NCBI GenBank assembly: GCA_036500765.1
Contig: DASYBM010000004.1
Coordinates: forward strand, 1-64,000
DNA from: Candidatus Sulfotelmatobacter sp.
GTDB taxonomy: Bacteria; Acidobacteriota; Terriglobia; Terriglobales; Acidobacteriaceae
Reading direction: 5' to 3'
Length of the DNA stretch: 64,000 nt
Below the pieces are notes generated by a model. That model had not been told where the DNA came from, searched no databases, and saw only the letters and a program-made list of their open reading frames with translations. How positions within the stretch are numbered: position 1 is the first letter of the stretch; every line of letters begins with the position of its first letter. This document shows, in pieces, positions 1-64,000 of this stretch. Both the position numbers and the translations under genes were made by a program.

Positions 1-570
1 GCTGACCGAGGGCGCCTGATACAGACCGCTGCTGGAAATCGTACCCCTTGAGGCCGACCAGGTCACGGCAACGTTGGAGCTGTTCGCCACCGCGGCGGTA
101 AACTGTAGCGTTCCTGACGATGAAACCGACGTGACGGCGGGGCTGACAGTCACATTAATAGATCCGACAGTATTGACGGTAATCTGAAACGATTGCGACC
201 CCTCGGAGTTCTTAGAATCCGCGACTCCGACGGCGAAGTTATAGACTCCGCTCTTGCCGGGAGTTCCAGAGATCGTTCCCCCATTTGGGCTCAGAGTGAG
301 GCCCGTGGGAAGCGACCCTGACGTGAGTCTGAAAGCGTAAGGCGCAGTTCCGCCGATCACGCTGATGGTTCCGTTGTACGGTAGGCCCATGGTGGCAGAA
401 GAAAGCCGGCCGGAGAGGTGCGGAGTCGTGGTGTCTCCCGAGCCGGCGGCGGAAACTCCGGCACAGCCGGTCAACCATGTAACGCACAGTAGAAGGGCGG
501 CCAGGCCAACGAATGAAAGAACGTTGGAGTAGCGCTGATTCCGAACTGGGGGACGTGCGTCGGACCTCAT
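1..570 (-). CDS. Ig-like domain lipoprotein, C-terminal part outside window
   Basis: The reading frame is open from an ATG at 570 to the window edge, giving 190 residues of an incomplete protein. The start is preceded by GAGGTAAG at good spacing. The N-terminus is a lipoprotein signal: a hydrophobic run followed by LTGC with the lipidated cysteine near residue 36, so it should be anchored to a membrane. Residues of about 57-115 resemble the putative-Ig (He_PIG) family, with the typical GGTAPYAF, LPTGLTL and ISGTP patterns. A second bacterial Ig-like (Big_2-type) domain follows, with VTWSAS and GTISSSGLYQAP. Such proteins are usually structural or adhesive surface proteins; any catalytic part would lie beyond the window. 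The exact function is unknown. Confidence 0.8.
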   Translation of the reverse strand, partial: MRSDARPPVRNQRYSNVLSFVGLAALLLCVTWLTGCAGVSAAGSGDTTTPHLSGRLSSATMGLPYNGTISVIGGTAPYAFRLTSGSLPTGLTLSPNGGTISGTPGKSGVYNFAVGVADSKNSEGSQSFQITVNTVGSINVTVSPAVTSVSSSGTLQFTAAVANSSNVAVTWSASRGTISSSGLYQAPSVS

Positions 571-854
571 TGTTGTCTTACCTCGAATGGGGGTTCAAGT
601 GGACGCTGCAAATGCACAACGTCCTGAGGTAGACAGTAGACAGGCCGGGCTGCTGCGGACAGATACCCGACGGCCAATTGGCGGCCGGGTAAAAGTACAT
701 GCATGCGCCGAAACCCAGAGGCTAATTGCGTGCAGAGGGTAACATGACTGGTCTAATGTGGTTGGTAACGTGCCGGTAACCGGGACGCGAAGTGGGTAAG
801 CGGAGAAATTTGCGGCGGAGAAAGGCTCAGCGGAGCTGGGCTAACGCAGAAAAG

Positions 855-1742
855 TCAGCGGCGCACAACGCGCACCGGCAACTCCGTGCGAGAAGCGATG
901 GCGGCTGAGGGGGCTTCTTTTCTGGAGGCGACGACGGGATCCAGCTTCGCGGCCGGGTCGGTCTTGTCCGCCGATCCATGACTCGCCGATCCATGATTCG
1001 CCGACCCATGATTCGCCGATCCATGATTGTGCGATGCGTGATTCGCGGATGCATGATCCGCGGATGCATGATTGCCGAGGGCATAAAGAACAACTTCAAC
1101 CCGGCTGGAAACTCCCAGCTTGTCGAAGATGCGGAACAGGTAATTCTTGACAGTGTGTTCCCTGAGATTCAGGCGCTGTGCGATTTCGCGGTTGCTGAGT
1201 CCCTCCGCCACGCAGCGCACGACATCGATTTCCCGCGCCGACAGAAGCGCATCCCCGCTGGCGCTGAGGAATTTCATGGGAACGGGTTCTGACATCGCTT
1301 CCAGGAGGTATTGCAGTTCAGTGCTGTTGGCCCAGATCTGGCCCTCGTGGACACAGCGAATGGACTTGGCCAGCAACTTGAGCGACTCGGTGCGGCAGAA
1401 AACGCCGCGCGCTCCGGCGCGGAAAGCTTCGATCACGGGCGTACGCTCGGAAGAGTCCAAGAGCATAATGACCCGGGTGCCGGGCGAAACGTTGCAAACC
1501 TCCCGGCTCAGTGTAAAGCCGCCGCGCGCGTCCATTCCCTGGCGCGCGCTGATCAGCGCAATATGGGAGCGCTCGCGCTTGAGCACGGAGAGGATTTCGG
1601 CATCTTTCGACACCGGGCTGGCCACATTGAACTGCCCGTCGCGGCCCAGCGTCTCCACCAGCAACTGGGTGTTCATGGACGTGTTATCGGCGGCGAGGAC
1701 GCGAATCCGATCTTGTTGAGGAAAGCTGGTCAATTGCGCCAT
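855..1742 (-). CDS. NarL/FixJ (LuxR)-type regulator with degenerate receiver and His-rich repeat tail
   Basis: I chose the ATG at 1742 (295 residues), where the receiver fold begins soon after; an in-frame start at 1850 would add 36 residues without domain character. Residues 12-130 have a response-regulator layout, but the usual phospho-acceptor aspartate is a serine (IALISA, about residue 65) and the conserved lysine is missing (VFCRTES). It is therefore probably not controlled by phosphorylation. Residues 165-222 are a clear LuxR-type helix-turn-helix (LSAREIDVV, GLSNREIAQRL, HTVKNYLFRIFDKLGV). Residues 224-258 are seven pentapeptide repeats of NHxSA type, rich in histidine, followed by a basic end. 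No sensor kinase is adjacent. It is likely a DNA-binding transcription regulator; its targets are unknown. Confidence 0.85.
   Translation of the reverse strand: MAQLTSFPQQDRIRVLAADNTSMNTQLLVETLGRDGQFNVASPVSKDAEILSVLKRERSHIALISARQGMDARGGFTLSREVCNVSPGTRVIMLLDSSERTPVIEAFRAGARGVFCRTESLKLLAKSIRCVHEGQIWANSTELQYLLEAMSEPVPMKFLSASGDALLSAREIDVVRCVAEGLSNREIAQRLNLREHTVKNYLFRIFDKLGVSSRVEVVLYALGNHASADHASANHASHNHGSANHGSANHGSASHGSADKTDPAAKLDPVVASRKEAPSAAIASRTELPVRVVRR
969..1073 (-). repeat. 15-bp tandem repeat coding (NHxSA)7
   Basis: About seven copies of a 15-base unit (consensus on the plus strand GATCCATGATTCGCC) lie inside the regulator gene. Because 15 is a multiple of three, each unit adds one pentapeptide: NHASA, DHASA, NHASH, NHGSA three times, then SHGSA. 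Copies are imperfect at third positions, so it is not a very recent expansion, but it is the kind of array that can change copy number by slippage. Confidence 0.9.
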
Positions 1743-2221
1743 GATGGGAGAGCCTGGAGTAAGAAAACGTTTAGGAGTCCTTCGTTCGTCAGTATCACGA
1801 TTGCGGTAAACAACGGTTTTAGCAAGATGTTGAGGGGGACTGGATAGCAAACCTAAGTCATCAGCCGTTAGTCTCTGATCCGACTTAATTCGTCCCTTTT
1901 CCGAGACGAAGCGTCTAGAGAGAAGGTATTAGGGCGCTGGCACCCGGTAAATGGCACTTTAGGGCTATTGTTCAAAGGGTTATCCCCGCCCCGTATATTA
2001 GCAGTTGGTGCATTTCGGGGCCACGGGAAAGACGAACGTATGCAAAATTCTTCACGGAGTCGATCCTCTCATTGACACTTTTTTTGCCCTGTACTACCGT
2101 ACGGTGAGTTGACGTGTAGATTGAGCTGGAAACTCTACCCCCCTACAACTCCCTCGTAGTATCGCTGCTAAAAAGCAGCTCAAACGGAATAGCACCTCGG
2201 CGAACACAGGTTGGATATCCC
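1743..2221. promoter_or_regulatory. divergent intergenic region between regulator and di-heme oxidoreductase
   Basis: This gap separates the regulator (leftward) from the oxidoreductases (rightward), so it should hold promoters for both. A TTGACA box is seen at 2072-2077, but the -10 at 17-base spacing (TACCGT, 2095-2100) is poor. ATGCAAAATTCTTCAC at 2040 resembles the upstream element described elsewhere in the window, but here it sits about 16 bases away from the -35. A small GCTGCT/AGCAGC hairpin lies near 2165-2180. No gene is seen. Confidence 0.4.
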
Positions 2222-3685
2222 ATGCCCAGATTCGATGATTCTTCTAGCCAAGACCACTCGGGAATGAAACCCCGGCGACATGTTCCTTATTATCTCGCGC
2301 TGGCCGCTTTGCTGGCTGCGTCTGCGGCCGTGCTATTGTCGCGGCCGGCAGTGGTGCACGGTTCAGCGCTGGCCACAGACCCCGGTCCGCGCCCGCTGCC
2401 CGCCGACGCCGGCAACTTCTACTCGAATCTGACGGCGAATCAGAACGCGATCACCACGCGGCTGACCCAGATTTTTACTGAGGTCAACTTTGTCGCGGGT
2501 GGACCGCTGGTCAAGACGGTAGGCCTGGGGCCACGCTTCAATTCCAATTCCTGCAATAGCTGCCACGCGTATCCGGCAGTGGGCGGTTCGAGTCCGCCGA
2601 ACAATCCGCTGTTCAACATCTACCAGTTGCAGGGCGCGACCAATACCATGCCTTATTTCATTACGCCTACGGGGCCGGTGATTGTCGCGCGCTTCCCATA
2701 CAAGTCAGACCTGGTGAGCCCGGACGGCGGCGTGCACCAGATGTTTACGATCTCCAATCGTACCGATGCGCCGGGATGCACGACAGAAGTCCAGCCGAAT
2801 TTCACGCAGGCGCAGCAGCAGAACAACATCATTTTCCGGCAGGTCACTCCAACGTTTGGAACTGGACTCATGGAACTGATCCAGGAAAGCGACATCCTGG
2901 CCAACATGAATTCCAATCTGACCCTGAAGCAGTCGCTGGGCATCTCTGGCCATCCGAACTACAGCGACGATGACGGCACGATCACGCGCTTCGGCTGGAA
3001 GGCGCAGAACAAGTCGCTGCTTTACTTCTCGGGTGAAGCCTACACCGTGGAAGAAGGCGTGAGCGACGAAGCCTTCCCCAGCGAAAACGACGAGTCGATT
3101 CCGAGCTGCCTGCCGCCGTTCCCGGTGCCTCCGGGAACCAACAAGACCAAGGGTGTTCCCGACGATCGCAACGATACCGGCGAAGCTCCGAAGATTCCGG
3201 TAAATTTCCCGAGCGATCTGGAGCGCTTCTCGCTGTTCATGCGCTTCCTGGCGCCGCCAACCCCGGTGCCGCCGACCCAGTCGACTGCCAACGGCCTGGT
3301 GCAATTCAACACTATCGGCTGCAATATGTGCCATACCAACTCATTCACCACGCCGAAGGCTTCCATCGCAGCATTGAGCCAGGTGCAGGCGAATCTGTTT
3401 TCCGATCTGCTGGTTCACGATATGGGACCTGCCAACGCGGATAACGTCTCTCAAGGCAACGCCACGGGGGATCAATTCCGTACCGCTCCGCTGTGGGGTA
3501 TCGGTCAGCGAATCAGCTTCATGCACGACGGCCACACCAAAGACATCGTGCAGGCGGTTGAGGATCACTACAGTTTGGGGAATGGAACATATCCCAATTC
3601 GGAAGCGAATCAGGTAATCAACAATTTCAACGCGCTGTCGCCGACAAATCAGCAGGATCTGATTAACTTCCTGCGGTCGTTGTAA
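2222..3685 (+). CDS. DHOR-family di-heme oxidoreductase (thiol oxidoreductase-like), copy 1
   Basis: This 487-residue protein has an N-terminal membrane/signal segment (residues 22-48). It carries two c-type heme motifs, CNSCH at 111-115 and CNMCH at 367-371. It matches the DHOR family of di-heme proteins (distant relatives of MauG and cytochrome c peroxidases) by the GLGPRFN..CHAYPAVGGSSPP block, the RFGWKAQ block and the RTAPLWGIG..HDG block near the C-terminus. It should work outside the cytoplasmic membrane, in electron transfer or peroxide/thiol redox chemistry; the substrate is not known. A close paralogue follows 62 bases downstream in the same direction, so the two are probably co-transcribed. 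No cytochrome c maturation genes are in the window. An ATG at codon 15 is an alternative start. Confidence 0.85.
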   Translation: MPRFDDSSSQDHSGMKPRRHVPYYLALAALLAASAAVLLSRPAVVHGSALATDPGPRPLPADAGNFYSNLTANQNAITTRLTQIFTEVNFVAGGPLVKTVGLGPRFNSNSCNSCHAYPAVGGSSPPNNPLFNIYQLQGATNTMPYFITPTGPVIVARFPYKSDLVSPDGGVHQMFTISNRTDAPGCTTEVQPNFTQAQQQNNIIFRQVTPTFGTGLMELIQESDILANMNSNLTLKQSLGISGHPNYSDDDGTITRFGWKAQNKSLLYFSGEAYTVEEGVSDEAFPSENDESIPSCLPPFPVPPGTNKTKGVPDDRNDTGEAPKIPVNFPSDLERFSLFMRFLAPPTPVPPTQSTANGLVQFNTIGCNMCHTNSFTTPKASIAALSQVQANLFSDLLVHDMGPANADNVSQGNATGDQFRTAPLWGIGQRISFMHDGHTKDIVQAVEDHYSLGNGTYPNSEANQVINNFNALSPTNQQDLINFLRSL

Positions 3686-3747
3686 GCGTTCGGGGCACGA
3701 TCAAGACGAAGTTACGGAGACGAAGGGCCAAAGCGAAGGGGAAGAAT

Positions 3748-5208
3748 ATGTCGGGAGAAACGAACAATATGCACGCTCAATCGAACAAATCGAAGATGCT
3801 GCGCGTGGCGCTGCCGGCGGTGCTGTTGCTGGCGGTATGCACGGCAGCGGCGGCTTACTTCCCAAGGAGTTCCAAGGCGACCAAGCCGAGCTCTGCCCCT
3901 TCATCTCGGACCAACGTCGCTCCGCCTCCGAGTGTCGCCGCGACCGATCCCGGACCGCGGCCGCTGCCCGCCGATGCCGGCAGTTTCCTTTCGACGCTGA
4001 GCGCGAATGAGCAGCAGATCGAGCCCAGCATCACCACCGAGTTCAACCGCACGCATGACGTGATCGTTACTTCTCCGACGGACGGCGGCCTGGGGCCGCG
4101 ATTCAATGAGAATTCCTGCGCCAGTTGCCACGCCTATCCGGCAGTCGGTGGATCGAGCCCGCCGACGAATCCGCTGTTCAATATCTACACTTCCAACGGT
4201 GCGCAGAACACCATGCCGTCGTTCGAAAGCTCGAGCGGGCCGATCCTCGAGGCGCGCTTCATCAACCAGCCGGGCACGACCACTCCGGACGGCACCGTGC
4301 ACCAACTGTTCACAATTACGGGCCGCACCGATGCCGCCGGTTGCAACATTCAGCAACCTGATTTCGTGACCGCGCAATCAACCGGTAATCTGGTGCTCCG
4401 GCAAGTGCCTCCGACCTATGGAGACGGACTGATTGAGGTAATCCGCAACATCGATATCGTTAACAACATGAATGCCAACCTGACGAAGAAAGCCTCGCTG
4501 GGAATTACCGGGCATCCGAATTACAGCGGCAACGATGGCAGCATTCAGCGTTTTGGGTGGAAGGCGCAGGTACGGTCTACGCTGCTGATGGCGGCGAACC
4601 AGATGAATGTGGAAATGGGCGTCACCAACGAGACGTTCCCCAACGAAATCGATCAGACTCCGGGCTGCGTTCTCAATCCCGTACCGGAAACCGTTACCAA
4701 CTTCACGCCCGGCATCCTGACCGAAATGTTCCCTGCCGACGCGGAGCGCACGGAATATTTCATCCAGTGGCTGACTCCGCCGACGCCCGCTAAGGCCACC
4801 ACCTCCACCAATAACGGGAAAGTGCAGTTCACCAACGCGGGCTGCGTCTACTGCCACACCACTTCGTTTACGACGCCCGCGACCTCGCGTCCGGCGCTCG
4901 GAGACATCAAGATCAATCTATATTCCGATCTTATCGTGCACCACATGGGCCCGGGTTTAGCCGATGGACTTCCGCAAGGGCAGGCTGGTCCGGATGAATT
5001 CAGGACCGCGCCGCTGTGGGGGATTGGACAGCGCCTGTGGTTTCTGCACGATGGCCGCACCAGCAACATCGTGACGGCGATTGAAGATCACTATAGCCTG
5101 GGCAACGGCTCGTATCCGGCGTCGGAAGCGAACCAGAGCATCACCAACTTCAACAACCTGAGCCCGAAGAACCAGCAGGATCTGGTGAACTTCCTGCGGT
5201 CGCTGTAA
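3748..5208 (+). CDS. DHOR-family di-heme oxidoreductase, copy 2
   Basis: This 486-residue paralogue of the preceding gene starts at an ATG with AGGGGAAG a few bases upstream. A signal/anchor segment spans about residues 18-38, followed by a Ser/Pro/Thr-rich linker. Heme motifs are CASCH at 124-128 and CVYCH at 366-370. The CHAYPAVGGSSPP, GHPNYS, RFGWKAQ and RTAPLWGIGQR blocks and the final NFLRSL are shared with copy 1, showing a tandem duplication. The linker and the segment between the two hemes differ most. Role as for copy 1: an exported di-heme redox enzyme of unknown substrate. The two copies could form a heterodimer or serve different partners; that is inference. Confidence 0.85.
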   Translation: MSGETNNMHAQSNKSKMLRVALPAVLLLAVCTAAAAYFPRSSKATKPSSAPSSRTNVAPPPSVAATDPGPRPLPADAGSFLSTLSANEQQIEPSITTEFNRTHDVIVTSPTDGGLGPRFNENSCASCHAYPAVGGSSPPTNPLFNIYTSNGAQNTMPSFESSSGPILEARFINQPGTTTPDGTVHQLFTITGRTDAAGCNIQQPDFVTAQSTGNLVLRQVPPTYGDGLIEVIRNIDIVNNMNANLTKKASLGITGHPNYSGNDGSIQRFGWKAQVRSTLLMAANQMNVEMGVTNETFPNEIDQTPGCVLNPVPETVTNFTPGILTEMFPADAERTEYFIQWLTPPTPAKATTSTNNGKVQFTNAGCVYCHTTSFTTPATSRPALGDIKINLYSDLIVHHMGPGLADGLPQGQAGPDEFRTAPLWGIGQRLWFLHDGRTSNIVTAIEDHYSLGNGSYPASEANQSITNFNNLSPKNQQDLVNFLRSL

Positions 5209-5392
5209 GGGAGATCCCGTCGGGCGAGGAGAATGTGGGAGCAGAGGTCAGTCGTTGCCCGGCAGAAGAAGGTCCTTCGTCCGTAATAACAAACAGTAAA
5301 CAGGTGGTTAGGACGCGGCATGCCGGTTCCGTTTTCAGCGCCCGCTTTTTGGTGTTTTGCCGTAGTTAACGAGGCCTGAGGGGTTCTTGGAA

Positions 5393-6817
5393 ATGAAGAC
5401 TTCGAAGTCTCGGCCCAATCCTGGCCTCGCACTTGTTTGTGCGACGATCATCCTCGCCCTCGCTGTGTGCGCTCAAGCCCAAACGGTTACCAACCTCGCC
5501 GACTTCAATGGCAATGACGGGTACTTCCCGCAAGGGGCGGTGGTCCAAGCAACTGACGGAAACTTCTATGGCGTGACTGAAAATGGCGGCGTGAACAGGT
5601 CTGGCAATGTCTTCAAATTAACGCCCGCAGGTAAGCTTAGCTCTTTTTATGATTTTTGCTCCACGCCAAACTGCGCCGATGGAGCAGATCCACGCTCAGG
5701 ACCCATTGTCGGAAGCGACGGAAACTTCTACGGAGTCGTGTATGGTGGCGGCAACGCTGGCCAGGGTACCTTCTACAAGATGACGATGCGCGGCAAGCTT
5801 ACGACTCTTTACACCTTCTGTACCACTTCGTCATGCCTTGACGGTTCGAGTCCCGGCGGCATCATCCAAGCTAGCGACGGGAATTTCTACGGCACGACAG
5901 CATACGGGGGAAATTTCAATGGCGGCACGATCTTCGAAATCAGTTCAGCCGGCAAGTTCAAGTTGCTGTACACGTTTTGTGCCCAGGCGAATTGTGCAGA
6001 CGGCAAATTTCCATATTTCCCGCCCATCCAGGCCAGCAACGGAAGCCTGTATGGCGCTACAACCTACGGGGGAACTAGCGGATACGGTGTCGTGTACGAG
6101 ATAACCCCAGCCGGGAAATACAAAGTAATCCACAGCTTTTGTTATGCCTGCATCGAGGGCTGGGTGCCGACCACGATTGTGCAGGATGCCAACGGGAATT
6201 TTTTCGGCACAACCTCCAATGGCGGCGATTTCAACTACGGGACCGTATTCGAGATCACATCGAGCAATCAATACGTCGTCTTGCACAGCTTCAACAATAC
6301 GGACGGAGCTTGGCCTGTGGCGGGATTGACGGTGGCCAGCGATGGCAATCTGTATGGGATGACATGGGGAGGAGGAGCAACGGGAAATGGCGCAATCTTC
6401 CAGATCACTCCCGCAGGAGTTTTCACATCAATCTACAGCTTTTGCGACCTCAGTTGCGGCACTGGTACCGTTCCGGACGGGTGGTTGTTTCAAGCCACCA
6501 ACGGCACCATCTACGGAACCACGACTGGTGGGGAAAACCTTGTACCCGGTAACGTTTTCAGCCTGTCGAACAACCTCAGCCCCATGGTGAAAACCGTACC
6601 GGTGGCGGGCAGAGTTGGGGAACGCGTCATCATCCTCGGCAGCGGACTGACGGGATCAAGCAACGTCACGTTCAACGGTACGCCAGCCGCGTTTAGAGTC
6701 GCCTCCGATACCGAGATCACCACAACGGTTCCCACGGGCGCAACCAGCGGTGCAGTTTCGGTCGTTACAGCCGCTGGTACGCTCAACAGCAACCCTGCAT
6801 TTCAAATCACGAAATAG
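5393..6817 (+). CDS. GloVer (TIGR03803-type) tandem-repeat secreted protein with C-terminal IPT/TIG domain
   Basis: The ATG at 5393 has GAGGGG nine bases upstream; an in-frame TTG at 5387 is less likely. The protein (474 residues) begins with a Sec signal (LVCATIILALAVCAQAQ). About nine repeats of roughly 40 residues follow, each with a core such as ASDGNFYGTT, YGG and KLxxLYxFC. This is the Gloeobacter/Verrucomicrobia repeat family, expected to form a beta-propeller-like fold. The last ~80 residues (GRVGERVIILGSGLTG...VTFNGTPA) are an IPT/TIG immunoglobulin-like domain. Many paired cysteines in the repeats suggest disulfides outside the cell. The function is unknown; it stands alone, 184 bases after the oxidoreductase pair. 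Confidence 0.8.
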   Translation: MKTSKSRPNPGLALVCATIILALAVCAQAQTVTNLADFNGNDGYFPQGAVVQATDGNFYGVTENGGVNRSGNVFKLTPAGKLSSFYDFCSTPNCADGADPRSGPIVGSDGNFYGVVYGGGNAGQGTFYKMTMRGKLTTLYTFCTTSSCLDGSSPGGIIQASDGNFYGTTAYGGNFNGGTIFEISSAGKFKLLYTFCAQANCADGKFPYFPPIQASNGSLYGATTYGGTSGYGVVYEITPAGKYKVIHSFCYACIEGWVPTTIVQDANGNFFGTTSNGGDFNYGTVFEITSSNQYVVLHSFNNTDGAWPVAGLTVASDGNLYGMTWGGGATGNGAIFQITPAGVFTSIYSFCDLSCGTGTVPDGWLFQATNGTIYGTTTGGENLVPGNVFSLSNNLSPMVKTVPVAGRVGERVIILGSGLTGSSNVTFNGTPAAFRVASDTEITTTVPTGATSGAVSVVTAAGTLNSNPAFQITK

Positions 6818-6836
6818 GCTGCTCACCCATGTTAAG

Positions 6837-9239
6837 TTACTGCGTTGCTCGAAGCCGCGCCTCGGCCGCTTTAGTAGTTCTCCCCTGCGCCTCGTATAAA
6901 TCGGCTAAGCCCAGCCAGAGCTTGGCATCACCGGGCGCCAGCTTCACCGCCTCTTCCTGAAAGCTGACCGCCCGCGGCAAATCTCCCAATTGATACCAGG
7001 CCTTGGCGCGGCCAGTGGCGATCAGCGAATTGAAGCTGGCGCCGAGCGCTTCGCCTTCGCCGCCAAATGGACTCGTGCCTACGGCTTTGTCAAAGGCCGC
7101 CAGCGCTGGTTCCGGCTGATGCAGTTGCAAATCGGCCTGGCCCAGCATCATCCACATTTCGTGTGGACGCGAAGACGACTCGGCAGACTGCCGGAAAACT
7201 TCTGCCGCTTCGGCATAGCGTTTTTGGGTCATATAAAAAATGCCGAGATCGAACCAGGTCTCGTCGTTCGGTTCCAGACGGAGGCTGGTGAGAAATTCAT
7301 TTTCGGCCTCAGCGGGGCGGCCGCTCTGTTGCAGCACCAGCGCGCGTAGAAAATGCAGGTTGGCATTGTTACTGAAAATCGATTGCGCGCGATCAAGGTA
7401 AGAGAGAGCTTCCGGGTAGCGTTCCAGGCTGTAGAGAACTCCGCCGGCGTTGGCCAGGAAGTTGAATAGTTCCGCCCTCGCTCTGGCGGATTGCCGCGCG
7501 TCGAGGCCCGCGGGCACGCTCAATGAAATCTTGTCGCAATCGATCTGCAAGCGATCGATCAGCGCGGAAGTCTGGGGAGTGTGCCTCATAAAGATGGCGG
7601 AGACTTCATCGAGATAAACCGGACGCCAGGACTGGCTTCGGCAAAAAGCGTGGAGTTGCGGAAACAAGGTCATGCCTTCATAACGCCCCAGCGGAACAAT
7701 GATCGTATTGATATCGCGGGCCTCGGCCTCCTGTTGCCAGGCTGGTGAATCGGGAGGCGCCACACTCAATTCGTACGCGCGAAAGAAAAGCTGGGGACCG
7801 AAAGGGAGCGCGCGGCCGTCAATGTAATCCGGATAGTCAGGTGAACGCCACGTGAGGTAGCCGCCCAGACTGTAGGTATTGAACACTTTGCCGGGCAATC
7901 TTTCGTGGAGTAGAAATTGTGTCGCGCGTTGGGGGAACCACCATGAGAGCCCGGTCCCGAACAGCGACAGCTGCGACGATCGCAGGTAGTAACCATTGGA
8001 AATCAGATCCCTGGAGCGAACGGCGGCGAGAACGGTCACCACGATCGTCACCAGGAGGATTGCTAGGGTCGCGACCTTCATCGACCCAGCTGCATTCGCA
8101 GGCTCTTTCTTTGTCTTCTCGTTTCTAGCATCATCGTTGCTGAATTCATCGAGCATGGCGCCGCCAACTACCACAACAATGCAAGCAAACAGAGCTTGTA
8201 ACCGTACGTGGCGAATCGTGAAATATGCGGATGCTACCAATAACAGAGCCGTTCCCCAGCGGTGCCGCCAGATGGCGGCACAGGTGCTCAGCAGAACGAC
8301 AAAGATCAGCCACCAGAAACAACTCTGCGGATCGCGCCAATCGAGCGCCTGATGCAGGCTCGCCCAGGAGGGTTGAATGTTTCCCCATTCGACGATCCAT
8401 GTAGAGTGAAAGCGCTGTGCGCTCTCTTGCCGAATCAAAGCCTGATAAATTGAAGCTCCCCAGGGATTCACGAACGTTGCCAAAGCGGTAAGAGCCAGCC
8501 ACGGGCATGCGCGCCGCAATCGGGATAGTGCGTCGTGGCGCTTTGCAGCGGATAGCATTTCCAGAGTTTCCAGCGCGACATAGGCCCCGCAAATCGCGAG
8601 GCCGGCGACAAAACCAAGATGCAGGTTTACCCAGGCAACCATCAGAATCGGAAGCAGCCACAGTCGAGAATGGCTTGCCGGGGATCCGCCAGTATGCGAT
8701 TGGCCGGTGCGATAGTGCCGCCACAAAAGACTGAGGAATGCGGCGAATAAAATCGTGGTGAACATCTCAGCACGAGGCTGAGTCCGGTTCGCGATCAGGG
8801 GCGCCGCCAACACGGCGAGAGCGCAAGTGATGATACTGTCGCGGCGCAACAGGAGCGCAATCGTGCCCGCACAGGCGAGCGCACCCATCCACGAAAGAAG
8901 AGCGTATCCTCCACCGAGAAAGGCGAGGTAGAAGGCAATGCCCGACAGAACTGGATAAATCCACGGTTGGCCGGCGGCGGTGTAGGAGAAGACATCCGTA
9001 GAAAAAATTCGGTGATGCTGCACAATCCAGCGGCCGGTGGCCAGTTGCCAGCCGAGATCGAAATCTTGCAGCGTGTGTAACCCTGCCAGTAGCGCATAGA
9101 GCAGGGCGGCAATTGCCACGATCAGACTGGAAAGTTGCGCAGTGGTGTAGCGGAAATGCGGGCCGGATCGGGCGCTGGTCTCAGAGGAACGTGCGGCCAT
9201 CGGCAGGGAAGTCATCCCGGGAAAAATCATTTGCGCCAT
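6837..9239 (-). CDS. polytopic membrane protein (GT-C-like) with C-terminal TPR domain
   Basis: This 800-residue protein has two halves. Residues 35-400 hold about ten hydrophobic segments. The first periplasmic loop reads LQDFDLGWQLATGRWI with FSYTAAGQPW, which resembles the acidic-residue loop of GT-C-fold membrane glycosyltransferase-like proteins. Residues of about 590-800 contain four to five TPRs (for example AKLWLGLADLYEAQGRTTKA), probably on the outer face. This layout is common in Acidobacteriota and may take part in lipid-linked sugar transfer or envelope assembly, but no acceptor or donor can be named. It converges on the GloVer gene with only 19 bases between stops. The start lacks a strong ribosome binding site; ATGs at codons 4, 9 and 14 are alternatives. 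Confidence 0.65.
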   Translation of the reverse strand: MAQMIFPGMTSLPMAARSSETSARSGPHFRYTTAQLSSLIVAIAALLYALLAGLHTLQDFDLGWQLATGRWIVQHHRIFSTDVFSYTAAGQPWIYPVLSGIAFYLAFLGGGYALLSWMGALACAGTIALLLRRDSIITCALAVLAAPLIANRTQPRAEMFTTILFAAFLSLLWRHYRTGQSHTGGSPASHSRLWLLPILMVAWVNLHLGFVAGLAICGAYVALETLEMLSAAKRHDALSRLRRACPWLALTALATFVNPWGASIYQALIRQESAQRFHSTWIVEWGNIQPSWASLHQALDWRDPQSCFWWLIFVVLLSTCAAIWRHRWGTALLLVASAYFTIRHVRLQALFACIVVVVGGAMLDEFSNDDARNEKTKKEPANAAGSMKVATLAILLVTIVVTVLAAVRSRDLISNGYYLRSSQLSLFGTGLSWWFPQRATQFLLHERLPGKVFNTYSLGGYLTWRSPDYPDYIDGRALPFGPQLFFRAYELSVAPPDSPAWQQEAEARDINTIIVPLGRYEGMTLFPQLHAFCRSQSWRPVYLDEVSAIFMRHTPQTSALIDRLQIDCDKISLSVPAGLDARQSARARAELFNFLANAGGVLYSLERYPEALSYLDRAQSIFSNNANLHFLRALVLQQSGRPAEAENEFLTSLRLEPNDETWFDLGIFYMTQKRYAEAAEVFRQSAESSSRPHEMWMMLGQADLQLHQPEPALAAFDKAVGTSPFGGEGEALGASFNSLIATGRAKAWYQLGDLPRAVSFQEEAVKLAPGDAKLWLGLADLYEAQGRTTKAAEARLRATQ

Positions 9240-9399
9240 CGCGCGCTAAGCTTCTATTTACATCGCTCAAGTTTGTCGCGAGACTCCAGAATCATACATT
9301 ACAGATCAAGTGTGGACCGGGATGCGACTTCACTGGGGGATGGAACTGCAAAAAAATAAGGGGGCAGCTGGCGCTGCCCTCTAAAAAAATTGTGCGAAT

Positions 9400-11559
9400 T
9401 TACTTCAGTCCGTTGGCGCTGGACAGGATGAAGATATGATCCTCGGTGCCGATCTGGCTATCGCCGCCAAACACTACTAAGTCGTTGTCGGCAGTGCTGT
9501 AAAACGCGGCATGGAAGTAGCGCTCCGGTGCGGTACCACTCACAGTTTCGGCGGTCCAGGTAGGAGTCCCGCCCAGGCTGTTGGCATTGCTGAGGATCCA
9601 GGAGTCGTATAGGAATCGGGTGCCGTTGATGGCGTTAATGCCCCCAAACATGATCATGCGGTTATGCGCTGAATCATATACCGTGCTCTGGCCGGTTCTA
9701 CCGTTAGGAGGTGTGCCCGCCGGAGAAAACTCGCGCCACCGTGGCGTTCCCGCTTGCCCATTGGCGTTCGAGAGGGCCCACACGTCAGAGAAGCCGGCCC
9801 CGCCGGCATCGCCCGCGTAGATCAGCAAAACATTATTAACCGAATCGTAAATCGCGCTGCTGTTCTCGCGCGCCGCCGGAGGCGTATTCGCCGTATTCAG
9901 CTTCGTCCAGGTGGGCGTTCCGCCTTCCCCGTTGGCATTGGTAAGCACCCAGACGTCCTGAAAATATCCGGAGGCGCAATTCGTGCCGCCGAAAACGATC
10001 AGCACATTCTTCGTCGGGTCGTACACCGCAGTCTGGTTCATGCGAGCCGAAGGCTCCGTGCCCGATGGAGTCACGCTGATCCAGTCCGGCGTGCCATTAG
10101 CTGAGTTTGCGTCGTCCAGAAGCCAAACGTCACGCAGGCAGCTGGTGGTGCTGGAGCCGCCGCCAAAAATAATCATGCGATTGCTGTTGGAGTCGTAGAT
10201 TCCGGTCTGTCCAAAGCGAGGAGCGGGAGGCGTGCCCGAAGGAAAAACCTGCACCCAATTGGTGCCGACGGAAGACGCCTGGCCAGCCGCCACAACGCCG
10301 ACTTCGGACCAGACATCGTTCAGCGGGCCGACTCCGGAGGAAGCAGTCTGTCCGCCGAATACGATCATCTGATCGGTGGCCGCATCATAGCCAGCACTCG
10401 GGTGACCCCGTGGCGCGGGACCCTGTTGCGACCATGTGGATCCAGATCCTAATCCGTTAGCGTTGGTCAGTGAGAATACGTGATCGTCGGTAAAGGTCAG
10501 CGGAAGCTGGCTGGTGCCGCCGAAAATCACCATCGTGTTGGAGACGGGATCGTAGATCACGCTGTCGCTGGCACGATAGGGAGCGGTGTCGGTAGGCGTC
10601 AATTGCGTCCACGCTGGGCTACCTCCGATGCCGTTTGCATCGCTAAGAATCCATGTGTCATTTCTCGAGCTGCCGCTCATTCCACCGTGCACCACCATGC
10701 GATTATTCGCCGAATCGTAGATGGCGACCTGTCCGCTGCGTGCGATCGGCGCGGTGCCGCTGGGCGAGAGTTCGGTCCAGGTGGGAGTTCCGGTGGTTCC
10801 CGTGGCGTTGGCCAGGGTCCAGACGTCGTTAAACTTCGATGCGCCGCCGCCGGCGAAAACGGTCATGACGTGATGGACGGAATCATAGATTGCACTGGCC
10901 TGGGAGCGGCCGCCGGGTGCGGTGCCAAGGGGTTGCGCCTGAGCCCAGGTCGGCGTGCCGGTTGAGCCGTCGGCATTCGTGAGTATCCACAAATCATTGT
11001 AGTAGTGCCCGCTGCAATCGGTGCCGCCGAAGATCACCATCGTGTTTGCGCTGGGGTCATATACCGCGGTATGTCCCTCGCGGATCGGCGGCAGGGTTCC
11101 GGAAGCGACGAGCTGAGACCATGTGGCGGTACCCCCGACCGAATTCGGATTCTTCAAAATCCAGAGGTCATTGACGCAGGGTCCGGGGAAGCCGGTGCCG
11201 CCGCCGAAAACGATCATTCGATTCGAGGTGGGGTTATAAACGGCGGTGTGTCCGAAGCGATCGTGCGGCGGAAGTCCGGCTGTTGGGACCGCGATCCAGT
11301 TCAGGTTGTCGGCGGTCGCTCCCGAGGAAATCACATTCTTCACTGCCCACACGTCGTGGAAGTCAGTGACAGTGGGAGTGTGCTGGCCTCCAAAAACAAT
11401 CATTTGGTTGGTCGAGGAATCGTAAATGGCAGTCGACTGGCTGCGGGTGCCGGGACCGTAGCGATTCCATTTTTGCGCCGTCGCAGAAATCGCCAGCAGG
11501 GTGCCCAGAGACAATAAAATCAGTGTTCTCAAAAAGAAAAAAGAATATGGCCGGGTCAA
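9400..11559 (-). CDS. Kelch-repeat secreted protein A
   Basis: I place the start at TTG 11559 because GGAGGG sits five bases upstream and the signal peptide begins there (LTRPYSFFFLRTLILLSLG..ATAQ). This gives 719 residues, matching its two neighbours; an in-frame GTG at 11610 is the alternative. The mature protein is about a dozen Kelch-type repeats with the pattern R-x-G-x-x-x-x-YD...N-x-M-x-x-FGG, then NDVWxLxNANG and W-x-x-L-x-P-x-GT, arranged as two similar halves, so probably two beta-propellers. The protein is exported and non-enzymatic as far as can be seen, possibly for carbohydrate or protein binding at the surface. It diverges from two same-family genes. Confidence 0.8.
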   Translation of the reverse strand: MTRPYSFFFLRTLILLSLGTLLAISATAQKWNRYGPGTRSQSTAIYDSSTNQMIVFGGQHTPTVTDFHDVWAVKNVISSGATADNLNWIAVPTAGLPPHDRFGHTAVYNPTSNRMIVFGGGTGFPGPCVNDLWILKNPNSVGGTATWSQLVASGTLPPIREGHTAVYDPSANTMVIFGGTDCSGHYYNDLWILTNADGSTGTPTWAQAQPLGTAPGGRSQASAIYDSVHHVMTVFAGGGASKFNDVWTLANATGTTGTPTWTELSPSGTAPIARSGQVAIYDSANNRMVVHGGMSGSSRNDTWILSDANGIGGSPAWTQLTPTDTAPYRASDSVIYDPVSNTMVIFGGTSQLPLTFTDDHVFSLTNANGLGSGSTWSQQGPAPRGHPSAGYDAATDQMIVFGGQTASSGVGPLNDVWSEVGVVAAGQASSVGTNWVQVFPSGTPPAPRFGQTGIYDSNSNRMIIFGGGSSTTSCLRDVWLLDDANSANGTPDWISVTPSGTEPSARMNQTAVYDPTKNVLIVFGGTNCASGYFQDVWVLTNANGEGGTPTWTKLNTANTPPAARENSSAIYDSVNNVLLIYAGDAGGAGFSDVWALSNANGQAGTPRWREFSPAGTPPNGRTGQSTVYDSAHNRMIMFGGINAINGTRFLYDSWILSNANSLGGTPTWTAETVSGTAPERYFHAAFYSTADNDLVVFGGDSQIGTEDHIFILSSANGLK

Positions 11560-11689
11560 GGAAGCCCTCCGAAATACGGGCGCAGCCTGGGCTACGTCCG
11601 GGGGTGTCACTGGGTAGGGCCTTGTGGGGGACTACTGCAGCAAGCGCTACACGTCTAGGCAGAATAGGTCTGGAGCCAACGCGCGTCAA

Positions 11690-11736
11690 GATGCAAATTC
11701 CTTCATCTTGACACCCGAACGGCCCTCGGCCAGACT
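11690..11736 (+). promoter_or_regulatory. promoter with shared upstream element (Kelch B/C operon)
   Basis: ATGCAAATTCCTTCATC is followed directly by TTGACA (11708-11713), a 17-base spacer and CAGACT (11731-11736, weak -10). Predicted transcription starts near 11743, leaving a leader of about 110 bases before the ATG at 11852. The upstream element recurs at four other places in the window. Confidence 0.55.
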
Positions 11737-11851
11737 AAGACGCTTCGATTCGTGTGATTTTTTGAGCATGCGGCGATGCCTATCCCCTGAGGCATCTGAG
11801 CCTCCGTTCGCGGACACACGACACGTTCTTCAAGCCCAGGAGTGTCAACTC

Positions 11852-13984
11852 ATGAAGATGTGGAGAGCACTCGCGTCCGCGAGCTTCCCCCTGACACTCT
11901 GCATTCTTGTTTGTTTTCCCGATCCCATCGCAAAGGCACAGGTCTGGACGCAATATGGCCCGGCGGCGCGTTTCGCGCATACGGCTGTGTTCGATCCGGT
12001 CACGAAGAAGATGATTATCTTCGGCGGGCAGGACAGCACTACCGGCACGGATCTCAATGATGTCTGGCTGGTCGATACCGGCACTTCGAAATTTGTCACG
12101 TCCACCAGCCTGTCGCCGACTGGTTCCATCCCATCAGGCAGATTCGGGCATGTGTCCACCTACGACCCCAACACAAATCGCATGACAGTTTTTGGTGGGG
12201 GCACGGGACGGCCCGGTCCTTGCGTGAACGACGCCTGGATCCTCGACGCCGCCAACGGCCAGAATGGCACGTCTACGTGGATTCCGATTTCCGCAGCAGG
12301 CGCCCCGCCAGCTGCGCGTTTGCATCACACCGGTGTCTACGATCCAAATACCAACTCCCTGATCGTATTCGGCGGCAGTAATTGTTCGACCGGATACTTC
12401 AACGACGTGTGGGTATTGAGCGACGCGAACGGAGAAAGCGGCAGCTCGACCTGGATGCAGCTCGCGCCCTCGGGCACGCCTCCGGCGGCACGCCAGAGTG
12501 CCAGCGCCATTTACGATCCCGTAAACAATGTTATGACGGTGTACGGGGGGGACGCGGGTTCCGCGAATTTTGGAGATGTCTGGGTGCTCTCAAATGCCAA
12601 CGGCAGCGGCGGAACTCCGGTATGGACGCAACTATCGCCCACCGGAACATCGCCCGCTCCGCGCTCGGGTCAGACTGCGACTTATGACAGCACGCACGAT
12701 CGCATGACTATATTCGGGGGATTTCATTTGTCGCAGACGCGATCCGACACTTTTGTATTGACCTTCGCCAATGGCATCGGCGGCACGCCTGCGTGGTCAC
12801 AAATCGCGACCAAGGGTACTGCCCCGGCGGTTGGCTTTGCCAGTGCGGTGTACGACTCTTCGGTGAACGACCTGTATGTTTTTGCCGGATCGAGCAGCGA
12901 AGCCAAGCTGGCGGGTGACGATCACGCCTTTACGCTGAGCAGCGCCAATGGTCTGGGGACCAGTTCATGGACGCGCGGCGGGCCGCCCGCGCGCTATTCG
13001 CAATCGATGTTTTACGACGCTGTCGGCAACAGCCTGTTTGTAATGTTCGGGGAGCACGCGCAGACCAACACCAACTTTGACGACTACTGGCAGAGCAACG
13101 GCGTGAATGATTCCAGCAACATCAATTGGATCCCGATCAACGTGCAGGGCGCGCATCCGAAAGCGCGCTGGGGACAGTCGGCCGCTTATGACAGCGTGAA
13201 TAATAGGGCGATGGTATTCGGCGGAGCCACGGGATTTCCCGCGCCTTGCGTCAACGATTATTGGGTGATGACTACCGCCAACAATACAGGCGGCAAACCG
13301 GCGTGGGTTGCCCAGACTCCTACCGGAACGTTGCCGGGAGTGCGGATGCGCCACTCGGGCGTCTATGATCCGGCCACCAACAGGCTTATCGTCTTCGGTG
13401 GCTTCAATTGCCAGTCGACGTATTACAACGATGTGTGGGTCCTGAGCAATGCGAACGCTATTACGGGTACGCCATCATGGACGAAGCTGACGCCGACTGG
13501 AACGATCCCGAGCGCGCGGCAAAGCAGTTCCGCGATTTACAACTCATCGAGCAACACGCTGACGATTTATGGCGGAGATGCCGGCGCTGCGCCGTTTGGC
13601 GATATCTGGATACTCTTTCATGCCAACGGAACCGGGGGCACGCCGCAGTGGAAGCAAGCAAATCCTACCGGCGGCGCTCCGGTCGCACGCTCCGGCCACA
13701 CCGCGACCTACGATGTCACCAACGACCTGATGACGATTTACGGCGGATACGACGGCACCCATCTATTAAACGACACCTGGGTGCTTTCCGATGCGAACGG
13801 GAACGGAGTTCTTCCCAAGTGGACGCAAATTATCCCGCTCACTACGGCGCCGGCACGCCGCTTTGCCAGTGCGGTCTATGACCCGATCCACAATCAAATA
13901 AATATTTTCGGAGGCGTGTTCGAACTGCCTTCGCTTCCGGATGATCATCTTTACTCTCTAACGAATGCGAACGGACAACCATGA
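11852..13984 (+). CDS. Kelch-repeat secreted protein B
   Basis: The ATG at 11852 has AGGAG nine bases upstream and opens a Sec signal (ALASASFPLTLCILVCF..AKAQ); the longer open frame upstream has no protein character. The protein is 710 residues. Like protein A it is about twelve Kelch repeats in two halves: the block with TGRPGPCVNDAWIL in the first half returns as TGFPAPCVNDYWVM in the second. Four-residue CxNDxW cysteines and a later CST/CQST pair are conserved between halves and between paralogues. The stop overlaps the next start (ATGA at 13981-13984), so the next gene is translationally coupled. Role unknown; likely a surface or secreted binding protein. Confidence 0.85.
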   Translation: MKMWRALASASFPLTLCILVCFPDPIAKAQVWTQYGPAARFAHTAVFDPVTKKMIIFGGQDSTTGTDLNDVWLVDTGTSKFVTSTSLSPTGSIPSGRFGHVSTYDPNTNRMTVFGGGTGRPGPCVNDAWILDAANGQNGTSTWIPISAAGAPPAARLHHTGVYDPNTNSLIVFGGSNCSTGYFNDVWVLSDANGESGSSTWMQLAPSGTPPAARQSASAIYDPVNNVMTVYGGDAGSANFGDVWVLSNANGSGGTPVWTQLSPTGTSPAPRSGQTATYDSTHDRMTIFGGFHLSQTRSDTFVLTFANGIGGTPAWSQIATKGTAPAVGFASAVYDSSVNDLYVFAGSSSEAKLAGDDHAFTLSSANGLGTSSWTRGGPPARYSQSMFYDAVGNSLFVMFGEHAQTNTNFDDYWQSNGVNDSSNINWIPINVQGAHPKARWGQSAAYDSVNNRAMVFGGATGFPAPCVNDYWVMTTANNTGGKPAWVAQTPTGTLPGVRMRHSGVYDPATNRLIVFGGFNCQSTYYNDVWVLSNANAITGTPSWTKLTPTGTIPSARQSSSAIYNSSSNTLTIYGGDAGAAPFGDIWILFHANGTGGTPQWKQANPTGGAPVARSGHTATYDVTNDLMTIYGGYDGTHLLNDTWVLSDANGNGVLPKWTQIIPLTTAPARRFASAVYDPIHNQINIFGGVFELPSLPDDHLYSLTNANGQP

Positions 13985-16086
13985 AAAAATTTGGCTATCT
14001 CCTCCTGTTTATTTTTCTGGGCGTGGCTTCATTTCTGAACGCTCAGGTTTGGACGCTGTCCGGTCCGCCTTCCCGCCACTCGCAAACCGCGGTCTACGAC
14101 CAGACGACTGCCCAAATGATTATTTTCGGCGGACAGGAGACCTCGAGCAACACCGACCTGAACGACGTGTGGCTCGGTGTGACCTCTTCCAATCAGAACG
14201 AACGGTTCACCCAATTGCTGCCCACGGGCACGCCTCCCGTTGGGCGCTATGGTCAGGTGGCGACCTACGACCCCAACAGTAATCGTATGACGATGTTCGG
14301 AGGCGCGGAGGGCATGCCTGCGCCGTGCGCCAACGATTCCTGGATTCTCGATAACGCCAATGGCAGCGGGAAGGCCCAGTGGGGGGAGTTGTCCCCGTCG
14401 GGAACACTGCCTCTAGCGCGAGTTTATTCCTCTGCGGTCTATGATCCCGTCACGGATTCAATGATTGTATTCGGGGGCAATAATTGTTCGACGGGATACT
14501 TTGACGATGTGTGGGTTCTGAGCAGCGCCAACGGTGAAGGTGGCACGCCGCGATGGACCAAGCTGTCGCCCTCCGGCACACCTCCAGCGGCGCGCGAGAG
14601 CGCCAGCGCTATCTATGACTCGGTCAACAACATTATGACGATCTATGGTGGCGATGCCGGGGGAACCGGTTTCGGCGACGTGTGGGTTTTGTCGAATGCC
14701 AACGGAACGGGCGGGACGCCGGTATGGACACAATTGCATCCGGCCGGTACTGCTCCCGGCACTCGTACCGGGCAAACGGCCGTCTTCGATAGCTCAACCA
14801 ACCGGATGATCATTTTCGGTGGAGTGAACGCCGGCGTGACGCTCTCCGATACGTGGCTACTGAACTCGCCCAACGGGTTGGGCACTCCCAGTTGGTCGCA
14901 GCTGAGGACCGCGGGCACTGCGCCCAGTGTTGCATACCACAGCGCAGTGTATGACCCTGTGTTGAACAATATGTTCTCCTTCGCCGGCAGCAGCAGTGCC
15001 GACAAGCTCTCCACCAATTCGCATGCCTTTACCCTATTCGACGCCAATGGCGTAACCGGCGGTGGCGCCCGATGGATTCTCGGTGGACCAGCCGTGCGCT
15101 ACTCACAATCGGCGTTCTACGACACCGTGACCGACAGCGTATTCGTCTTCGGCGGCCAGCACGCCAAGACCAACAATGACTTTGCCGACTACTGGCAGGC
15201 TTCGGCGGTCACGGCTTCTTCCAACTTGAAGTGGACGGTTCTGCATCCGCCGGGAGGAGCACCGTCGGCACGTTTCGGTCACACTGGCCTGTTCGACAGT
15301 GGCAGTGACCGGATGATGGTTTTTGGCGGCGCCACCGGTTATCCTGCGCCGTGCGTGAATGACTATCACGTACTGGAATTTGCCAATACGAAGGGTGGCT
15401 CGCCGGTCTGGGTCAAAGAAAGCCCGACCGGCACGCTGCCGCCGGTTCGTTCCTTGCATTCCTCGGTGTACGATTCCGTTACCAATACCCTGATCGTCTT
15501 CGGGGGTTACGATTGCCACACCACCTACTACAACGACATCTGGATCCTGAAGGATGCTAACGCCGTGACCGGAACGCCGGCCTGGAGCAAACTGGCGCCC
15601 ACAGGCGCTCCTCCGGGCGTGCGGGAGAGCAGCAGCGCGGTCTACGATTCCACCACGAATACGCTCATTGTGTTCGGCGGAGATGCCGGCGGAAGCAGTC
15701 AGTTCGGCGACATCTGGCTGCTCTCGAACGCCAATGGCACGGGCGGGACTCCCGCGTGGTCGGTGCTTACGCCTTCCAACAAAGGGCCGGCCACGCGCTC
15801 CGGCCACAGCGCCACCTATGACAGCGTGCATAACGTCATGACGATTTATGGCGGTTACCACGGGGGGCAAATTCTCACCGATGTCTGGATTCTGGATGCA
15901 GCCAATGGGCACGCTGGCGCTGCCAGTTGGGTTCAGAGTCTTGTCGGGCAACCCCGCCGCTTCCAGAGTGCAATGTACGATACGACTCTGAACGAGATGA
16001 TTACCTATGGGGGACAAACCAGCACAAATCCTCTGAATCCCACATCGGATATTTGGATTTTGAGCGACGCCAACGGGTTGAAGTGA
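13981..16086 (+). CDS. Kelch-repeat secreted protein C
   Basis: This 701-residue protein overlaps the previous gene by four bases (ATGA), showing an operon with coupled translation. Signal peptide: MKKFGYLLLFIFLGVASFLNAQ. Residues 23-701 are Kelch repeats in the same two-half order as protein B, with the shared CANDSW/CVNDYH cysteine sites and the terminal DIWILSDANGLK. It is a tandem duplicate of B, and A is a third copy on the opposite strand. A and C share the ending ANGLK. No catalytic residues of galactose oxidase are evident. A terminator follows 60 bases after the stop. Confidence 0.85.
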   Translation: MKKFGYLLLFIFLGVASFLNAQVWTLSGPPSRHSQTAVYDQTTAQMIIFGGQETSSNTDLNDVWLGVTSSNQNERFTQLLPTGTPPVGRYGQVATYDPNSNRMTMFGGAEGMPAPCANDSWILDNANGSGKAQWGELSPSGTLPLARVYSSAVYDPVTDSMIVFGGNNCSTGYFDDVWVLSSANGEGGTPRWTKLSPSGTPPAARESASAIYDSVNNIMTIYGGDAGGTGFGDVWVLSNANGTGGTPVWTQLHPAGTAPGTRTGQTAVFDSSTNRMIIFGGVNAGVTLSDTWLLNSPNGLGTPSWSQLRTAGTAPSVAYHSAVYDPVLNNMFSFAGSSSADKLSTNSHAFTLFDANGVTGGGARWILGGPAVRYSQSAFYDTVTDSVFVFGGQHAKTNNDFADYWQASAVTASSNLKWTVLHPPGGAPSARFGHTGLFDSGSDRMMVFGGATGYPAPCVNDYHVLEFANTKGGSPVWVKESPTGTLPPVRSLHSSVYDSVTNTLIVFGGYDCHTTYYNDIWILKDANAVTGTPAWSKLAPTGAPPGVRESSSAVYDSTTNTLIVFGGDAGGSSQFGDIWLLSNANGTGGTPAWSVLTPSNKGPATRSGHSATYDSVHNVMTIYGGYHGGQILTDVWILDAANGHAGAASWVQSLVGQPRRFQSAMYDTTLNEMITYGGQTSTNPLNPTSDIWILSDANGLK

Positions 16087-16147
16087 GCGTGATCGCGGTT
16101 GATTGAGAAGGAATAAGTTACAGAACTAAAGAACTAGGAAACGAAAG

Positions 16148-16178
16148 AGCGGCCACCTTCTGGCCGCTTCTTTGTTTC
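16148..16178 (+). terminator. intrinsic terminator after Kelch operon
   Basis: A perfect 8-bp stem AGCGGCCA/TGGCCGCT (16148-16155 with 16161-16168) closes a five-base loop and is followed by TCTTTGTTTC. Confidence 0.8.
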
Positions 16179-16204
16179 GTAAAATCAATGTTTCGTAAAA
16201 TCAA

Positions 16205-16331
16205 CTCTTTGCGTTCTTTGCGGCGTTCTCTTCGCGCACTTTGCGGTTTCAGGTTTTGGCCGGACTATTGGCGACATCAACACCCTTAACCGCAAAGGGA
16301 CGCAAAGAAATGCCGCAAAGAACGCAAAGAG
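16205..16331. repeat. inverted repeat of CTTTGCG-type units
   Basis: CTCTTTGCGTTCTTTGCGGC at 16205-16224 and its exact reverse complement at 16312-16331 flank about 87 bases. Further related units (CACTTTGCGG, CCGCAAAGG, CGCAAAG) lie between them. The unit looks like a dispersed non-coding repeat rather than a gene; it lies between convergent genes. Short open frames here have no protein character. Confidence 0.7.
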
Positions 16332-16381
16332 CCCAAGGACACAACTCGAACGGTTTTCTAGTCTTGGCGGACATCAAATCC

Positions 16382-17929
16382 TTATGGCAATGTGGCCGTC
16401 TCCAGCAAAATCGGCTTGGCACCGATCGGAACTGTGCCGCCGCTGATGCTGGTCTCCGTTCCGGCGAGATCGCGATATAGCGTGTAGCCTGCGGGTACGG
16501 TGTAGACGGTCGTTGGACAGCTGCCGTTGAGGCAATCCTGCGAGGCGTTCCATACCGCCAAGGCCGAGTACCCGCCGGAACGCGTAAAACCACAAGTCCA
16601 GACGTTTCCGGTCGGACTCACCGTACATGGGGCGCTCAATGTAGCTCCTACCATCCACTTAGAGACTTCGTTCCAGGCTCCGACCGCTTCTATCGTTCCC
16701 GTACCGCTCGTCCAAAGGGCCCCTTGATAACCTTGGGTACTATCCCAGCGATACCAATATCCGCGATCGACGCCCATGGACCACTGGAGCAGCTCATACC
16801 GGGCCAGGAATGCGGCCTCTCTATCCTGGTCGAGGAATCCTTCGTCGGCGGCTTTGCTCCATCCATCTTCGGTATCGAACCAGGGCTTGCCGGACTCGCC
16901 GGGTGCCGCTGTAATCGCGGTATTCATGTCGTCAATGACCGCGATGACGTTCTCAGGAATCGGGCACTGGCCACTCATGCCGGAGGACACGTAACCGTGA
17001 AAGCCGATAATGTCGGCAAACTGGCCACCAAAATACCCAGTACCGAGTGGCACTTGGGTGCCAAAGTAGGTAGCGAGATTCGTCTGGACGGCATTGAGAG
17101 TCGACGCAGTTCCGACGGGCACGGGCGTAATGATTCTAGCGCTGGTGTCAATTGGCGACGCCGGAAGTGTTTTGCTATTGGGATTGCACAGTAAGCCAGC
17201 TGGTGGTCCTTCGATTACGCACCGTGCGTCCTGTTCCAGGCGCACCAACTGCGCGGGAGTGCCGGTCCAGAATAGCGTAGCGTTCCACTCGTTCCAGATT
17301 TCGTAGAACTTGATCTCGCCCTTATAGCGTGTAGCGACTGCTGTCACCCATGCGATCCAGGCCGCATCCGTGCCGCTGCCGTCAGAGTTCAGATCGCTCG
17401 GCGGATCGCATTGTCCCGGGCCGCCTTCCGTGGAGTCACTGTAAGCGCAACTGCTATCGTTCGGGTTGCTGGAGATCCACGCCGGAGTTCGGGCCAGGTC
17501 ATACAGCAAGTCTACATTATTAGCTTGGGCAGCTGAGACGAAGCCATCGAGGATTGCCCAATTGGCATCGGGAATGGGGCCAGATGCCGTGTCGATCTGT
17601 GCCCAGCCCGTAGCGGTATCCCACAACCGCAGCCCGCCGTACGGGACGGTCACCGTGTTCAATAGACCGCTGCTGCCCACGTGCAAATCCATGAACGTGG
17701 CGGGCACCGCTCCATTTGTCAACCCGCCTTGGGACTTGGGAGACGTCGAAAATGGAACCGGCTGGGCGCAGGCAGCGCCGTTCCCGCCGCCGCCTCCGCC
17801 GTTGTTAGGTCGGTTAGAACTACCGCCTCCGCAGGCAACCAGGCTAGCCAGCGTGAGCACAGGGAGGATCAGCTGTAGGAATTTGACGAAGGTGTTCGAG
17901 TGCGATGTGGGGGATGGGCTCTTCGACAT
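16382..17929 (-). CDS. lipoprotein with glycoside-hydrolase-like TIM barrel (clan GH-A type)
   Basis: The ATG at 17929 has GAGGAAATATAACG upstream; the longer frame to 17959 is less likely. The protein (515 residues) has a lipoprotein signal ending LASLVACGGG, then a Gly/Asn-rich linker. The remaining ~430 residues resemble clan GH-A barrels (GH39/GH5-like). They include an early GLRLWD strand, AILDGFVSAAQANNVDLLYDL, and YEIWNEWN, where the NE pair fits the acid/base catalyst. PWFDTEDGW is a candidate for the nucleophile strand. It should cleave a glycosidic bond at the cell surface; the substrate cannot be read from sequence. It is monocistronic, convergent with the Kelch operon. Confidence 0.65.
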   Translation of the reverse strand: MSKSPSPTSHSNTFVKFLQLILPVLTLASLVACGGGSSNRPNNGGGGGGNGAACAQPVPFSTSPKSQGGLTNGAVPATFMDLHVGSSGLLNTVTVPYGGLRLWDTATGWAQIDTASGPIPDANWAILDGFVSAAQANNVDLLYDLARTPAWISSNPNDSSCAYSDSTEGGPGQCDPPSDLNSDGSGTDAAWIAWVTAVATRYKGEIKFYEIWNEWNATLFWTGTPAQLVRLEQDARCVIEGPPAGLLCNPNSKTLPASPIDTSARIITPVPVGTASTLNAVQTNLATYFGTQVPLGTGYFGGQFADIIGFHGYVSSGMSGQCPIPENVIAVIDDMNTAITAAPGESGKPWFDTEDGWSKAADEGFLDQDREAAFLARYELLQWSMGVDRGYWYRWDSTQGYQGALWTSGTGTIEAVGAWNEVSKWMVGATLSAPCTVSPTGNVWTCGFTRSGGYSALAVWNASQDCLNGSCPTTVYTVPAGYTLYRDLAGTETSISGGTVPIGAKPILLETATLP

Positions 17930-18259
17930 CGTTATATTTCCTCGATTTGTTTTGATCAACTACCTGCAAACCCGAGCGCTGTGCGATCATAACCCCGGGG
18001 CCGGCAAAAAGTTGCGACTCTTTCCCACGGAAACGACCTAAAATGTTTGATTGCAGCCGATTTCTTTTGCGGTGAAGAGGGGAATCACGCGATTCCAGCG
18101 CGGGTCGGCCGCACGATAGTCGGAGCATGATCTCGATTATTGATGAGGTCGATCGTCGCTAGTCGATCGACAATTTGGTCCTCTGACCGTCGACCGGTCG
18201 AATTCACCAACAGAGCCCTCCCGGGAATTTTAGCTATCTTCCCCAAACCAAAGGCTCAG
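17930..18259. other. intergenic stretch without a recognised gene
   Basis: This stretch lies between the leftward lipoprotein gene and the promoter of the rightward FG-GAP gene. Near 18140-18200 it is rich in TCGATCG-type words with several short inverted matches. No open frame with protein character is seen. Confidence 0.5.
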
Positions 18260-18306
18260 TATGCAATTTCCTTCATCTTGACAGTAAAGTTGAACCCGGC
18301 GACACT
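18260..18306 (+). promoter_or_regulatory. promoter with shared upstream element (FG-GAP gene)
   Basis: TATGCAATTTCCTTCATC precedes TTGACA at 18278-18283. With a 17-base spacer the -10 is GACACT (18301-18306), which is weak. The upstream block differs from the copy at 11690 at only two or three positions. Predicted leader to the GTG at 18407 is about 95 bases. Confidence 0.5.
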
Positions 18307-18406
18307 ACCCTCTCGACTCGGTTTCGTTCCCCTCCCCGCCCTTCCGAGCGATCTTTAGGGCTCCGCCTCAATATCGTCAAAAAAGAAGCAATAGAGGGAG
18401 ACACTC

Positions 18407-20803
18407 GTGACATCCTGCCAACAGTCCGCCGCTAGCCTGCCTGAGAAAAGCATCTCACACCGCCTCAACATTTATCTGAAGCTAACCATGATGGTGATGT
18501 TGGTCCTGGCGGTGGGATCGTCCGCAGCGCTGGCCGGCAATGCTCTTCCGCTGATCAACGCTCCGCTGGTGCCCGCGCAGAAAACGCCGGGAGCGGCCGC
18601 ATTCACGCTGACCGTGAACGGCACCGGGTTTGTTTCGGGCGCGGTGGTGGAGTGGAACGGCAATGCCCGCACCACTACGTTTGTATCGAGCGAAAAGCTG
18701 ACTGCTTCTATTCTGGCTACCGATGTGGCCACGACCGGAACCGCCGCGGTAACCGTCTCGAATCCTGCGCCCGGCGGCGGCCTGTCGAATGTGGCGTATT
18801 TCGCCGTTGTCAAAGCCGGCTTCACCGCAGCCTACGGCAAGCTGGATTACGCCACCGACACTACTCCTCAGGCGGTTGCGGCCGGAGATTTTAACGGCGA
18901 CGGCAAAATGGACCTGGCCGTGGCCACCGGCAACAACAGCGTGTCCATGTTGCTGGGTTCCGGCACAGGCACCTTTCCCACCCATGTGGAATATCCGGTT
19001 CCGGGACATCCCATCGCGATCGCCACCGGCGATTTCAACGGCGACGGCAAAGTTGACGTCGCGACCGTAGACGAATTTCAGAGCGAAATCACCGTGCTTC
19101 TGGGCAACGGCGACGGCACCCTCCAAACCCATGTGGAGTATCCCACCGGCACTCATCCTGTGGCGCTGGCTACGGCGGATGTGAACGGCGACGGCCATCT
19201 GGACATCATCGTCTGCGATCTGAACGACAACAAGGTTGCGGTTCTGCTGGGCAATGGCGATGGCACCTTCAAAGCGCACGTGGATTACGCCACGGGCAAT
19301 GGTCCGAGCAGCGTGGCGATTGGCGATTTCAACGACGATGGCAAACTTGACCTGGCGGTAGCCAACAATACCGACGCGACCGTCTCCATCCTTTTGGGTA
19401 ATGGCGATGGAACTTTCCAGGGACCGATTCCGTTCCCGACCGCGGTCGGCGCTAACAGCGTGGCCATCGGCGATTTCAGTGGCGACGGCAAACTGGATGT
19501 CGCTGTCGGCACTTCGAACAAGCAAGTCTCCATCCTGCTGGGCAATGGCGATGGAACCTTGCAGAATCATAAAGAGTATGCGATTGGCGCCAATGCGGTC
19601 ATGGTAGCCGCGGCGGACATGAACGCCGACGGCAAGTTGGACCTCGTCACCGCCAACTATAACGACAATACCGTGTCGCTTCTGATTGGCAACGGCGACG
19701 GCACCTTCAAAGGCGAGTCAGTTTATCCCACCAATTCCGGGCCGAACTCACTCGCAATCGCGGACTTCGACGGCAGCGGCAAGCTCGAAATCGCAGCCAC
19801 CAATCTCAATGGGAACGTGGTTTCGGCGCTGACGGCCAACGTCATCTCGCTGACTCCCAGCGTGCTCGCCTACGGAACGCAGACTTCCGGCATTAAGAGC
19901 TCGGCTAAGGTAGTCACGCTAAAGAACGGCGGCTCGACGGCCTACACCACGATCACGCCGACTTGGGTGGGAGCCTACCCGACCGACTTCTCGCAAACCA
20001 CCACTTGCGGCGCAACGGTTGCCGCCGGCGCAACGTGCACCTACTCGGTGTACTTCGATCCCACGGCGTCGGAAGCGGCGAATGCGCAAATGCAGTTTAA
20101 GTCGTCGAACGGCAGCATCATCGCCGTCCAGGGGGTCGGACAGGGCAATATCCCAATCTACCTGGCGCCCCGAACCATAACCTTCGCGGGATATCAGTTG
20201 GTTGGCACCAAGAGCGCCGGAAGGGTCGATACGTTCACCAATAAGAGCGGCGTGAACATTTACTTCACAAACATCGATTTGGAAGGGCAAAACCAGAGCG
20301 ATTTCAGTTTCACCAGCACCTGTGCGGGTGGCGGACCGCCGTTTAACTACACGGTGCCCCTGCTCCCGAGCGCCAGTTGTACTTCGACCATCTACTACAG
20401 CCCGACCGCCTCCGAGCAGGACCACGTGACGCAGGTCTACTACGGCAACCTGACGCTCGGGAAGCAAGGCTTGCTGATCAGCGGGACTGGGACCGTGGTC
20501 AGCATTACCCCGACCTCGCTAAATTTCGGCGACCAGAAGGTGGGAACGACGAGTGCGGCGAAAACGATCACCTTCAAGAACACGGGCTCAACTCCTCTGA
20601 ACATCAGCAGCGTCAGTTGGTCCGGTCAGAACGACTTCGCCCAGACTAACACTTGTCAGCCAAGCGTTCCGGCCAACTCGTCATGCACGTTCAGCGTCAC
20701 GTTCAAGCCAACAGTAACGGGAGCCTTGAGCGCGACCTTGCTAATCGGCGACCCGGACCTTACAGGGCCGCAGTCGGTTACGGTGACGGGTACAGGCGAC
20801 TAG
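18407..20803 (+). CDS. secreted FG-GAP/VCBS-repeat protein with ASH (choice-of-anchor D) domains
   Basis: The start is GTG at 18407 with AGAGGGAG six bases upstream; 798 residues. A Sec signal spans about residues 25-44 (MMVMLVLAVGSSAALAG). Residues 45-135 form an IPT-like domain (LTVNGTGFVSGAVVEWNG). Residues of about 140-475 are seven or eight FG-GAP repeats with calcium-binding DxNxDGxxD loops (GDFNGDGKMDLAVA, LLGNGDGTF), expected to fold as a beta-propeller. Residues of about 480-798 are three ASH/HYDIN-type domains (LAYGTQTSG, FGDQKVGTTSAAKTITFKNTG, CTFSVTFKPT). It is probably a surface or extracellular adhesion/binding protein; the function is unknown. Confidence 0.85.
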   Translation: MTSCQQSAASLPEKSISHRLNIYLKLTMMVMLVLAVGSSAALAGNALPLINAPLVPAQKTPGAAAFTLTVNGTGFVSGAVVEWNGNARTTTFVSSEKLTASILATDVATTGTAAVTVSNPAPGGGLSNVAYFAVVKAGFTAAYGKLDYATDTTPQAVAAGDFNGDGKMDLAVATGNNSVSMLLGSGTGTFPTHVEYPVPGHPIAIATGDFNGDGKVDVATVDEFQSEITVLLGNGDGTLQTHVEYPTGTHPVALATADVNGDGHLDIIVCDLNDNKVAVLLGNGDGTFKAHVDYATGNGPSSVAIGDFNDDGKLDLAVANNTDATVSILLGNGDGTFQGPIPFPTAVGANSVAIGDFSGDGKLDVAVGTSNKQVSILLGNGDGTLQNHKEYAIGANAVMVAAADMNADGKLDLVTANYNDNTVSLLIGNGDGTFKGESVYPTNSGPNSLAIADFDGSGKLEIAATNLNGNVVSALTANVISLTPSVLAYGTQTSGIKSSAKVVTLKNGGSTAYTTITPTWVGAYPTDFSQTTTCGATVAAGATCTYSVYFDPTASEAANAQMQFKSSNGSIIAVQGVGQGNIPIYLAPRTITFAGYQLVGTKSAGRVDTFTNKSGVNIYFTNIDLEGQNQSDFSFTSTCAGGGPPFNYTVPLLPSASCTSTIYYSPTASEQDHVTQVYYGNLTLGKQGLLISGTGTVVSITPTSLNFGDQKVGTTSAAKTITFKNTGSTPLNISSVSWSGQNDFAQTNTCQPSVPANSSCTFSVTFKPTVTGALSATLLIGDPDLTGPQSVTVTGTGD

Positions 20804-20824
20804 TTGCAGCACGAGCCCTAAATT

Positions 20825-20860
20825 CGGGGCGGATGCCGAAAGCTTTCGGCATCCGCCCCG
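20825..20860. terminator. 36-base perfect palindrome between convergent genes
   Basis: CGGGGCGGATGCCGAAAG is followed with no loop by its exact reverse complement. It lies 21 bases after the FG-GAP stop and 56 bases from the stop of the opposing gene, so it fits a two-way terminator, although a T-run is lacking on both sides. Confidence 0.6.
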
Positions 20861-20916
20861 TCGTTCTAGACTGAAACTCGTAGGCCAATCAAGGCGAGAC
20901 GGCGCGCCGCGCTACG

Positions 20917-22161
20917 CTACGGAATACTGTAAGAAGCTATAACGTTAAATTGGCCCAGAGTGGTGCATCCTGAGCCAGGGTCCAGCACGACCTTGATTTC
21001 CGACCCTGAGGAAACGGAAACCGAGCCGGTCCAAACTGCATCGGCTCCCGAGGACGAAAACGGTGCACTCGCCAGTATTGTCGACCCAGATTTAACCTTT
21101 AAGGTCGGGTACGTCGTGCAGCCACTTGGAGCGAACCCTTGGATGATCCCGCCGCGCAAGGTACGGAGCGTTAATCCCGTCTGGGTTTGCGGAGTAAAGT
21201 ATGCGACCGTAGTAAGTCCGCTTGCCGGATTTACGAATTCTACAAAGCTCGTAAGATAAAAAGGCCCCGCATTGCTCGAGTCAACTGCATAGGTCAGGTA
21301 TTGAACGTATTCCGCGACTGTGTCCTCACAACCGTCTGTGGTAGAAAAAACACTGTTGAGCACAACAGGTGTGTTGCCCGCTGTTGAGTGACCACTAAAA
21401 AGATCCCAGGCAATAACGCCCGTGTCCGGGACGTAGTCATCGTTTGGTGTTCTTTGTGTACCAGAGGCGAGGTACCAATAAGCGCTCGTGCAGTTTTGCA
21501 GAAATCCGACATCCTTACTACCATTGTCGAAATTATCGTAAACTAGGGAAATCCCAGGGAAAGAGGACCCGGCGATCGGCTGCCATCCGTGGCTGAGCGG
21601 ATTGTCGAATTCGGCTACAATAGTCTTATTTGTCGCTGGGTTAGGAATATGGAAGTAAGACGTGGCTTCGTGGGGCTGAAGGTCCGCGGATCCTAATTGG
21701 TACTCCAGTTCGGCAACAAACTGTAGGTTTTGTAGTCCTCCAAGGCTCCCCGAGATCGTGCACGTCGAATTTCCAGGCATTTGAACGAAAAGGTTGAAAT
21801 AATCATTGGTTCCAGTGTATGACACCGGCACCGAAACGCTTTGCACCCCATTTGTGAATGTCGCGGTCGCAATTATCTGGCCCTTCCCATTCTCGATATA
21901 AGCGTATGGTACGTTCGTGCTATCGGAGCACCCGGAGAGCACACCTCCAGTTAAGACCACGGAGAAATTCGTCACGTTAACGTCTGGGAATGGGATCCAA
22001 ACGTAAGCGGTCCCAAAAGTATTTCCATTGGTCAGAGGGATCGAATTGTAAAAATTCAAATAGTACGATCCTCCATAGGTGGTTTGGGCGATGGCGACCT
22101 GACTTACAATCGCTCCCGCCATTAGTACCACGAGATACAAACTCGTTAGATTTGGTTTCAT
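20917..22161 (-). CDS. secreted protein of unknown family
   Basis: I do not recognise this protein. The ATG at 22161 has GGGAG upstream and opens a signal peptide (LTSLYLVVLMAGAIVSQVAIAQ), giving 414 residues; an extended frame to 22308 lacks protein character. The mature part is rich in Tyr, Asn, Ser, Thr and Gly, with six or more cysteines (SGCSDSTN, NSTCTISGS, LQNCTSAYW, DGCEDTV, PSGCTTYP, GSGCTTLG), likely disulfide-bonded outside the cell. No repeats or catalytic motif are evident. Its DNA looks more AT-rich than its neighbours, which could point to separate ancestry. Confidence 0.7.
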   Translation of the reverse strand: MKPNLTSLYLVVLMAGAIVSQVAIAQTTYGGSYYLNFYNSIPLTNGNTFGTAYVWIPFPDVNVTNFSVVLTGGVLSGCSDSTNVPYAYIENGKGQIIATATFTNGVQSVSVPVSYTGTNDYFNLFVQMPGNSTCTISGSLGGLQNLQFVAELEYQLGSADLQPHEATSYFHIPNPATNKTIVAEFDNPLSHGWQPIAGSSFPGISLVYDNFDNGSKDVGFLQNCTSAYWYLASGTQRTPNDDYVPDTGVIAWDLFSGHSTAGNTPVVLNSVFSTTDGCEDTVAEYVQYLTYAVDSSNAGPFYLTSFVEFVNPASGLTTVAYFTPQTQTGLTLRTLRGGIIQGFAPSGCTTYPTLKVKSGSTILASAPFSSSGADAVWTGSVSVSSGSEIKVVLDPGSGCTTLGQFNVIASYSIP

Positions 22162-22197
22162 TGGAATTCTCCCTTCAAGGTAGCTTCCTAGCTGTGG

Positions 22198-22226
22198 ATT
22201 CTGATCGCGCCGGAATGCCGCGTCAA
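22198..22226 (-). promoter_or_regulatory. putative promoter of the unknown secreted protein
   Basis: On the minus strand TTGACG (22226-22221), a 17-base spacer and CAGAAT (22203-22198) lie about 37 bases before the start codon. The -10 resembles the AAGAAT boxes at two other promoters in this window, but the upstream TGCAA element is not present. Confidence 0.45.
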
Positions 22227-22326
22227 TACAAAACGGGAAGTGAGGAGGCTTAGGCCCCTCGGCGAATAGTTGCCGGATAAGTGAGCGAGTCGCTGACCTA
22301 TGATGCACGCCTTAGTTGGTCCGATG

Positions 22327-23457
22327 TTACCGAGGCCGATAGATCCAGGTCTTCGCCGTGCTCACGCCTTTTGAATCGTAGCCGCCGAAGATGCGGGTGG
22401 TGCCGTCCATGAGTTGGACGGCGGCGGAAAAGTAGCGGGCGGTATCGAGGCTGCCGTCCACGGTGCGAAACGAGCCAGCCTTTACGTCATAAATTTCGGC
22501 AGACGCTGCCCCGCCCACAATCAGCACTCGGCCATCGAACGCCGTGGACGCGGGGAGATTGAAGCGCGCCTCCGTGAGACTTCCGGTGGGAGCGAAGGAA
22601 TTGCTTTCCGGCTTATAAATTTCTGCGGAAGTTAACGCGGAGTGACCAGTCCCACCAGTGCCGCCCGCGATCAGCACCGCGGCATTAGCCAGCAGCGCGG
22701 CAGTGTGGCCGAAACGCGCGTGCTGAAAGCTACCTGCGGGCGTAAATTTATTCGTCTTGGGATCGAAAATTTCCGCGCTGGCGATGGCCGTGTGACCGCT
22801 TCCCCTGCCGCCCGCGATCACTCCTCCTGCGATCAGGACGCGTCCGTCCGCCAGCAATGTGGCTGTGTGGTAGGCACGGGCCGTGGACATCTTTCCCGCC
22901 AGAGTCCACTTGCCGTCGAGAACGTTGTACAGTTCGGCGGACGCCAAAGGCTGGTTTCCATCTTCGCCGCCGGTAACCAGCACGCGGCCATCGCGGAGCA
23001 CAACTGCAACAGCGTGCGCGCGGCGCGCATGCATGTTTCCGCGAGGGGTGAACTCGCCCGATTCAAAATCGAAGTCTTCGGAACTGGCCAGCGTAGCTCC
23101 TCCGCGGGTTGTGCCGCCTGCGACCAGAATTTTCCCGTCGGACAGGGAAGCGGCGACGTGGCCTTCGCGGGCAACGCGCATGTTCGCTCCCGGCGAGAAC
23201 GTCTCCGTGGTGGGATCGTAGATCTCGGTCGACGCCAGAACGACGCCATGCTCCTGTTTGCCGCCGGCGATCAGCACTTTAAAATCGGGCAGCATGGTGG
23301 CCGTGTGGCCGCCGCGAGCCGTGGTCATGTCGCGTCCGGCGGTGAGTTTTCCTACTGGCGCGCTGGGTCGGACGGAGAGATTATTTTGCGAGGTCGCAGC
23401 GCATGCCAGGAATAAGCAGAGGAACGCCGATCGCGCGGTTGGCGAGTTCGTCTTCAT
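22327..23457 (-). CDS. single-propeller Kelch-repeat secreted protein
   Basis: This 376-residue protein has a short signal (AFLCLFLACAATS) and about six Kelch repeats. Each has the pattern GHTATxLxDGxVLIAGG followed by ASAEIYDPxxxxFxPxGxM. That number fits one beta-propeller. The repeat style (ARxxHTATLLxDGRVLIAGG) differs from the three larger Kelch proteins at 9-16 kb, so it is a separate subfamily, similar to galactose-oxidase central-domain/kelch-like proteins. No copper ligands of galactose oxidase are visible. Likely an extracellular binding protein. The ribosome binding site is weak. Confidence 0.8.
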   Translation of the reverse strand: MKTNSPTARSAFLCLFLACAATSQNNLSVRPSAPVGKLTAGRDMTTARGGHTATMLPDFKVLIAGGKQEHGVVLASTEIYDPTTETFSPGANMRVAREGHVAASLSDGKILVAGGTTRGGATLASSEDFDFESGEFTPRGNMHARRAHAVAVVLRDGRVLVTGGEDGNQPLASAELYNVLDGKWTLAGKMSTARAYHTATLLADGRVLIAGGVIAGGRGSGHTAIASAEIFDPKTNKFTPAGSFQHARFGHTAALLANAAVLIAGGTGGTGHSALTSAEIYKPESNSFAPTGSLTEARFNLPASTAFDGRVLIVGGAASAEIYDVKAGSFRTVDGSLDTARYFSAAVQLMDGTTRIFGGYDSKGVSTAKTWIYRPR

Positions 23458-23600
23458 CTGAATCTAAGCTTTTGGCACGTTATACAGGGAGTCGGCAAAT
23501 CGAGACGATTCTATCCCATCAGTGCCGGGCGCAATGTTGCGAGAGTTGGCACCCTCGCAACATACGCCGACACGCGCGGACTCCGATGATGTCCACGTTC

Positions 23601-25544
23601 CTACTCGACAGTCAGTTGCGTCGTTATTGTTCGCGTGATGCTGCCGCTGTTGGCGATGATGGTGATGGAATATGTCCCCGGCGCGGTATTCGTTCCTGCG
23701 GTCACCGTGAGGGCCGACGTTCCGGAAGACTTGATCGTGGTCGCGCTCAGCGTCGCGGAAAGTCCGTTCACTTCCGATATTCCATCCAGAGTCAAGTTAA
23801 CGGTTCCACTAAAATTCAATGGAGTTAGCGTTAAGTTATAGGTTACAGACTTGCCGGGATTAACCGTCAGGAGGTTATGGTCGATGGTGAACCAGTAGTC
23901 CTTGCCAACTGGAGCCAGACTGCACGCCTCGCCCGTCGTGCTGGATGGGGCTTTGAAGCTCGATGTGGCATCGGTGAGGGTCGCGCTCTTCCATCCGCTG
24001 AAATCGTCCTTGGAATTGTTCTTCGGTGTGGGCACCACAAACTCAGTGGACGAGTTGTAAGCGTTCCACCAGGTATTGCTGGAAGATTTAAGAGTAGTTT
24101 GAAACGACGTCCAGTCCGATTCGCCGAGATTGCTGTCGGAAAATACCTGTTGGCTGCTGGAATTTCCCTGGATGGCGTTGGATGTGTTCGAGAAATTTTG
24201 CGTAATCAGGTTCGTGGTAGCGCCGGTCTCCCAGTTGGTGACCTCGACGCCGCCTGACTGCCCAATCACCATCACCTGGGCGGGAACGTTATTCATTACC
24301 ACACTCTTGGTAAGCGAGACATTCTCCGAGTTGCGCATCACCAGGCCACCCACGCTGGTCGATAGATTCTGATTGCACATGTAGCTGCTCGAGATCGTAA
24401 TCGGCCCTTCGTCTTTTTCCACAAAAATGCCAGTCAACTGATTGCTGGTGGCATTGATGCCCGAGGCGGTGTCATTCGCATTGTCGGTATCCCAATGGAT
24501 GCCGAAACTCTGGTTGTAAGTCGTGGTCAGACCATCAATGGTGTTGTCGTGGGTAAGGGAAGCGTGGTATCCCGCAGTGTTGCAGCCATAATAGCCGGCT
24601 TGCGCGCCGCGCCAGTTGCTATAGGAAGCGGTGTCCGATTGCCACCATCCGTACTTGGTCTGCGAATCCTGGAAGCCGGTTTGACCGTTATGCAGCGCGG
24701 TGCTGTTCTCGACCGTGAAATAGGTTGTGGGATAGGCAAACTTCAAACCCAGTCCGTTATTCCACTGGAACGTATCGCTGTCGAAAAGAATGTTGGTGGA
24801 AGTGCCCATCACAAACACGGCCGCCGTGTCACGGCAACTGTTGGCGTATTGGAATGTGAGCCCGCGGACGACGATGTTCGACTTGCTGGAAATCTGGAAA
24901 ATCGTGGGCGAAGACGCGGCCTCCACCGTCGCCGAGTTCATGTTAGTGCCAGTCGCGGGCCAGACGTAGATCCGCGCGCTCGATTCGTCAACGTAGAACG
25001 TTCCCTGCACCATCTGCGTCAGCGACAATACCTGCGTCATCGTCTGGCCGTTCACGGCGACCATTTCCTGCCGCATCATGATGTCCTGTTGAAAAGGGCA
25101 GATCGTAATCTGCGCGCACACTCCCCAGGTATTGAGCCAACTGGTGGTGTAAATACTCTGATTCTCCTGATACTTGGCCCAGCCTGTGTACAGCGTTCCG
25201 CCACTCACAATGACCGTCCCTTCGGTCGCTGCCTCAAATGTGATGGGAAGGCTCGTGTCTTTGTGGTTGTGATTGAGCTGTATGCTCTCGCGATAAGTGC
25301 CGGGATTAATCGTGACGCGCGAGCCAATGTTGTTTTGGTTGTTGGTCTCCGCCATCGACGCGGCTGCGCCGATGGTTTTCAGCGGGCTGGTCTTCGAGCC
25401 ATTGTTCGAGTCCGATCCGTTGGTTCCATCCACATAAATGAATGCCGTTTCCAGGCTTTCGTTGACGTTCGCTTGGCCAAAAGACAGGTGAGACGCGAAA
25501 ACGATCGCGGTCACAAGACAGAGAGCGGACGTGTACTTGCGCAT
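23601..25544 (-). CDS. secreted right-handed parallel beta-helix protein with C-terminal Ig-like domain
   Basis: The ATG at 25544 has GGGAGG upstream and starts a signal peptide (YTSALCLVTAIVFASHLSFGQ); 647 residues. An early block FIYVDGTNGSDSNNGSKTSPLKTI is the common N-terminal cap of pectate-lyase-like beta-helix proteins. The region to about residue 450 is rich in short Asn/Ser/Thr strands (NIVVRGLTFQYANS, NILFDSDTFQWNN), typical of PbH1 repeats. The last ~90 residues form an Ig-like domain (VNPGKSVTYNLTLTPLNFSGTVNLT). Such proteins bind or cleave polysaccharide; no catalytic residues can be assigned with confidence. It stands between two other secreted-protein genes on the same strand. 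Confidence 0.75.
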   Translation of the reverse strand: MRKYTSALCLVTAIVFASHLSFGQANVNESLETAFIYVDGTNGSDSNNGSKTSPLKTIGAAASMAETNNQNNIGSRVTINPGTYRESIQLNHNHKDTSLPITFEAATEGTVIVSGGTLYTGWAKYQENQSIYTTSWLNTWGVCAQITICPFQQDIMMRQEMVAVNGQTMTQVLSLTQMVQGTFYVDESSARIYVWPATGTNMNSATVEAASSPTIFQISSKSNIVVRGLTFQYANSCRDTAAVFVMGTSTNILFDSDTFQWNNGLGLKFAYPTTYFTVENSTALHNGQTGFQDSQTKYGWWQSDTASYSNWRGAQAGYYGCNTAGYHASLTHDNTIDGLTTTYNQSFGIHWDTDNANDTASGINATSNQLTGIFVEKDEGPITISSSYMCNQNLSTSVGGLVMRNSENVSLTKSVVMNNVPAQVMVIGQSGGVEVTNWETGATTNLITQNFSNTSNAIQGNSSSQQVFSDSNLGESDWTSFQTTLKSSSNTWWNAYNSSTEFVVPTPKNNSKDDFSGWKSATLTDATSSFKAPSSTTGEACSLAPVGKDYWFTIDHNLLTVNPGKSVTYNLTLTPLNFSGTVNLTLDGISEVNGLSATLSATTIKSSGTSALTVTAGTNTAPGTYSITIIANSGSITRTITTQLTVE

Positions 25545-26051
25545 GAGACAGGGCCTCCCTACGACGTTTAAACGAGCGCCGATTCGTGCGCCGATTCGAG
25601 CATCGATCGACGAACGTTGAATCAATCGGAAATTGGCCAGAGATCAAGCAGGCTGCTCAGTTCACGCGAGAGCTGGCATTTTGTGCCAGCGACTGGGACG
25701 CATGAGCAAAGCAGGATTTCGCGAACTCTACTACGAACGTTGGCTGCAAACGTTAAGCTGCGAACTTTGGAGACGAACTTTCAGACGCGAAACGAAACGA
25801 TGTGGCGGCGAAGTCAGCATAGCGGAACAGCGTCGCAGTGGGAATAAGGCGAACGCCTTAAACAAGAAAGTTAGAAGTACATGCTCGAGATGGACCTTTC
25901 GTAACGCCAATAGTGACGCGGCTTTTCGCGTCTCCCAAAATGGAACCATGGGCGATGAATTCCATTGCAATCGATCACGGATGTGGGAGAGAAAAGCGCT
26001 GAGGATAACTTTCGAATCCTCGGCGCATCGATGACTGTTCACTTGCCTTCT
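25545..26051. other. 507-base intergenic stretch
   Basis: This gap lies upstream of the beta-helix gene. Near 25570-25600 GCGCCGATTCG occurs twice in tandem. Open frames of up to about 130 codons exist on both strands but lack a ribosome binding site, a signal peptide or family resemblance, so I do not call a gene. A clear promoter was not found. Confidence 0.5.
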
Positions 26052-28520
26052 CTAATCCACTGTTTCTGTGAATGCGACAGGAGTCAGTGTCGAGTACGAG
26101 GCGTTGATCGTAACGGTTCCCGTGTGGGACGGTGTGATGTAGGTGACCGTTGCCTGCCCTAAGTTATTCGTAACCGGCATAGTGGTAGAGAAGGTTCCGC
26201 CAGCGCCATTGTCGGTGAAGGTTACGGTAAGCCCAGAGATGCCATTTCCGTATCGATCGGTGACGGAAACGATCAGGGATTTCGGTAATTTATTATTCAC
26301 GTGCGTGGATTGATTGTTGCCCTGCACGATGGTAAGCGCGGTGGCCGGTCCCGCAGTCGATTGCTCGGAGACCTTAACGTTGACCGATCCGACGGACGCG
26401 GTCACGCTGAGCGACTTGGCCACCGTCGGTAGCGTATAAGACGTGCTTGCTTGCCCATTCGAACCGGTAATAGCGGGATTTGGCGAGAATGTGCCACCCA
26501 CGCCGTCGCTGAAGCTGACCGATGCTCCCGGCACCAGATTTCCCACTGCATCTTTGGCTTTGACGACAATGGGCTGCGGCAGGGTGGTTCCGACGGTTCC
26601 AATTTGTTTCGAGCCGGAAACGGTCGACATCGCCGCCACGGGGCCGACTACGTCTTGTTCGGTAAACGTTGCCGACGCGTAGCCTGGACTCGACACGGTA
26701 ATGGTGATGGTTTGTGCCGTATGCGGCAAGGTGTATGTGCTCGAAGCCATGCCGTTGCTGTCGGTGACAGCGGTCGGATTGCTGAACGTGCCGCCCTTGC
26801 TGCCATCGCTGAAGGTCACGGTTACTCCCGGGACGGGGCTGCCGGTATAGGGATTCTTGGTCACAACCGTGATTGCGGTCGGCAGGGTTGTGCCTGCATA
26901 CCCGGTCTGGTTGTTGCCGGCACTGGGATTGATGTCGGGGAACAAGCCATAGGCGACCAACTGGGTTACCGTCCCGGCGTACACTTTGCCGTTGGCGACC
27001 GTAGGGGTTGCGTAGTGTTCAACGGTTCCCAGCGAGTCCCGGCCACCCGCGGCCATTCCCGAATCGTAGAGGAGATAAAGATGCACAGCGTCGTAGGCGG
27101 ACAGTAACGTGGTTCCCCCGGCATTCCGCGCCAACCACACAATGCCATTGCTGCTGCCGTTGGCTGAAATCGAGGGCAGGCCGATGGTCGTCAGCTTGCT
27201 AACGCTTTGCGCCACCGGAGTGGTTGAGAGCAGGCCGTTGGTCAGAGAATAAGCCTTTAAGTAGTCGAGGTGACCTAAGAAGTAGACTGTGTTATTCCAA
27301 TAGAGAGGATTTCCATAATATTGTCCGAGGGCAGTCGGAAAATATTGAACCGCCTGGTCATTGTTAGCTGCGTTATAGCCGCCCAGAGCGTCCCGGTTGA
27401 GCAGAAAGATATCTCCCATTTTGTCGCTGGTGACCAGCAAGTCTGGGGTCGAACTGTTGCTTTGGGTCGGAAGAATAGTGACACCGGCAGAGCCCATGTC
27501 GTAGTCGTTCGCGGCCATGTACGCCTGGTTGTAGGGAGTAAAGTAGCTCTCGACGGTGAATGCATTTCCGCTCGACGATAGCTCGAGCACGCTGTCGCCG
27601 ATGTCGGGAAAGCCTGTGCTGTAATTGAATAGTCCGTTCCCCGTCGAAAGGAAAACATTTCCAGTGCTGTCCGCCGCAGGACCGACCGATCCTTGCCAGA
27701 TCGAGCTGCCATAGCTTTGATCGGGCTGGGTAGTCATCACTGCCTCCTGCTGCAAGGTGGTAGCGTTATAGGCAAACAACCATCCGCGGGCGGTGAGGTC
27801 GCACCCGTTCGAACCGAATCCCAGATAGATCGTGCCATTCGATAGCAGCAGGCCTGGCCGCTGGAACTGGTGCAGAATGATCAGGCTCAGATTGCCGATC
27901 TTTCCGGTGATTGAAACCGGGCCACCGAACTTCTCCAGCCCGGTGGTGATATCCAAAGCATGCAACCTGTAATAATAGGTCGTGACGCCCGAAGTCGTTT
28001 CCGCCGTTTTAGCCGTCACATAGATCGTTCCGGTCGTGGGATCAATCACAGGAGTGCTGAGGATTCCCACTTCGCTGATCGCCGTCTCGCTGCACCCTTG
28101 CACCGAAATCGGCACCGTCGTAATTCCTGCCGCCGGATTGATGAAGCTGGCTTGCCAGAGTTGCACGCCAGTGTCGGCGTCGATCGCGTACAGGCTGTCA
28201 TGCTGCGTTGCCACAAAAACTACGTTATGCGTCGCGCCGTTAATCGACAGCGCCGACATATATAAGGGCTGAGCCGAGACGTACCCATCGACGTTGAAAG
28301 CAAACAATTTTCCAAACTGCGTCGAATTCACATTCGCATTCGTCAGTAAAGTCTCGCCGATGTTCTGACCAGTGCGCGAGTTGTCATTCTTGTTGGTCAG
28401 CACATTCACTTGCGCAACCGCCTGCGGCACGACTGCCAAGCTGGACGCAAACGCCAACGCCGCGACGAGAATCCGGCCGCTCAACTTTGGAAGGCGGGCT
28501 GGAACGAAGAAAGAATGCAT
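26052..28520 (-). CDS. secreted PQQ-type beta-propeller protein with three Ig-like (Big_1) repeats
   Basis: I chose the ATG at 28520 because AAAGGGG lies just upstream; an ATG five codons earlier lacks one. The protein (822 residues) has a Sec signal ending AVVPQAVAQ. Residues of about 30-520 resemble outer-membrane PQQ-like propeller proteins (NVVFVATQHDSLYAIDADTGVQLWQ, GTIYVTAKT, PDLLVTSDKMGDIFLLNRD). Residues of about 540-822 are three Ig-like repeats of roughly 90 residues. Each has a T(L)P..I.V..K....G.PVPG..VTFSD...GGTFS core and a TYTLP or TYITP strand. This looks like a surface-exposed binding or scaffold protein. Its promoter carries the shared upstream element. Confidence 0.8.
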   Translation of the reverse strand: MHSFFVPARLPKLSGRILVAALAFASSLAVVPQAVAQVNVLTNKNDNSRTGQNIGETLLTNANVNSTQFGKLFAFNVDGYVSAQPLYMSALSINGATHNVVFVATQHDSLYAIDADTGVQLWQASFINPAAGITTVPISVQGCSETAISEVGILSTPVIDPTTGTIYVTAKTAETTSGVTTYYYRLHALDITTGLEKFGGPVSITGKIGNLSLIILHQFQRPGLLLSNGTIYLGFGSNGCDLTARGWLFAYNATTLQQEAVMTTQPDQSYGSSIWQGSVGPAADSTGNVFLSTGNGLFNYSTGFPDIGDSVLELSSSGNAFTVESYFTPYNQAYMAANDYDMGSAGVTILPTQSNSSTPDLLVTSDKMGDIFLLNRDALGGYNAANNDQAVQYFPTALGQYYGNPLYWNNTVYFLGHLDYLKAYSLTNGLLSTTPVAQSVSKLTTIGLPSISANGSSNGIVWLARNAGGTTLLSAYDAVHLYLLYDSGMAAGGRDSLGTVEHYATPTVANGKVYAGTVTQLVAYGLFPDINPSAGNNQTGYAGTTLPTAITVVTKNPYTGSPVPGVTVTFSDGSKGGTFSNPTAVTDSNGMASSTYTLPHTAQTITITVSSPGYASATFTEQDVVGPVAAMSTVSGSKQIGTVGTTLPQPIVVKAKDAVGNLVPGASVSFSDGVGGTFSPNPAITGSNGQASTSYTLPTVAKSLSVTASVGSVNVKVSEQSTAGPATALTIVQGNNQSTHVNNKLPKSLIVSVTDRYGNGISGLTVTFTDNGAGGTFSTTMPVTNNLGQATVTYITPSHTGTVTINASYSTLTPVAFTETVD

Positions 28521-28746
28521 GCGAACCCCTTTCATGACAGCTCAGACCCGCGTCCTTTCCCCGATTTCGAGCAAAAGACGATAGCGGGAATCGGACGAAT
28601 CCCGTGGGATCAATCACCGGTTACTACACTCAACTTAGCGTTCACGATCAAGGGGGAAGGTTCGTTCAAAACGCTGGATGAAGCTGACTGCCGGGACGAA
28701 GCGGGGGATTTGGCATTCAAAAAACGCCAGTCAGATGCTTATCGTC

Positions 28747-28795
28747 ATTCTTCGTGCCCCGGCTTACCTTGTCAATGATGAAAGTTCTTGCACAC
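28747..28795 (-). promoter_or_regulatory. promoter with shared upstream element (PQQ/Ig gene)
   Basis: Read on the minus strand: GTGCAAGAACTTTCATCA, then TTGACA (28775-28770), a 17-base spacer and AAGAAT (28752-28747). The block from GTGCAAG to the -35 is the same, except for one base, as the one at 38663 on the plus strand, and the -10 is identical there. Predicted leader is about 220 bases. Confidence 0.65.
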
Positions 28796-28924
28796 CGAAA
28801 CGCCCTCCGGGCACGGGTTTGGGGACTTTTGACTCCTAGTCTAGCGGTGCAACTCATGCTAGCCTCGTCATAACCTTCCTTCCCAAGCGCAACTCACAAC
28901 CGGCAGAAAACCGAGAAGTCTCTT

Positions 28925-30424
28925 ATGACATTGAAATCAGTAGCAGTGGCAATTGTCGTTCTTACTGTCCCGTTTGCAACCCACGCCCAGACGGTCAGGT
29001 CTTTTGAGGGCGTTGACGCTTCACAGATATCCGGGCCCGGCTTTGAAATTGACGCCAATGGGGCGGTCGGCACCAAGCAGTACATGGAGTGGGTCAATAC
29101 CTACTACCAGGCCTACGACAAAACTACATTCGCTCCCGTGTGGACGGTTCCCCAGGCGGGGGATGCTCCCTGGGTTGATAACAATATGCCGAACTGCTAT
29201 GGCACCGGTGGAGGAGAAGGCACCGTCACTTTCGATCGGTTGGCGTCTTTGTGGGTGATTGCCCGGCGCGCCAGTCCGGGGACGAATCAGTACTATTACT
29301 GTGTCGCTGTTTCCAACACTTCAGACCTGACATCCCCGTCGCTGGCGTGGCATACCTACCTGTTCGACATTACCGGCGATCTGGGCCTGAACTCGCATGG
29401 GGATGTGTACTATCCCGATTTTCCAAAATTTGGAACGTGGTCCGATGCCTACTACGTCAGTTTCGATCTGGAGGACCCGGATCGCGGATATCAGGAAATT
29501 GGCGTCGTGGCCTGCGCCCTGGATCGCGCGAACATGATTATTGGCGGCGCGGCGCGAGCCCAGCAGTGCTTCAGCAATCCCAGCCCGATTCCGACCAACG
29601 GCTCTCTGTATCTGGCCCATAGCCTGATTCCTGCCGATCTCGATGGCACCACGGCTCCGCCATCCGGCCAACACGAATACTTCCTGAGCCTGCAGAATCC
29701 ACCCAACGACCTCAAGACCATAACCTCGACAAAACTAAACCTTTGGAACTTTCACGTGAACTGGACTACGCCGAAGAGTTCGACTTTCAGCAAATCGCAA
29801 ATTACCGTCACCAGCTACGAACCGGGTTGCTACGACGTAACCAATCCAGCCGATACGTTTTGTGTTACCGAACCCTCCAGCAGCAGCACGGGGAATTACG
29901 TCGATTCGATTGGCGACCGGCTGGTGCCGCGCTTCGCATATCGGAATTTCGGCTCCTACCAATCCTTCCTGATCAGCCACACGATTCAGGTGGGAACTGG
30001 CGCCAATCAGCAAACCGGAATCCGCTGGTATGAATTGCGCGGCAGTGGCAATCCCACTTTGTATCAGAGCGGAACTGTGACCAATGGCAACAGTCTGTAC
30101 CGTTTCGTTCCCAGCATCGCCCAGGATAAGGTGGGCAATGCCGCCGTGGGATATAGCGTGTCGAGCAGCGCCGTCCATCCTGGCATCCGGGCCGCGTACT
30201 GGAGTCTGCCCGGCAAGACTGCGCCCGTCGAGATCACGATTCAGAACGGAATCGGCGATGAAGAAAATTCATCGCACTGGGGCAATTCGAACAGCATGAC
30301 CGTCGACCCGAGCGACGGCTGCACGTTCTGGTACGTGAATCAGTACTACAAAGCCAACGAAATCGGCAGCCTCATCAACTGGGACACGCGCATCGCCAAC
30401 TTCAAGTTGTCGACCTGCAAATGA
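28925..30424 (+). CDS. secreted protein of unknown function
   Basis: I do not recognise the family with certainty. The protein has 499 residues, a clear signal peptide (SVAVAIVVLTVPFATHAQ) and GAGAAG upstream of the ATG. Features include an early DANGAVGTKQYMEWVN block, many Tyr/Trp pairs, cysteines at NCYGTG, YYCVAV, VVACALD, AQQCFSNP, PGCYDV, FCVTEP, DGCTFW and a final STCK. The motifs YYPDFPKFGTWSDAYYVSFD and AQDKVGNAAVGYSVSS look like strands of a sialidase-type or other beta-propeller, but no Asp-box is seen. It is divergent from the PQQ/Ig gene. Confidence 0.7.
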   Translation: MTLKSVAVAIVVLTVPFATHAQTVRSFEGVDASQISGPGFEIDANGAVGTKQYMEWVNTYYQAYDKTTFAPVWTVPQAGDAPWVDNNMPNCYGTGGGEGTVTFDRLASLWVIARRASPGTNQYYYCVAVSNTSDLTSPSLAWHTYLFDITGDLGLNSHGDVYYPDFPKFGTWSDAYYVSFDLEDPDRGYQEIGVVACALDRANMIIGGAARAQQCFSNPSPIPTNGSLYLAHSLIPADLDGTTAPPSGQHEYFLSLQNPPNDLKTITSTKLNLWNFHVNWTTPKSSTFSKSQITVTSYEPGCYDVTNPADTFCVTEPSSSSTGNYVDSIGDRLVPRFAYRNFGSYQSFLISHTIQVGTGANQQTGIRWYELRGSGNPTLYQSGTVTNGNSLYRFVPSIAQDKVGNAAVGYSVSSSAVHPGIRAAYWSLPGKTAPVEITIQNGIGDEENSSHWGNSNSMTVDPSDGCTFWYVNQYYKANEIGSLINWDTRIANFKLSTCK

Positions 30425-30439
30425 TCTCCAGACGGTTGT

Positions 30440-30502
30440 TATCCTGAACGCAGCCTTTCTTGAGGCGGAGCGAAGAGCCTGCCCTGGGCGAAGTCGAAGG
30501 GA
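30440..30502 (+). repeat. dispersed 63-base repeat, copy 1
   Basis: This block lies between two convergent genes and matches 40869-40931 at about 53 of 63 positions by hand alignment. The core GGAGCGAAGAGCCTGCCCTG is identical in both. It is non-coding and may fold weakly; no transposase is nearby. Confidence 0.75.
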
Positions 30503-30559
30503 CCTCAGGCTTAGCGAACCCGCGCGTGCGCCAGACCGCATTATGTCTGTTCTGGCTGT

Positions 30560-31936
30560 CTATTTGCAGTATTGAATGATATCGCTCGCCACCTGCTGCG
30601 CGCCGCTGAGAAAACTGGGAATATCATGCTGCACCCCCGGCAGGCATTGAAACAGCGGCGACGGCGAAGATGAAGAGGGAACGGCGACGCCCTCAAACAG
30701 CGTGGCTTCCGGGACCGCGTTGCTGGTGTCATCATCCGCAAGCAGCATTTTGAAGACGGTGTTGGGCATTGCCACCGGCTGGCTGCCCGAGTACAAGATA
30801 CTATCCGAGAGAAACTGACTGGAAGCGTCTGTGCCCGGATTTCCTTTGAGTGCGTCAGTGCACGGCGTGGGCGTGGTTGCACCCGGCGCCTGGTATGCCT
30901 CGTCGATAATGGCCGCGTCCGCCGACTCATAACACAGATTGGGATTGTTGTTCGATCCCGGGCACACGTTCCCCTGCACGCTCGAGCTGCATGGCTGGCA
31001 GCCCTGATCGATTCGCGACATCACCGGACCGCTGGTGGGCTCAATCATCGCCAGCTCAGAGCTCAGACCATATTCGTAGGCCGCATAGGTGAGCGCGGCC
31101 GATCCTCCGCTATTTCCGGTGGCGCACATGGGCGCGCTGTTGGAGGCTGTGACGTTGGGATTGATGATCGTTGGATTGTGGTAAACCCAATCAGCCACGG
31201 TAGCGTAACGGCAAGCCAGCCGACGCACTCCGCCCGGCCCGGTAAGCCATCCGCGCGGTGTGGAACCTTGATCAAACGGCGCCCCGAACGAGATCTGCAC
31301 CGTGTTGTAGCCGGCATTCAGAATATTTCCCACGGTCGTGCTGCCATAGGTGTAGCCGGTATTGGGATCTTCATACAAACCGCTGCCGCCGGTGCCAACG
31401 CCAAACAAAACTGTGCCGATCGGAGCAGCCGTCGGCGTGTACACCTTCAAATAGGCAGAGAAGTTAGACACTCCGGGACAAGAAATCTGCAGCTGATAGC
31501 AGGCTCCGCCAGACAGTCCGCCCGAAGGGCAGGTGCCGAAGTTAGTGGAACTGACTACAGTGCCCAGCGGGTCGGTCGCCTGCACGGTGACCGAGGTCGA
31601 TGCGGACTGGCTTGAATCGGCCTGCGCCGTTGCCGTGATCGTCACCGTCGCCGGAGAAGGCACAGTGTTCGGCGCGATATAAAGGCCGGTAGTCGCGTCA
31701 ATTGTGCCCGCCGTCGCGCTCCAGTTGACATTCTGGTTGGTCGAGCCAGTCACGGTAGCCGAATATTGCCAGTTCGCGCCGGTTCCAATCGAGGCCGGGG
31801 GCGCGCCGGTAATAGCGACACTCACTTGCTGACCGCCGCCGCCGTTGCTCGACGACGACCCTCCACATGCCGCCAGGGGGAGAAGGCTCAACAATACGAT
31901 CACGAGGTACCAGACTTGACGATTAGGACTCAGCAA
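30560..31936 (-). CDS. alpha/beta-hydrolase-like lipoprotein with N-terminal Ig-like domain, copy 1
   Basis: The start codon is TTG at 31936 with TAGGTG five bases upstream; it opens a lipoprotein signal with LAAC and the cysteine at residue 24, so 458 residues in all. Residues of about 37-120 are a bacterial Ig-like domain (VNWSATAGTIDATTGLYIAP). The rest looks like an alpha/beta-hydrolase: a GNSGG nucleophile elbow (CATGNSGGSAALTYA), an acid candidate in ADDDTSNAVPE, and a late histidine (VQHDIPS). All three are conserved in the next gene. Several cysteine pairs (CQPC and others) suggest disulfides. It is probably a membrane-anchored esterase or depolymerase facing outward; the substrate is unknown. 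Confidence 0.65.
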   Translation of the reverse strand: MLSPNRQVWYLVIVLLSLLPLAACGGSSSSNGGGGQQVSVAITGAPPASIGTGANWQYSATVTGSTNQNVNWSATAGTIDATTGLYIAPNTVPSPATVTITATAQADSSQSASTSVTVQATDPLGTVVSSTNFGTCPSGGLSGGACYQLQISCPGVSNFSAYLKVYTPTAAPIGTVLFGVGTGGSGLYEDPNTGYTYGSTTVGNILNAGYNTVQISFGAPFDQGSTPRGWLTGPGGVRRLACRYATVADWVYHNPTIINPNVTASNSAPMCATGNSGGSAALTYAAYEYGLSSELAMIEPTSGPVMSRIDQGCQPCSSSVQGNVCPGSNNNPNLCYESADAAIIDEAYQAPGATTPTPCTDALKGNPGTDASSQFLSDSILYSGSQPVAMPNTVFKMLLADDDTSNAVPEATLFEGVAVPSSSSPSPLFQCLPGVQHDIPSFLSGAQQVASDIIQYCK

Positions 31937-32120
31937 AGGACACCTAATTCTGAGAGGTTAAAAACTAAGGAACACAAGCGGAGAAAGGATGTTGCGCTGA
32001 TTCGATGGTGCCATTCTCGGGGATAGGCTGTCAATTCAGAGAGGAAACTACTTCTAGCTTGACCTCACGTGCGAGGAAATCGCACCGTGCTCGTTCGATT
32101 TACTTTGCGGTCTTGCTTGC

Positions 32121-33962
32121 CTACTGCAGGACGCAGCCGACCCCTGTGGTGGCGAAGTTTTTTCCAGTGATGTCGTCAATGATCTGCTGAGCGCCAACCG
32201 AAGTTGACGGAATGGCGTGGGGCGTGCCGAGCTTACACATGTAAGGAGGCGTGGGGCCAGGCGACGCGCCGACCGCTGAACGCCATGCAAACCCCATAGG
32301 TACAGCGTTGGAGGTATCGTCGTCTCCGAATACGAGGTTGATGTTCGTCGGCGGATTGGAAATCGGAAGCGCAGGGCTGATCCCCGGGTCGTCCTCGATG
32401 CTGTCGGAAAGAAAGCGTGTAAATTGGCTGTTGGCCGCACCGACGCCATTGACCGCGTCTGAACACAAAGTGGGGGTGGATTGCCCCGCGGCTTGATACG
32501 CCGTATCGATGATCGCTGCCGTACTCCCCGTACCACCTGCCGCGACATAGCAGAGCTCTTGCGACTGGTTGGTACACATGTTGGGAGCTTGATATTGGGT
32601 TTGGCAAACGTTGCAGCCCTGGTTCAGAAGTGTCATCACGGGCCCGCTGGTTTGCTCGAGCATCGTGAACTCTGAAGCTAGCCCATATTGGCTTACCGCA
32701 TAGCCGATGGCCCCCGATCCAGCGCTGTTTCCCGTGGCGCAGTAGGGCGCAGTCGTGCTGGAGTTATGAATGTTCTTGTGGACCCAGTCGGCGACGGTGG
32801 CATAGCGGCAGGCCAACCGGCGGACACCGCCCGGCCCCTGCAGCCAACCATTCGGTTGCGCGGGTTGAGGGTTGAAGGGATCGCCGAAGGAGACTTGCAC
32901 CGTCGTATAGCCCTGGTTCGCGTTCGCGAGATTTAGCAGGCCCTCCACAACCGTGTCGCCGCCATTGAATGAGCCGACGGTAAAACTCGGGTCGTTGTCA
33001 TACAAAGACGTGCCGCCGGTACCCGTGCCAAGAATCACGGTACCCACGGGAGTTCCGGTCGGAGCGTTCACTTTCAGATAGGCATAGTAGTCCGCGATCG
33101 CATCGCACGAAACCTGAAGCTGATAACAAGTGGCGTTGGCGGCGCCTGCCGTGAAAGCGGGGCAGGGAATCTGTGCGGAAGCCGCCGTCGACTGCGCAAT
33201 CGTTCCCAATGGATCTGCTTTGACCACGGTGATGGGCACAGAGGCCGTTTGAGTCTGATCGAAGCTCGACGTCGCCTGGATCGTGACGCCGATCGGAGCT
33301 TGGCCGCTGGTCAGCGGCGGAGCCACATAGAGTCCGTTGTTGTAGACAGGATTATCGAAGGCACCGCCGTTTTGGGCCGACCATTGGATATCCTGCCCCG
33401 CGGTTGTGAGGGGAGCGCCGGTCACACTAGCGCTGAACTGAAGATTGCCTCGTTGCCCGATATTGGCCGGCGAGGGCGCGATGCTCACTATCACATGCAC
33501 ATTCACCAGTGCCTGCCCGCTGGTGACATTATCCTCATTGGAGGTCGCCGTGACGACTACTCCGCACGGGCTGAGCGGAAGCGGCCCTTGCGGCGCCGTA
33601 TAGGTCATCGTGTTGTTGCCCGTGGACAGGACAGTCCCGAGCTCGTTTCCGGTGGCGCTACACATTCCGTCGCTCGCACCTGCATCGGCCGACAAACTCC
33701 AGGTCACAGCCTGATTACTCGTGCCGCTTACGGTGGCGGTATATTGCAATTTACTGGGTATCGTCGGCGTGCTTACGGGCAGCTGAGTTGTCGAAGAGGG
33801 CGAAGAGGCAACCGCAACCTGGATCTGCTGGTTCCCTCCGCCACTGCCGGGCGCGTGGGCGATGCACCCCGCCAGCGGGAAAATTACGGACGCTGCCAGC
33901 AGGCAGGAGAACGCGGACGCCAAATACTTTCGCAAGGGACCCTCGGATCGGCAAGATGCCAT
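32121..33962 (-). CDS. alpha/beta-hydrolase-like secreted protein with Ig-like domains, copy 2
   Basis: This 613-residue paralogue lies 184 bases upstream of copy 1 in the same direction. The N-terminus has a lipoprotein-like signal (FSCLLAASVIFPLAGC, cysteine near residue 33). Two Ig-like domains follow (residues of about 50-155 and 155-250), one more than in copy 1. The catalytic region then shares PGGVRRLACRYATVADWV, the nucleophile elbow CATGNSAGSGAIGYA, the acid candidate GDDDTSNAVP and a late TPHAIPS histidine. Conservation of exactly these positions between copies supports a serine hydrolase. The intervening 184 bases contain no gene. The ribosome binding site is weak. Confidence 0.65.
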   Translation of the reverse strand: MASCRSEGPLRKYLASAFSCLLAASVIFPLAGCIAHAPGSGGGNQQIQVAVASSPSSTTQLPVSTPTIPSKLQYTATVSGTSNQAVTWSLSADAGASDGMCSATGNELGTVLSTGNNTMTYTAPQGPLPLSPCGVVVTATSNEDNVTSGQALVNVHVIVSIAPSPANIGQRGNLQFSASVTGAPLTTAGQDIQWSAQNGGAFDNPVYNNGLYVAPPLTSGQAPIGVTIQATSSFDQTQTASVPITVVKADPLGTIAQSTAASAQIPCPAFTAGAANATCYQLQVSCDAIADYYAYLKVNAPTGTPVGTVILGTGTGGTSLYDNDPSFTVGSFNGGDTVVEGLLNLANANQGYTTVQVSFGDPFNPQPAQPNGWLQGPGGVRRLACRYATVADWVHKNIHNSSTTAPYCATGNSAGSGAIGYAVSQYGLASEFTMLEQTSGPVMTLLNQGCNVCQTQYQAPNMCTNQSQELCYVAAGGTGSTAAIIDTAYQAAGQSTPTLCSDAVNGVGAANSQFTRFLSDSIEDDPGISPALPISNPPTNINLVFGDDDTSNAVPMGFAWRSAVGASPGPTPPYMCKLGTPHAIPSTSVGAQQIIDDITGKNFATTGVGCVLQ

Positions 33963-34123
33963 AAAGAAATGTTGGGGGGAGGAGACGGGAAGTGTACTCC
34001 GTGGTCATCATGTTGTCACGCTCAGTCCGGGCTGTCAAACAGGAACGCGCGTTGTCGGTCGCTTCTTGTGGAAAGGCGTCCGCCCCTTCAGTTTCAAGCT
34101 TGCCCTCAAGAATGAGGCAAAAT
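33963..34123. other. start of divergent intergenic region before halogenase operon
   Basis: The gap from 33963 to 34371 (409 bases) separates the leftward hydrolase from the rightward halogenase operon. This first part should hold the hydrolase promoter, but I see no convincing -35/-10 pair. No gene is seen. Confidence 0.4.
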
Positions 34124-34170
34124 GTGCAAGTTTTTTCATGCTTGGCGAATCGCCCGAATTTTGATCTAAT
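34124..34170 (+). promoter_or_regulatory. promoter with shared upstream element (halogenase operon)
   Basis: GTGCAAGTTTTTTCATGC precedes TTGGCG (34142-34147), a 17-base spacer and TCTAAT (34165-34170), the best -10 of the group. Predicted leader to the ATG at 34372 is about 195 bases; I did not recognise a riboswitch in it. Confidence 0.65.
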
Positions 34171-34371
34171 AGGGCTACACAGCGCGACTGTAAAGGTAGC
34201 GTTCCCCCTCTAAATTTTCTCGCCTCTCCCGCACTGCAATCGAATGGGTGTTGTTTCCTTGAGCACGAATGGGAAGGCAACGGTATCTTTAACAGAATCC
34301 GCTAGCGCGACAAATCAATTCCGACACATGATCGTATTCCGAACAAACATCCTGGGGAGAAGAAAGCAGAT

Positions 34372-35736
34372 ATGAACTCATCCGCACCTGATTTTGAGGT
34401 AGGAATCATTGGAGGCGGCCCTGCAGGTTCCAGCATGGCGGCTTACCTGGCCAAATCCGGTATTAACTGCGTGGTGTTTGAGCGCGAGCTAATGCCCCGT
34501 CCCCACGTGGGAGAGTCGCTGGTCCCGTCCTCGACGCGCGTGTTTAAGGACCTCGACTTCCTGCCCAAGATGGAGGAGGCGAAATTTCCCCACAAGTTCG
34601 GCGCGGCCTGGACTGCGGCTTCGGACGCGAAGGTCTACAACATGGATTTCGGCGGCGTCTCGGCCGATTGCCATGTGGACATTCGCTTCGAAGAGCGCAA
34701 TCAGCCCGGCGTGAATCAGAACTACACCTATCACGTGGACCGCAGCAAGTTCGACCTGATGCTGCTCCAGCATGCGAACCAGTTTGGCGCCAAGGTGTAC
34801 GAAGGCATCGGCGTGAATCGCGTGGATTTCAGCGATCCCAACTGCGCCGCCGTCAAATACACGATGGGCAAGAAAGAAATGAGCACGACTTGCCGCATCG
34901 TCGTCGACGCCAGCGGGCGTAAAACTCTGGTCGGCAATCAGATGAAGTGGCGTATTCAGGACGACCATTTCGACCAGTACGCCATTCACACCTGGTTCAA
35001 CGGTTACGACCGCCGCTGCATGGCTTCCAACAAGCAGACCCAGGGTGATTTTATTTTCATCCACTTCCTTCCCATCACCAATACATGGGTCTGGCAGATT
35101 CCCATCAGCGAAACCGTTACGAGCATCGGCGTGGTCACGCAGAAAAAGAATTTTGCCAAGAGCAAAGAATCGCGCGAGAAGTTTTTCTGGGAATGCATCC
35201 AGAGCCGTCCTGAGTTGTATGAAGGCCTGAAGGCGCAGGGCTCGGAGCAGATGGGCCCGATGAAGGATGAAGGCGACTACAGCTACGCCATGAAGCAGCT
35301 CGCGGGCGACCGGCTGGTGCTGGTCGGCGACGCGGGACGTTTCGTCGATCCCATCTTCTCGACCGGCGTGAGCATCGCGTTGAATTGCTCGCGATTTGCC
35401 CACAAAGACATCATCGGCGCGCTCGAGACCGGCAACTTCAGCCGCGAGGCCTTCGCCACTTACGAAGCAACACTCCGTCGCGGCACGAAGAATTGGTACA
35501 ACTTCATCAGCGTGTACTACCGGCTTAACGTGCTGTTCACGGCTTTCGTGCAGGATCCGCGTTACCGCCTGGATGTGCTCAAGCTTCTGCAAGGCGACGT
35601 TTACGAGGATGCCGAGCCGCCAGTTCTGACCCGCATGCGGAATATCGTGCAGCAGGTCGAGAAGGATCCCAATCACGCGCTGCACGGTTTCCTCGGCGAC
35701 CTCACCGCGGATGCGTTCGTGGAAGCCTCGGCATAG
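34372..35736 (+). CDS. flavin-dependent halogenase-like oxidoreductase, copy 1
   Basis: This 454-residue protein has a GGGGAGAAG ribosome binding site. Residues 10-20 hold the FAD-binding GxGxxG motif (VGIIGGGPAGS). PHVGESLVPSS at about 45-54 is typical of the halogenase/geranylgeranyl-reductase group. Lysines 71 and 75 (EEAKFPHKFG) are candidates for the catalytic lysine. W239-x-W241-x-I-P (WVWQIP) is the signature used for flavin-dependent halogenases. LVGDAGRFVDPIFSTG near residue 320 is the second FAD motif. It lacks a signal peptide and should act in the cytoplasm with reduced flavin from a separate reductase, which is not in the window. A close paralogue and an antiporter follow. The substrate is unknown, and a non-halogenating monooxygenase or reductase remains possible. 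Confidence 0.75.
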   Translation: MNSSAPDFEVGIIGGGPAGSSMAAYLAKSGINCVVFERELMPRPHVGESLVPSSTRVFKDLDFLPKMEEAKFPHKFGAAWTAASDAKVYNMDFGGVSADCHVDIRFEERNQPGVNQNYTYHVDRSKFDLMLLQHANQFGAKVYEGIGVNRVDFSDPNCAAVKYTMGKKEMSTTCRIVVDASGRKTLVGNQMKWRIQDDHFDQYAIHTWFNGYDRRCMASNKQTQGDFIFIHFLPITNTWVWQIPISETVTSIGVVTQKKNFAKSKESREKFFWECIQSRPELYEGLKAQGSEQMGPMKDEGDYSYAMKQLAGDRLVLVGDAGRFVDPIFSTGVSIALNCSRFAHKDIIGALETGNFSREAFATYEATLRRGTKNWYNFISVYYRLNVLFTAFVQDPRYRLDVLKLLQGDVYEDAEPPVLTRMRNIVQQVEKDPNHALHGFLGDLTADAFVEASA

Positions 35737-35788
35737 GCGAAATCTATAATCGGAACCAGAACAAAGATTTTGGGAGAAAGCAGCGAAT

Positions 35789-37141
35789 ATGAATCATTCA
35801 GTCCCTGATTTTGAGGTAGGCATTATCGGCGGTGGGCCCGCAGGATCCAGCATGGCATGCTATCTGGCCAAGGCCGGCGTGAAGTGTGTGGTGTTCGAGC
35901 GCGAATTGTTTCCTCGGCCGCACGTTGGCGAGTCGCTCGTTCCGTCCTCGACTCGCGTGTTCAAGGATCTCGACTTCCTGCCCAAAATGGAGGAAGCCAA
36001 GTTTCCGCACAAGTTCGGTGCGGTCTGGACGACCAACGACGAGAATCCCGGCTACGTTCACGATCTCGAGGGTTTAACGCCGGATTACAACGTCGACATT
36101 CGCTTCGAAGAGCGCAAACAGGAAGGGATGGAGGACCGCAACTATACCTACCACGTGGATCGCGGCAAGTTCGACCTGATGCTGTTGAAGCACGCGCAGG
36201 AACTCGGCGCGACGGTGTATGACGGCGTGAAAGTGGCGCGCGTGGACTTCAGCCCCGAGTATCCTGACGTTTACTTCACCATCGGCCCGAAGGAGATGAG
36301 CGTCAACTGCAAAATGGTTGTCGATTGCAGCGGACGCCAGACTTTCCTTGGCAATCAGCTCAAGCTGAAAATCAAAGACACCGTGTTCGACCAGTACGCG
36401 ATTCACTCGTGGTTCGACGGCTACGACCGCAAGGTGTTCGCCAAGCGCGACACGAACCTGGATTACATCTACATCCACTTCCTGCCGATTTCCAACACCT
36501 GGATCTGGCAGATTCCAATCACCGACTCCGTTACCAGCCTGGGCGTGGTCACGCAGAAAAAGAATTTCGCCAAGTCGAAAGAAGATCGCGAGAAGTTCTT
36601 CTGGGAGACCGTCGGCAGCCGGCCGCTGATCGCCGAGACGCTGCGCAAGTCGGATCGCATTCGTCCCTTCAAGGAAGAAGGCGATTACAGCTACGCTATG
36701 AAGCAGCTTGCCGGCGATCGCTTCATGCTGGTGGGCGATGCCGGCCGCTTCGTCGATCCCATCTTCTCGACCGGCGTGAGTATCGCGCTCAACAGTTCGC
36801 GCTTCGCGCACAAGGACATTCTCACGGCCCTGGAGAAGAACGATTTCTCGCGCGCGGCCTTCACCGACTATGAAACCAAGCTGCGCCGCGGAACCAAGAA
36901 TTGGTACGACTTCATCTCGGTCTACTACCGACTGAACGTGCTGTTCACCTACTTCATCAGCGACCACAATTACCGCCTCGACGTGCTGAAGCTTCTTCAG
37001 GGAGATGTGTACGACGAAGAAGCTCCCGAAGTGCTCACCAAGATGAAGGCGATGGTGGCAAAAGTGGAGCAGAACGAAAAGCATCCGTGGCACAAACTGC
37101 TGGGAGATTTGACCTCGGACGCATTCCGGCCCACGGTCTAG
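35789..37141 (+). CDS. flavin-dependent halogenase-like oxidoreductase, copy 2
   Basis: This 450-residue protein starts 52 bases after copy 1 with GGGAGAAAG upstream. It is strongly similar to copy 1 along its whole length: GGGPAGS, PHVGESLVPSSTRVFKDLDF, EEAKFPHKFGAVW, the W238-x-W240-x-I-P signature (WIWQIP), VTQKKNFAKSK and LVGDAGRFVDPIFSTGVSIAL. Differences cluster at residues 80-115 (TTNDENPGYVHDLEGL against a shorter block in copy 1) and in the C-terminal 40 residues, which could alter substrate choice. The intergenic regions before both genes are also alike (GGGAGAAAGCAG), so the duplication included the leader. Same caution on chemistry as for copy 1. Confidence 0.75.
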   Translation: MNHSVPDFEVGIIGGGPAGSSMACYLAKAGVKCVVFERELFPRPHVGESLVPSSTRVFKDLDFLPKMEEAKFPHKFGAVWTTNDENPGYVHDLEGLTPDYNVDIRFEERKQEGMEDRNYTYHVDRGKFDLMLLKHAQELGATVYDGVKVARVDFSPEYPDVYFTIGPKEMSVNCKMVVDCSGRQTFLGNQLKLKIKDTVFDQYAIHSWFDGYDRKVFAKRDTNLDYIYIHFLPISNTWIWQIPITDSVTSLGVVTQKKNFAKSKEDREKFFWETVGSRPLIAETLRKSDRIRPFKEEGDYSYAMKQLAGDRFMLVGDAGRFVDPIFSTGVSIALNSSRFAHKDILTALEKNDFSRAAFTDYETKLRRGTKNWYDFISVYYRLNVLFTYFISDHNYRLDVLKLLQGDVYDEEAPEVLTKMKAMVAKVEQNEKHPWHKLLGDLTSDAFRPTV

Positions 37142-37157
37142 TCGATTCGAAGGCACG

Positions 37158-38633
37158 ATGTCGCACAAGAGCCGCAATTTCGTTGTGGCGTACGCTCTGC
37201 TTGTGGGCTTGCCTTTGCTCGGACTCGGAGCCGTCCTGAGAACTGGACGTACCACCCAGGCTCCGACTGCGATCGGCGGCGTCTTCAAACTGGAAAGCGG
37301 CGTCGGGCACGTTCTGATGCCCGACCTGTTCATCCTTATCCTCCAGATTGCAGTCGTGCTATCAGTCTGCCGGATTGTGGGCGCAATCTTTCAGAAGATC
37401 GGCCAGCCCCGCGTTGTGGGCGAGATGTTTGCGGGCATCATGCTGGGCCCATCCTTGCTGGGTTGGTTGTCGCCGCATTCTTCTTCTTATCTGTTTCCGC
37501 CCTCCAGCCTCGGCTTCCTGAACGCCTTAAGCCAGATCGGCGTGCTGGTTTTCATGTTCGTTGTAGGTCTCGGAATCAATCCCAGAGAGCTGAAAAAGCA
37601 GGGTCACGCGGCGGTGCTGACCAGCCACGTCGGTATCAGCGCTCCCTTTGTCCTAGCGTCGCTGCTCTCGCTATATCTGTATCCCCGGCTTTCGATCGTG
37701 AATAATAACGACAGCGTAACCTTCACCAGCTTTACGTTGTTTATGGGCGCTGCGATGAGCATTACCGCGTTCCCCGTGCTGGCGCGAATTCTTCAGGAAC
37801 GCAATCTGCTGGGCAGCCGCCTGGGGACTGTCGCGATTGGCTGCGCAGCGGTCGGCGATGCGACGGGATGGTGCATTCTTGCCTACATCGTAGTTCTGAT
37901 CCGTGCAGCACATTCGACAGGCTCCATCTGGGTAACTATCGGCGGCATTGCTGTCTTCGGCTTGATCATGATCTATGGCGTCCGCCCGCTCTTGCGCGGC
38001 TGCGAGCGCGTTTACAAATCGACCGGCGCATTGAGCGAGAACTTGATCGCGTTGATGCTCCTGCTGGTTCTGATCTCGGCGCTCTGCACTGAGTTGCTTG
38101 GGATTCACGCGCTTTTCGGCGCATTTCTGATGGGCGCCATTATGCCCAAGCAGCGCCATTTCGTTCGGTATGTGCTGGATCGTTTTGAAACCATCACCGT
38201 CACTCTGCTGCTGCCTTTGTTTTTCGCCTTCACCGGACTCCGTACCAACATCGGGTTGGTCAAAGGTTCGGAGATGTGGATGTACTGCGGCCTGATCATT
38301 CTAGTGGCGACGGCGGGAAAACTTGGGGGCACTACGTTGGCCGCTTGGTTCACTGGAATCCCTCTGCGGGAAGCGGCTGGCCTGGGCACGCTGATGAACA
38401 CGCGCGGCCTCATGGAGTTGGTGATCCTGAACATCGGCCTCGATATCGGAGTCATCTCTCCGGCCCTGTTCTCCATGATGGTGATCATGGCATTGGTTAC
38501 GACCTTCATGACGACGCCGGTTCTAGGCTTGATTTGCCCGAAGGAGTTTCTGGCGATAGAGCCTGAAAAAGTGGTCGCACAATCTTCGCCAATGCCAATC
38601 GATGTGCCCGAAGGCCAGAGCCAGGTAGCCTGA
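37158..38633 (+). CDS. CPA2-type cation:proton antiporter
   Basis: This 491-residue membrane protein lies 16 bases after the second halogenase-like gene, so it belongs to the same transcript. It has about 13 hydrophobic segments. Conserved blocks of the Na+/H+ exchanger (Kef/CPA2) family are present: GQPRVVGEMFAGIMLGPSLLG, FMFVVGLGIN, AMSITAFPVLARIL, GCAAVGDATGW, FGAFLMGAIMP and GLGTLMNTRGLMEL. It ends without a TrkA-N or other soluble regulatory domain. It should exchange K+ or Na+ for protons across the inner membrane. The link with the two flavoenzymes is unexplained; supply of halide, pH balance or product resistance are guesses. Confidence 0.85.
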   Translation: MSHKSRNFVVAYALLVGLPLLGLGAVLRTGRTTQAPTAIGGVFKLESGVGHVLMPDLFILILQIAVVLSVCRIVGAIFQKIGQPRVVGEMFAGIMLGPSLLGWLSPHSSSYLFPPSSLGFLNALSQIGVLVFMFVVGLGINPRELKKQGHAAVLTSHVGISAPFVLASLLSLYLYPRLSIVNNNDSVTFTSFTLFMGAAMSITAFPVLARILQERNLLGSRLGTVAIGCAAVGDATGWCILAYIVVLIRAAHSTGSIWVTIGGIAVFGLIMIYGVRPLLRGCERVYKSTGALSENLIALMLLLVLISALCTELLGIHALFGAFLMGAIMPKQRHFVRYVLDRFETITVTLLLPLFFAFTGLRTNIGLVKGSEMWMYCGLIILVATAGKLGGTTLAAWFTGIPLREAAGLGTLMNTRGLMELVILNIGLDIGVISPALFSMMVIMALVTTFMTTPVLGLICPKEFLAIEPEKVVAQSSPMPIDVPEGQSQVA

Positions 38634-38660
38634 TCTTGCTGCCTCATCGATCGCTTGCCC

Positions 38661-38708
38661 TGTGCAAGAACTTTCATCCTTGACACTCCAGTCACTCCAG
38701 CGAAGAAT
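38661..38708 (+). promoter_or_regulatory. promoter with shared upstream element (SGNH gene)
   Basis: TGTGCAAGAACTTTCATCC is followed by TTGACA (38680-38685), a 17-base spacer and AAGAAT (38703-38708). Predicted leader is about 180 bases. It nearly equals the minus-strand promoter at 28747-28795. Confidence 0.65.
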
Positions 38709-38892
38709 GCCAGAAACGATCCATCTCCTTACCAGAGCGGATCCCCAGGTTGGGCTGTGTCCCCCGACGGCGTCGACCTTGGATGCTTGCAGCCAAGGTG
38801 CTCCGCCTCCACACCAAGTTGAATTTTTTCCATTCCATTTGTGAACGAAAAAGCTGTGAACGAAGAGATCTGAAAGTATCGGAGGATTGACC

Positions 38893-40815
38893 ATGCCTGC
38901 TGCGGTGCGCCGAATCGGCTTCTGCTTTGCCCACTGCTTCCTGGCGAGCGCGCTTCTGCTCGCCGCCGCGTCCGCGCAGATCAGCGCGAATCCCGCCTCG
39001 CTATCCTTTACCAGCACCTATGTCGGGATGGAATCCGCGACTAAGAATCTTTCGATCACCAACAACGGTACAGCCAGCACCACGCTTACCGCGATTACTT
39101 CGTCGTGCCCGGAGTTCAAGCTGGCGTCGGGCACCACTCCTTACACATTGGCTCCAAAGCAGTCGGCGAGCTTCTCCATGTTTTTCGCGCCGGATCTGTC
39201 CAAGGCCTTCAGCTGCACGTATACGGTCAGCCAGCAGACGGGCGCGCCTCTGGCAGTTCCTTTCACTGGAACCGGACTGGGAACCAAAGCGGTAGTGAGC
39301 ATCAGCCCAACCGCGTTGAGCTTTCCCAATCAGTCTGAGGGAACCGAAAGTTCCGCGCAGACGATTACGATTTCCAATACCGGCACTGCTTCCATCAAGC
39401 TGACCTCCGTCACGCTCACGCCGCCTACCTTCATAATCACTCCCGTCTCCCTTCCCATCACCATCAATGCCGGCAGCTTCGCAACGCTCAGCGTCAGCTA
39501 CAGTCCCACTCTAGTGACCTCCGAGACCGGCGTCCTCGGACTGAACTTCAATCAGATTCCGACCAAAGTCGTCGACCTGATCGGCAACGGAGTCGTCGCC
39601 AGTTCGTTGTCGCTGCTCAACCTGCCAACGCTGCCAGCGGCAACTCAGAACGCCGCCTATCAGGCGCAGTTGAGCGCGGCCGCTGGAACCCCACCTTATA
39701 CCTTCAGCTTGAAGCCGGGATCGATCATGCCCACGGGCCTCACGCTCTCAACCTCTGGCCTCATCAGTGGAACCATTGCCTCGACTGTCACCACCGGCAC
39801 ATATACGTTTACCGCCGGCGTGAAAGACAATGCCAAGAAGAACATTACCAAGCTCTTCAGCATGACGGTTTCGAAAACCACAGGGGCCGTCTGCAACAAT
39901 ATCTGGTACGACGTCGCCAAAACCACGACTCCCATGGTTGCCCTTACCGATCTGGGAACCAGCAGTTATCTGGGTGAGGAAGGCGGCCTGTATCCGAGCG
40001 GCAGCAACGTGCGTCCGCCTTCGCACGATTCCGACGGCGTTGCCATCGCCAAAGCCATCGTCCCACTCGACTCCAACGGCAATTACAGCCCGACAGGCAA
40101 GTACGCCATGCTGGCCATCGGAGAATCGACTGCGCTCGACGAATTCAGCGCTTTTGTTCCCCTGGCGAATGCCGAGCCGTCGAAGAATCCCGCTCTCGTC
40201 ATCGTGAACGGCGCACAGGGTGGTGCGACGCCGCATCTGTTCTCTGATATTTCCTCGCCCTACTGGAACACGATCGTCAACAACTATCTGCCCGACCAGG
40301 GAGTGACCGCGAACCAGGTCGTCGCCGTTTGGGTCGAAGACACCAATGGCATCGCCACCGGAACCTTTCCCGGCGACATGACCGGAATGCAAGGCAACTA
40401 TGAGACGGAGATGAACAACGTTCACACGCTGTTCCCGCATGCCGTGCTGGCGTATTTCTCCAGTCGCATCTACGCAGGCTATTCCGATGGCGTGGCGAAG
40501 ATCGACCCGGAACCATATGCCTACGAAGCGGGTTTCGCCGTGAAGAACGCAATCGGCGACCAGCTCGCCGGCAACGCCAACCTGAACTACAACTCGGCAC
40601 TGGGAACGGTCGAAGCGCCGTGGATGTCCTGGGGACCGTATTACTGGTCGAATGGGATGCTCGGCCGCAGCGACGGCTTTGTCTGGACGTGCCAGGACTT
40701 GCAGGCGGACGGCACGCATCCGGCGTCACCCGCGGGAGATCTGAAAGTAGCCAGCCAACTCTTGAATTTCTTAAAGACCGATGACACCACGATGCCCTGG
40801 TTCTTGCAGCCATGA
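38893..40815 (+). CDS. secreted ASH/Ig-domain protein with C-terminal SGNH-hydrolase-like domain
   Basis: The ATG at 38893 has GGAGG eight bases upstream; an in-frame TTG two codons earlier is unlikely. Of 640 residues, the first ~30 are a signal peptide (FLASALLLAAASAQ). Residues of about 32-240 are two ASH-type domains (PASLSFTSTYVGMESATKNLSITN and a second copy with LSFPNQSEGTESSAQTITISN). Residues of about 240-330 are a putative-Ig domain (GTPPYTFSLKPGSIMPTGLTLS). The last ~300 residues resemble an SGNH esterase: IGESTALDEF as the serine block, IVNGAQGG as a middle block and DGTHPASPAG as the Asp/His block. It is probably an extracellular esterase on a carbohydrate or acylated substrate; this is inference from motifs. 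Confidence 0.65.
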   Translation: MPAAVRRIGFCFAHCFLASALLLAAASAQISANPASLSFTSTYVGMESATKNLSITNNGTASTTLTAITSSCPEFKLASGTTPYTLAPKQSASFSMFFAPDLSKAFSCTYTVSQQTGAPLAVPFTGTGLGTKAVVSISPTALSFPNQSEGTESSAQTITISNTGTASIKLTSVTLTPPTFIITPVSLPITINAGSFATLSVSYSPTLVTSETGVLGLNFNQIPTKVVDLIGNGVVASSLSLLNLPTLPAATQNAAYQAQLSAAAGTPPYTFSLKPGSIMPTGLTLSTSGLISGTIASTVTTGTYTFTAGVKDNAKKNITKLFSMTVSKTTGAVCNNIWYDVAKTTTPMVALTDLGTSSYLGEEGGLYPSGSNVRPPSHDSDGVAIAKAIVPLDSNGNYSPTGKYAMLAIGESTALDEFSAFVPLANAEPSKNPALVIVNGAQGGATPHLFSDISSPYWNTIVNNYLPDQGVTANQVVAVWVEDTNGIATGTFPGDMTGMQGNYETEMNNVHTLFPHAVLAYFSSRIYAGYSDGVAKIDPEPYAYEAGFAVKNAIGDQLAGNANLNYNSALGTVEAPWMSWGPYYWSNGMLGRSDGFVWTCQDLQADGTHPASPAGDLKVASQLLNFLKTDDTTMPWFLQP

Positions 40816-40868
40816 GAGGGTTGTGCGTGTCGTTTGAGTTATTAAGCGGGAGTTGTTAGACGTGCTGC

Positions 40869-40931
40869 CATCCTGGGCGTAGCCGTACTTCAGTCGGAGC
40901 GAAGAGCCTGCCCTGAGCGGAGTCGAAGGGA
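40869..40931 (+). repeat. dispersed 63-base repeat, copy 2
   Basis: Same element as at 30440-30502, in the same orientation, between the SGNH gene and the CocE-like gene. The identical core is GGAGCGAAGAGCCTGCCCTG, and both end AGTCGAAGGGA. Confidence 0.75.
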
Positions 40932-41066
40932 ACTCCCGCTAGCCGGCCCGGCGCGTAAACGAAACCGTAACGCTAAAGGACAGCAGAGCCGTTTTCCTCC
41001 GGGCGTTGCCGATTGATATACTGCGCTCTTCGGTTCATCTCAACAAAAGCAGCACGGAGGAAATGC

Positions 41067-42941
41067 GTGCGTTCAGCTCTGCGCCTTGGCTTGTCCTTGG
41101 TTATCGCGATTTCCGCCGCCGCACAGGAAACTCAGCAGCCTCACGCGAAGCCGCCCTTCAACTACCAGGAAGTGATGATTCCGGTGCGCGACGGAGTTCA
41201 CTTGCAGACCGCGATCCTCGCTCCCATTGACCAGTCGGGCCCGCTGCCTATTCTGTTTCGCCGTACGCCCTACGGCGTTCCCGAGAAATCGCCCGAGCAA
41301 GTTCCCACTTCCTTCAAAGAACTCATGCAGGACGGCTACATCCTCGTCTTCCAGAATCTGCGCGGCCGCTTCAAATCCGAGGGCACATTTAATCTGTCGT
41401 CCTGGGTCGATCTGAAAGATCCCAAAGCCACCAACGAAACCACCGACGCCTACGACTCGATCGAGTGGCTGGTGAAAAATGTTCCCAACAATAATGGCAA
41501 AGTCGGCATGTTCGGCGTCTCCTACGATGGGCTGACCACCGCGCTCACGCTGCTCCATCCGCACCCGGCGCTCGTCGCCATCAGCGAACAAGCCTCGCCC
41601 GTCGATCAGTGGATGAACGATGACGATCATCGCTACGGCGCTCTCCGCGAGAGTTACGACTTCGAATATGCGGTCATGGAGCAGTCGGACAAAAATAAGA
41701 ACACGCATTTCGACTTCGAGACCTACGACACCTACCAGTGGTATCTCGATCTCGGCCCGCTATTGAATATCAATGCGAAATATCTGCACGGGGCGATTCC
41801 GTACTGGAATTCCAGCGTGGAGCACCCTGACTACGACGAGTTCTGGAAAAAAGAAGCGTGGGTCAGCCAACTGCACGCTTCGACCGTCCCCAACCTGAAC
41901 GTGGCTGGATTCTGGGATCAGGAAGATCCCTGGGGACCGTGGCAGATTTTTCGACACGCCGAAGAGAACGATCCGCAGCATACCAATTTCATCGTTGCCG
42001 GCCCCTGGTATCACGGCGAATGGCAGTCTCCCAAGGGCGACAGCATTGGCTTGATTCCCTTCGGAGCGCACGAAACTGCCCGTGAGTTCCGCGAGAATAT
42101 TCAGGCGCCGTTCTTCCGCTATTACCTGCACGGGAAAGGCGAGAAGCCGGCATGGCAGGCCAGCACTTTTCAAAGCGGATCAAATACCTGGCGCACGTAT
42201 CCCGCATGGCCTCCGAAAGAAGCCAAACCCACAAAGCTATATCTGCACGCCGATGGAACGCTTTCCTTCTCCCTACCCAGCGCGGGCAAAGCTTATCGCG
42301 AATACGTTTCCGATCCCGCGAATCCCGTGCCGTACCGCCAGCGTCCCATCTCGCCCACGTATCCCGCGGGCGACTGGCGCACATGGGAAGTCGCCGACCA
42401 GCGTTTTGTCGACAACCGTCCCGACGTCCTCACCTTCGCGAGCGCTCCCCTTGACCACGATCTCACCATCACCGGCCCGCTGGCGGCGAATCTTTATGCT
42501 TCCACTTCCGGAACCGACAGCGATTTCGTAGTTAAGCTGATCGATGTGTATCCACAGGACGCACAAAAAAATGCCTGGAATCCCGACGAAGGCCCCAAAC
42601 CCGGCCAGTACGCCCAGTCGTTAAACGGATACGAACTACCCATCGCGATGGAAGTGCGCCGCGGCCGCTATCTCACGAGCTACGAAAAGCCCGCACCCCT
42701 GATCGCGAATAAACCTACGGAGTGGAATGTCCCTCTGCGCGATCACGATCACGTATTCCTCAAAGGCCATCGCATCATGGTGCAGATCCAATCCACCTGG
42801 TTCCCGGTGATCGACCGCAATCCGCAGAAGTTCGTGCCCAGCATCTATCGGGCTGCCGCATCGGATTTCGTCTCGGCCACGCAGCGCGTTTATTGCTCGT
42901 CCGATCTGCCGTCATATCTCGTGCTGCCGGTTATGCCCTAG
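41067..42941 (+). CDS. CocE/NonD-family hydrolase (X-Pro dipeptidyl-peptidase S15-like), exported
   Basis: The start is GTG at 41067 with ACGGAGGA five bases upstream; it begins a clean signal peptide (RSALRLGLSLVIAISAAAQ). An ORF start at 41013 would bury the signal. The protein is 624 residues. MIPVRDGVHLQTAILAP and FRRTPYG are the usual N-terminal strands of this family. GMFGVSYDGLTTAL holds the serine nucleophile (G-x-S-Y-x-G). VAGFWDQEDPWG carries the acid candidate, and AGPWYHGEW the histidine. The C-terminal ~200 residues match the jelly-roll domain of CocE/NonD proteins (DHDLTITGPLAANLYAST, LKGHRIMVQIQSTWFP). It should cleave ester or amide bonds in the periplasm or outside; the natural substrate is unknown. 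Confidence 0.85.
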   Translation: MRSALRLGLSLVIAISAAAQETQQPHAKPPFNYQEVMIPVRDGVHLQTAILAPIDQSGPLPILFRRTPYGVPEKSPEQVPTSFKELMQDGYILVFQNLRGRFKSEGTFNLSSWVDLKDPKATNETTDAYDSIEWLVKNVPNNNGKVGMFGVSYDGLTTALTLLHPHPALVAISEQASPVDQWMNDDDHRYGALRESYDFEYAVMEQSDKNKNTHFDFETYDTYQWYLDLGPLLNINAKYLHGAIPYWNSSVEHPDYDEFWKKEAWVSQLHASTVPNLNVAGFWDQEDPWGPWQIFRHAEENDPQHTNFIVAGPWYHGEWQSPKGDSIGLIPFGAHETAREFRENIQAPFFRYYLHGKGEKPAWQASTFQSGSNTWRTYPAWPPKEAKPTKLYLHADGTLSFSLPSAGKAYREYVSDPANPVPYRQRPISPTYPAGDWRTWEVADQRFVDNRPDVLTFASAPLDHDLTITGPLAANLYASTSGTDSDFVVKLIDVYPQDAQKNAWNPDEGPKPGQYAQSLNGYELPIAMEVRRGRYLTSYEKPAPLIANKPTEWNVPLRDHDHVFLKGHRIMVQIQSTWFPVIDRNPQKFVPSIYRAAASDFVSATQRVYCSSDLPSYLVLPVMP

Positions 42942-42971
42942 CGTTTTCTATTAATCGCTCGCAAACAAAAA

Positions 42972-42994
42972 AGCCCGGGAAAATATCCCGGGCT
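42972..42994 (-). terminator. terminator between convergent genes
   Basis: Stem AGCCCGGGA (42972-42980) pairs with TCCCGGGCT (42986-42994) across a five-base loop. On the minus strand six T follow the stem, so it best serves the M1 peptidase gene; on the plus strand it can also stop the CocE-like gene. Confidence 0.85.
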
Positions 42995-43012
42995 ATCGTA
43001 CCTCTCGCCGTT

Positions 43013-45631
43013 CTATTTTCCGCCCGCCGCTCCGTGCTGTCCCAGCCAAGCCGCCAGTTGCGGTTCCTGCTGCGACTTCAAGTCGGCGCAGATGTTAATG
43101 CGTTCAATCGATTGTTTATAGCTGCGCTCCGCCGCCGCGACCTTGTGGGCGGAGAAGAATTCCGTTACCTGGTCGCGCTTGCTTGCATCGCAGAACACGC
43201 CGGTCGCTTGCACAACCTCAGCGCTGGCAAACGGACCTCCAGCCTTTTCAATTTCAGGCCAATGCTGCTGAATGAAATCCCACGCCAGTTGCTGCCCCGC
43301 CGAATTTCCCAGCACGCTCGTGACCACCCGCAGCGCATCCTGCGAACGCACATCGGAGGAAATTGCATAGTCCAGCGTCCGCTGTAACAGTTTTGGATCG
43401 CCAAACTGCGGCAGCGTAAACAGGAATCCGTAGTATTCCTCGGGCGATTTCGGATTCTTCAGGGCTGTCATCAAGCGGTCGTAGAACCCAGCATCGCCGT
43501 TCAGCGCCGCCACGCTCATGGCTGCGCCGGCGAGTTCGCGATCCACCGAGGTCGGATCTGCCAGCACTTTGTCCGCCAGCTTTCGCGCTTCTTCCATCAC
43601 CTCAGGATCGCGAGCATCACGCCCCAGCGCAGTGAACACGCGCGCGCGCAGAGTCCTCTGCTCGTCGCTCTCGCCGGGTTTCGGTTCGTACCCAACTTTT
43701 TGCATTAGCGGAGTCAGATATTGGCGCATCCACCCACGGTAAGAATCGCGATCGCTGTCGCTTACCAGGTAGCGGCCGATATAACTGAGCCGGCCGATTA
43801 CATCATCCAGCACGGCACGATTCCCGTCGGATTGCAGGCCTTTCGCGAAAGCCAGGTAGTCGCCCACCGGCTCCCGCCCCACTCGCACCGACGCCCAGAT
43901 ATCGTTCTGAGATGCGATCCGCTCCGCGGGAGTCAGTTTCGTTTCCGCGTCGGTCGCCAGCGCGCGAACCGCGTCTTCCGAGTAGCCCGTGTGGTAATAA
44001 CCGGTCGCCCCGGCGTTGGCCAGCACCCAGCTTGAGCACCCTGGCAGTGTGAACGTTTCTTCTTTCTTGGTCATCAGTTCGCACTTCGGAGCATTGCCAC
44101 TCGCCGAGCCCCGCAGGCACAAAGGAATCTGCCAGAGCTGGTCGTTGGGCGACTCGAACTTTGAGCGATCCATGTAATAACGTTGCTGGGTCAGCGCGAC
44201 GTTCGTGGAATTGCCCGAGCATTGCGCCTTGACATTGATGATGGGCGCGCCCGCCTGCGTTACCCATGTGGGCATGATTTTGTCGACGGGCTTCTTTGAG
44301 GTTTTCGCCTGCGCGTCCCAGAAGTCTACCGCCGTCGCATTCGCGTACTGGTGTTGCTGCAAATAGGCATTCACGCCTGCCCGGAAAGTTTCCTCGCCAA
44401 GATAGGACTCCAGCATGCGCAGCACCGATGCGGCTTTGCCGTAGGCGATGCCGTCAAACAATTCCTGAATTTGCGCGGGAGTTTCCGCCGCCTGATGAAT
44501 CGGGCGCGTGTTAGCCAGCGAATCCACGTTGAGGGTTTGGCCGGTTCCGCTCACGTCATCCAGCGGATAATTCCATTCCGGCTTCCACTTCGCGACGGGT
44601 TTGGTCTCCATCCATGTCGCGAAACCTTCATTGAGCCAGATGTCGTCCCACCATTTCATCGTGACCAGGTCGCCAAACCACTGGTGCGCCATCTCGTGGG
44701 CAATCACGCTGGCGATCTCTTTTTTCAAGCCGACCGAGCCTTGCTTCTCGTCGATCAGGAGAATCACTTCCCGGAAGGTGATGCAGCCCGTATTTTCCAT
44801 AGCACCCGCGGAAAAGTCCGGCAGGCCGATCAGGTCCAGCTTTCCGTAGGGATACTTGATCCCGAAATATTTATCGTAATAGCCGAGCACGTAGGTCGCG
44901 GTTTCCAGCGCGAACCTGCCCATTTCCTTCTTGCCAGGAGTGCTGAAGACGCGAATCGGAATGCCGTCAGCCTCGCCTTCGATATATTCGAAGTTTCCTA
45001 CCACCAGCGCCGCCAGGTACGAAGACATTTTAGCCGTCGTCGCAAATTTCACCGTGTGTTTATCGCCGGGCCCGGGAGTGTCGGACACGACTTTCTGATT
45101 CGAGATCGCGACCTGGCCCTTCTCCGCAACGGCGGTAATGTCGAACGTTGCTTTGTAATCCGGCTCATCAAACGATGGATATGCCCGCCGCGCATCCGTG
45201 GCCTCAAACTGCGAAGCGGCGTACTTGCGTCCCGCATCATCCTTGCCCAGGTACAAGCCCCGCATTTCGTCGTTGAGAATGCCGCTGTAAGTAATGTGGA
45301 TCGAGGCGGGGCCCGCGGCCAGCGGCTTATCCACGCTCAGGACCACCATTTCTTTCTCTTTTTCGGGCGTGACCTTCGCCTTCTGGGTATTTCCGCCGCT
45401 CGTGATGGTGACATCGTGGAAATCGATGTCGACCGCATTCAGCGTAACCTCCGGGCCGGATTTCAGCATCCGGATCGAAATGGTTTCATCGCCTTCGAAC
45501 TTCGCCTTGTCCAGGTCAGGCGTAAAGGTGAGCTTGTAATTGTCCGGCCGGGCAATCTCAGGCAGTCGCTGCGCGAAAGCGGCCGACATTGCCAGCACAA
45601 GAAAAGTCAGAACTGCTGAAACTCGTTTCAT
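43013..45631 (-). CDS. M1-family aminopeptidase, exported
   Basis: The ATG at 45631 has GAGGAAAATT upstream and begins a signal peptide (VSAVLTFLVLAMSAAFAQ), giving 872 residues; the frame extends to 45763, but that part overlaps hutI and lacks protein character. Family features: GAMENTGCITFRE at 276-288 (substrate-binding GAMEN), the zinc site HEMAHQ at 312-317 with the third ligand in NEGFATW (Glu335), and a C-terminal ERAP1-like helical domain (residues of about 520-870). Asp149-region ARRAYPSFDEPDYKATF is typical of the N-terminal beta-domain. It removes N-terminal residues from peptides, here outside the cytoplasm. A second, unrelated-looking M1 gene lies at 57886-59976. Confidence 0.9.
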   Translation of the reverse strand: MKRVSAVLTFLVLAMSAAFAQRLPEIARPDNYKLTFTPDLDKAKFEGDETISIRMLKSGPEVTLNAVDIDFHDVTITSGGNTQKAKVTPEKEKEMVVLSVDKPLAAGPASIHITYSGILNDEMRGLYLGKDDAGRKYAASQFEATDARRAYPSFDEPDYKATFDITAVAEKGQVAISNQKVVSDTPGPGDKHTVKFATTAKMSSYLAALVVGNFEYIEGEADGIPIRVFSTPGKKEMGRFALETATYVLGYYDKYFGIKYPYGKLDLIGLPDFSAGAMENTGCITFREVILLIDEKQGSVGLKKEIASVIAHEMAHQWFGDLVTMKWWDDIWLNEGFATWMETKPVAKWKPEWNYPLDDVSGTGQTLNVDSLANTRPIHQAAETPAQIQELFDGIAYGKAASVLRMLESYLGEETFRAGVNAYLQQHQYANATAVDFWDAQAKTSKKPVDKIMPTWVTQAGAPIINVKAQCSGNSTNVALTQQRYYMDRSKFESPNDQLWQIPLCLRGSASGNAPKCELMTKKEETFTLPGCSSWVLANAGATGYYHTGYSEDAVRALATDAETKLTPAERIASQNDIWASVRVGREPVGDYLAFAKGLQSDGNRAVLDDVIGRLSYIGRYLVSDSDRDSYRGWMRQYLTPLMQKVGYEPKPGESDEQRTLRARVFTALGRDARDPEVMEEARKLADKVLADPTSVDRELAGAAMSVAALNGDAGFYDRLMTALKNPKSPEEYYGFLFTLPQFGDPKLLQRTLDYAISSDVRSQDALRVVTSVLGNSAGQQLAWDFIQQHWPEIEKAGGPFASAEVVQATGVFCDASKRDQVTEFFSAHKVAAAERSYKQSIERINICADLKSQQEPQLAAWLGQHGAAGGK

Positions 45632-45746
45632 AATTTTCCTCAGATGATAAAGTCGGAGTGCTTCCCGATCATGGGTATCTTTATGGAGCACCATGCGAGT
45701 AGATGTGCAACTTTCCATTCTAATACGTGCGGCCTGTCGGGAAAGT

Positions 45747-47045
45747 TCAATTCCCACCCGCAATTACACCGTTCAAAATTGTCCGGGTGCAGCGGTTGGC
45801 GCCGAACCAGTAGGGGATTTCGCGATAATCCTGCACGTCGAACACTGCTAAATCCGCATCCTTTCCGGGTTCAATGCTCCCCTTGCGATCCGCTAGGCGA
45901 AGCGCCCAGGCCCCATTGATCGTGCCCGCTGCGACAACTTCGGCCGGCGACATTTTCATGTGCGTGCACGCCAACGACATCGCCATGGGCATACTGACAG
46001 TCGGCGATGTGCCCGGGTTGTAATCGGTCGCCAGCGCTACGGGCACTCCGGCGTCGATCAAGCGCCGCGCATTCGCATATTCCTTCAGCCCCAGAAAATA
46101 ATTCGCTCCCGGAACCAGCGTAGCCACAGTATTGCCCTTCGCCAACTGTGCAATGTCGGCTTCGTTCACGTGATCCATGTGATCGAACGACGCCGGATTG
46201 AAGCGCAAGAACGGCGACAAACTTGTCTCCGAAAGCTGGCCCATATGCGCGCGGACGCTTAACCCATGCTTTTCGGCGGCTGCAAAGATTCGCTCTGTTT
46301 GCTCGGCAGTAAATGCCCCTTTATCGCAGAACACGTCAACGAATTGGGCGAGCTTCCGCCTCGCCGACCGGGGAATCATCTCTGTACAGACGACCTCAAC
46401 ATATTTTTGTGAGCAACCCTGAAATTCTTTTGGCACGACGTGGGCTCCGAGCAAGGTTGCCACCAAACTGCCGGGCCAGCGGGAAGCCGCGTCTTTTATA
46501 GCTTCCAGCGACTTCATTTCCGATTCGAGCGTGAGACCATATCCTGACTTGGCTTCGGCCGTCGTAGTGCCGTGGTTTGCCATCTCTTCCAGCGTGGCCA
46601 ACACTTTGTTGGCGAGCGCCGTCTTCGCAGACTTACGAACAGCCTCCAGGCTCGACCGAATTCCGCCCCCGGCTGACGCGATTTCCTCATAGGAAGCGCC
46701 TTCGATGCGCTTCTCAAAATCGACCAGCCGTGGGCTCACAAATACCGGATGCGTGTGCGAGTCTACGAAACCCGGCAGCACAATCTTGCCCGCGCAATCG
46801 ACTTCCATAATCTGTCGGATGCGCTTGAGCCATCCATCACGCCGTGCATCTCGAGTGGTTCCGACCGAAACGATCTTGCCACCTATACACAGCACCGCAG
46901 CGTCTTCAATAATGCCTAAATCCTTTAGGGCAGGTCCACGGCGCGGACCACGCTCACGCGCGCTGGAACGCAAAGTGAGAAGCTGGCAAATGTTAACCAG
47001 CAACAGCGCTTTCGAAGATTTAAATTTTGGCGTCGCGGGGCTCAC
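45747..47045 (-). CDS. hutI: imidazolonepropionase
   Basis: This 432-residue protein belongs to the amidohydrolase superfamily: KIVLPGFVDSHTHPVF contains the first metal-binding HxH, AEAKSGYGL and LLGAHVVP contain substrate and metal sites, VRAHMGQ and ATDYNPGTSP complete the HutI pattern. It opens the imidazolone ring to N-formimino-L-glutamate in cytoplasmic histidine degradation. The preceding enzyme of the pathway, urocanate hydratase, is at 49047-50720 on the same strand but separated by three plus-strand genes, so the two are not in one operon. hutH and the later steps are not in the window. The start is 21 bases from the window's lower-confidence upstream region and has no strong ribosome binding site. 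Confidence 0.92.
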   Translation of the reverse strand: MSPATPKFKSSKALLLVNICQLLTLRSSARERGPRRGPALKDLGIIEDAAVLCIGGKIVSVGTTRDARRDGWLKRIRQIMEVDCAGKIVLPGFVDSHTHPVFVSPRLVDFEKRIEGASYEEIASAGGGIRSSLEAVRKSAKTALANKVLATLEEMANHGTTTAEAKSGYGLTLESEMKSLEAIKDAASRWPGSLVATLLGAHVVPKEFQGCSQKYVEVVCTEMIPRSARRKLAQFVDVFCDKGAFTAEQTERIFAAAEKHGLSVRAHMGQLSETSLSPFLRFNPASFDHMDHVNEADIAQLAKGNTVATLVPGANYFLGLKEYANARRLIDAGVPVALATDYNPGTSPTVSMPMAMSLACTHMKMSPAEVVAAGTINGAWALRLADRKGSIEPGKDADLAVFDVQDYREIPYWFGANRCTRTILNGVIAGGN

Positions 47046-47177
47046 TCGTGCTTTAGTTTAGCAGCAGTGTTGGCCTATGACCCTGAAGCTGAAGTCAATG
47101 GACAACCTCGATTCCCGGGTGGTCCGGTTGTGCGAAGTACGATGATTGGCCTAACATCTCACGGGAAGGGAACCAAG

Positions 47178-48239
47178 ATGAGTGGAAATCGGCACCGAAC
47201 CTTTATAGCAACCGCGCTGTGCGCCATCGCGCTTCAATCGGCTGCGTCGGCGCCTGCAACGCTACGCCAACTCGCCGACGCTCGTCACATTCTCATCGGC
47301 GCCGCGGCCGCTTCGGCATACCTTGGTGATGCGGATTATTCGGCGATTCTCGGATCGGAGTTCAGTCAACTTCAAGCCGAGAACGAAATGAAATTTGGAG
47401 TAATTCATCCGCGTCCTGACAACGATCCCAATCCTTATGATTTCAAAGGCGGCGACGCGTTGGTTGCGTTCTCGCAAAGTCATAACATGGTCGTCCGCGG
47501 GCACACTCTCGTCTGGCACAACCAGATCCCGGATTGGGCGAAGAAAGGGAATTATTCTGCGGTGCAACTTGCGGAGATTCTTCACAGCCATATCAAAACG
47601 GTTATGACGCACTACGCGTCGAAAGTGTACGCATGGGACGTGGTCAATGAAGCGTTCAATGACGACGGAACAATGCGTCATACGATTTGGTTCGACCAGC
47701 CCGGAATCGGCGCCGGGGGCGGCACGAAATATATCGAGCAGGCGCTGCGCTGGGCGCGCGAAGCCGATCCGAATGCCAAGCTCTTCTACAACGACTACGA
47801 CGCTGAAGAAATGAACAAGAAATCAGATGCCATTTACGCGATGGCCGCGGACTTCAAGAAACGCGGCGTTCCGCTCGACGGCATTGGCTTTCAGGCGCAC
47901 GTCACCCTGAAATTCGACGATCCCGCGAAGCTGGTTTCGTTTGCGCGAAATATGGAACGCTTCGCAAAGCTAGGGCTGGAGTTGCATATTACCGAGCTAG
48001 ACATTCGCCTCGGCGATTCGAGTGCAGCTTCGCTCGGCGCCCAAGCCAAACTCTACGCCGAAATCACAACCCTGTGCGTGCAGCAACCCGCCTGCAAATT
48101 AATACAAACCTGGGGATTCACCGACAAGCACTCCTGGATTCCGCAGTTCTACAAAGGGCAAGGCTGGGCGCTGCTCTGGGACGCCAACTACCAGAAGAAG
48201 CCCGCGTACGAAGCCGTCCATGATGCCCTGGCAAAATAA
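47178..48239 (+). CDS. GH10 endo-1,4-beta-xylanase, exported
   Basis: The ATG at 47178 is preceded by AAGGGAACCAAG and opens a signal peptide (TFIATALCAIALQSAASA); the frame extends to 47067, but no signal fits there. The protein is 353 residues, the usual size of a single-domain GH10 enzyme. AENEMKFG, the HTLVWHNQIPDW strand, WDVVNEAFND (acid/base Glu), LFYNDYDAE, GIGFQAH and LHITELDIRL (nucleophile Glu) are all in place. It should hydrolyse xylan backbones outside the cytoplasm. It sits alone between hutI (divergent side) and a toxin-antitoxin pair. A hairpin terminator follows. Confidence 0.92.
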   Translation: MSGNRHRTFIATALCAIALQSAASAPATLRQLADARHILIGAAAASAYLGDADYSAILGSEFSQLQAENEMKFGVIHPRPDNDPNPYDFKGGDALVAFSQSHNMVVRGHTLVWHNQIPDWAKKGNYSAVQLAEILHSHIKTVMTHYASKVYAWDVVNEAFNDDGTMRHTIWFDQPGIGAGGGTKYIEQALRWAREADPNAKLFYNDYDAEEMNKKSDAIYAMAADFKKRGVPLDGIGFQAHVTLKFDDPAKLVSFARNMERFAKLGLELHITELDIRLGDSSAASLGAQAKLYAEITTLCVQQPACKLIQTWGFTDKHSWIPQFYKGQGWALLWDANYQKKPAYEAVHDALAK

Positions 48240-48248
48240 CCTTGTGGC

Positions 48249-48267
48249 GACAGCCGCCTCGGCTGTC
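48249..48267 (+). terminator. hairpin after xylanase
   Basis: GACAGCC (48249-48255) pairs with GGCTGTC (48261-48267) over a five-base loop, ten bases after the stop; AGGTTTTGG follows. The T-run is short. Confidence 0.6.
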
Positions 48268-48292
48268 AGGTTTTGGTTCGCCTTTTACGGAC

Positions 48293-48336
48293 TTGTCTGA
48301 CTATCGGGAGGAACGTATAATCAGACATTCAGACAT
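48293..48336 (+). promoter_or_regulatory. promoter and candidate operator of AbrB/PIN module
   Basis: TTGTCT (48293-48298), a 17-base spacer and a perfect TATAAT (48316-48321) give a strong promoter. TGTCTGA at 48294-48300 is the reverse complement of TCAGACA at 48321-48327, which repeats eight bases later (48329-48335). These half-sites overlap both promoter boxes, as expected for autoregulation by the antitoxin. Transcription should start near 48328, about 20 bases before the ATG. Confidence 0.65.
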
Positions 48337-48348
48337 AGAGAACAAATC

Positions 48349-48633
48349 ATGCAATCGGCAAGAGTTGGAAAGCGCGGCGCCATAGTAGTGCCTGCAAACC
48401 TGCGCAGACGCTTCGGCTTGGAAGAGGGCAGCATCGTAATCGCGGAGGAGACCGGCGACGGCATTCTCATTCGCCCGGCTGTGGTCGTCCCGATCGAACG
48501 GTACACACCAGAACGCAAAGCGGAGTTCCTCCTGTCCAATGCCGTTGACGCCGCCGATTACCGCAATGCGAAGAAAGCGGTGCGAAGACTCGGCCTAAAT
48601 CCGGATTCGATTCCTCAACGGCGACAGGAATAA
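48349..48633 (+). CDS. AbrB/SpoVT-type antitoxin of a PIN toxin
   Basis: This 94-residue protein has the swapped-hairpin AbrB DNA-binding motif at its N-terminus (RVGKRGAIVVPANLRRRFGLEEGSIVIAEETGDGILIRPA). The C-terminal half (ERKAEFLLSNAVDAADYRNAKKAVRRLG) would wrap the toxin. The stop codon directly abuts the ATG of the toxin gene. It should neutralise the PIN nuclease and repress its own promoter. Confidence 0.85.
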   Translation: MQSARVGKRGAIVVPANLRRRFGLEEGSIVIAEETGDGILIRPAVVVPIERYTPERKAEFLLSNAVDAADYRNAKKAVRRLGLNPDSIPQRRQE

Positions 48634-49035
48634 ATGGATCGGCTGTTTCTTGATGCCAACGTCCTGTTTTCAGCAGCCTATCGTCCTGACGCTGGCCTTC
48701 TGCGACTCTGGAAGCTTAAGCATGCGACGCTGATCAGTTCCCGATACGCTTTTGAAGAAGCCAAGATCAATCTTGATGAAGGAGATCCGCGAGCGCGGCT
48801 TGCCCATCTCGCGCGACGGGTCGAACTGGTGGAGGCTGGCGACATGCCGGTTCCCTGCGGCATAGCTTTGCCGTTCAAGGACAGGCCGATTCTGCTCGCG
48901 GCCATCGGAGCCAGAGCCACTCACCTGCTGACCGGAGATGTTCGGCATTTCGGCCCATATTTCGGGAAGAAGATCGAAGGCATTACCATATTGCTACCGG
49001 GAGAGTATCTGCGAAACCGAATCCCGCAAGGTTGA
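48634..49035 (+). CDS. PIN-domain toxin
   Basis: This 133-residue PIN-like ribonuclease has the acidic residues of the active site: Asp7 (LFLDANVLFSA), Glu41/42 region (AFEEAK), Asp83 (FKDRPILLAA) and Asp100 (LTGDVRHFG). The usual second acidic position is clear, and the TGDVRHF ending is typical of the putative toxin-antitoxin PIN family. It likely cleaves RNA when released from the AbrB-type partner, from which it is separated by no bases. It converges on hutU with 11 bases between stops. Confidence 0.85.
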   Translation: MDRLFLDANVLFSAAYRPDAGLLRLWKLKHATLISSRYAFEEAKINLDEGDPRARLAHLARRVELVEAGDMPVPCGIALPFKDRPILLAAIGARATHLLTGDVRHFGPYFGKKIEGITILLPGEYLRNRIPQG

Positions 49036-49046
49036 CCTGACCGCAT

Positions 49047-50720
49047 TTATAAATCCATTGGCACTTTAACGCCTGCTTTTTTCGCAAACTCTTTCGCCTC
49101 GCCGTATCCGGCGTCCACGTGGCGGATTATGCCCATTCCAGGATCAGTGGTCAGGACGCGTTCGATGCGCTTCGCCATGTCATCCGTGCCATCGGCGACA
49201 AGGACTTGGCCCGCGTGCAGCGAGTAGCCGATGCCGACGCCGCCGCCGTTGTGGATCGATACCCAGGACGCGCCGGCAGCCGTGTTGAGCAAGGCGTTGA
49301 GCAAAGGCCAGTCGGCGACCGCGTCGGAGCCGTCTTTCATGCTTTCGGTTTCGCGGAAGGGAGACGCGACCGAGCCGCAGTCGAGATGATCGCGGCCAAT
49401 CACGATCGGCGCTTTGATCTTGCCTTTCTTCACCAGATCGTTCATGGCGAGGCCGAATTGCGCGCGCTCGCCATAGCCGAGCCAGCAGATGCGGGCGGGC
49501 AATCCCTGAAACTTAATCCGTTTCTTTGCGAGGTCAATCCAGCGGCGCAGGATGCGATTATCGGGAAATAATTCCAGAACAAGATCGTCGGTCACGTGGA
49601 TGTCGGATGCTTCGCCCGACAATGCAACCCAACGGAACGGGCCGCGTCCTTCGCAGAACAGCGGACGAATATAGGCCGGAACGAAGCCGGGGAAGTCGTA
49701 GGCGTTTTTCACGCCGCGCTGAAAGGCGAAGGTGCGAATGTTGTTGCCGTAGTCGAAGGTGACTGAGCCCATTTTCTGGAGGCGTAACATCCCTTCGACG
49801 TGGCGCGCTACTGCATCGAGCGATTTTTCTTCGTATGCTTTCGGATCGGCCTTGCGCAGCGCCAGCGCATCTTCGAACGTCATGCCGTTGGGCACATATC
49901 CGTTCAGAGGATCGTGCGCCGAAGTTTGATCAGTCAGAATATCGGGAACGACGCCGCGCTCGGCGAGTTCGGGAATGATGTCGGCGCAGTTTCCGACGAG
50001 TCCAACCGAAACATTTTCTTTTTTGCGAATGGCATTTTTCAAGATGCGCAGCGCTTCATCGAGCGTGGTGACCATGAAGTCGCAATAGCCGGTTTTGAGG
50101 CGCTTCTTGATGCGCTCGGGGTCAACGTCAATTCCCAGAAAGGCCGCGCCGGTCATGGTGGCAGCGAGAGGCTGAGCGCCGCCCATTCCGCCCATACCGC
50201 CGCTTACGATCAGCTTGCCGGAGAGATCTCCGCCAAAATGCTTTTCCCCTGCCGCGGAAAAAGTTTCGAATGTGCCCTGCACGATTCCCTGGGAGCCGAT
50301 GTAGATCCACGAACCGGCGGTCATCTGGCCATACATCATCAGGCCTGCGCGCTCCAGTTCGTTGAACTTCTCCCAATTCGACCAGTGGCCGACGAGATTG
50401 GAATTCGCGATCAGCACGCGGGGCGCATGATCGTGTGTCTTGAAAACGCCCACTGGCTTTCCAGACTGTACGAGCAAAGTTTCGTCGTTGGCCAGAGTCT
50501 TCAGCGTGGCGACGATCGCGTGGTAGGCTTCCCAGTTGCGCGCGGCGCGACCGGTGCCGCCGTAGACCACAAGGTCTTTGGGGCGCTCGGCGACTTCCTC
50601 GTCGAGGTTGTTCATGAGCATGCGCATGGCCGCTTCCTGTTGCCAGCCTTTGCAGGTAATGGAGTTGCCGCGCGGGGCGCGAATCGAAGTGGGGGCCTGA
50701 ATTTCGGTTTCGACGGGCAT
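49047..50720 (-). CDS. hutU: urocanate hydratase
   Basis: The start at 50720 (557 residues) matches the normal length; twelve extra codons to 50756 are unlikely. The family is clear from [54 protein letters not shown] (NAD-binding region), [46 protein letters not shown] and [17 protein letters not shown]. It adds water to urocanate to make imidazolone propionate, the substrate of HutI, in the cytoplasm with NAD+ as a bound cofactor. Pathway partner hutI lies 2 kb downstream in the same orientation but behind opposite-strand genes. Confidence 0.93.
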
Positions 50721-50899
50721 GGTTAAATGGTAGTCTCTCGGGCGCGGCCTGTGCAAAATCTCCGTAAAGAAACACGGCAGACACGCTCAGAAGAGTCTGC
50801 TCGCTTGAGGAAATACGCGCTGCTGCACAAGGGGTACCCCCTCCCCCCCTACCTCCGAAAGCCTTGACTGGCGCGGGGTCTGCAAAAATTGTCTGCAAA

Positions 50900-50928
50900 A
50901 TCTTGAGCCGTCGCGAGTTAGAGGTCAA
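50900..50928 (-). promoter_or_regulatory. possible hutU promoter
   Basis: On the minus strand TTGACC (50928-50923), 17 bases, then CAAGAT (50905-50900). The direct repeat GTCTGCAAAA at 50879-50888 and 50891-50900 overlaps the downstream side and could be an operator. The -10 is weak. The stretch 50721-51259 otherwise contains no gene. Confidence 0.3.
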
Positions 50929-51189
50929 AATATAGAGAACAAGGGAGTTAGGAGCACTGTTCTGGGTTTTGCGACTACTGCCTCCGCTTTGACAATAATC
51001 TGCTTTTTTATTTTCGAGGTCAAGGTTGGATGTCACCGCCGTCGCAGGATGGTTGTGGAAAACGTGAGCGACGAGTGCGGGGCTTTCATACCCGGCTGCG
51101 GCGCGACTGGACCGGATTTAGTTCGGCGTTCGGGGTGCCTCGTCGCGGGTAAAATCCGGGCTGGTTTGGGTAGGGGAGGCTTCGACTGT

Positions 51190-51220
51190 GGCGTTGCCCT
51201 CGCTTCGCTCAGGCAACGCC
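51190..51220. repeat. hairpin downstream of the pseudopilin gene
   Basis: GGCGTTGCC (51190-51198) and GGCAACGCC (51212-51220) form a perfect 9-bp stem with a 13-base loop containing CTCGCTTCGCTCA. It lies 40 bases beyond the stop of the minus-strand pseudopilin gene, so it may end that transcript, but no T-run follows and it looks like a dispersed element. Confidence 0.5.
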
Positions 51221-51259
51221 TTGCTCAGCATGACAGTGGCGGACGACAACGCCGGATGC

Positions 51260-51736
51260 TCACCAGGTGCTGTAGGTGGTTCCGTCGCTGGCGATGCCGT
51301 TGGAGGCGGAGTGCACGTCGACGATGCCAGGCTCTTGCTGATCGACGGCCATCAAGGTGTCTTCATTGGTGACTTCCCAGTTGGTCTCTTTGGTCATGGG
51401 ATCAATCGGGATCTGGCGCAGGTAGCCGGCGGTGACGAGATCGTCGAGCGATTGCGGGGCCTTCTGTTTGTCGAGGGTGTATTGCGAGATGATGCTGCGC
51501 AGGGTCGACAGATTGGAGCGCAAAACCGATTCGCGGCTTTGGACGACGGTGCGGTTGTAATTGGGAATGGCAATTGCCATGAGGATGATCATGATGCTGA
51601 TTACCACAATCATCTCGAGCAGCGTGAAACCGCTGACACGGTTTTGATTTCGTCCGTGCTTGCGGACGAACTGGCGCAATAGCGAGCCGTCAAGAGATCC
51701 GCTCATGCTGGTCGAATTGTTCATGCCCCAGAGCAT
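51260..51736 (-). CDS. type II secretion-type pseudopilin (GspG-like)
   Basis: This 158-residue protein has the type IV prepilin signal GFTLLEMIVVISIMIILMA starting near residue 36, with the processing site before Phe and the conserved Glu5. The remainder (SILRSNLSTLRSIISQYTLDKQKAPQSLDDLVTAGYL, IPIDPMT) follows the GspG major-pseudopilin pattern. Its ATG directly follows the stop of the upstream pseudopilin gene, with AAGGA as ribosome binding site, so the two are co-translated. It should be processed by a prepilin peptidase and assembled in the periplasm; that peptidase and the assembly ATPase are not in this window. Confidence 0.85.
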   Translation of the reverse strand: MLWGMNNSTSMSGSLDGSLLRQFVRKHGRNQNRVSGFTLLEMIVVISIMIILMAIAIPNYNRTVVQSRESVLRSNLSTLRSIISQYTLDKQKAPQSLDDLVTAGYLRQIPIDPMTKETNWEVTNEDTLMAVDQQEPGIVDVHSASNGIASDGTTYSTW

Positions 51737-52216
51737 CTACCAATCCTTGTATTTCGTGCCGTCGAGCGCAGTGCCTTCCGATTTCGTGTAGACGTCGAAG
51801 ACACTCTGTCCGCCCCAGGAGTCGGAGTCAGCATCGTCCTGCATGGAGCGCATGCCCCATTCCGTGCTTTTGGTCATCGGGTCCATAGGAAGAGAACGCA
51901 GAAAGCGCATTTTCTTGCCGCCTTGCGCCTCGACTCCCTTGACCAAAGTTTCGAGATCGGGGGGGTAGCCGCCGCTGTCCACTTTGGTTTGAAAAGCGTT
52001 GCGGTCGGCCGCATCTTTGTAGCGGTCGATGGCGTCGCGCATATCCCAAAGGGCGCGGCGAAGTTCTTTTTCCTTTTGACGCTGGATGGTGACGCGGGCC
52101 AGCGGCAGCGCCATCATCGTGAGAACCGACAAGATGGCGGTCGCGATGATTAATTCGAGGAGCGTGAAACCCTGGGCGCGCTTTGCATTCGGCCCGGGAT
52201 GGAATCGGTAAAGCAT
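51737..52216 (-). CDS. type II secretion-type pseudopilin
   Basis: This 159-residue protein carries a prepilin signal (GFTLLELIIATAILSVLTMMALPLA) after a 15-residue basic leader. The body has RQKEKELRRALWDMRDAIDRYK and GYPPDLETLV, then LPMDPMT, a GspG-type fold pattern shared with the next gene; the two are ancient duplicates. It lies 190 bases downstream of the secretin gene on the same strand, so the three probably work in one secretion or pilus-like system. Confidence 0.85.
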   Translation of the reverse strand: MLYRFHPGPNAKRAQGFTLLELIIATAILSVLTMMALPLARVTIQRQKEKELRRALWDMRDAIDRYKDAADRNAFQTKVDSGGYPPDLETLVKGVEAQGGKKMRFLRSLPMDPMTKSTEWGMRSMQDDADSDSWGGQSVFDVYTKSEGTALDGTKYKDW

Positions 52217-52319
52217 GGTCGTTTCTTTCAGTTCAATTCGTCGCGATGATTTGCGGGACGAAAACCCTCTGGAGTCATGCGTCGAAGTTCAGGCGTCCCT
52301 CTGGGACGCGATTCCGTGT

Positions 52320-52395
52320 TGCCAACATTCCCCGGCGCTGGAAGCGCCGGGCTATTTTTATGTGCCCCCTCCGGGGCACAAACATTCCCACCTCG
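52320..52395. repeat. double-hairpin intergenic element
   Basis: Between the secretin and pseudopilin genes two hairpins stand side by side: CCCGGCGCT-GGA-AGCGCCGGG near 52334-52354 with CTATTTTTAT after it, and TGTGCCCC-CT-CCGGGGCACA near 52360-52382. The first could act as a plus-strand terminator, which would serve no plus-strand gene, so the pair is better seen as a dispersed repeat or an mRNA processing/stability site within the operon. Confidence 0.55.
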
Positions 52396-52406
52396 TCCTC
52401 GAACCG

Positions 52407-54704
52407 CTACTGCACGGTCACCGAGGCTTGCGCTCCGTTGACGGTGATGGCCTGCAATCCGGGATCGCGCGCGCCTCCGCGCGTGATGACCAGTGGAGTC
52501 TGCCCACTTTCCTTGGCCTGGAAGGTCATGGTAACCACCGCGCCCTGACCAGAGACTCCTGGAGCGCCGGGCGGCCGCGCGGCCGTAATCTGCGACTGGC
52601 CGACAGTTTCATCCTCGCGATGCGCCACAGTTACGACCTGGCCGTCCTGCGAGAGGAAGCCGCCATTCGATACATTGACCAGTTGCAGCATTTTCGGATC
52701 GTAGTTCAACTGCACTGGAACGGACGACACGTTTTGAGCGCCGGAGAGCAACAGGTTCACCATAAATGTGTTGCCCTTTGCCACCTGAATGGTTGGCGGA
52801 TCGAACAAGAAACTGGGTGTGCCGCCGGTCCCGTTGGTGGGAGAGCCCTGGCCGGCGGGCGGGTGATTGGAATTCGATTGAGGCTGAATGGACGGGGTCG
52901 AGGCCGGATTGGAAGTTTGCGCAGCGGGCGCGGGAGCAGCCTGCGGTTTGTGCCGCAATTCGATGGTGCTGGCGGTGCCAATATCGATGGCGCGCTGGTT
53001 CTGCTCGCTGACTTCGGTGCCGCGGATAATGTGCGGCACGATGGCGAAAATAATTTCGTTCTCCGAATGGTCCTGGGTGGTCTGGCCGAAGAGATACTTA
53101 AGGATCGGAATCTGCGCGAGGCCGGGAATTCCGCTCAGCGATTTGGTCTGCTGATCTTCCATGATGCCGCCCAGCAGGTTGGCCTCGCCGTCCTTGAGGC
53201 GAATTTCGTGCTCGATCTTGCGCTGCCCGATGATGGGCTGGCTGATGCCGCCGATGTTGGACTGGCCGGTGACGGCCGAAACATCCATGGTGATCTTCAG
53301 CGTGACTTCTCCGTTGGCGTGCACGTGGGGCGTAATTTCGATATTTACGCCGACGTCCAGATACTGGAATTGAGTATTCACCAGCGGATTGATGCCGACG
53401 CCGCCAATGCCAGGCTGGAACGATCCGGTCGCGACCGGCACGCGGTCGCCAATCTTGAGCGAAGCTTTCTGACCGTCGAGGGCGCGAACCTGGGGATTCT
53501 GAATCAACTTGGTGTCGCTGTTGCTCATCACCGCCGACAAGTTGGCGGAGGGAATGGTGACCTGGAAGTTGGTTGCATTCAGATTACCCAATGTGTTCAG
53601 GTTGATTCCCGTGCTGCCTGTACCCGTCGAGGTCGTACCGGTCGTGGTGGTGCCGGTGGTGGTGGAGGTGTTCGAGTTGATATTGTCCTGCAAGGTGACC
53701 GTCGCGCTGGTGGGCGGGCTCAAGCCCAGCGTGCGGGAGCGGTCTTTGCTGACCTGCATGACGGCGATGTCGACGATGACTTCCGGACGCGCCTTGTCGA
53801 GGTCCTCGACGAGTTTTTCCGCCAGCGCGATCTGATCGGGAGTGCCGCGCACGACCAGCGCATTTTGAGAGAGCAGTTGCTGCACGCGCTGGACGTCGAG
53901 GACGGCGCGAATGGCGTTGACTACATCCTGCAATTCGGTGGGCGCGGAAAGATTCGTAAGATAGAAAGTTTTGAGGACGCTTTGTTCCAGTTCCTTGCGC
54001 TTCGCGGGATTGTCTTGTGCCACAAAAATCGTGTTCGCAGTCACCGGTCGCCAGAAGGTTTTCGACTCCAGGGCGGTAATTTCGAGAGCATCTTCGAGCG
54101 AGACGCCGTTGAGGTCAACGTTGATGGGGCGGGCGGTGTAATCGGGATCAAAAAGGACGTTGATGCCCGCCAATTGTCCGACTGTTCGGTAGACTACGTC
54201 GGACTTGGTAGCCATCATTTTCAGCGTGACCGGGACGTTGGAGATGGGGGCAAGTTCGACGGGACCGGCGGCTTCGTGAATCTTGCGCTCCAGGCCCGAA
54301 GGCGGACCAGCAGCCTGGGGCTGGGGATTGCGCTGGTCGTTGATCATCTTGAGGGTGCGGGCCAGTTCCTGTTTGGCGATGAAGAGCGACGGATCGATGG
54401 TCAGCGCTTTCTGGAATTCGGCGACCGCCTCGTCGAGTTTGCCGTCCTCGCGAAGTTTCTGGCCGTTGTGGACGATGGAGGCCGCGGCCTCGAAACGAAG
54501 ACGCTCGAAGGCGGCCCGATAGCGCAGATCTTTGGGTTTCAGATCATAGGCCTGCTTGAAGAAGTCGTAGGCCGCCGCGTAGTGCTGGCGAGCTTCGGCG
54601 TCTTGACCCTTGGCGTAAAGATCTTTGGCTTTGTCGGCGAGGGCTGGGAGCGTTAGAACTGTGACCAGCAGCAGAAATAGTGCCGGGCGCCTCAGGCGTC
54701 TCAT
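52407..54704 (-). CDS. secretin (type II/IV) with N-terminal TPRs and C-terminal cohesin domain
   Basis: This 765-residue protein has a signal peptide (LFLLLVTVLTLPALA) and GTGAGG upstream. Residues of about 22-120 contain two TPR-like units (ARQHYAAAYDFFKQAYDLKP, KLDEAVAEFQKALTIDP). Residues of about 150-340 hold the STN-type and N1-like domains of secretins (VLFDPDYTARPINVDLNGVSLEDALE; ALVVRGTPDQIALAEKLVEDLD). Residues of about 340-580 are the secretin pore region, ending VPHIIRG. After a Pro/Ser-rich linker, residues of about 640-765 look like a cohesin domain (TIQVAKGNTFMVNLLLSG, QLNYDPKMLQLVNVS). It should form an outer-membrane channel. The cohesin tail is unusual for classical GspD/PilQ and may bind substrates or dock other proteins. 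Confidence 0.85.
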   Translation of the reverse strand: MRRLRRPALFLLLVTVLTLPALADKAKDLYAKGQDAEARQHYAAAYDFFKQAYDLKPKDLRYRAAFERLRFEAAASIVHNGQKLREDGKLDEAVAEFQKALTIDPSLFIAKQELARTLKMINDQRNPQPQAAGPPSGLERKIHEAAGPVELAPISNVPVTLKMMATKSDVVYRTVGQLAGINVLFDPDYTARPINVDLNGVSLEDALEITALESKTFWRPVTANTIFVAQDNPAKRKELEQSVLKTFYLTNLSAPTELQDVVNAIRAVLDVQRVQQLLSQNALVVRGTPDQIALAEKLVEDLDKARPEVIVDIAVMQVSKDRSRTLGLSPPTSATVTLQDNINSNTSTTTGTTTTGTTSTGTGSTGINLNTLGNLNATNFQVTIPSANLSAVMSNSDTKLIQNPQVRALDGQKASLKIGDRVPVATGSFQPGIGGVGINPLVNTQFQYLDVGVNIEITPHVHANGEVTLKITMDVSAVTGQSNIGGISQPIIGQRKIEHEIRLKDGEANLLGGIMEDQQTKSLSGIPGLAQIPILKYLFGQTTQDHSENEIIFAIVPHIIRGTEVSEQNQRAIDIGTASTIELRHKPQAAPAPAAQTSNPASTPSIQPQSNSNHPPAGQGSPTNGTGGTPSFLFDPPTIQVAKGNTFMVNLLLSGAQNVSSVPVQLNYDPKMLQLVNVSNGGFLSQDGQVVTVAHREDETVGQSQITAARPPGAPGVSGQGAVVTMTFQAKESGQTPLVITRGGARDPGLQAITVNGAQASVTVQ

Positions 54705-55075
54705 TCGATAATCCTCACGAGATGATCCTCTTCTTCTTATTTCTTACAGTAGCGGCTGCTTACAGTATTGGCCGGCTCCGCGTTTTTTGCGCATTTGGCC
54801 GCGTTAGGACACGCGGATTTTTCCCGAAACCACCATTGAAAACACAAAAATACTGTTGATGAGCCGATTATAGCATCGTGTTTTGCGGCTTCCGAAGTGC
54901 TTGCGTGCACGAGAGTTATACTCTTTGGTCGTAGTCCTAAAGAGCGGCTTCCGCTTTCTGGCTCTCAGCGTCCGGCGAAAAGTCCCCAAGTGCGTTTCTT
55001 TCGACTAGTTGCTCGGACCGCAAGCCGAGAGCCGGAAGCCGACCGATGCGCTAAGATAACTACTCCCCCAAGCCC
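54705..55075. promoter_or_regulatory. divergent intergenic region between secretin and smpB
   Basis: On the minus strand a perfect TATAAT at 54872-54867 could be the -10 of the secretin operon, but the -35 is poor. On the plus strand CCGCG/CGCGG near 54802-54820 followed by ATTTTT resembles a small terminator of unclear use. No tmRNA or other RNA gene is recognised, and no protein. Confidence 0.35.
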
Positions 55076-55603
55076 ATGGCTCGCCAAACTACGCACCAGA
55101 CCAAGGCCAATCCGGAGAAATCCCCGCGCCGGGATCCTACTGCCTCCGGCGATCGGGACGCTGCCGTTAATAGGATCGCTTCACATAACTACTTCTTGCT
55201 GGAAAAATTTGAGGCCGGGGTGGTGCTGACCGGAACCGAGGTCAAATCGGTGCGTGGAGGGCTGGCCAACCTGAAAGATTCTTACGGGCTGGTCAAAGAC
55301 GACGCGGTCTGGCTGCTGAACGCGCACATCGGGCCTTACGAGCACGGCAATATCCACAACCATGCTCCGCTTCGCACGCGAAAGCTGCTGATGCATCGCG
55401 AGGAGATTCGCAAGTTGATCGGAAAGACGCAGCAGAAGGGACTGACGTTGATCCCGACGCGCCTTTACTTCAAGAATGGGCGAGTGAAGGTGGAATTGGC
55501 GCTGGCCAAGGGCAAGCAGCTTTGGGATAAGCGCGAGACCGAACGGCGGCGGACGGCGGATAAAGAGGCGAGGGAAGCGATCAGCCGGAGCCGGAAGGGG
55601 TGA
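55076..55603 (+). CDS. smpB: SsrA-binding protein SmpB
   Basis: This 175-residue protein matches Smp[77 protein letters not shown] and the basic end [14 protein letters not shown]. The N-terminal 30 residues are a basic extension longer than in many SmpB proteins. It delivers tmRNA to stalled ribosomes in the cytoplasm. The ssrA gene itself is not seen nearby. Confidence 0.95.
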
Positions 55604-55635
55604 GAAGCGATTGGAAGCCATTCAAGAGGGTGTAA

Positions 55636-55673
55636 TTGACCTATCCTTTGCCATGCACTACAATGTAGTGCAT
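55636..55673 (+). promoter_or_regulatory. promoter with palindromic operator of RHH/PIN module, probable leaderless start
   Basis: TTGACC (55636-55641), a 17-base spacer and TACAAT (55659-55664) place transcription start at about 55671-55672, which is the ATG of the antitoxin (55672). A palindrome with arms ATGCACTAC and GTAGTGCAT (55653-55673) covers the -10 and the start codon. This is a good site for self-repression by the antitoxin. Confidence 0.75.
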
Positions 55674-55983
55674 GAAAACAGAAGTCTATAGCTGGCGCCT
55701 TTCTGCGGAGAAAAAGGCCGAACTCGAAGGTGAAGCTCACCGGGAAGGGAAGTCTTTATCGGCGCTGCTGGATGACATCGCAACGGAGTGGCTGAACCAG
55801 CGCCGCAACGGCAATGGCGACTATGAGGCGGAGCAGGCGGCGATTCGAAAGCGCGCCGCAGCCGCCATTGGTTCTATCCGTGGAGGAGATCCGACTCGCG
55901 CATCGCGGGCGAGCGAATTAGTTCGCGACATTATTGCGCGCAAGCATGAGAAGGAGTCGCGTGCCGCCCACCGGGCTCATTGA
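55672..55983 (+). CDS. RHH-type antitoxin
   Basis: This 103-residue protein begins TEVYSWRLSAEKKAELEGEA, a beta-strand plus helix typical of ribbon-helix-helix (CopG/Arc-like) antitoxins, followed by KSLSALLDDIATEWL. The C-terminal half is charged and helical and probably covers the toxin. It overlaps the next gene. No ribosome binding site precedes the ATG, in line with a leaderless mRNA. Confidence 0.75.
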   Translation: MKTEVYSWRLSAEKKAELEGEAHREGKSLSALLDDIATEWLNQRRNGNGDYEAEQAAIRKRAAAAIGSIRGGDPTRASRASELVRDIIARKHEKESRAAHRAH

Positions 55984-56380
55984 TACGGGCGCAATTCTCG
56001 CGTTGGTTGACGCTGGCGATAGTTGGCATGAGCCCTGCGCGGCGGCTTACAAGCGGGCGCATCTTCCACTGCTGACGACCCAGGCCGCGCTCACGGAAGT
56101 ATTCCATCTGACGCGCGGCGACAGGCGACAAATAGCCAGCGTCTGGACGCTGATCCGGTCCGGAGCAATTGAAATGTCATCGATTGCGAACGAAGAACTT
56201 CGTCAGATTCGGGCGCTCATGAACGAGTACGCCGATTGTCCGATGGACTTCGCGGACGCTACTCTGGTCCATCTCGCTGCCCGTGAGTCGATCAGCCTGA
56301 TCTTGACAATTGATCACGACGATTTTGAGATCTATCGCCTTCCTGGGCGCAAGAAGTTTACGATCCTTCCATCGCGCTGA
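55961..56380 (+). CDS. PIN-domain toxin (VapC-like)
   Basis: I chose the GTG at 55961, which has GAAGGAG four bases upstream and overlaps the antitoxin by 23 bases; the ATG at 55946 lacks a ribosome binding site. The protein is 139 residues. PIN residues: Asp8 (GLIDTGAILALVD), Glu (LTEVFHL), Asp (CPMDFADATLVHLA) and a final IDHDDFEIY. It should be an endoribonuclease inhibited by the RHH partner. It is the second PIN toxin in the window, of a different subgroup from the one at 48634. Confidence 0.85.
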   Translation: MPPTGLIDTGAILALVDAGDSWHEPCAAAYKRAHLPLLTTQAALTEVFHLTRGDRRQIASVWTLIRSGAIEMSSIANEELRQIRALMNEYADCPMDFADATLVHLAARESISLILTIDHDDFEIYRLPGRKKFTILPSR

Positions 56381-56404
56381 GGAGCTAGCGGCCGAGGCAT
56401 CCCC

Positions 56405-56740
56405 ATTAAGACTGTAAACCTAAAATCCGATATGCCGTCGGTGCAGGAGGCGCTGCAGCGACTGGAGCGTGAGATCGCGGTGGCGCGGCAATGCAAATTG
56501 GGGCTGATCAAGGTGATCCACGGTTATGGATCCAGCGGAACGGGCGGGGATATTCGTATCGCGGTGCAGCGGCGCTTGCGTGAGCTAGTTGAGGGCGGAC
56601 AGATTGGCGGCTGCATTTTTGGGGAAAACTGGTCGAAGAGTGACGAAGCGACGTGGAGGCTGCTGCAAGGGCAGTCGGGGTTAAAGAGCGACGGGGATTT
56701 GGGGCGCCGCAATCGGGGCATTACGATCATTGTTTTGTAA
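56405..56740 (+). CDS. Smr-domain protein
   Basis: The Smr fold begins at IKTVNLKSDMPSVQEALQRLEREI, which includes nine codons before the first ATG (56432). In-frame codons continue back to the PIN stop at 56380, and GAGG lies seven bases before an ATT at 56405, so initiation at this rare codon is possible; otherwise the ATG at 56432 gives 102 residues and cuts the first strand. The core KVIHGYGSSGTGGDIRIAVQRRLREL is the Smr (MutS2 C-terminal) nuclease-like motif, with the loop GENWSKSDEATWRLL. Smr domains nick nucleic acids or bind RNA. It follows the toxin gene by 25 bases and may share its transcript. Confidence 0.75.
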   Translation: MKTVNLKSDMPSVQEALQRLEREIAVARQCKLGLIKVIHGYGSSGTGGDIRIAVQRRLRELVEGGQIGGCIFGENWSKSDEATWRLLQGQSGLKSDGDLGRRNRGITIIVL

Positions 56741-56790
56741 GCGTGTTGTTTTGTAAGCGTGTTGCGTAATCGTCCGCCGCGATTTCTCGA

Positions 56791-57828
56791 TCAAGACTCG
56801 GGCGTCGGCGGCGGCACACTCGGCTCTGCTGGCGCAGGTTCAGCGGCGGGAGATTCAGGAGCAAGAAAGCCAGGCGTCGGTTCCGGTGACGGCGGCGCTG
56901 ACGCGATGGGCTGATCGAGCGGTCGCGGCTCAAGTGGTCGCATGGGTACGAGTGGGACGACTGGCGCCATCATGTGCAACTGCCAATAGGAGACGGCTAC
57001 GCCGCGCTGCCAGAAGCGCGGGATCAACAGAAGCAGCAGGATTAACTGGATCATCAAAAATGCGCGAGTGACGCTCTCGGCGGGTATGAGGCTCATCCAC
57101 AACCAGAGGCCGCCTACAAGGATGATGGCCGCCATGATGGTTGTAACGACATAGCTCCCGAGCAGGCGACCGAGGCCTCGGAAGGTATGGCGGAAGGCCG
57201 CGCCAATCGACTTGCGCACGACTCGCTGGTCGCTCAAAACGATGTCCGCCTCGGCGAGGTCGAACCAGATGCGCAGAGTCGTCATGATCAGAAAGATCAC
57301 GAACAGGCCCGTCATGTTTAGCTCAAAGGGCAACAGTTCGTTGGTACTCTCGCCAGCTTTCTTGACGATTGCGCCGCTAATGCCGAAGAGAATTCCGGTG
57401 GCGATGCCCATCACGATGCCGGCGAGGATCATGAGCCGGATGTAGCGCCACAGGTTTCGCCCGCAGGCGCGGAAGAAATCTTCGCGCGGCAGGCGATAGG
57501 TGGAAGCGTAGCCCTGAAAGACTCCGGGGAGAAAAAGCGCGGTGGCGAGAAAAAAGAGAAAGGCGAAATAAAAGGCCGGCGTCGACATGGCCGACAGCTG
57601 ACCGAATTCCGGACGCATGAACAACCCGACCATCACGGACAAATTAAACCCGTGAACCAGGCCGTTGGCGGCAAGGCTGTGATCGAGAATTTCGTGAGCG
57701 CTTTTGCGAAACGCAGATGTGCCAAATTCCGCCAGCGTCAGGTTCAACAACCAGAACCAGAAAATGTAACGCTTGTTCCGTGCCACTCTGCTCCACCCGG
57801 CGCTCAGTAGGCCATTTCTATCGCTCAT
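56791..57828 (-). CDS. multi-pass membrane protein of unknown function
   Basis: The ATG at 57828 has TGAGGATCAAAAGA before it (345 residues); an upstream ATG at 57843 is less likely. Five to six hydrophobic segments lie at about 22-40, 75-100, 125-150, 165-195 and 225-280. The C-terminal 75 residues form a Pro/Glu/Ala/Ser-rich tail, probably disordered. The order of segments resembles bacterial glycerophosphoryl-diester-phosphodiesterase-type or DUF4013/DUF975-like membrane proteins, but no specific family is certain. It lies 57 bases after an M1 peptidase gene and probably shares its transcript. Confidence 0.7.
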   Translation of the reverse strand: MSDRNGLLSAGWSRVARNKRYIFWFWLLNLTLAEFGTSAFRKSAHEILDHSLAANGLVHGFNLSVMVGLFMRPEFGQLSAMSTPAFYFAFLFFLATALFLPGVFQGYASTYRLPREDFFRACGRNLWRYIRLMILAGIVMGIATGILFGISGAIVKKAGESTNELLPFELNMTGLFVIFLIMTTLRIWFDLAEADIVLSDQRVVRKSIGAAFRHTFRGLGRLLGSYVVTTIMAAIILVGGLWLWMSLIPAESVTRAFLMIQLILLLLLIPRFWQRGVAVSYWQLHMMAPVVPLVPMRPLEPRPLDQPIASAPPSPEPTPGFLAPESPAAEPAPAEPSVPPPTPES

Positions 57829-57885
57829 TCTTTTGATCCTCAATCCTGGTCAAGCCTGATAATCTCTTCCGCCGCGCGCGCGCTG

Positions 57886-59976
57886 CTAAACCGCCCACCA
57901 TGCCAGCGCCTGGCTGATCCACTGGGTTGCGAACAGCCAATAGTTCGAGAGTTTGTTTGCCGGTCTGGAATTCGCCTCGACGACATAGCTATTATTGAAG
58001 TTGTTGCGGTCGATTTGGACGGTATGGTCGGGGTCGATCTCGGCGGAGACAACCTTGGCTTTCTTTCGATACGCGTACCGGATCCAGCGGCTCTGCCCGT
58101 CCCACTGCTCGCGGAGCTTTTCGCCGTTGTCGAATTTGATCTCCACCACGACCGGCATCACGAAGTCTTCCTTGCGACCCAGAGATACGTAGGACTGATA
58201 GATGGTGTCGTCTTTGTCGCTTTTCTTTTCGCCTTTCTTATCTTTGTCTTTTTTCTCTTCGTACCAGTTCACGGGGAAGGAATCGACTTTCAGCGCTTCA
58301 TAATCCATAACCTGCGATCCGTAGATGGCCTGGTTGAAGTACCAGCGCAGGTTCTGGCCGGAAACTTCTTCGATCGTCTTCAGGAAGTCTTCTTTGGTGG
58401 GATGGGTGAAGCGATACTTCATGAAATACACATGCATGGCCTTGGCCATGGTGTCTTCCCCGACGATTCCTTCGAGGGTTAGCAACGCGCTGGCTGTTTT
58501 TCCATAGGTGATGCCACCATAAGAATTGAAACTGTAGTAGTCGTAAGCCTTCTGCGCGATGGGATCGCGATCGGCGACGCCGATGTAACTCACACGTTGC
58601 TCTTCCCGTTCGCTGAGGGTGATGCCCGCCTGATTCAGAAAGGAAGTATGTTTCCCAAGAATCGAATCCAATACTTTTACTTCGGTGTAACTGTTGATGC
58701 CTTCATCCATCCAGGCGTCTTCAAATTCGTTGGTGGCGACCATGCCGTACCAGTACTGATGGCCAAATTCGTGCTCCACCACAATTTCGGGCAGGTAGAC
58801 GCCGTCCGGCATGAACCAACTGGAGTCCCCGGTGATGAACGTGGGGTATTCCATTCCACCGGCCGCCGAACCAGGCTCAGGATCCACCACGGTCAACGTC
58901 TTATAAGGATAGGGTCCGTACCATTTTTCAAAATGATCCAGCGATTCGCGGGTGATTTTTTCGTGGCGCTCGGCCTGGCTCCAGTGTGCGGGCTGCATCA
59001 GAAAGCGCAGCTTGATCGGGCCCATCTGCGCCTGGTAAGTACTCTCGCGCACTTTGTAGCGCGGGCTGACAGTCCAGGCGAAGTCATGAATGTCGTCGCC
59101 GTGATAGGTGACAGTCTTTGTGCTGTCAGGATTGTTCACGCTGCCGACTTCTACGCCGCTGGCGCCGATCACTTCGTATTGCGGGACCGTGAGCTTTACA
59201 TCGTAAACGCCGAAGTCAGCGAAGAATTCGGTAGTCGCATGATACTGGTGGCAATTCCACGCTCCGTTCCACCAAACGCCAACTTTTGGAAACCACTGCC
59301 CGCCCAGCAGGAAGTCACGCTTCCACCCCGAGCGCGCCTGCGTCTCCGGCATCTGGTCGTGGAAGGCAATCTTGAACTGCACGTAGGCGCCGGGAGCGAT
59401 TGGCTTGGGTACGCGTACGTCGACGACGGTCTTGTCGTCTTTGTTGCCATCGTCGGGCGCGATGAATTGCAACTGCCCGGTCACGTCGCCTTGCCCAGCC
59501 ACTTCTATGCTCTTGATGTCTTCCGAGCCGTATTCTTTCTCGTCCCATTTGTCATAGCTGGTATCGCGGCTACCCTCAATTTTGGACTCGCGGACGAAAG
59601 TGGCCTTGGGTTGAAACGCATTCTGATAAAGATGGAAAGGGAAGTGGTCGAGCGCTTGCCCGGTCAGGTTGCGATAGGTGAGCACCTCGGTCGCGTCGAT
59701 GGTGTGCTTGGCCGCGTCGTATTTGGCATCAATCTCGTAGTGCACGATACGTTGCGACATGGGCGTCGGCGAGTTGATGGCCAGCGTAGTGTCGGGAATA
59801 GAAAGTGCCCCCAGGGCGGGTGCGCCATTTCTCGCGTCCTTTGCGAGAAGTGGGGATTTGACCGCAGGAGCCGTAGCTTGTGGCGAAGCCGCGGTTGCGG
59901 TTTCGCGGCTCGTCAGCGCAGCGAATCCCAATGCCACGGTGGCAACCACAGGGACAACCTTCCATCGAATCTGCAT
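57886..59976 (-). CDS. M1-family metallopeptidase, exported
   Basis: This 696-residue protein starts with a signal peptide (VVPVVATVALGFAAL) and GTGAGG upstream. The zinc site HEFGHQ at 402-407 and the third ligand in DEGINSY (Glu425) are present. The GAMEN motif is replaced by GGMEYPT (373-379), a form seen in the bacterial cold-active/leukotriene-hydrolase-like M1 branch, so its substrate choice may differ from the M1 enzyme at 43013. Residues of about 70-310 are the N-terminal beta domain; there is no ERAP1-like helical C-domain, and a Lys/Asp-rich linker (EEKKDKDKKGEKKSDKDD) lies near residue 575. It should act in the periplasm. It forms a likely operon with the membrane protein downstream. 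Confidence 0.88.
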   Translation of the reverse strand: MQIRWKVVPVVATVALGFAALTSRETATAASPQATAPAVKSPLLAKDARNGAPALGALSIPDTTLAINSPTPMSQRIVHYEIDAKYDAAKHTIDATEVLTYRNLTGQALDHFPFHLYQNAFQPKATFVRESKIEGSRDTSYDKWDEKEYGSEDIKSIEVAGQGDVTGQLQFIAPDDGNKDDKTVVDVRVPKPIAPGAYVQFKIAFHDQMPETQARSGWKRDFLLGGQWFPKVGVWWNGAWNCHQYHATTEFFADFGVYDVKLTVPQYEVIGASGVEVGSVNNPDSTKTVTYHGDDIHDFAWTVSPRYKVRESTYQAQMGPIKLRFLMQPAHWSQAERHEKITRESLDHFEKWYGPYPYKTLTVVDPEPGSAAGGMEYPTFITGDSSWFMPDGVYLPEIVVEHEFGHQYWYGMVATNEFEDAWMDEGINSYTEVKVLDSILGKHTSFLNQAGITLSEREEQRVSYIGVADRDPIAQKAYDYYSFNSYGGITYGKTASALLTLEGIVGEDTMAKAMHVYFMKYRFTHPTKEDFLKTIEEVSGQNLRWYFNQAIYGSQVMDYEALKVDSFPVNWYEEKKDKDKKGEKKSDKDDTIYQSYVSLGRKEDFVMPVVVEIKFDNGEKLREQWDGQSRWIRYAYRKKAKVVSAEIDPDHTVQIDRNNFNNSYVVEANSRPANKLSNYWLFATQWISQALAWWAV

Positions 59977-60133
59977 GAAGACCTCACCGATCTGGAGTGC
60001 GGTTCTGAATCATATCGCAGGTGTTTGAATGCTGCCACTGGGCAGCCTTATCCCCGGCTTGCGTTTTTCCTGCCCTGCCGACGATACTGGAATGTTGCCG
60101 GACATCGTGCATAAACAATCTGCATAAATAACT

Positions 60134-61645
60134 ATGGACATCACAATCTCTTTCGCTACGCCCGCCGAACTTGAAACCGAATCGCTGGTAGCGGTTGTAC
60201 TCGATCACGCAGAGGCCGCTTCGAGTGTGAAAGAAAAAGATAAAAAGCCGCAACTCAAAGTGGCTACTAGCGATCCTGCCGTGCAATCGGTCGCCGCCGA
60301 CCTGTTGGCCAGCGGCGAAGTCGCCGGCAAACCGTTTGAGACTAACCTGATGCATCGGCCGGTCACGATGATGGCAAAGCGGCTGCTGCTGGTGAGCGGC
60401 GGGGGCGCGAAAAAGTTCTCGAGCTATGAACTGCGGCGCATCGCGGGAACTGCCGTGCGCGCGCTGAAGTCGCGCGGCATTCGCAGGTTAGCCTTCGTTG
60501 CTCCCTCTGGAATTCCCGCCGAAGAAGCGGTGCGCGCGATTGTGGAGGGCGCGCACGTGGGAAATTTCGATCCCGACTACTATCGCAGCGACCGCAAGGA
60601 CCAGAAGATCGACGAACTCACAATTGTGGCGGGTGGGGACAAAGCGGCGCTGGAAAGAGCCGCCCGCGAAGCGCGGATCATCGGAGAATCGCAAAATTTC
60701 GCTCGCGATCTGGTGAATGAACCTTCGAATCGCATGACGCCGAGCATTCTGGGCGAGCGTGCGAAGAAAATGTCGGCGGAAGTCGGCTTGAAGTGCGAAG
60801 TATATGGCGCCGACAAGATCAAAGAATTAAAGATGGGAGCTTTCTGGAGCGTGGCGCAGGGATCGGACGAGCCGCCCGCGCTGATCGTCATGCGCTACGA
60901 ACCTGAGGCTGCCCCCGGGAAACCTGTGCTGGGACTGGTGGGGAAGGGAATTACGTTCGACACCGGCGGCATCTCGATCAAGCCCGCCGATGGCATGGAG
61001 AAGATGAAGTACGACATGGCCGGGGGCGCCACGATGATTGGGGTTATGCGCGCGATTGCGCTGCTGAAGCCGAAGATCAAGGTCATCGGCATCGTGTGCG
61101 CCACGGAAAATATGCCTTCGGGAAAAGCGCAGAAGCCGGGCGACGTGCAGATTGCGATGTCGGGCAAATCGATCGAGATCATTAATACCGATGCTGAAGG
61201 CCGGTTGGTGTTGGCCGACGGACTTTATTACGCGCGCCAATTGGGTTGCACCCACCTGGTCGACGCGGCCACGCTGACCGGTGCGGTGGTAGTCGCCCTC
61301 GGTTATAACAACGCGGGAATCTTCGCCAATGACGACGACATATATAAGCGCTTCCACGCCGCCAATGAGACAGCGGGCGAAAAGATGTGGCGCATGCCGC
61401 TCGACGACGAATACAAAGAACAAATCCGTTCCGGAATCGCCGACATCATTAACTCCGGCGGACGTTGGGGAGGCGCCATCACTGCCGCCATGTTCCTGAA
61501 AGAATTCGCCGAAGATACTCCGTGGATTCATCTCGACATTGCCGGCACCGCGTGGATGGAAGAGCAGAAACCGTGGATCGCGAAAGGCCCATCGGGTATA
61601 GCTGTGCGCAGCCTGGTGGAATTCGTGAAGAGCTACGCGGAATAA
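60134..61645 (+). CDS. pepA: leucyl aminopeptidase (M17)
   Basis: This 503-residue protein has the two-metal M17 catalytic domain from about residue 180: NFARDLVNEPSN, GKGITFDTGGISIKPADGM, KYDMAGGATMIG, the NTDAEGRLVLADGL signature and TLTGAVVVALG. The N-terminal ~170 residues are the usual PepA regulatory/hexamer domain. It removes N-terminal residues, mainly Leu, from peptides in the cytoplasm; some PepA proteins also bind DNA at recombination sites. It has no signal peptide, unlike the two M1 enzymes. The ribosome binding site is weak. Confidence 0.93.
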   Translation: MDITISFATPAELETESLVAVVLDHAEAASSVKEKDKKPQLKVATSDPAVQSVAADLLASGEVAGKPFETNLMHRPVTMMAKRLLLVSGGGAKKFSSYELRRIAGTAVRALKSRGIRRLAFVAPSGIPAEEAVRAIVEGAHVGNFDPDYYRSDRKDQKIDELTIVAGGDKAALERAAREARIIGESQNFARDLVNEPSNRMTPSILGERAKKMSAEVGLKCEVYGADKIKELKMGAFWSVAQGSDEPPALIVMRYEPEAAPGKPVLGLVGKGITFDTGGISIKPADGMEKMKYDMAGGATMIGVMRAIALLKPKIKVIGIVCATENMPSGKAQKPGDVQIAMSGKSIEIINTDAEGRLVLADGLYYARQLGCTHLVDAATLTGAVVVALGYNNAGIFANDDDIYKRFHAANETAGEKMWRMPLDDEYKEQIRSGIADIINSGGRWGGAITAAMFLKEFAEDTPWIHLDIAGTAWMEEQKPWIAKGPSGIAVRSLVEFVKSYAE

Positions 61646-61650
61646 GAACC

Positions 61651-61670
61651 ATCCGCGAATCTGCGCGGAT
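61651..61670 (+). terminator. weak hairpin after pepA
   Basis: ATCCGCG (61651-61657) pairs with CGCGGAT (61664-61670) over six bases, six bases after the stop; only a short T-rich tail follows. Confidence 0.4.
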
Positions 61671-61754
61671 TCTCGAGGATGCGGCGATCGTTCGCGATTC
61701 ATTAGAGTCAAGTCCTTGGTTTTAATCTTATAGGGGAGAGAATCCGCTGCTACG

Positions 61755-61783
61755 TTGAGGGAAAACGGTGCGGTTGTTATAAT
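61755..61783 (+). promoter_or_regulatory. promoter upstream of tRNA-Phe
   Basis: TTGAGG (61755-61760), a 17-base spacer and a perfect TATAAT (61778-61783) lie about 120 bases before the tRNA, so the precursor would have a long 5' leader. Confidence 0.7.
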
Positions 61784-61904
61784 CGTTTTCGTTCCGCCCG
61801 CGTCCGGTCAGCGAGTCGCATTCATTCGGAAGCGGGTCCCGTCTCAGCGTGAAGCGTGAAACGACCTAATCCTCGCCGCCCGCGGAGGGCGGGTTTCGAA
61901 ATGT

Positions 61905-61980
61905 GGCCAGGTAGCTCAGGTGGTAGAGCGCAGCCCTGAAAAGGCTGGCGTCGGGGGTTCAACTCCCTCCCTGGCCACCA
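61905..61980 (+). tRNA. tRNA-Phe (GAA)
   Basis: A full cloverleaf of 76 bases: acceptor stem GGCCAGG/CCTGGCC, D-arm GCTC..GAGC, anticodon stem CAGCC/GGCTG with loop CTGAAAA (anticodon GAA), T-loop TTCAACT, and an encoded ACCA end. Confidence 0.97.
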
Positions 61981-62216
61981 TCATTCTAAAGGACTTGGCG
62001 GTCGCGAGCCGAAATTTCGGATCCGCCATCGATCCAACTCCGACCTAGCCGCCATCCGATCAGCAATACATCGATCAGCAATAGATGTTCGGGAACCTAG
62101 TCCGAGTTCGAGCGCTTCGATGTCTGCGGGTAGATGCGCTTCGACACGACCGGGAATTGCTTCGATCGTGGCTGGCGTACCAGTGCTGACGATAGGTTCG
62201 AGCGGAATGATTCTCG

Positions 62217-63143
62217 CTAGCGTTTGATCCCGTCCGGTCTGGATAATGCAGCCTGACCAGGTGTGCCGCTCTGGCCTGAATCTTCCGCTGCAATTTGCGA
62301 AATCGCCGACCAGTCGAGGGAGTCGCCGCCCCGGGCGAGCAGGGCCAAAAAGCGGTCGCGAATGAGGCTGGCAAGCGGAAGTGGAACGCGAAGTTGCTCG
62401 CCAGCCGCGAGAGTGAGGCGAACATCTTTGAGCCCGAGCGGTGCGGCGAAGCCCGCCGGCTGAAATCGTTTGTCAGCGATAAGTCCGCCATACGTTTTAT
62501 AAACCGGCGCGACGAAAAGAGTCGAAGTGAGAAAATCCAGATACTGATGCTGATCGATTCCAGCTTTGGCGACGAGCGCCATGGCTTCGCTGAGGGACTC
62601 AAGCACCGATGCGATGAGGAAATTCCCGCTGAGCTTAATCAGATTGGCGATCGAAGGCTGCTCTCCAAAGCGGAACGTGCGTTGACCGATGGCGTCGAAT
62701 AGAGGGGTGCAACGCTCGACGGCATCGTTAAGACCGGCGACGACAACGAACAGCTTGCCAGCTTGGGCGGCGTCCGGACGTCCGAAGACAGGAGCGGAAA
62801 TAAATTGCTGGTTCTGCTTTTCGTGAGCGGCTGTGAGTTTCTCGGAGAGAGCGACGCTGATTGTGCTGGAAGAAATATGGACCGATCGCGGGCGCAAATT
62901 CGCCAGGATTCCCGATTCGCCGAAGACTACGCTTTCAACGGCATGATCGTCGGCGAGCATGGTGAATACGATGTCTGCACGGGAGGTTTCGGCCGGGTTG
63001 CCGGCGGCGCGGGCGCCTTGCTCGAGAAGGAGCCTGGCTTTTTCGGGCGTGCGATTATATACGGTAAGGTCGTGTCCGGCCTTGAGCAGGTTCATCGCCA
63101 TTGCCGAGCCCATGTTTCCAAGACCAATGAATCCGATTTTCAT
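62217..63143 (-). CDS. beta-hydroxyacid dehydrogenase family NAD(P)-dependent oxidoreductase
   Basis: The ATG at 63143 has GGGAG eight bases upstream; a frame to 63233 adds no domain. The protein (308 residues) has a Rossmann dinucleotide site IGFIGLGNMGSAMAMNL with NRTPEKA after the second strand, where Asn-Arg-Thr favours NADPH. The catalytic-helix motif NLIKLSGNFLIASVLESLSEAMALV contains the conserved lysine and Asn of the 3-hydroxyisobutyrate/glyoxylate/succinic-semialdehyde reductase group. It likely oxidises or reduces a short beta-hydroxyacid or semialdehyde in the cytoplasm; the exact substrate is not set by sequence alone. Confidence 0.85.
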   Translation of the reverse strand: MKIGFIGLGNMGSAMAMNLLKAGHDLTVYNRTPEKARLLLEQGARAAGNPAETSRADIVFTMLADDHAVESVVFGESGILANLRPRSVHISSSTISVALSEKLTAAHEKQNQQFISAPVFGRPDAAQAGKLFVVVAGLNDAVERCTPLFDAIGQRTFRFGEQPSIANLIKLSGNFLIASVLESLSEAMALVAKAGIDQHQYLDFLTSTLFVAPVYKTYGGLIADKRFQPAGFAAPLGLKDVRLTLAAGEQLRVPLPLASLIRDRFLALLARGGDSLDWSAISQIAAEDSGQSGTPGQAALSRPDGIKR

Positions 63144-63486
63144 AAATTCGCTCCCGTTATTCAGCTTGCGATTGTGGATGCAGATGAAATGATGAGTGAT
63201 TCGGAAAGTGTACCGAAAATCCGCGTTCACCACTTCTGGATGATTAGTGCTCCTCTCTCAGTTGCGACGTCGCTATTTGTCGCAGCGCGCCCTATGGACA
63301 CCTACAAATTGGATTCTTTGGATCTGTTACTGTAGGCTCGGTAAAACCGGCTCATGACGAGACTTGCAAAAGTGGATCGCATGGGAACCCCGCGACAAAC
63401 CTGCCGAATCCGTTCTGTTGCGCAGCCTCGGCGCGAACAAAACTGTAGCAATTCGGGGTACTAATACATCAAAGTATTCGCTCACT

Positions 63487-64000
63487 ATGACGGCTCGTGA
63501 ATCGCAGAACGAAGTGGACGAAGCGGCACAATCCGGGGCAGACGCCGCTGCGGAACTCGATGCAAGTACGCTCCCGGAAAATGAGGTCCTTGATGCGCCC
63601 GAGCCGTACCGGAGCCGGGAGGAGCTGGAGAGGACTCTGAAAGAAGCGCAAAGCTCGGAGGCTTTGCTTCGCAAAATTATTGACACCATTCCGACGCAAG
63701 CCTACTGCAATTTGCCGGACGGCACGAACGAGTTCTCGAATAAACGATGGGAGGACTACACCGGTCTCTCCTCCGAGGAGTCCCGCGGTTACGGGTGGCA
63801 AGCTGCCTTTCATCCTGAAGACTTACCCCGAGCGATGGATAAATGGCTGGAATTGCTGGCCGCAGGTGAACCGGGTGAAGTTCAGGCGCGTCTTCGCCGT
63901 CATGATGGACGGTTTCGCTGGTTTCTGTTTCGTACGGAGCCGTTACGCGATGCGAAAGGCAAGATCGTCAGGTGGTACGCAACAGCTACTGACATCGAAG
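63487..64000 (+). CDS. PAS-domain signalling protein, 5' part only
   Basis: The frame is open from 63358 and runs off the window end; the first ATG is at 63487, without a clear ribosome binding site. The 171 visible residues begin with an acidic region (ESQNEVDEAAQSGADAAAELD) and a short coiled-coil-like helix (REELERTLKEAQSSEALLRKI). A PAS fold of the PAS_3/PAC type follows: IDTIPTQAYCNLPDGTNEFSNKRWEDYTGLS, FHPEDLPRAMDKWLELL, RLRRHDGRFRWFLFRTEPLRDAKGKIVRWYATATDIE. In this family a histidine kinase or GGDEF output usually follows, but that lies beyond the window. Confidence 0.8.
   Translation, partial: MTARESQNEVDEAAQSGADAAAELDASTLPENEVLDAPEPYRSREELERTLKEAQSSEALLRKIIDTIPTQAYCNLPDGTNEFSNKRWEDYTGLSSEESRGYGWQAAFHPEDLPRAMDKWLELLAAGEPGEVQARLRRHDGRFRWFLFRTEPLRDAKGKIVRWYATATDIE

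Follow-up and report, generated by a model that had tools for sequence, protein, structure and literature searches.

A shared promoter box in the window

The 64-kb window (the whole 64,000-nucleotide stretch of the Candidatus Sulfotelmatobacter contig analyzed here) contains a genuine promoter box, TGCAA-N5-TTCAT, shared by five promoters and placed against their -35 elements (Table 1). The box is probably the site of a dimeric activator acting before sigma70-type promoters, and the genes behind it would form a regulon of exported repeat proteins. All five sites claimed in the initial annotation could be read directly, with TGCAA starting at 11692(+), 18262(+), 28792(-), 34125(+), and 38663(+), although the gap between TGCAA and TTCAT, given there as six or seven bases, is 5 bases at 5/5 sites. 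The reported one-base variation before the -35 holds, counted from TTCAT as 1 base at 11692 and 18262 and 2 bases at the other three rather than as zero or one after TTCAT(C/G). The TTGACA-like -35 is TTGACA at four sites but TTGGCG at 34142. The 17-base spacer was found at 5/5 sites, the hexamers at exactly that distance being CAGACT, GACACT, TCTAAT, and, at both 28792 and 38663, AAGAAT; these last two promoters are nearly identical, as claimed, with 19/20 bases the same from TGCAA through TTG.

In the Kelch promoter, one box likely serves two divergent promoters, and 5 species retain this box together with the -10 of the plus strand and most of the -10 region on the minus strand. A further, displaced box lies in the promoter region of di-haem oxidoreductase genes that diverge from the gene for the candidate regulator, RR1. 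The center of this box is 47 bp before the -10, compared with 32 elsewhere, and five relatives (G004, G014, G017, G019, and G027) have a similar box at the corresponding position. An Rfam search of the window returned tRNA only.

Table 1. Promoter elements, target genes, and candidate regulator in the window
Feature	Coordinates	Strand	Details
Kelch divergent promoter	11661..11736	.	box 11692-11706 within palindrome TCAAGATGCAAATTCCTTCATCTTGA
Kelch promoter, minus side		-	-35 11689-11684 TTGACG; -10 11666-11661 TATTCT
Kelch promoter, plus side		+	-35 11708-11713 TTGACA; -10 11731-11736 CAGACT
FG-GAP promoter	18262..18306	+	box 18262-18276; -35 TTGACA 18278-18283; 17-bp spacer; -10 GACACT 18301-18306
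PQQ promoter	28747..28792	-	box 28792-28778; -35 TTGACA 28775-28770; -10 AAGAAT 28752-28747
Halogenase promoter	34125..34170	+	box 34125-34139; -35 TTGGCG 34142-34147; -10 TCTAAT 34165-34170
ASH promoter	38663..38708	+	box 38663-38677; -35 TTGACA 38680-38685; -10 AAGAAT 38703-38708
Displaced box TGCAAAATTCTTCAC	2041..2100	+	box 2041-2055; -35 TTGACA 2072-2077; -10-like TACCGT 2095-2100
RR1, orphan NarL/LuxR-family response regulator	855..1742	-	Ser where DevR has phospho-Asp
Exported Kelch protein	9400..11610	-	Pfam; signal peptide seen; target of divergent promoter
Exported Kelch protein	11852..13984	+	Pfam; target of divergent promoter; followed by another Kelch gene, 13981-16086
Exported FG-GAP/choice-of-anchor protein	18407..20803	+	Pfam; target of 18262 promoter
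Exported PQQ/Big_1 protein	26052..28535	-	Pfam; target of 28792 promoter
Halogenase locus	34372..38633	+	Pfam; target; presumed operon: FAD-dependent halogenase-like genes 34372-35736 and 35789-37141, Na+/H+ exchanger gene 37158-38633
Exported ASH/choice-of-anchor D protein	38893..40815	+	Pfam; target of 38663 promoter

Rarity of the box

A loose form of the box pattern has 11 matches in the 5.04-Mb genome to which the window belongs, 5 of them within this 27-kb stretch, and none when the pattern is reversed. Relaxed scans of the same genome gave 14 and 4 matches with 0 in the reversed controls, and these 18 places together with the halogenase site make up 19 sites. In agreement with the intergenic placement originally described, none of the 19 lies inside a gene that we judged convincing: five open reading frames cover a site, two of which look like over-extended starts and three like spurious opposite-strand frames. 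Two of the 19 (C13:48352 and C15:80056, with 3 mismatches each) are probably chance matches. The regulon is thus larger than the "small" one proposed, with about 17 credible sites in this genome and at least 22 relaxed matches in one relative.

Across 45 genomes of the genus, scanning with up to 2 mismatches yielded, among the matches listed, 225 matches (a few of which are a different string) compared with 16 for the reversed control. A separate scan yielded 109 matches compared with 6. Chance matching was rejected on the strength of these controls and of the empty own-genome ones. Within the window alone, fixed-gap counts at 3 mismatches exceed those of shuffled sequence modestly: 25 matches against a shuffle mean of 15.7 (2/100 shuffles reached as many) and, in a second scan, 24 against 15.5 (1/100).

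Conservation and turnover

When each window promoter was compared with its counterparts in 3 to 4 relatives, 25/33 free box letters (76%) and 27/30 of the -10 columns (90%) were invariant, as against 29/85 columns of the 17-bp spacer (34%) and 15% to 46% of the 100 columns upstream; the relatives had been picked for carrying the box, which makes the pattern letters invariant by construction, and only letters left free by the pattern were counted. The ASH promoter count leaves out locus L248 of G014, which matched none of the window proteins it was compared with. Against the proposed reading, two of the five promoters have well-conserved sequence on their downstream side too (49% and 52%).

Loci fetched for their RR1 gene, and hence chosen independently of the box, provide a view of more distant homologues. 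The box is present at 1 mismatch or fewer before 3/15 homologues of the Kelch, FG-GAP, PQQ, and halogenase genes, namely, with 1 mismatch as against 6 in the reversed controls, before homologues of the Kelch gene at 9400 (G014 and G027) and of the FG-GAP gene (G014). The other 12/15 are at chance level, with at least 5 mismatches, and include the PQQ genes of G007 and G040, the halogenases of G003, G007, and G040, and two Kelch genes of G027; some of these, second halogenase genes for example, may follow the leading gene of an operon. Thus, the box before orthologous targets is kept among close relatives and often missing from distant homologues, so that membership of the regulon turns over.

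Promoter geometry and dyad symmetry

The -10 was left unselected in the scans, and a weak consensus, nAnAAT, recurs 17 bp from the -35 in 90 sites (A 67%, A 67%, and T 71%), with T at the first position in 13%. This profile leaves out near-duplicates and five loci judged to be chance or coding (L012, L014, L018, L041, and L048), and 37/113 named matches, judged from their titles to be non-Acidobacteriota, had been dropped. In 20 sites at 17 bp from three other genera, at least 3 of which are already among the 90, the same positions are A in 17, A in 14, and T in 17. In both sets, the -10 columns peak at 17 bp, within the 17 ± 1 bp expected of an activator-dependent sigma70-type promoter. With gaps of 0 to 3 allowed, nearly all TTGAC-ending matches in the genus genomes have a gap of 1 or 2, and in the 2-base variant the box lies one base further away although the -35 and -10 are still 17 bp apart, so that the box is separable from the -35.

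Relaxed matches display a quasi-dyad, ATGCAAR-NN-YTKCAT, and among the genus-scan matches listed, dyad copies such as TGCAAGATCTTGCATC exist. The symmetry is imperfect: the right half is mostly TTCAT in the genus, and the central pairs lack paired covariation. Of 75 matches from beyond the genus, two were dropped beforehand; at base -5, 33/73 of the rest have G and 39/73 have T. Compared with a 7-2-7 arrangement, the outer positions of both halves fit, and the -14/-5 pair is complementary in 32/73 matches. Bidirectional promoters as a general rule were rejected, since a TTG-like reverse -35 occurs in 13/90 sites, within the null maximum of 13 (null mean 6.3); only the Kelch locus and, among the matches listed, G030:C11 (probably) are therefore taken as likely divergent.

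Target genes

Pfam confirmed the Kelch, FG-GAP/ASH, PQQ/Ig, and halogenase identities assigned from the sequence, but the supposed SGNH protein behind the 38663 promoter (read as 38887-40815) has ASH-type domains and no SGNH domain at E ≤ 0.001. By our reading, 16/19 own-genome sites head genes with signal peptides, and the expected enrichment before exported-protein genes was borne out, with signal peptides at 43/50 compared with 70/148 other unit starts under a crude, home-made rule that passes a proB-like protein as well. Most of the 7/50 failures look like over-extended starts, and one is a halogenase. The putative regulon comprises Kelch, FG-GAP, PQQ, IPT/TIG, GloVer-like, and ASH proteins. 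Its claimed link to the halogenation locus holds in four related species (that of the window and three others), which were found by their box, and fails for homologues in three other genomes.

Candidate regulator and alternative explanations

The leading candidate for the box binder, which we put forward tentatively from co-occurrence and gene linkage, is RR1 or a paralogue of it. RR1 has a GerE-type helix-turn-helix (HTH) domain (PF00196, E = 6.6e-18) behind a receiver (PF00072, E = 1.2e-5, with a score of 25.9 bits that falls short of the 30.2 cut-off), matches DevR over both domains (E = 2.4e-15), and carries a long repetitive C-terminal tail. The phospho-acceptor Asp is absent, the place being Ser in 23/23 rows that cover it, including the window's own copy. 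Using an E-value cut set after the data had been seen (E < 1e-63), an RR1 match is present in 8/8 genomes with at least 5 boxes, 1/6 with 2 to 4, and 1/61 with none; within the genus, boxes are more numerous in the 37 genomes that carry RR1 than in the 8 that lack it (p = 0.003), and at least 8/37 RR1 genomes have a strict box within about 31 kb of RR1. In an rpoB tree of 26/30 genomes (no match was obtained for G000 or G187, two partial ones were excluded, and row G123 has a bad long branch), the box-rich genomes fall mostly outside one large box-free clade, so that shared ancestry explains part of the co-occurrence.

Some RR1-like genes also have a box upstream. In a set of 24 listed genes, 23 with usable upstream DNA, one orthologous site has the box in G000, G004, G014, G017, G019, and G027, and boxes with other sequences occur in G011, G039, and G044; strings in G015, G035, G037, and G042 and one in G011 look coding and were excluded. 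In other genera, box-like strings lie upstream of the RR1-like genes of G128, G131, and G152, and none was seen at those of G057, G105, G120, G132, G160, and G187. Several relatives carry, among the matches listed, RR1-like pairs 2 to 6 kb apart on one contig. Speaking against RR1, named neighborhoods of at most 8 kb each, 552 kb in all, contained only 2 strong RR1-like genes. Clustering the proteins of 76 named Acidobacteriota loci together with those of the own-genome loci, we recognized one transcription-factor group among the 45 largest clusters, a LuxR/NarL group from 4 loci, two of them apparently orthologous.

The initial annotation's choice of the regulator at 855-1742 is thus partly supported, by co-occurrence with the box, and partly contradicted, by its recognition helix, which is nearly invariant also where boxes are scarce or absent (0 in G042 and 1 in G037). 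There is about an even chance that the regulon is activated by another dimeric HTH protein, encoded elsewhere and outside the RR1 family. Besides the helix, this explanation draws on G043, which has at least 6 boxes and no close RR1 among the matches listed, on a different element, TGGCACT-NN-AGTGCCA or a single half of it, that precedes many RR1 genes, and on four proteins of the own genome that score above the HTH_Crp_2 cut-off. The co-occurrence, the linkage, the boxes near RR1 genes, and the NarL-type geometry speak for RR1 instead.

The remaining explanations concern what the box does. A LacI-, MarR-, or TetR-like repressor, bound over the upstream edge of the -35 and silencing the genes until a ligand arrives, is unlikely. 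The 5-4-5 dyad TGCAA-N4-TTGCA is similar in form to LacI-family operators, and LacI proteins occur in at least 44/45 genus genomes; yet their number does not track the boxes (among the matches listed, G014 has 3 LacI and 22 boxes, and G022 has 12 and 0), the box keeps a single distance from the -10 save for the one-base variant, and a -10 so rarely beginning with T is expected of an activated promoter. A special sigma factor reading TGCAA...TTCAT-TTGAC as an extended -35 would account for the abutting box and the unusual -10, but is very improbable given a sigma70-like TTGACA-17-nAnAAT pair, a near-dyad upstream site whose distance from the -35 differs by a single base in one site class, and two divergent promoters served at the Kelch pair; an ECF or alternative sigma factor would instead go with a non-sigma70 pair and no separable upstream site. 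Of the activator or special sigma factor originally suggested to act at the -35, only the former is therefore favored. That the box belongs to a mobile or recombining repeat spreading promoter copies might be read from about 22 almost identical bp before nonhomologous genes and from the turnover of membership. We regard this as extremely improbable, as the likeness stops at the box, -35, and -10, with flanks and spacers differing, and in several species the copies ahead of orthologous genes have kept their places despite divergence of their spacers.

Proposed model

The element, its spacing, rarity, conservation among close relatives, and targets are read from the sequence; activation rather than repression, and a NarL-class protein, are what we infer from them. 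The claim of a regulon gains support from the rarity, the unselected -10 at fixed spacing, the conservation of free letters, and the signal-peptide enrichment. In the model that we favor, one dimeric activator would bind the box against the -35 of ordinary sigma70-type promoters (TTGACA, 17 bp, and a weak nAnAAT lacking the usual first T). The quasi-dyad ATGCAAR-NN-YT(T/G)CAT is centered 32 bp before the -10, at about -44.5, a position from which the dimer would contact RNA polymerase beside the -35 and offset the poor -10. The activator would control exported repeat proteins as a dispersed regulon, joined in this lineage by the halogenase/antiporter operon, with one dyad driving both promoters of the Kelch pair. 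A quite unlikely elaboration makes the protein a phosphorylation-free, pseudo-receiver NarL-type master activator of secreted beta-propeller and repeat proteins, possibly heterodimeric with a paralogue. The asymmetry of the half-sites (TGCAA on the left and TTCAT or TGCAT by the -35) would then distinguish hetero- from homodimer targets, as for BldM-WhiI, and the neighboring RR1-like genes would be the two partners.

A group of mostly uncultured soil Acidobacteriota (the named records compared are mostly metagenome-assembled) seems to switch on many secreted repeat proteins and a halogenase operon through one box, which points to a previously unnoticed gene-control circuit; literature searches among open-licence PMC papers found no such regulon. 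The box, which can be scanned for as a pattern, marks a set of secreted repeat proteins of obscure function as co-regulated, links them with the halogenase/antiporter operon and perhaps the di-haem enzyme genes, and offers a concrete DNA bait for the regulator and its signal. If confirmed, the arrangement would give a promoter design for the group (box, TTGACA, 17 bp, and weak -10).

Comparison with known systems

The ogt promoter of Escherichia coli is of the sigma70 type. At the ogt1052-type promoter, one NarL 7-2-7 site centered on -44.5 (32 bp ahead of the -10) is enough for induction by NarL (PMC9314961); the putative activator site described here has the same center and, read as an imperfect dyad, would share the two 7-base half-sites and the 2-bp gap. 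It differs in its half-site (ATGCAAR), its many, mostly exported targets, and its regulator, which, if it is RR1, lacks a phospho-acceptor Asp. By sequence, the closest solved relative of RR1 is DevR/DosR, likewise a receiver joined to a GerE-type HTH; RR1 has Ser in the place of the phosphorylated Asp of DevR and further differs in its long repetitive tail. A further close likeness is the BldM Group I regulon of Streptomyces: the orphan atypical response regulator BldM runs a dispersed regulon through a palindrome of 16 bp, TCACcCgnncGgGTGA, whose two middle bases are free (PMC4125116). The box system shares the dispersed regulon and, as a near-palindrome, the form with two central free bases, but has an unrelated half-site, belongs to another phylum, with binding inferred only, and is directed at exported repeat proteins.

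Box-bearing promoters in the window and its genome

All five promoter sites listed in the initial annotation were read directly in the window, and at each of them TGCAA and TTCAT are present as described; the gap between the two half-boxes is 5 bases in all five (TGCAA-N5-TTCAT), not the six or seven given. A −35 element followed after 17 bp by a −10 hexamer was likewise borne out at every site, with TTGACA as the −35 at 4 of them, and one or two bases separate TTCAT from the −35 (one-base and two-base classes).

Promoter boxes and associated features of the window. Invariance was scored over three or four aligned relatives per promoter; letters of the pattern itself are invariant by construction because the relatives were picked for carrying the box.
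Feature	Position	Strand	−35	−10	Leader C-run	Free box letters invariant	−10 columns invariant	Spacer columns (of 17)	Upstream columns (of 100)	Further downstream
RR1, orphan NarL/LuxR-family response regulator	855-1742	-								
Repetitive RR1 tail	970-1080									
Half of TGGCACT-NN-AGTGCCATTTAC	1949-1962									
Displaced box	2041-2055									
Di-haem oxidoreductase promoter	2041-2100									
Promoter towards Kelch gene 9400-11610		-	TTGACG, 17 bp	TATTCT						
Kelch-pair box, promoter towards Kelch gene 11852-13984	11692	+	TTGACA	CAGACT		6/6	6/6	4	46	25%
FG-GAP box	18262	+	TTGACA	GACACT	18329-18338(+)	5/6	5/6	6	15	49%
PQQ box	28792	-	TTGACA	AAGAAT	28707-28703(-)	5/7	6/6	2	33	17%
Halogenase box	34125	+	TTGGCG (34142)	TCTAAT	34204-34208(+)	3/7	4/6	10	29	52%
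ASH box	38663	+	TTGACA	AAGAAT	38761-38765(+)	6/7	6/6	7	24	34%

The whole-genome scan proposed in the initial annotation found a loose form of the pattern 11 times in the window's own genome, G000 (5.04 Mb, 17 contigs), 5 times within the window and 0 times when the pattern was read backwards as a control. Scans allowing up to 3 mismatches returned 14 matches of the one-base class, 4 of the two-base class and 0 of the control, and adding the halogenase site brings the total to 19. Two of these, C13:48352 and C15:80056 (3 mismatches each), are probably chance matches, leaving about 17. The site at C15:80056 (locus L178) stands before a proB-like gene and holds the string GGCAAG-N9-CTTGCC, which recurs in seven genomes besides G000, with near variants in two more, among the matches listed; this string is probably a distinct element that only resembles the box.

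When 90 sites were aligned on TTGAC, the two strongest signals beyond the letters fixed by the pattern lay in mid-box and at one further place, the −10, where columns 24, 26 and 28 hold A, A and T in 67%, 67% and 71% of sites, so that the hexamer reads nAnAAT and is separated from TTGACA by exactly 17 bp. The same columns hold A, A and T in 17, 14 and 17 of 20 sites from three other genera, at least 3 of which are also among the 90. T is scarce at the first −10 position (13% of the 90 sites, 4/20 in the other genera).

A CCCCC run, possibly an RNA-level element, lies 36-106 bases past the −35 start, within the predicted 5' leader, at 32 of 86 sites; an upstream stretch contains CCCCC in 5/86, and GGGGG occurs in 2/86. 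By unit type, CCCCC was found in 21/50 box-headed units versus 30/148 other unit starts.

Distribution and conservation

The strict pattern occurs in 113 stretches of a collection of 84,980 species genomes, 76 of them from Acidobacteriota, including 12 from Candidatus Sulfotelmatobacter, as counted from titles. Within the window's genus, it is present in 29 of 45 genomes, and the scan of close relatives that had been called for recovered the relaxed pattern in 37 of the 45 (225 matches versus 16 for the control). Across the family, 33 of 200 genomes and 21 of 79 genera carry it (109 matches versus 6), with 4 to 12 sites each in single genomes of genera g77, g97, g65, g50, g73 and g14; the other 167 family genomes contained no box match.

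The alignments summarized in the table were checked by comparing the downstream genes with the window proteins, and one failing row was removed. A test free of this selection used loci fetched for RR1 rather than for the box: of 15 Kelch, FG-GAP, PQQ and halogenase homologues, 3 are preceded by a box that differs from the pattern at 1 position (at 6 for the reversed control), and in the other 12 the best box has at least 5 mismatches. Together with the conserved free letters and −10 hexamers in relatives, this indicates that closely related species keep the box, whereas over larger evolutionary distances it is gained or lost. The displaced box precedes 2 of 4 di-haem enzyme gene homologues in the RR1-fetched loci (TGCAAGAATCTTCAC, TGCAAGATTCTTCAC). 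In the window, it is shifted upstream by 15 bp relative to the usual placement, and the −35 of the di-haem oxidoreductase promoter is abutted by another partial dyad (GAG...CTC).

Some relaxed matches, among them TGCAAGTTCTTGCATC (G044) and TGCAAGATCTTGCATC (G026), carry G at position −5, and the box can therefore be read as a quasi-dyad, ATGCAAR-NN-YT(T/G)CAT. Beyond the genus, position −5 is G in 33 and T in 39 of the 73 matches used (of 75); in this set the innermost dyad pairs do not covary, and the symmetry is partial. The dyad at 11692 sits between two −35 elements of opposite direction, and the aligned relatives retain this palindrome together with the −10 of the reverse promoter, as TATTCT or TATGCT. 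Among the open-licence PMC papers listed for Sulfotelmatobacter or Acidobacteria promoters and regulons or for the palindrome itself, we found no description of the element; those listed on Acidobacteria promoter motifs and regulons under the narrower terms dealt with other regulators.

Target genes

The first genes downstream mostly encode exported proteins of GloVer-like, FG-GAP, Kelch, IPT/TIG, HAF-like, PQQ and ASH types. Enrichment upstream of exported-protein genes was confirmed: by a crude rule, signal peptides head 43/50 box-headed units versus 70/148 other unit starts from the same loci (Fisher p 1e-6). By our own reading, 16 of the 19 sites in G000 head signal-peptide genes, as do, by eye, 15 of the 20 sites in other genera. 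Among the targets in the window, the halogenase/antiporter operon stands out as the clear exception.

Candidate regulator

RR1, a NarL-family protein in which Ser replaces the DevR Asp, is the sole recognisable transcription factor among 30 window ORFs in a Pfam scan that stopped short of some ORFs beyond 55 kb. We tentatively, and with somewhat less than even confidence, regard RR1 or its family as the regulator of the box. RR1 is found at E<1e-63 in 37 genus genomes, and among the matches listed a strict box lies on the same contig, within about 31 kb, in 8 of them (G000, G004, G007, G014, G019, G027, G030 and G040). In a hand-chosen case-control set, RR1 occurs in 8/8 genomes with at least 5 boxes, 1/6 with 2-4 and 1/61 with none, and within the genus boxes are more numerous in the 37 genomes with RR1 than in the 8 without (p 0.003). 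Against this assignment, RR1/box co-occurrence partly reflects shared ancestry, the recognition helix is near-identical in box-free genomes, many RR1 genes have a different element upstream, box-free halogenase operons adjoin RR1 paralogues, and G043 has 6 boxes and no close RR1 among the matches listed.

Several features of RR1 loci deserve mention. TGGCACT-NN-AGTGCCATTTAC, whole or half, lies about 105-270 bp upstream of many RR1-family gene starts (whole at L221, L223, L225, L257, L258 and L260) and is a possible autoregulatory site. Operons encoding two halogenases and a Na/H exchanger adjoin RR1 paralogues at L223 (G003, both sides), L225 (G007) and L221 (G040), and their promoters carry another string, ending in TCTC, before the −35. 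The C-terminal tail of RR1 is repetitive (NHASADHASANHASHNHGSANHGSANHG) and scores as a pentapeptide repeat in Pfam; some orthologous matches run through a stop codon.

Proposed mode of action and comparison with known regulators

In the one-base class the dyad is centred 32 bp upstream of the −10, at about −44.5; in the two-base class this distance is 33 bp. A regulator dimer on the box at about −44.5 would activate promoters with a poor −10; it is the position of the dimer combined with the poor −10 that suggests activation. PMC12632262 concerns pseudo-receivers, and PMC4125116 presents BldM as an orphan atypical response regulator with a 16-bp palindrome. According to PMC9314961, NarL-dependent induction requires no more than one 7-2-7 site for NarL, located at −44.5 and thus 32 bp upstream of the −10, and the one-base-class box has both this position and this distance in common with the NarL promoter.
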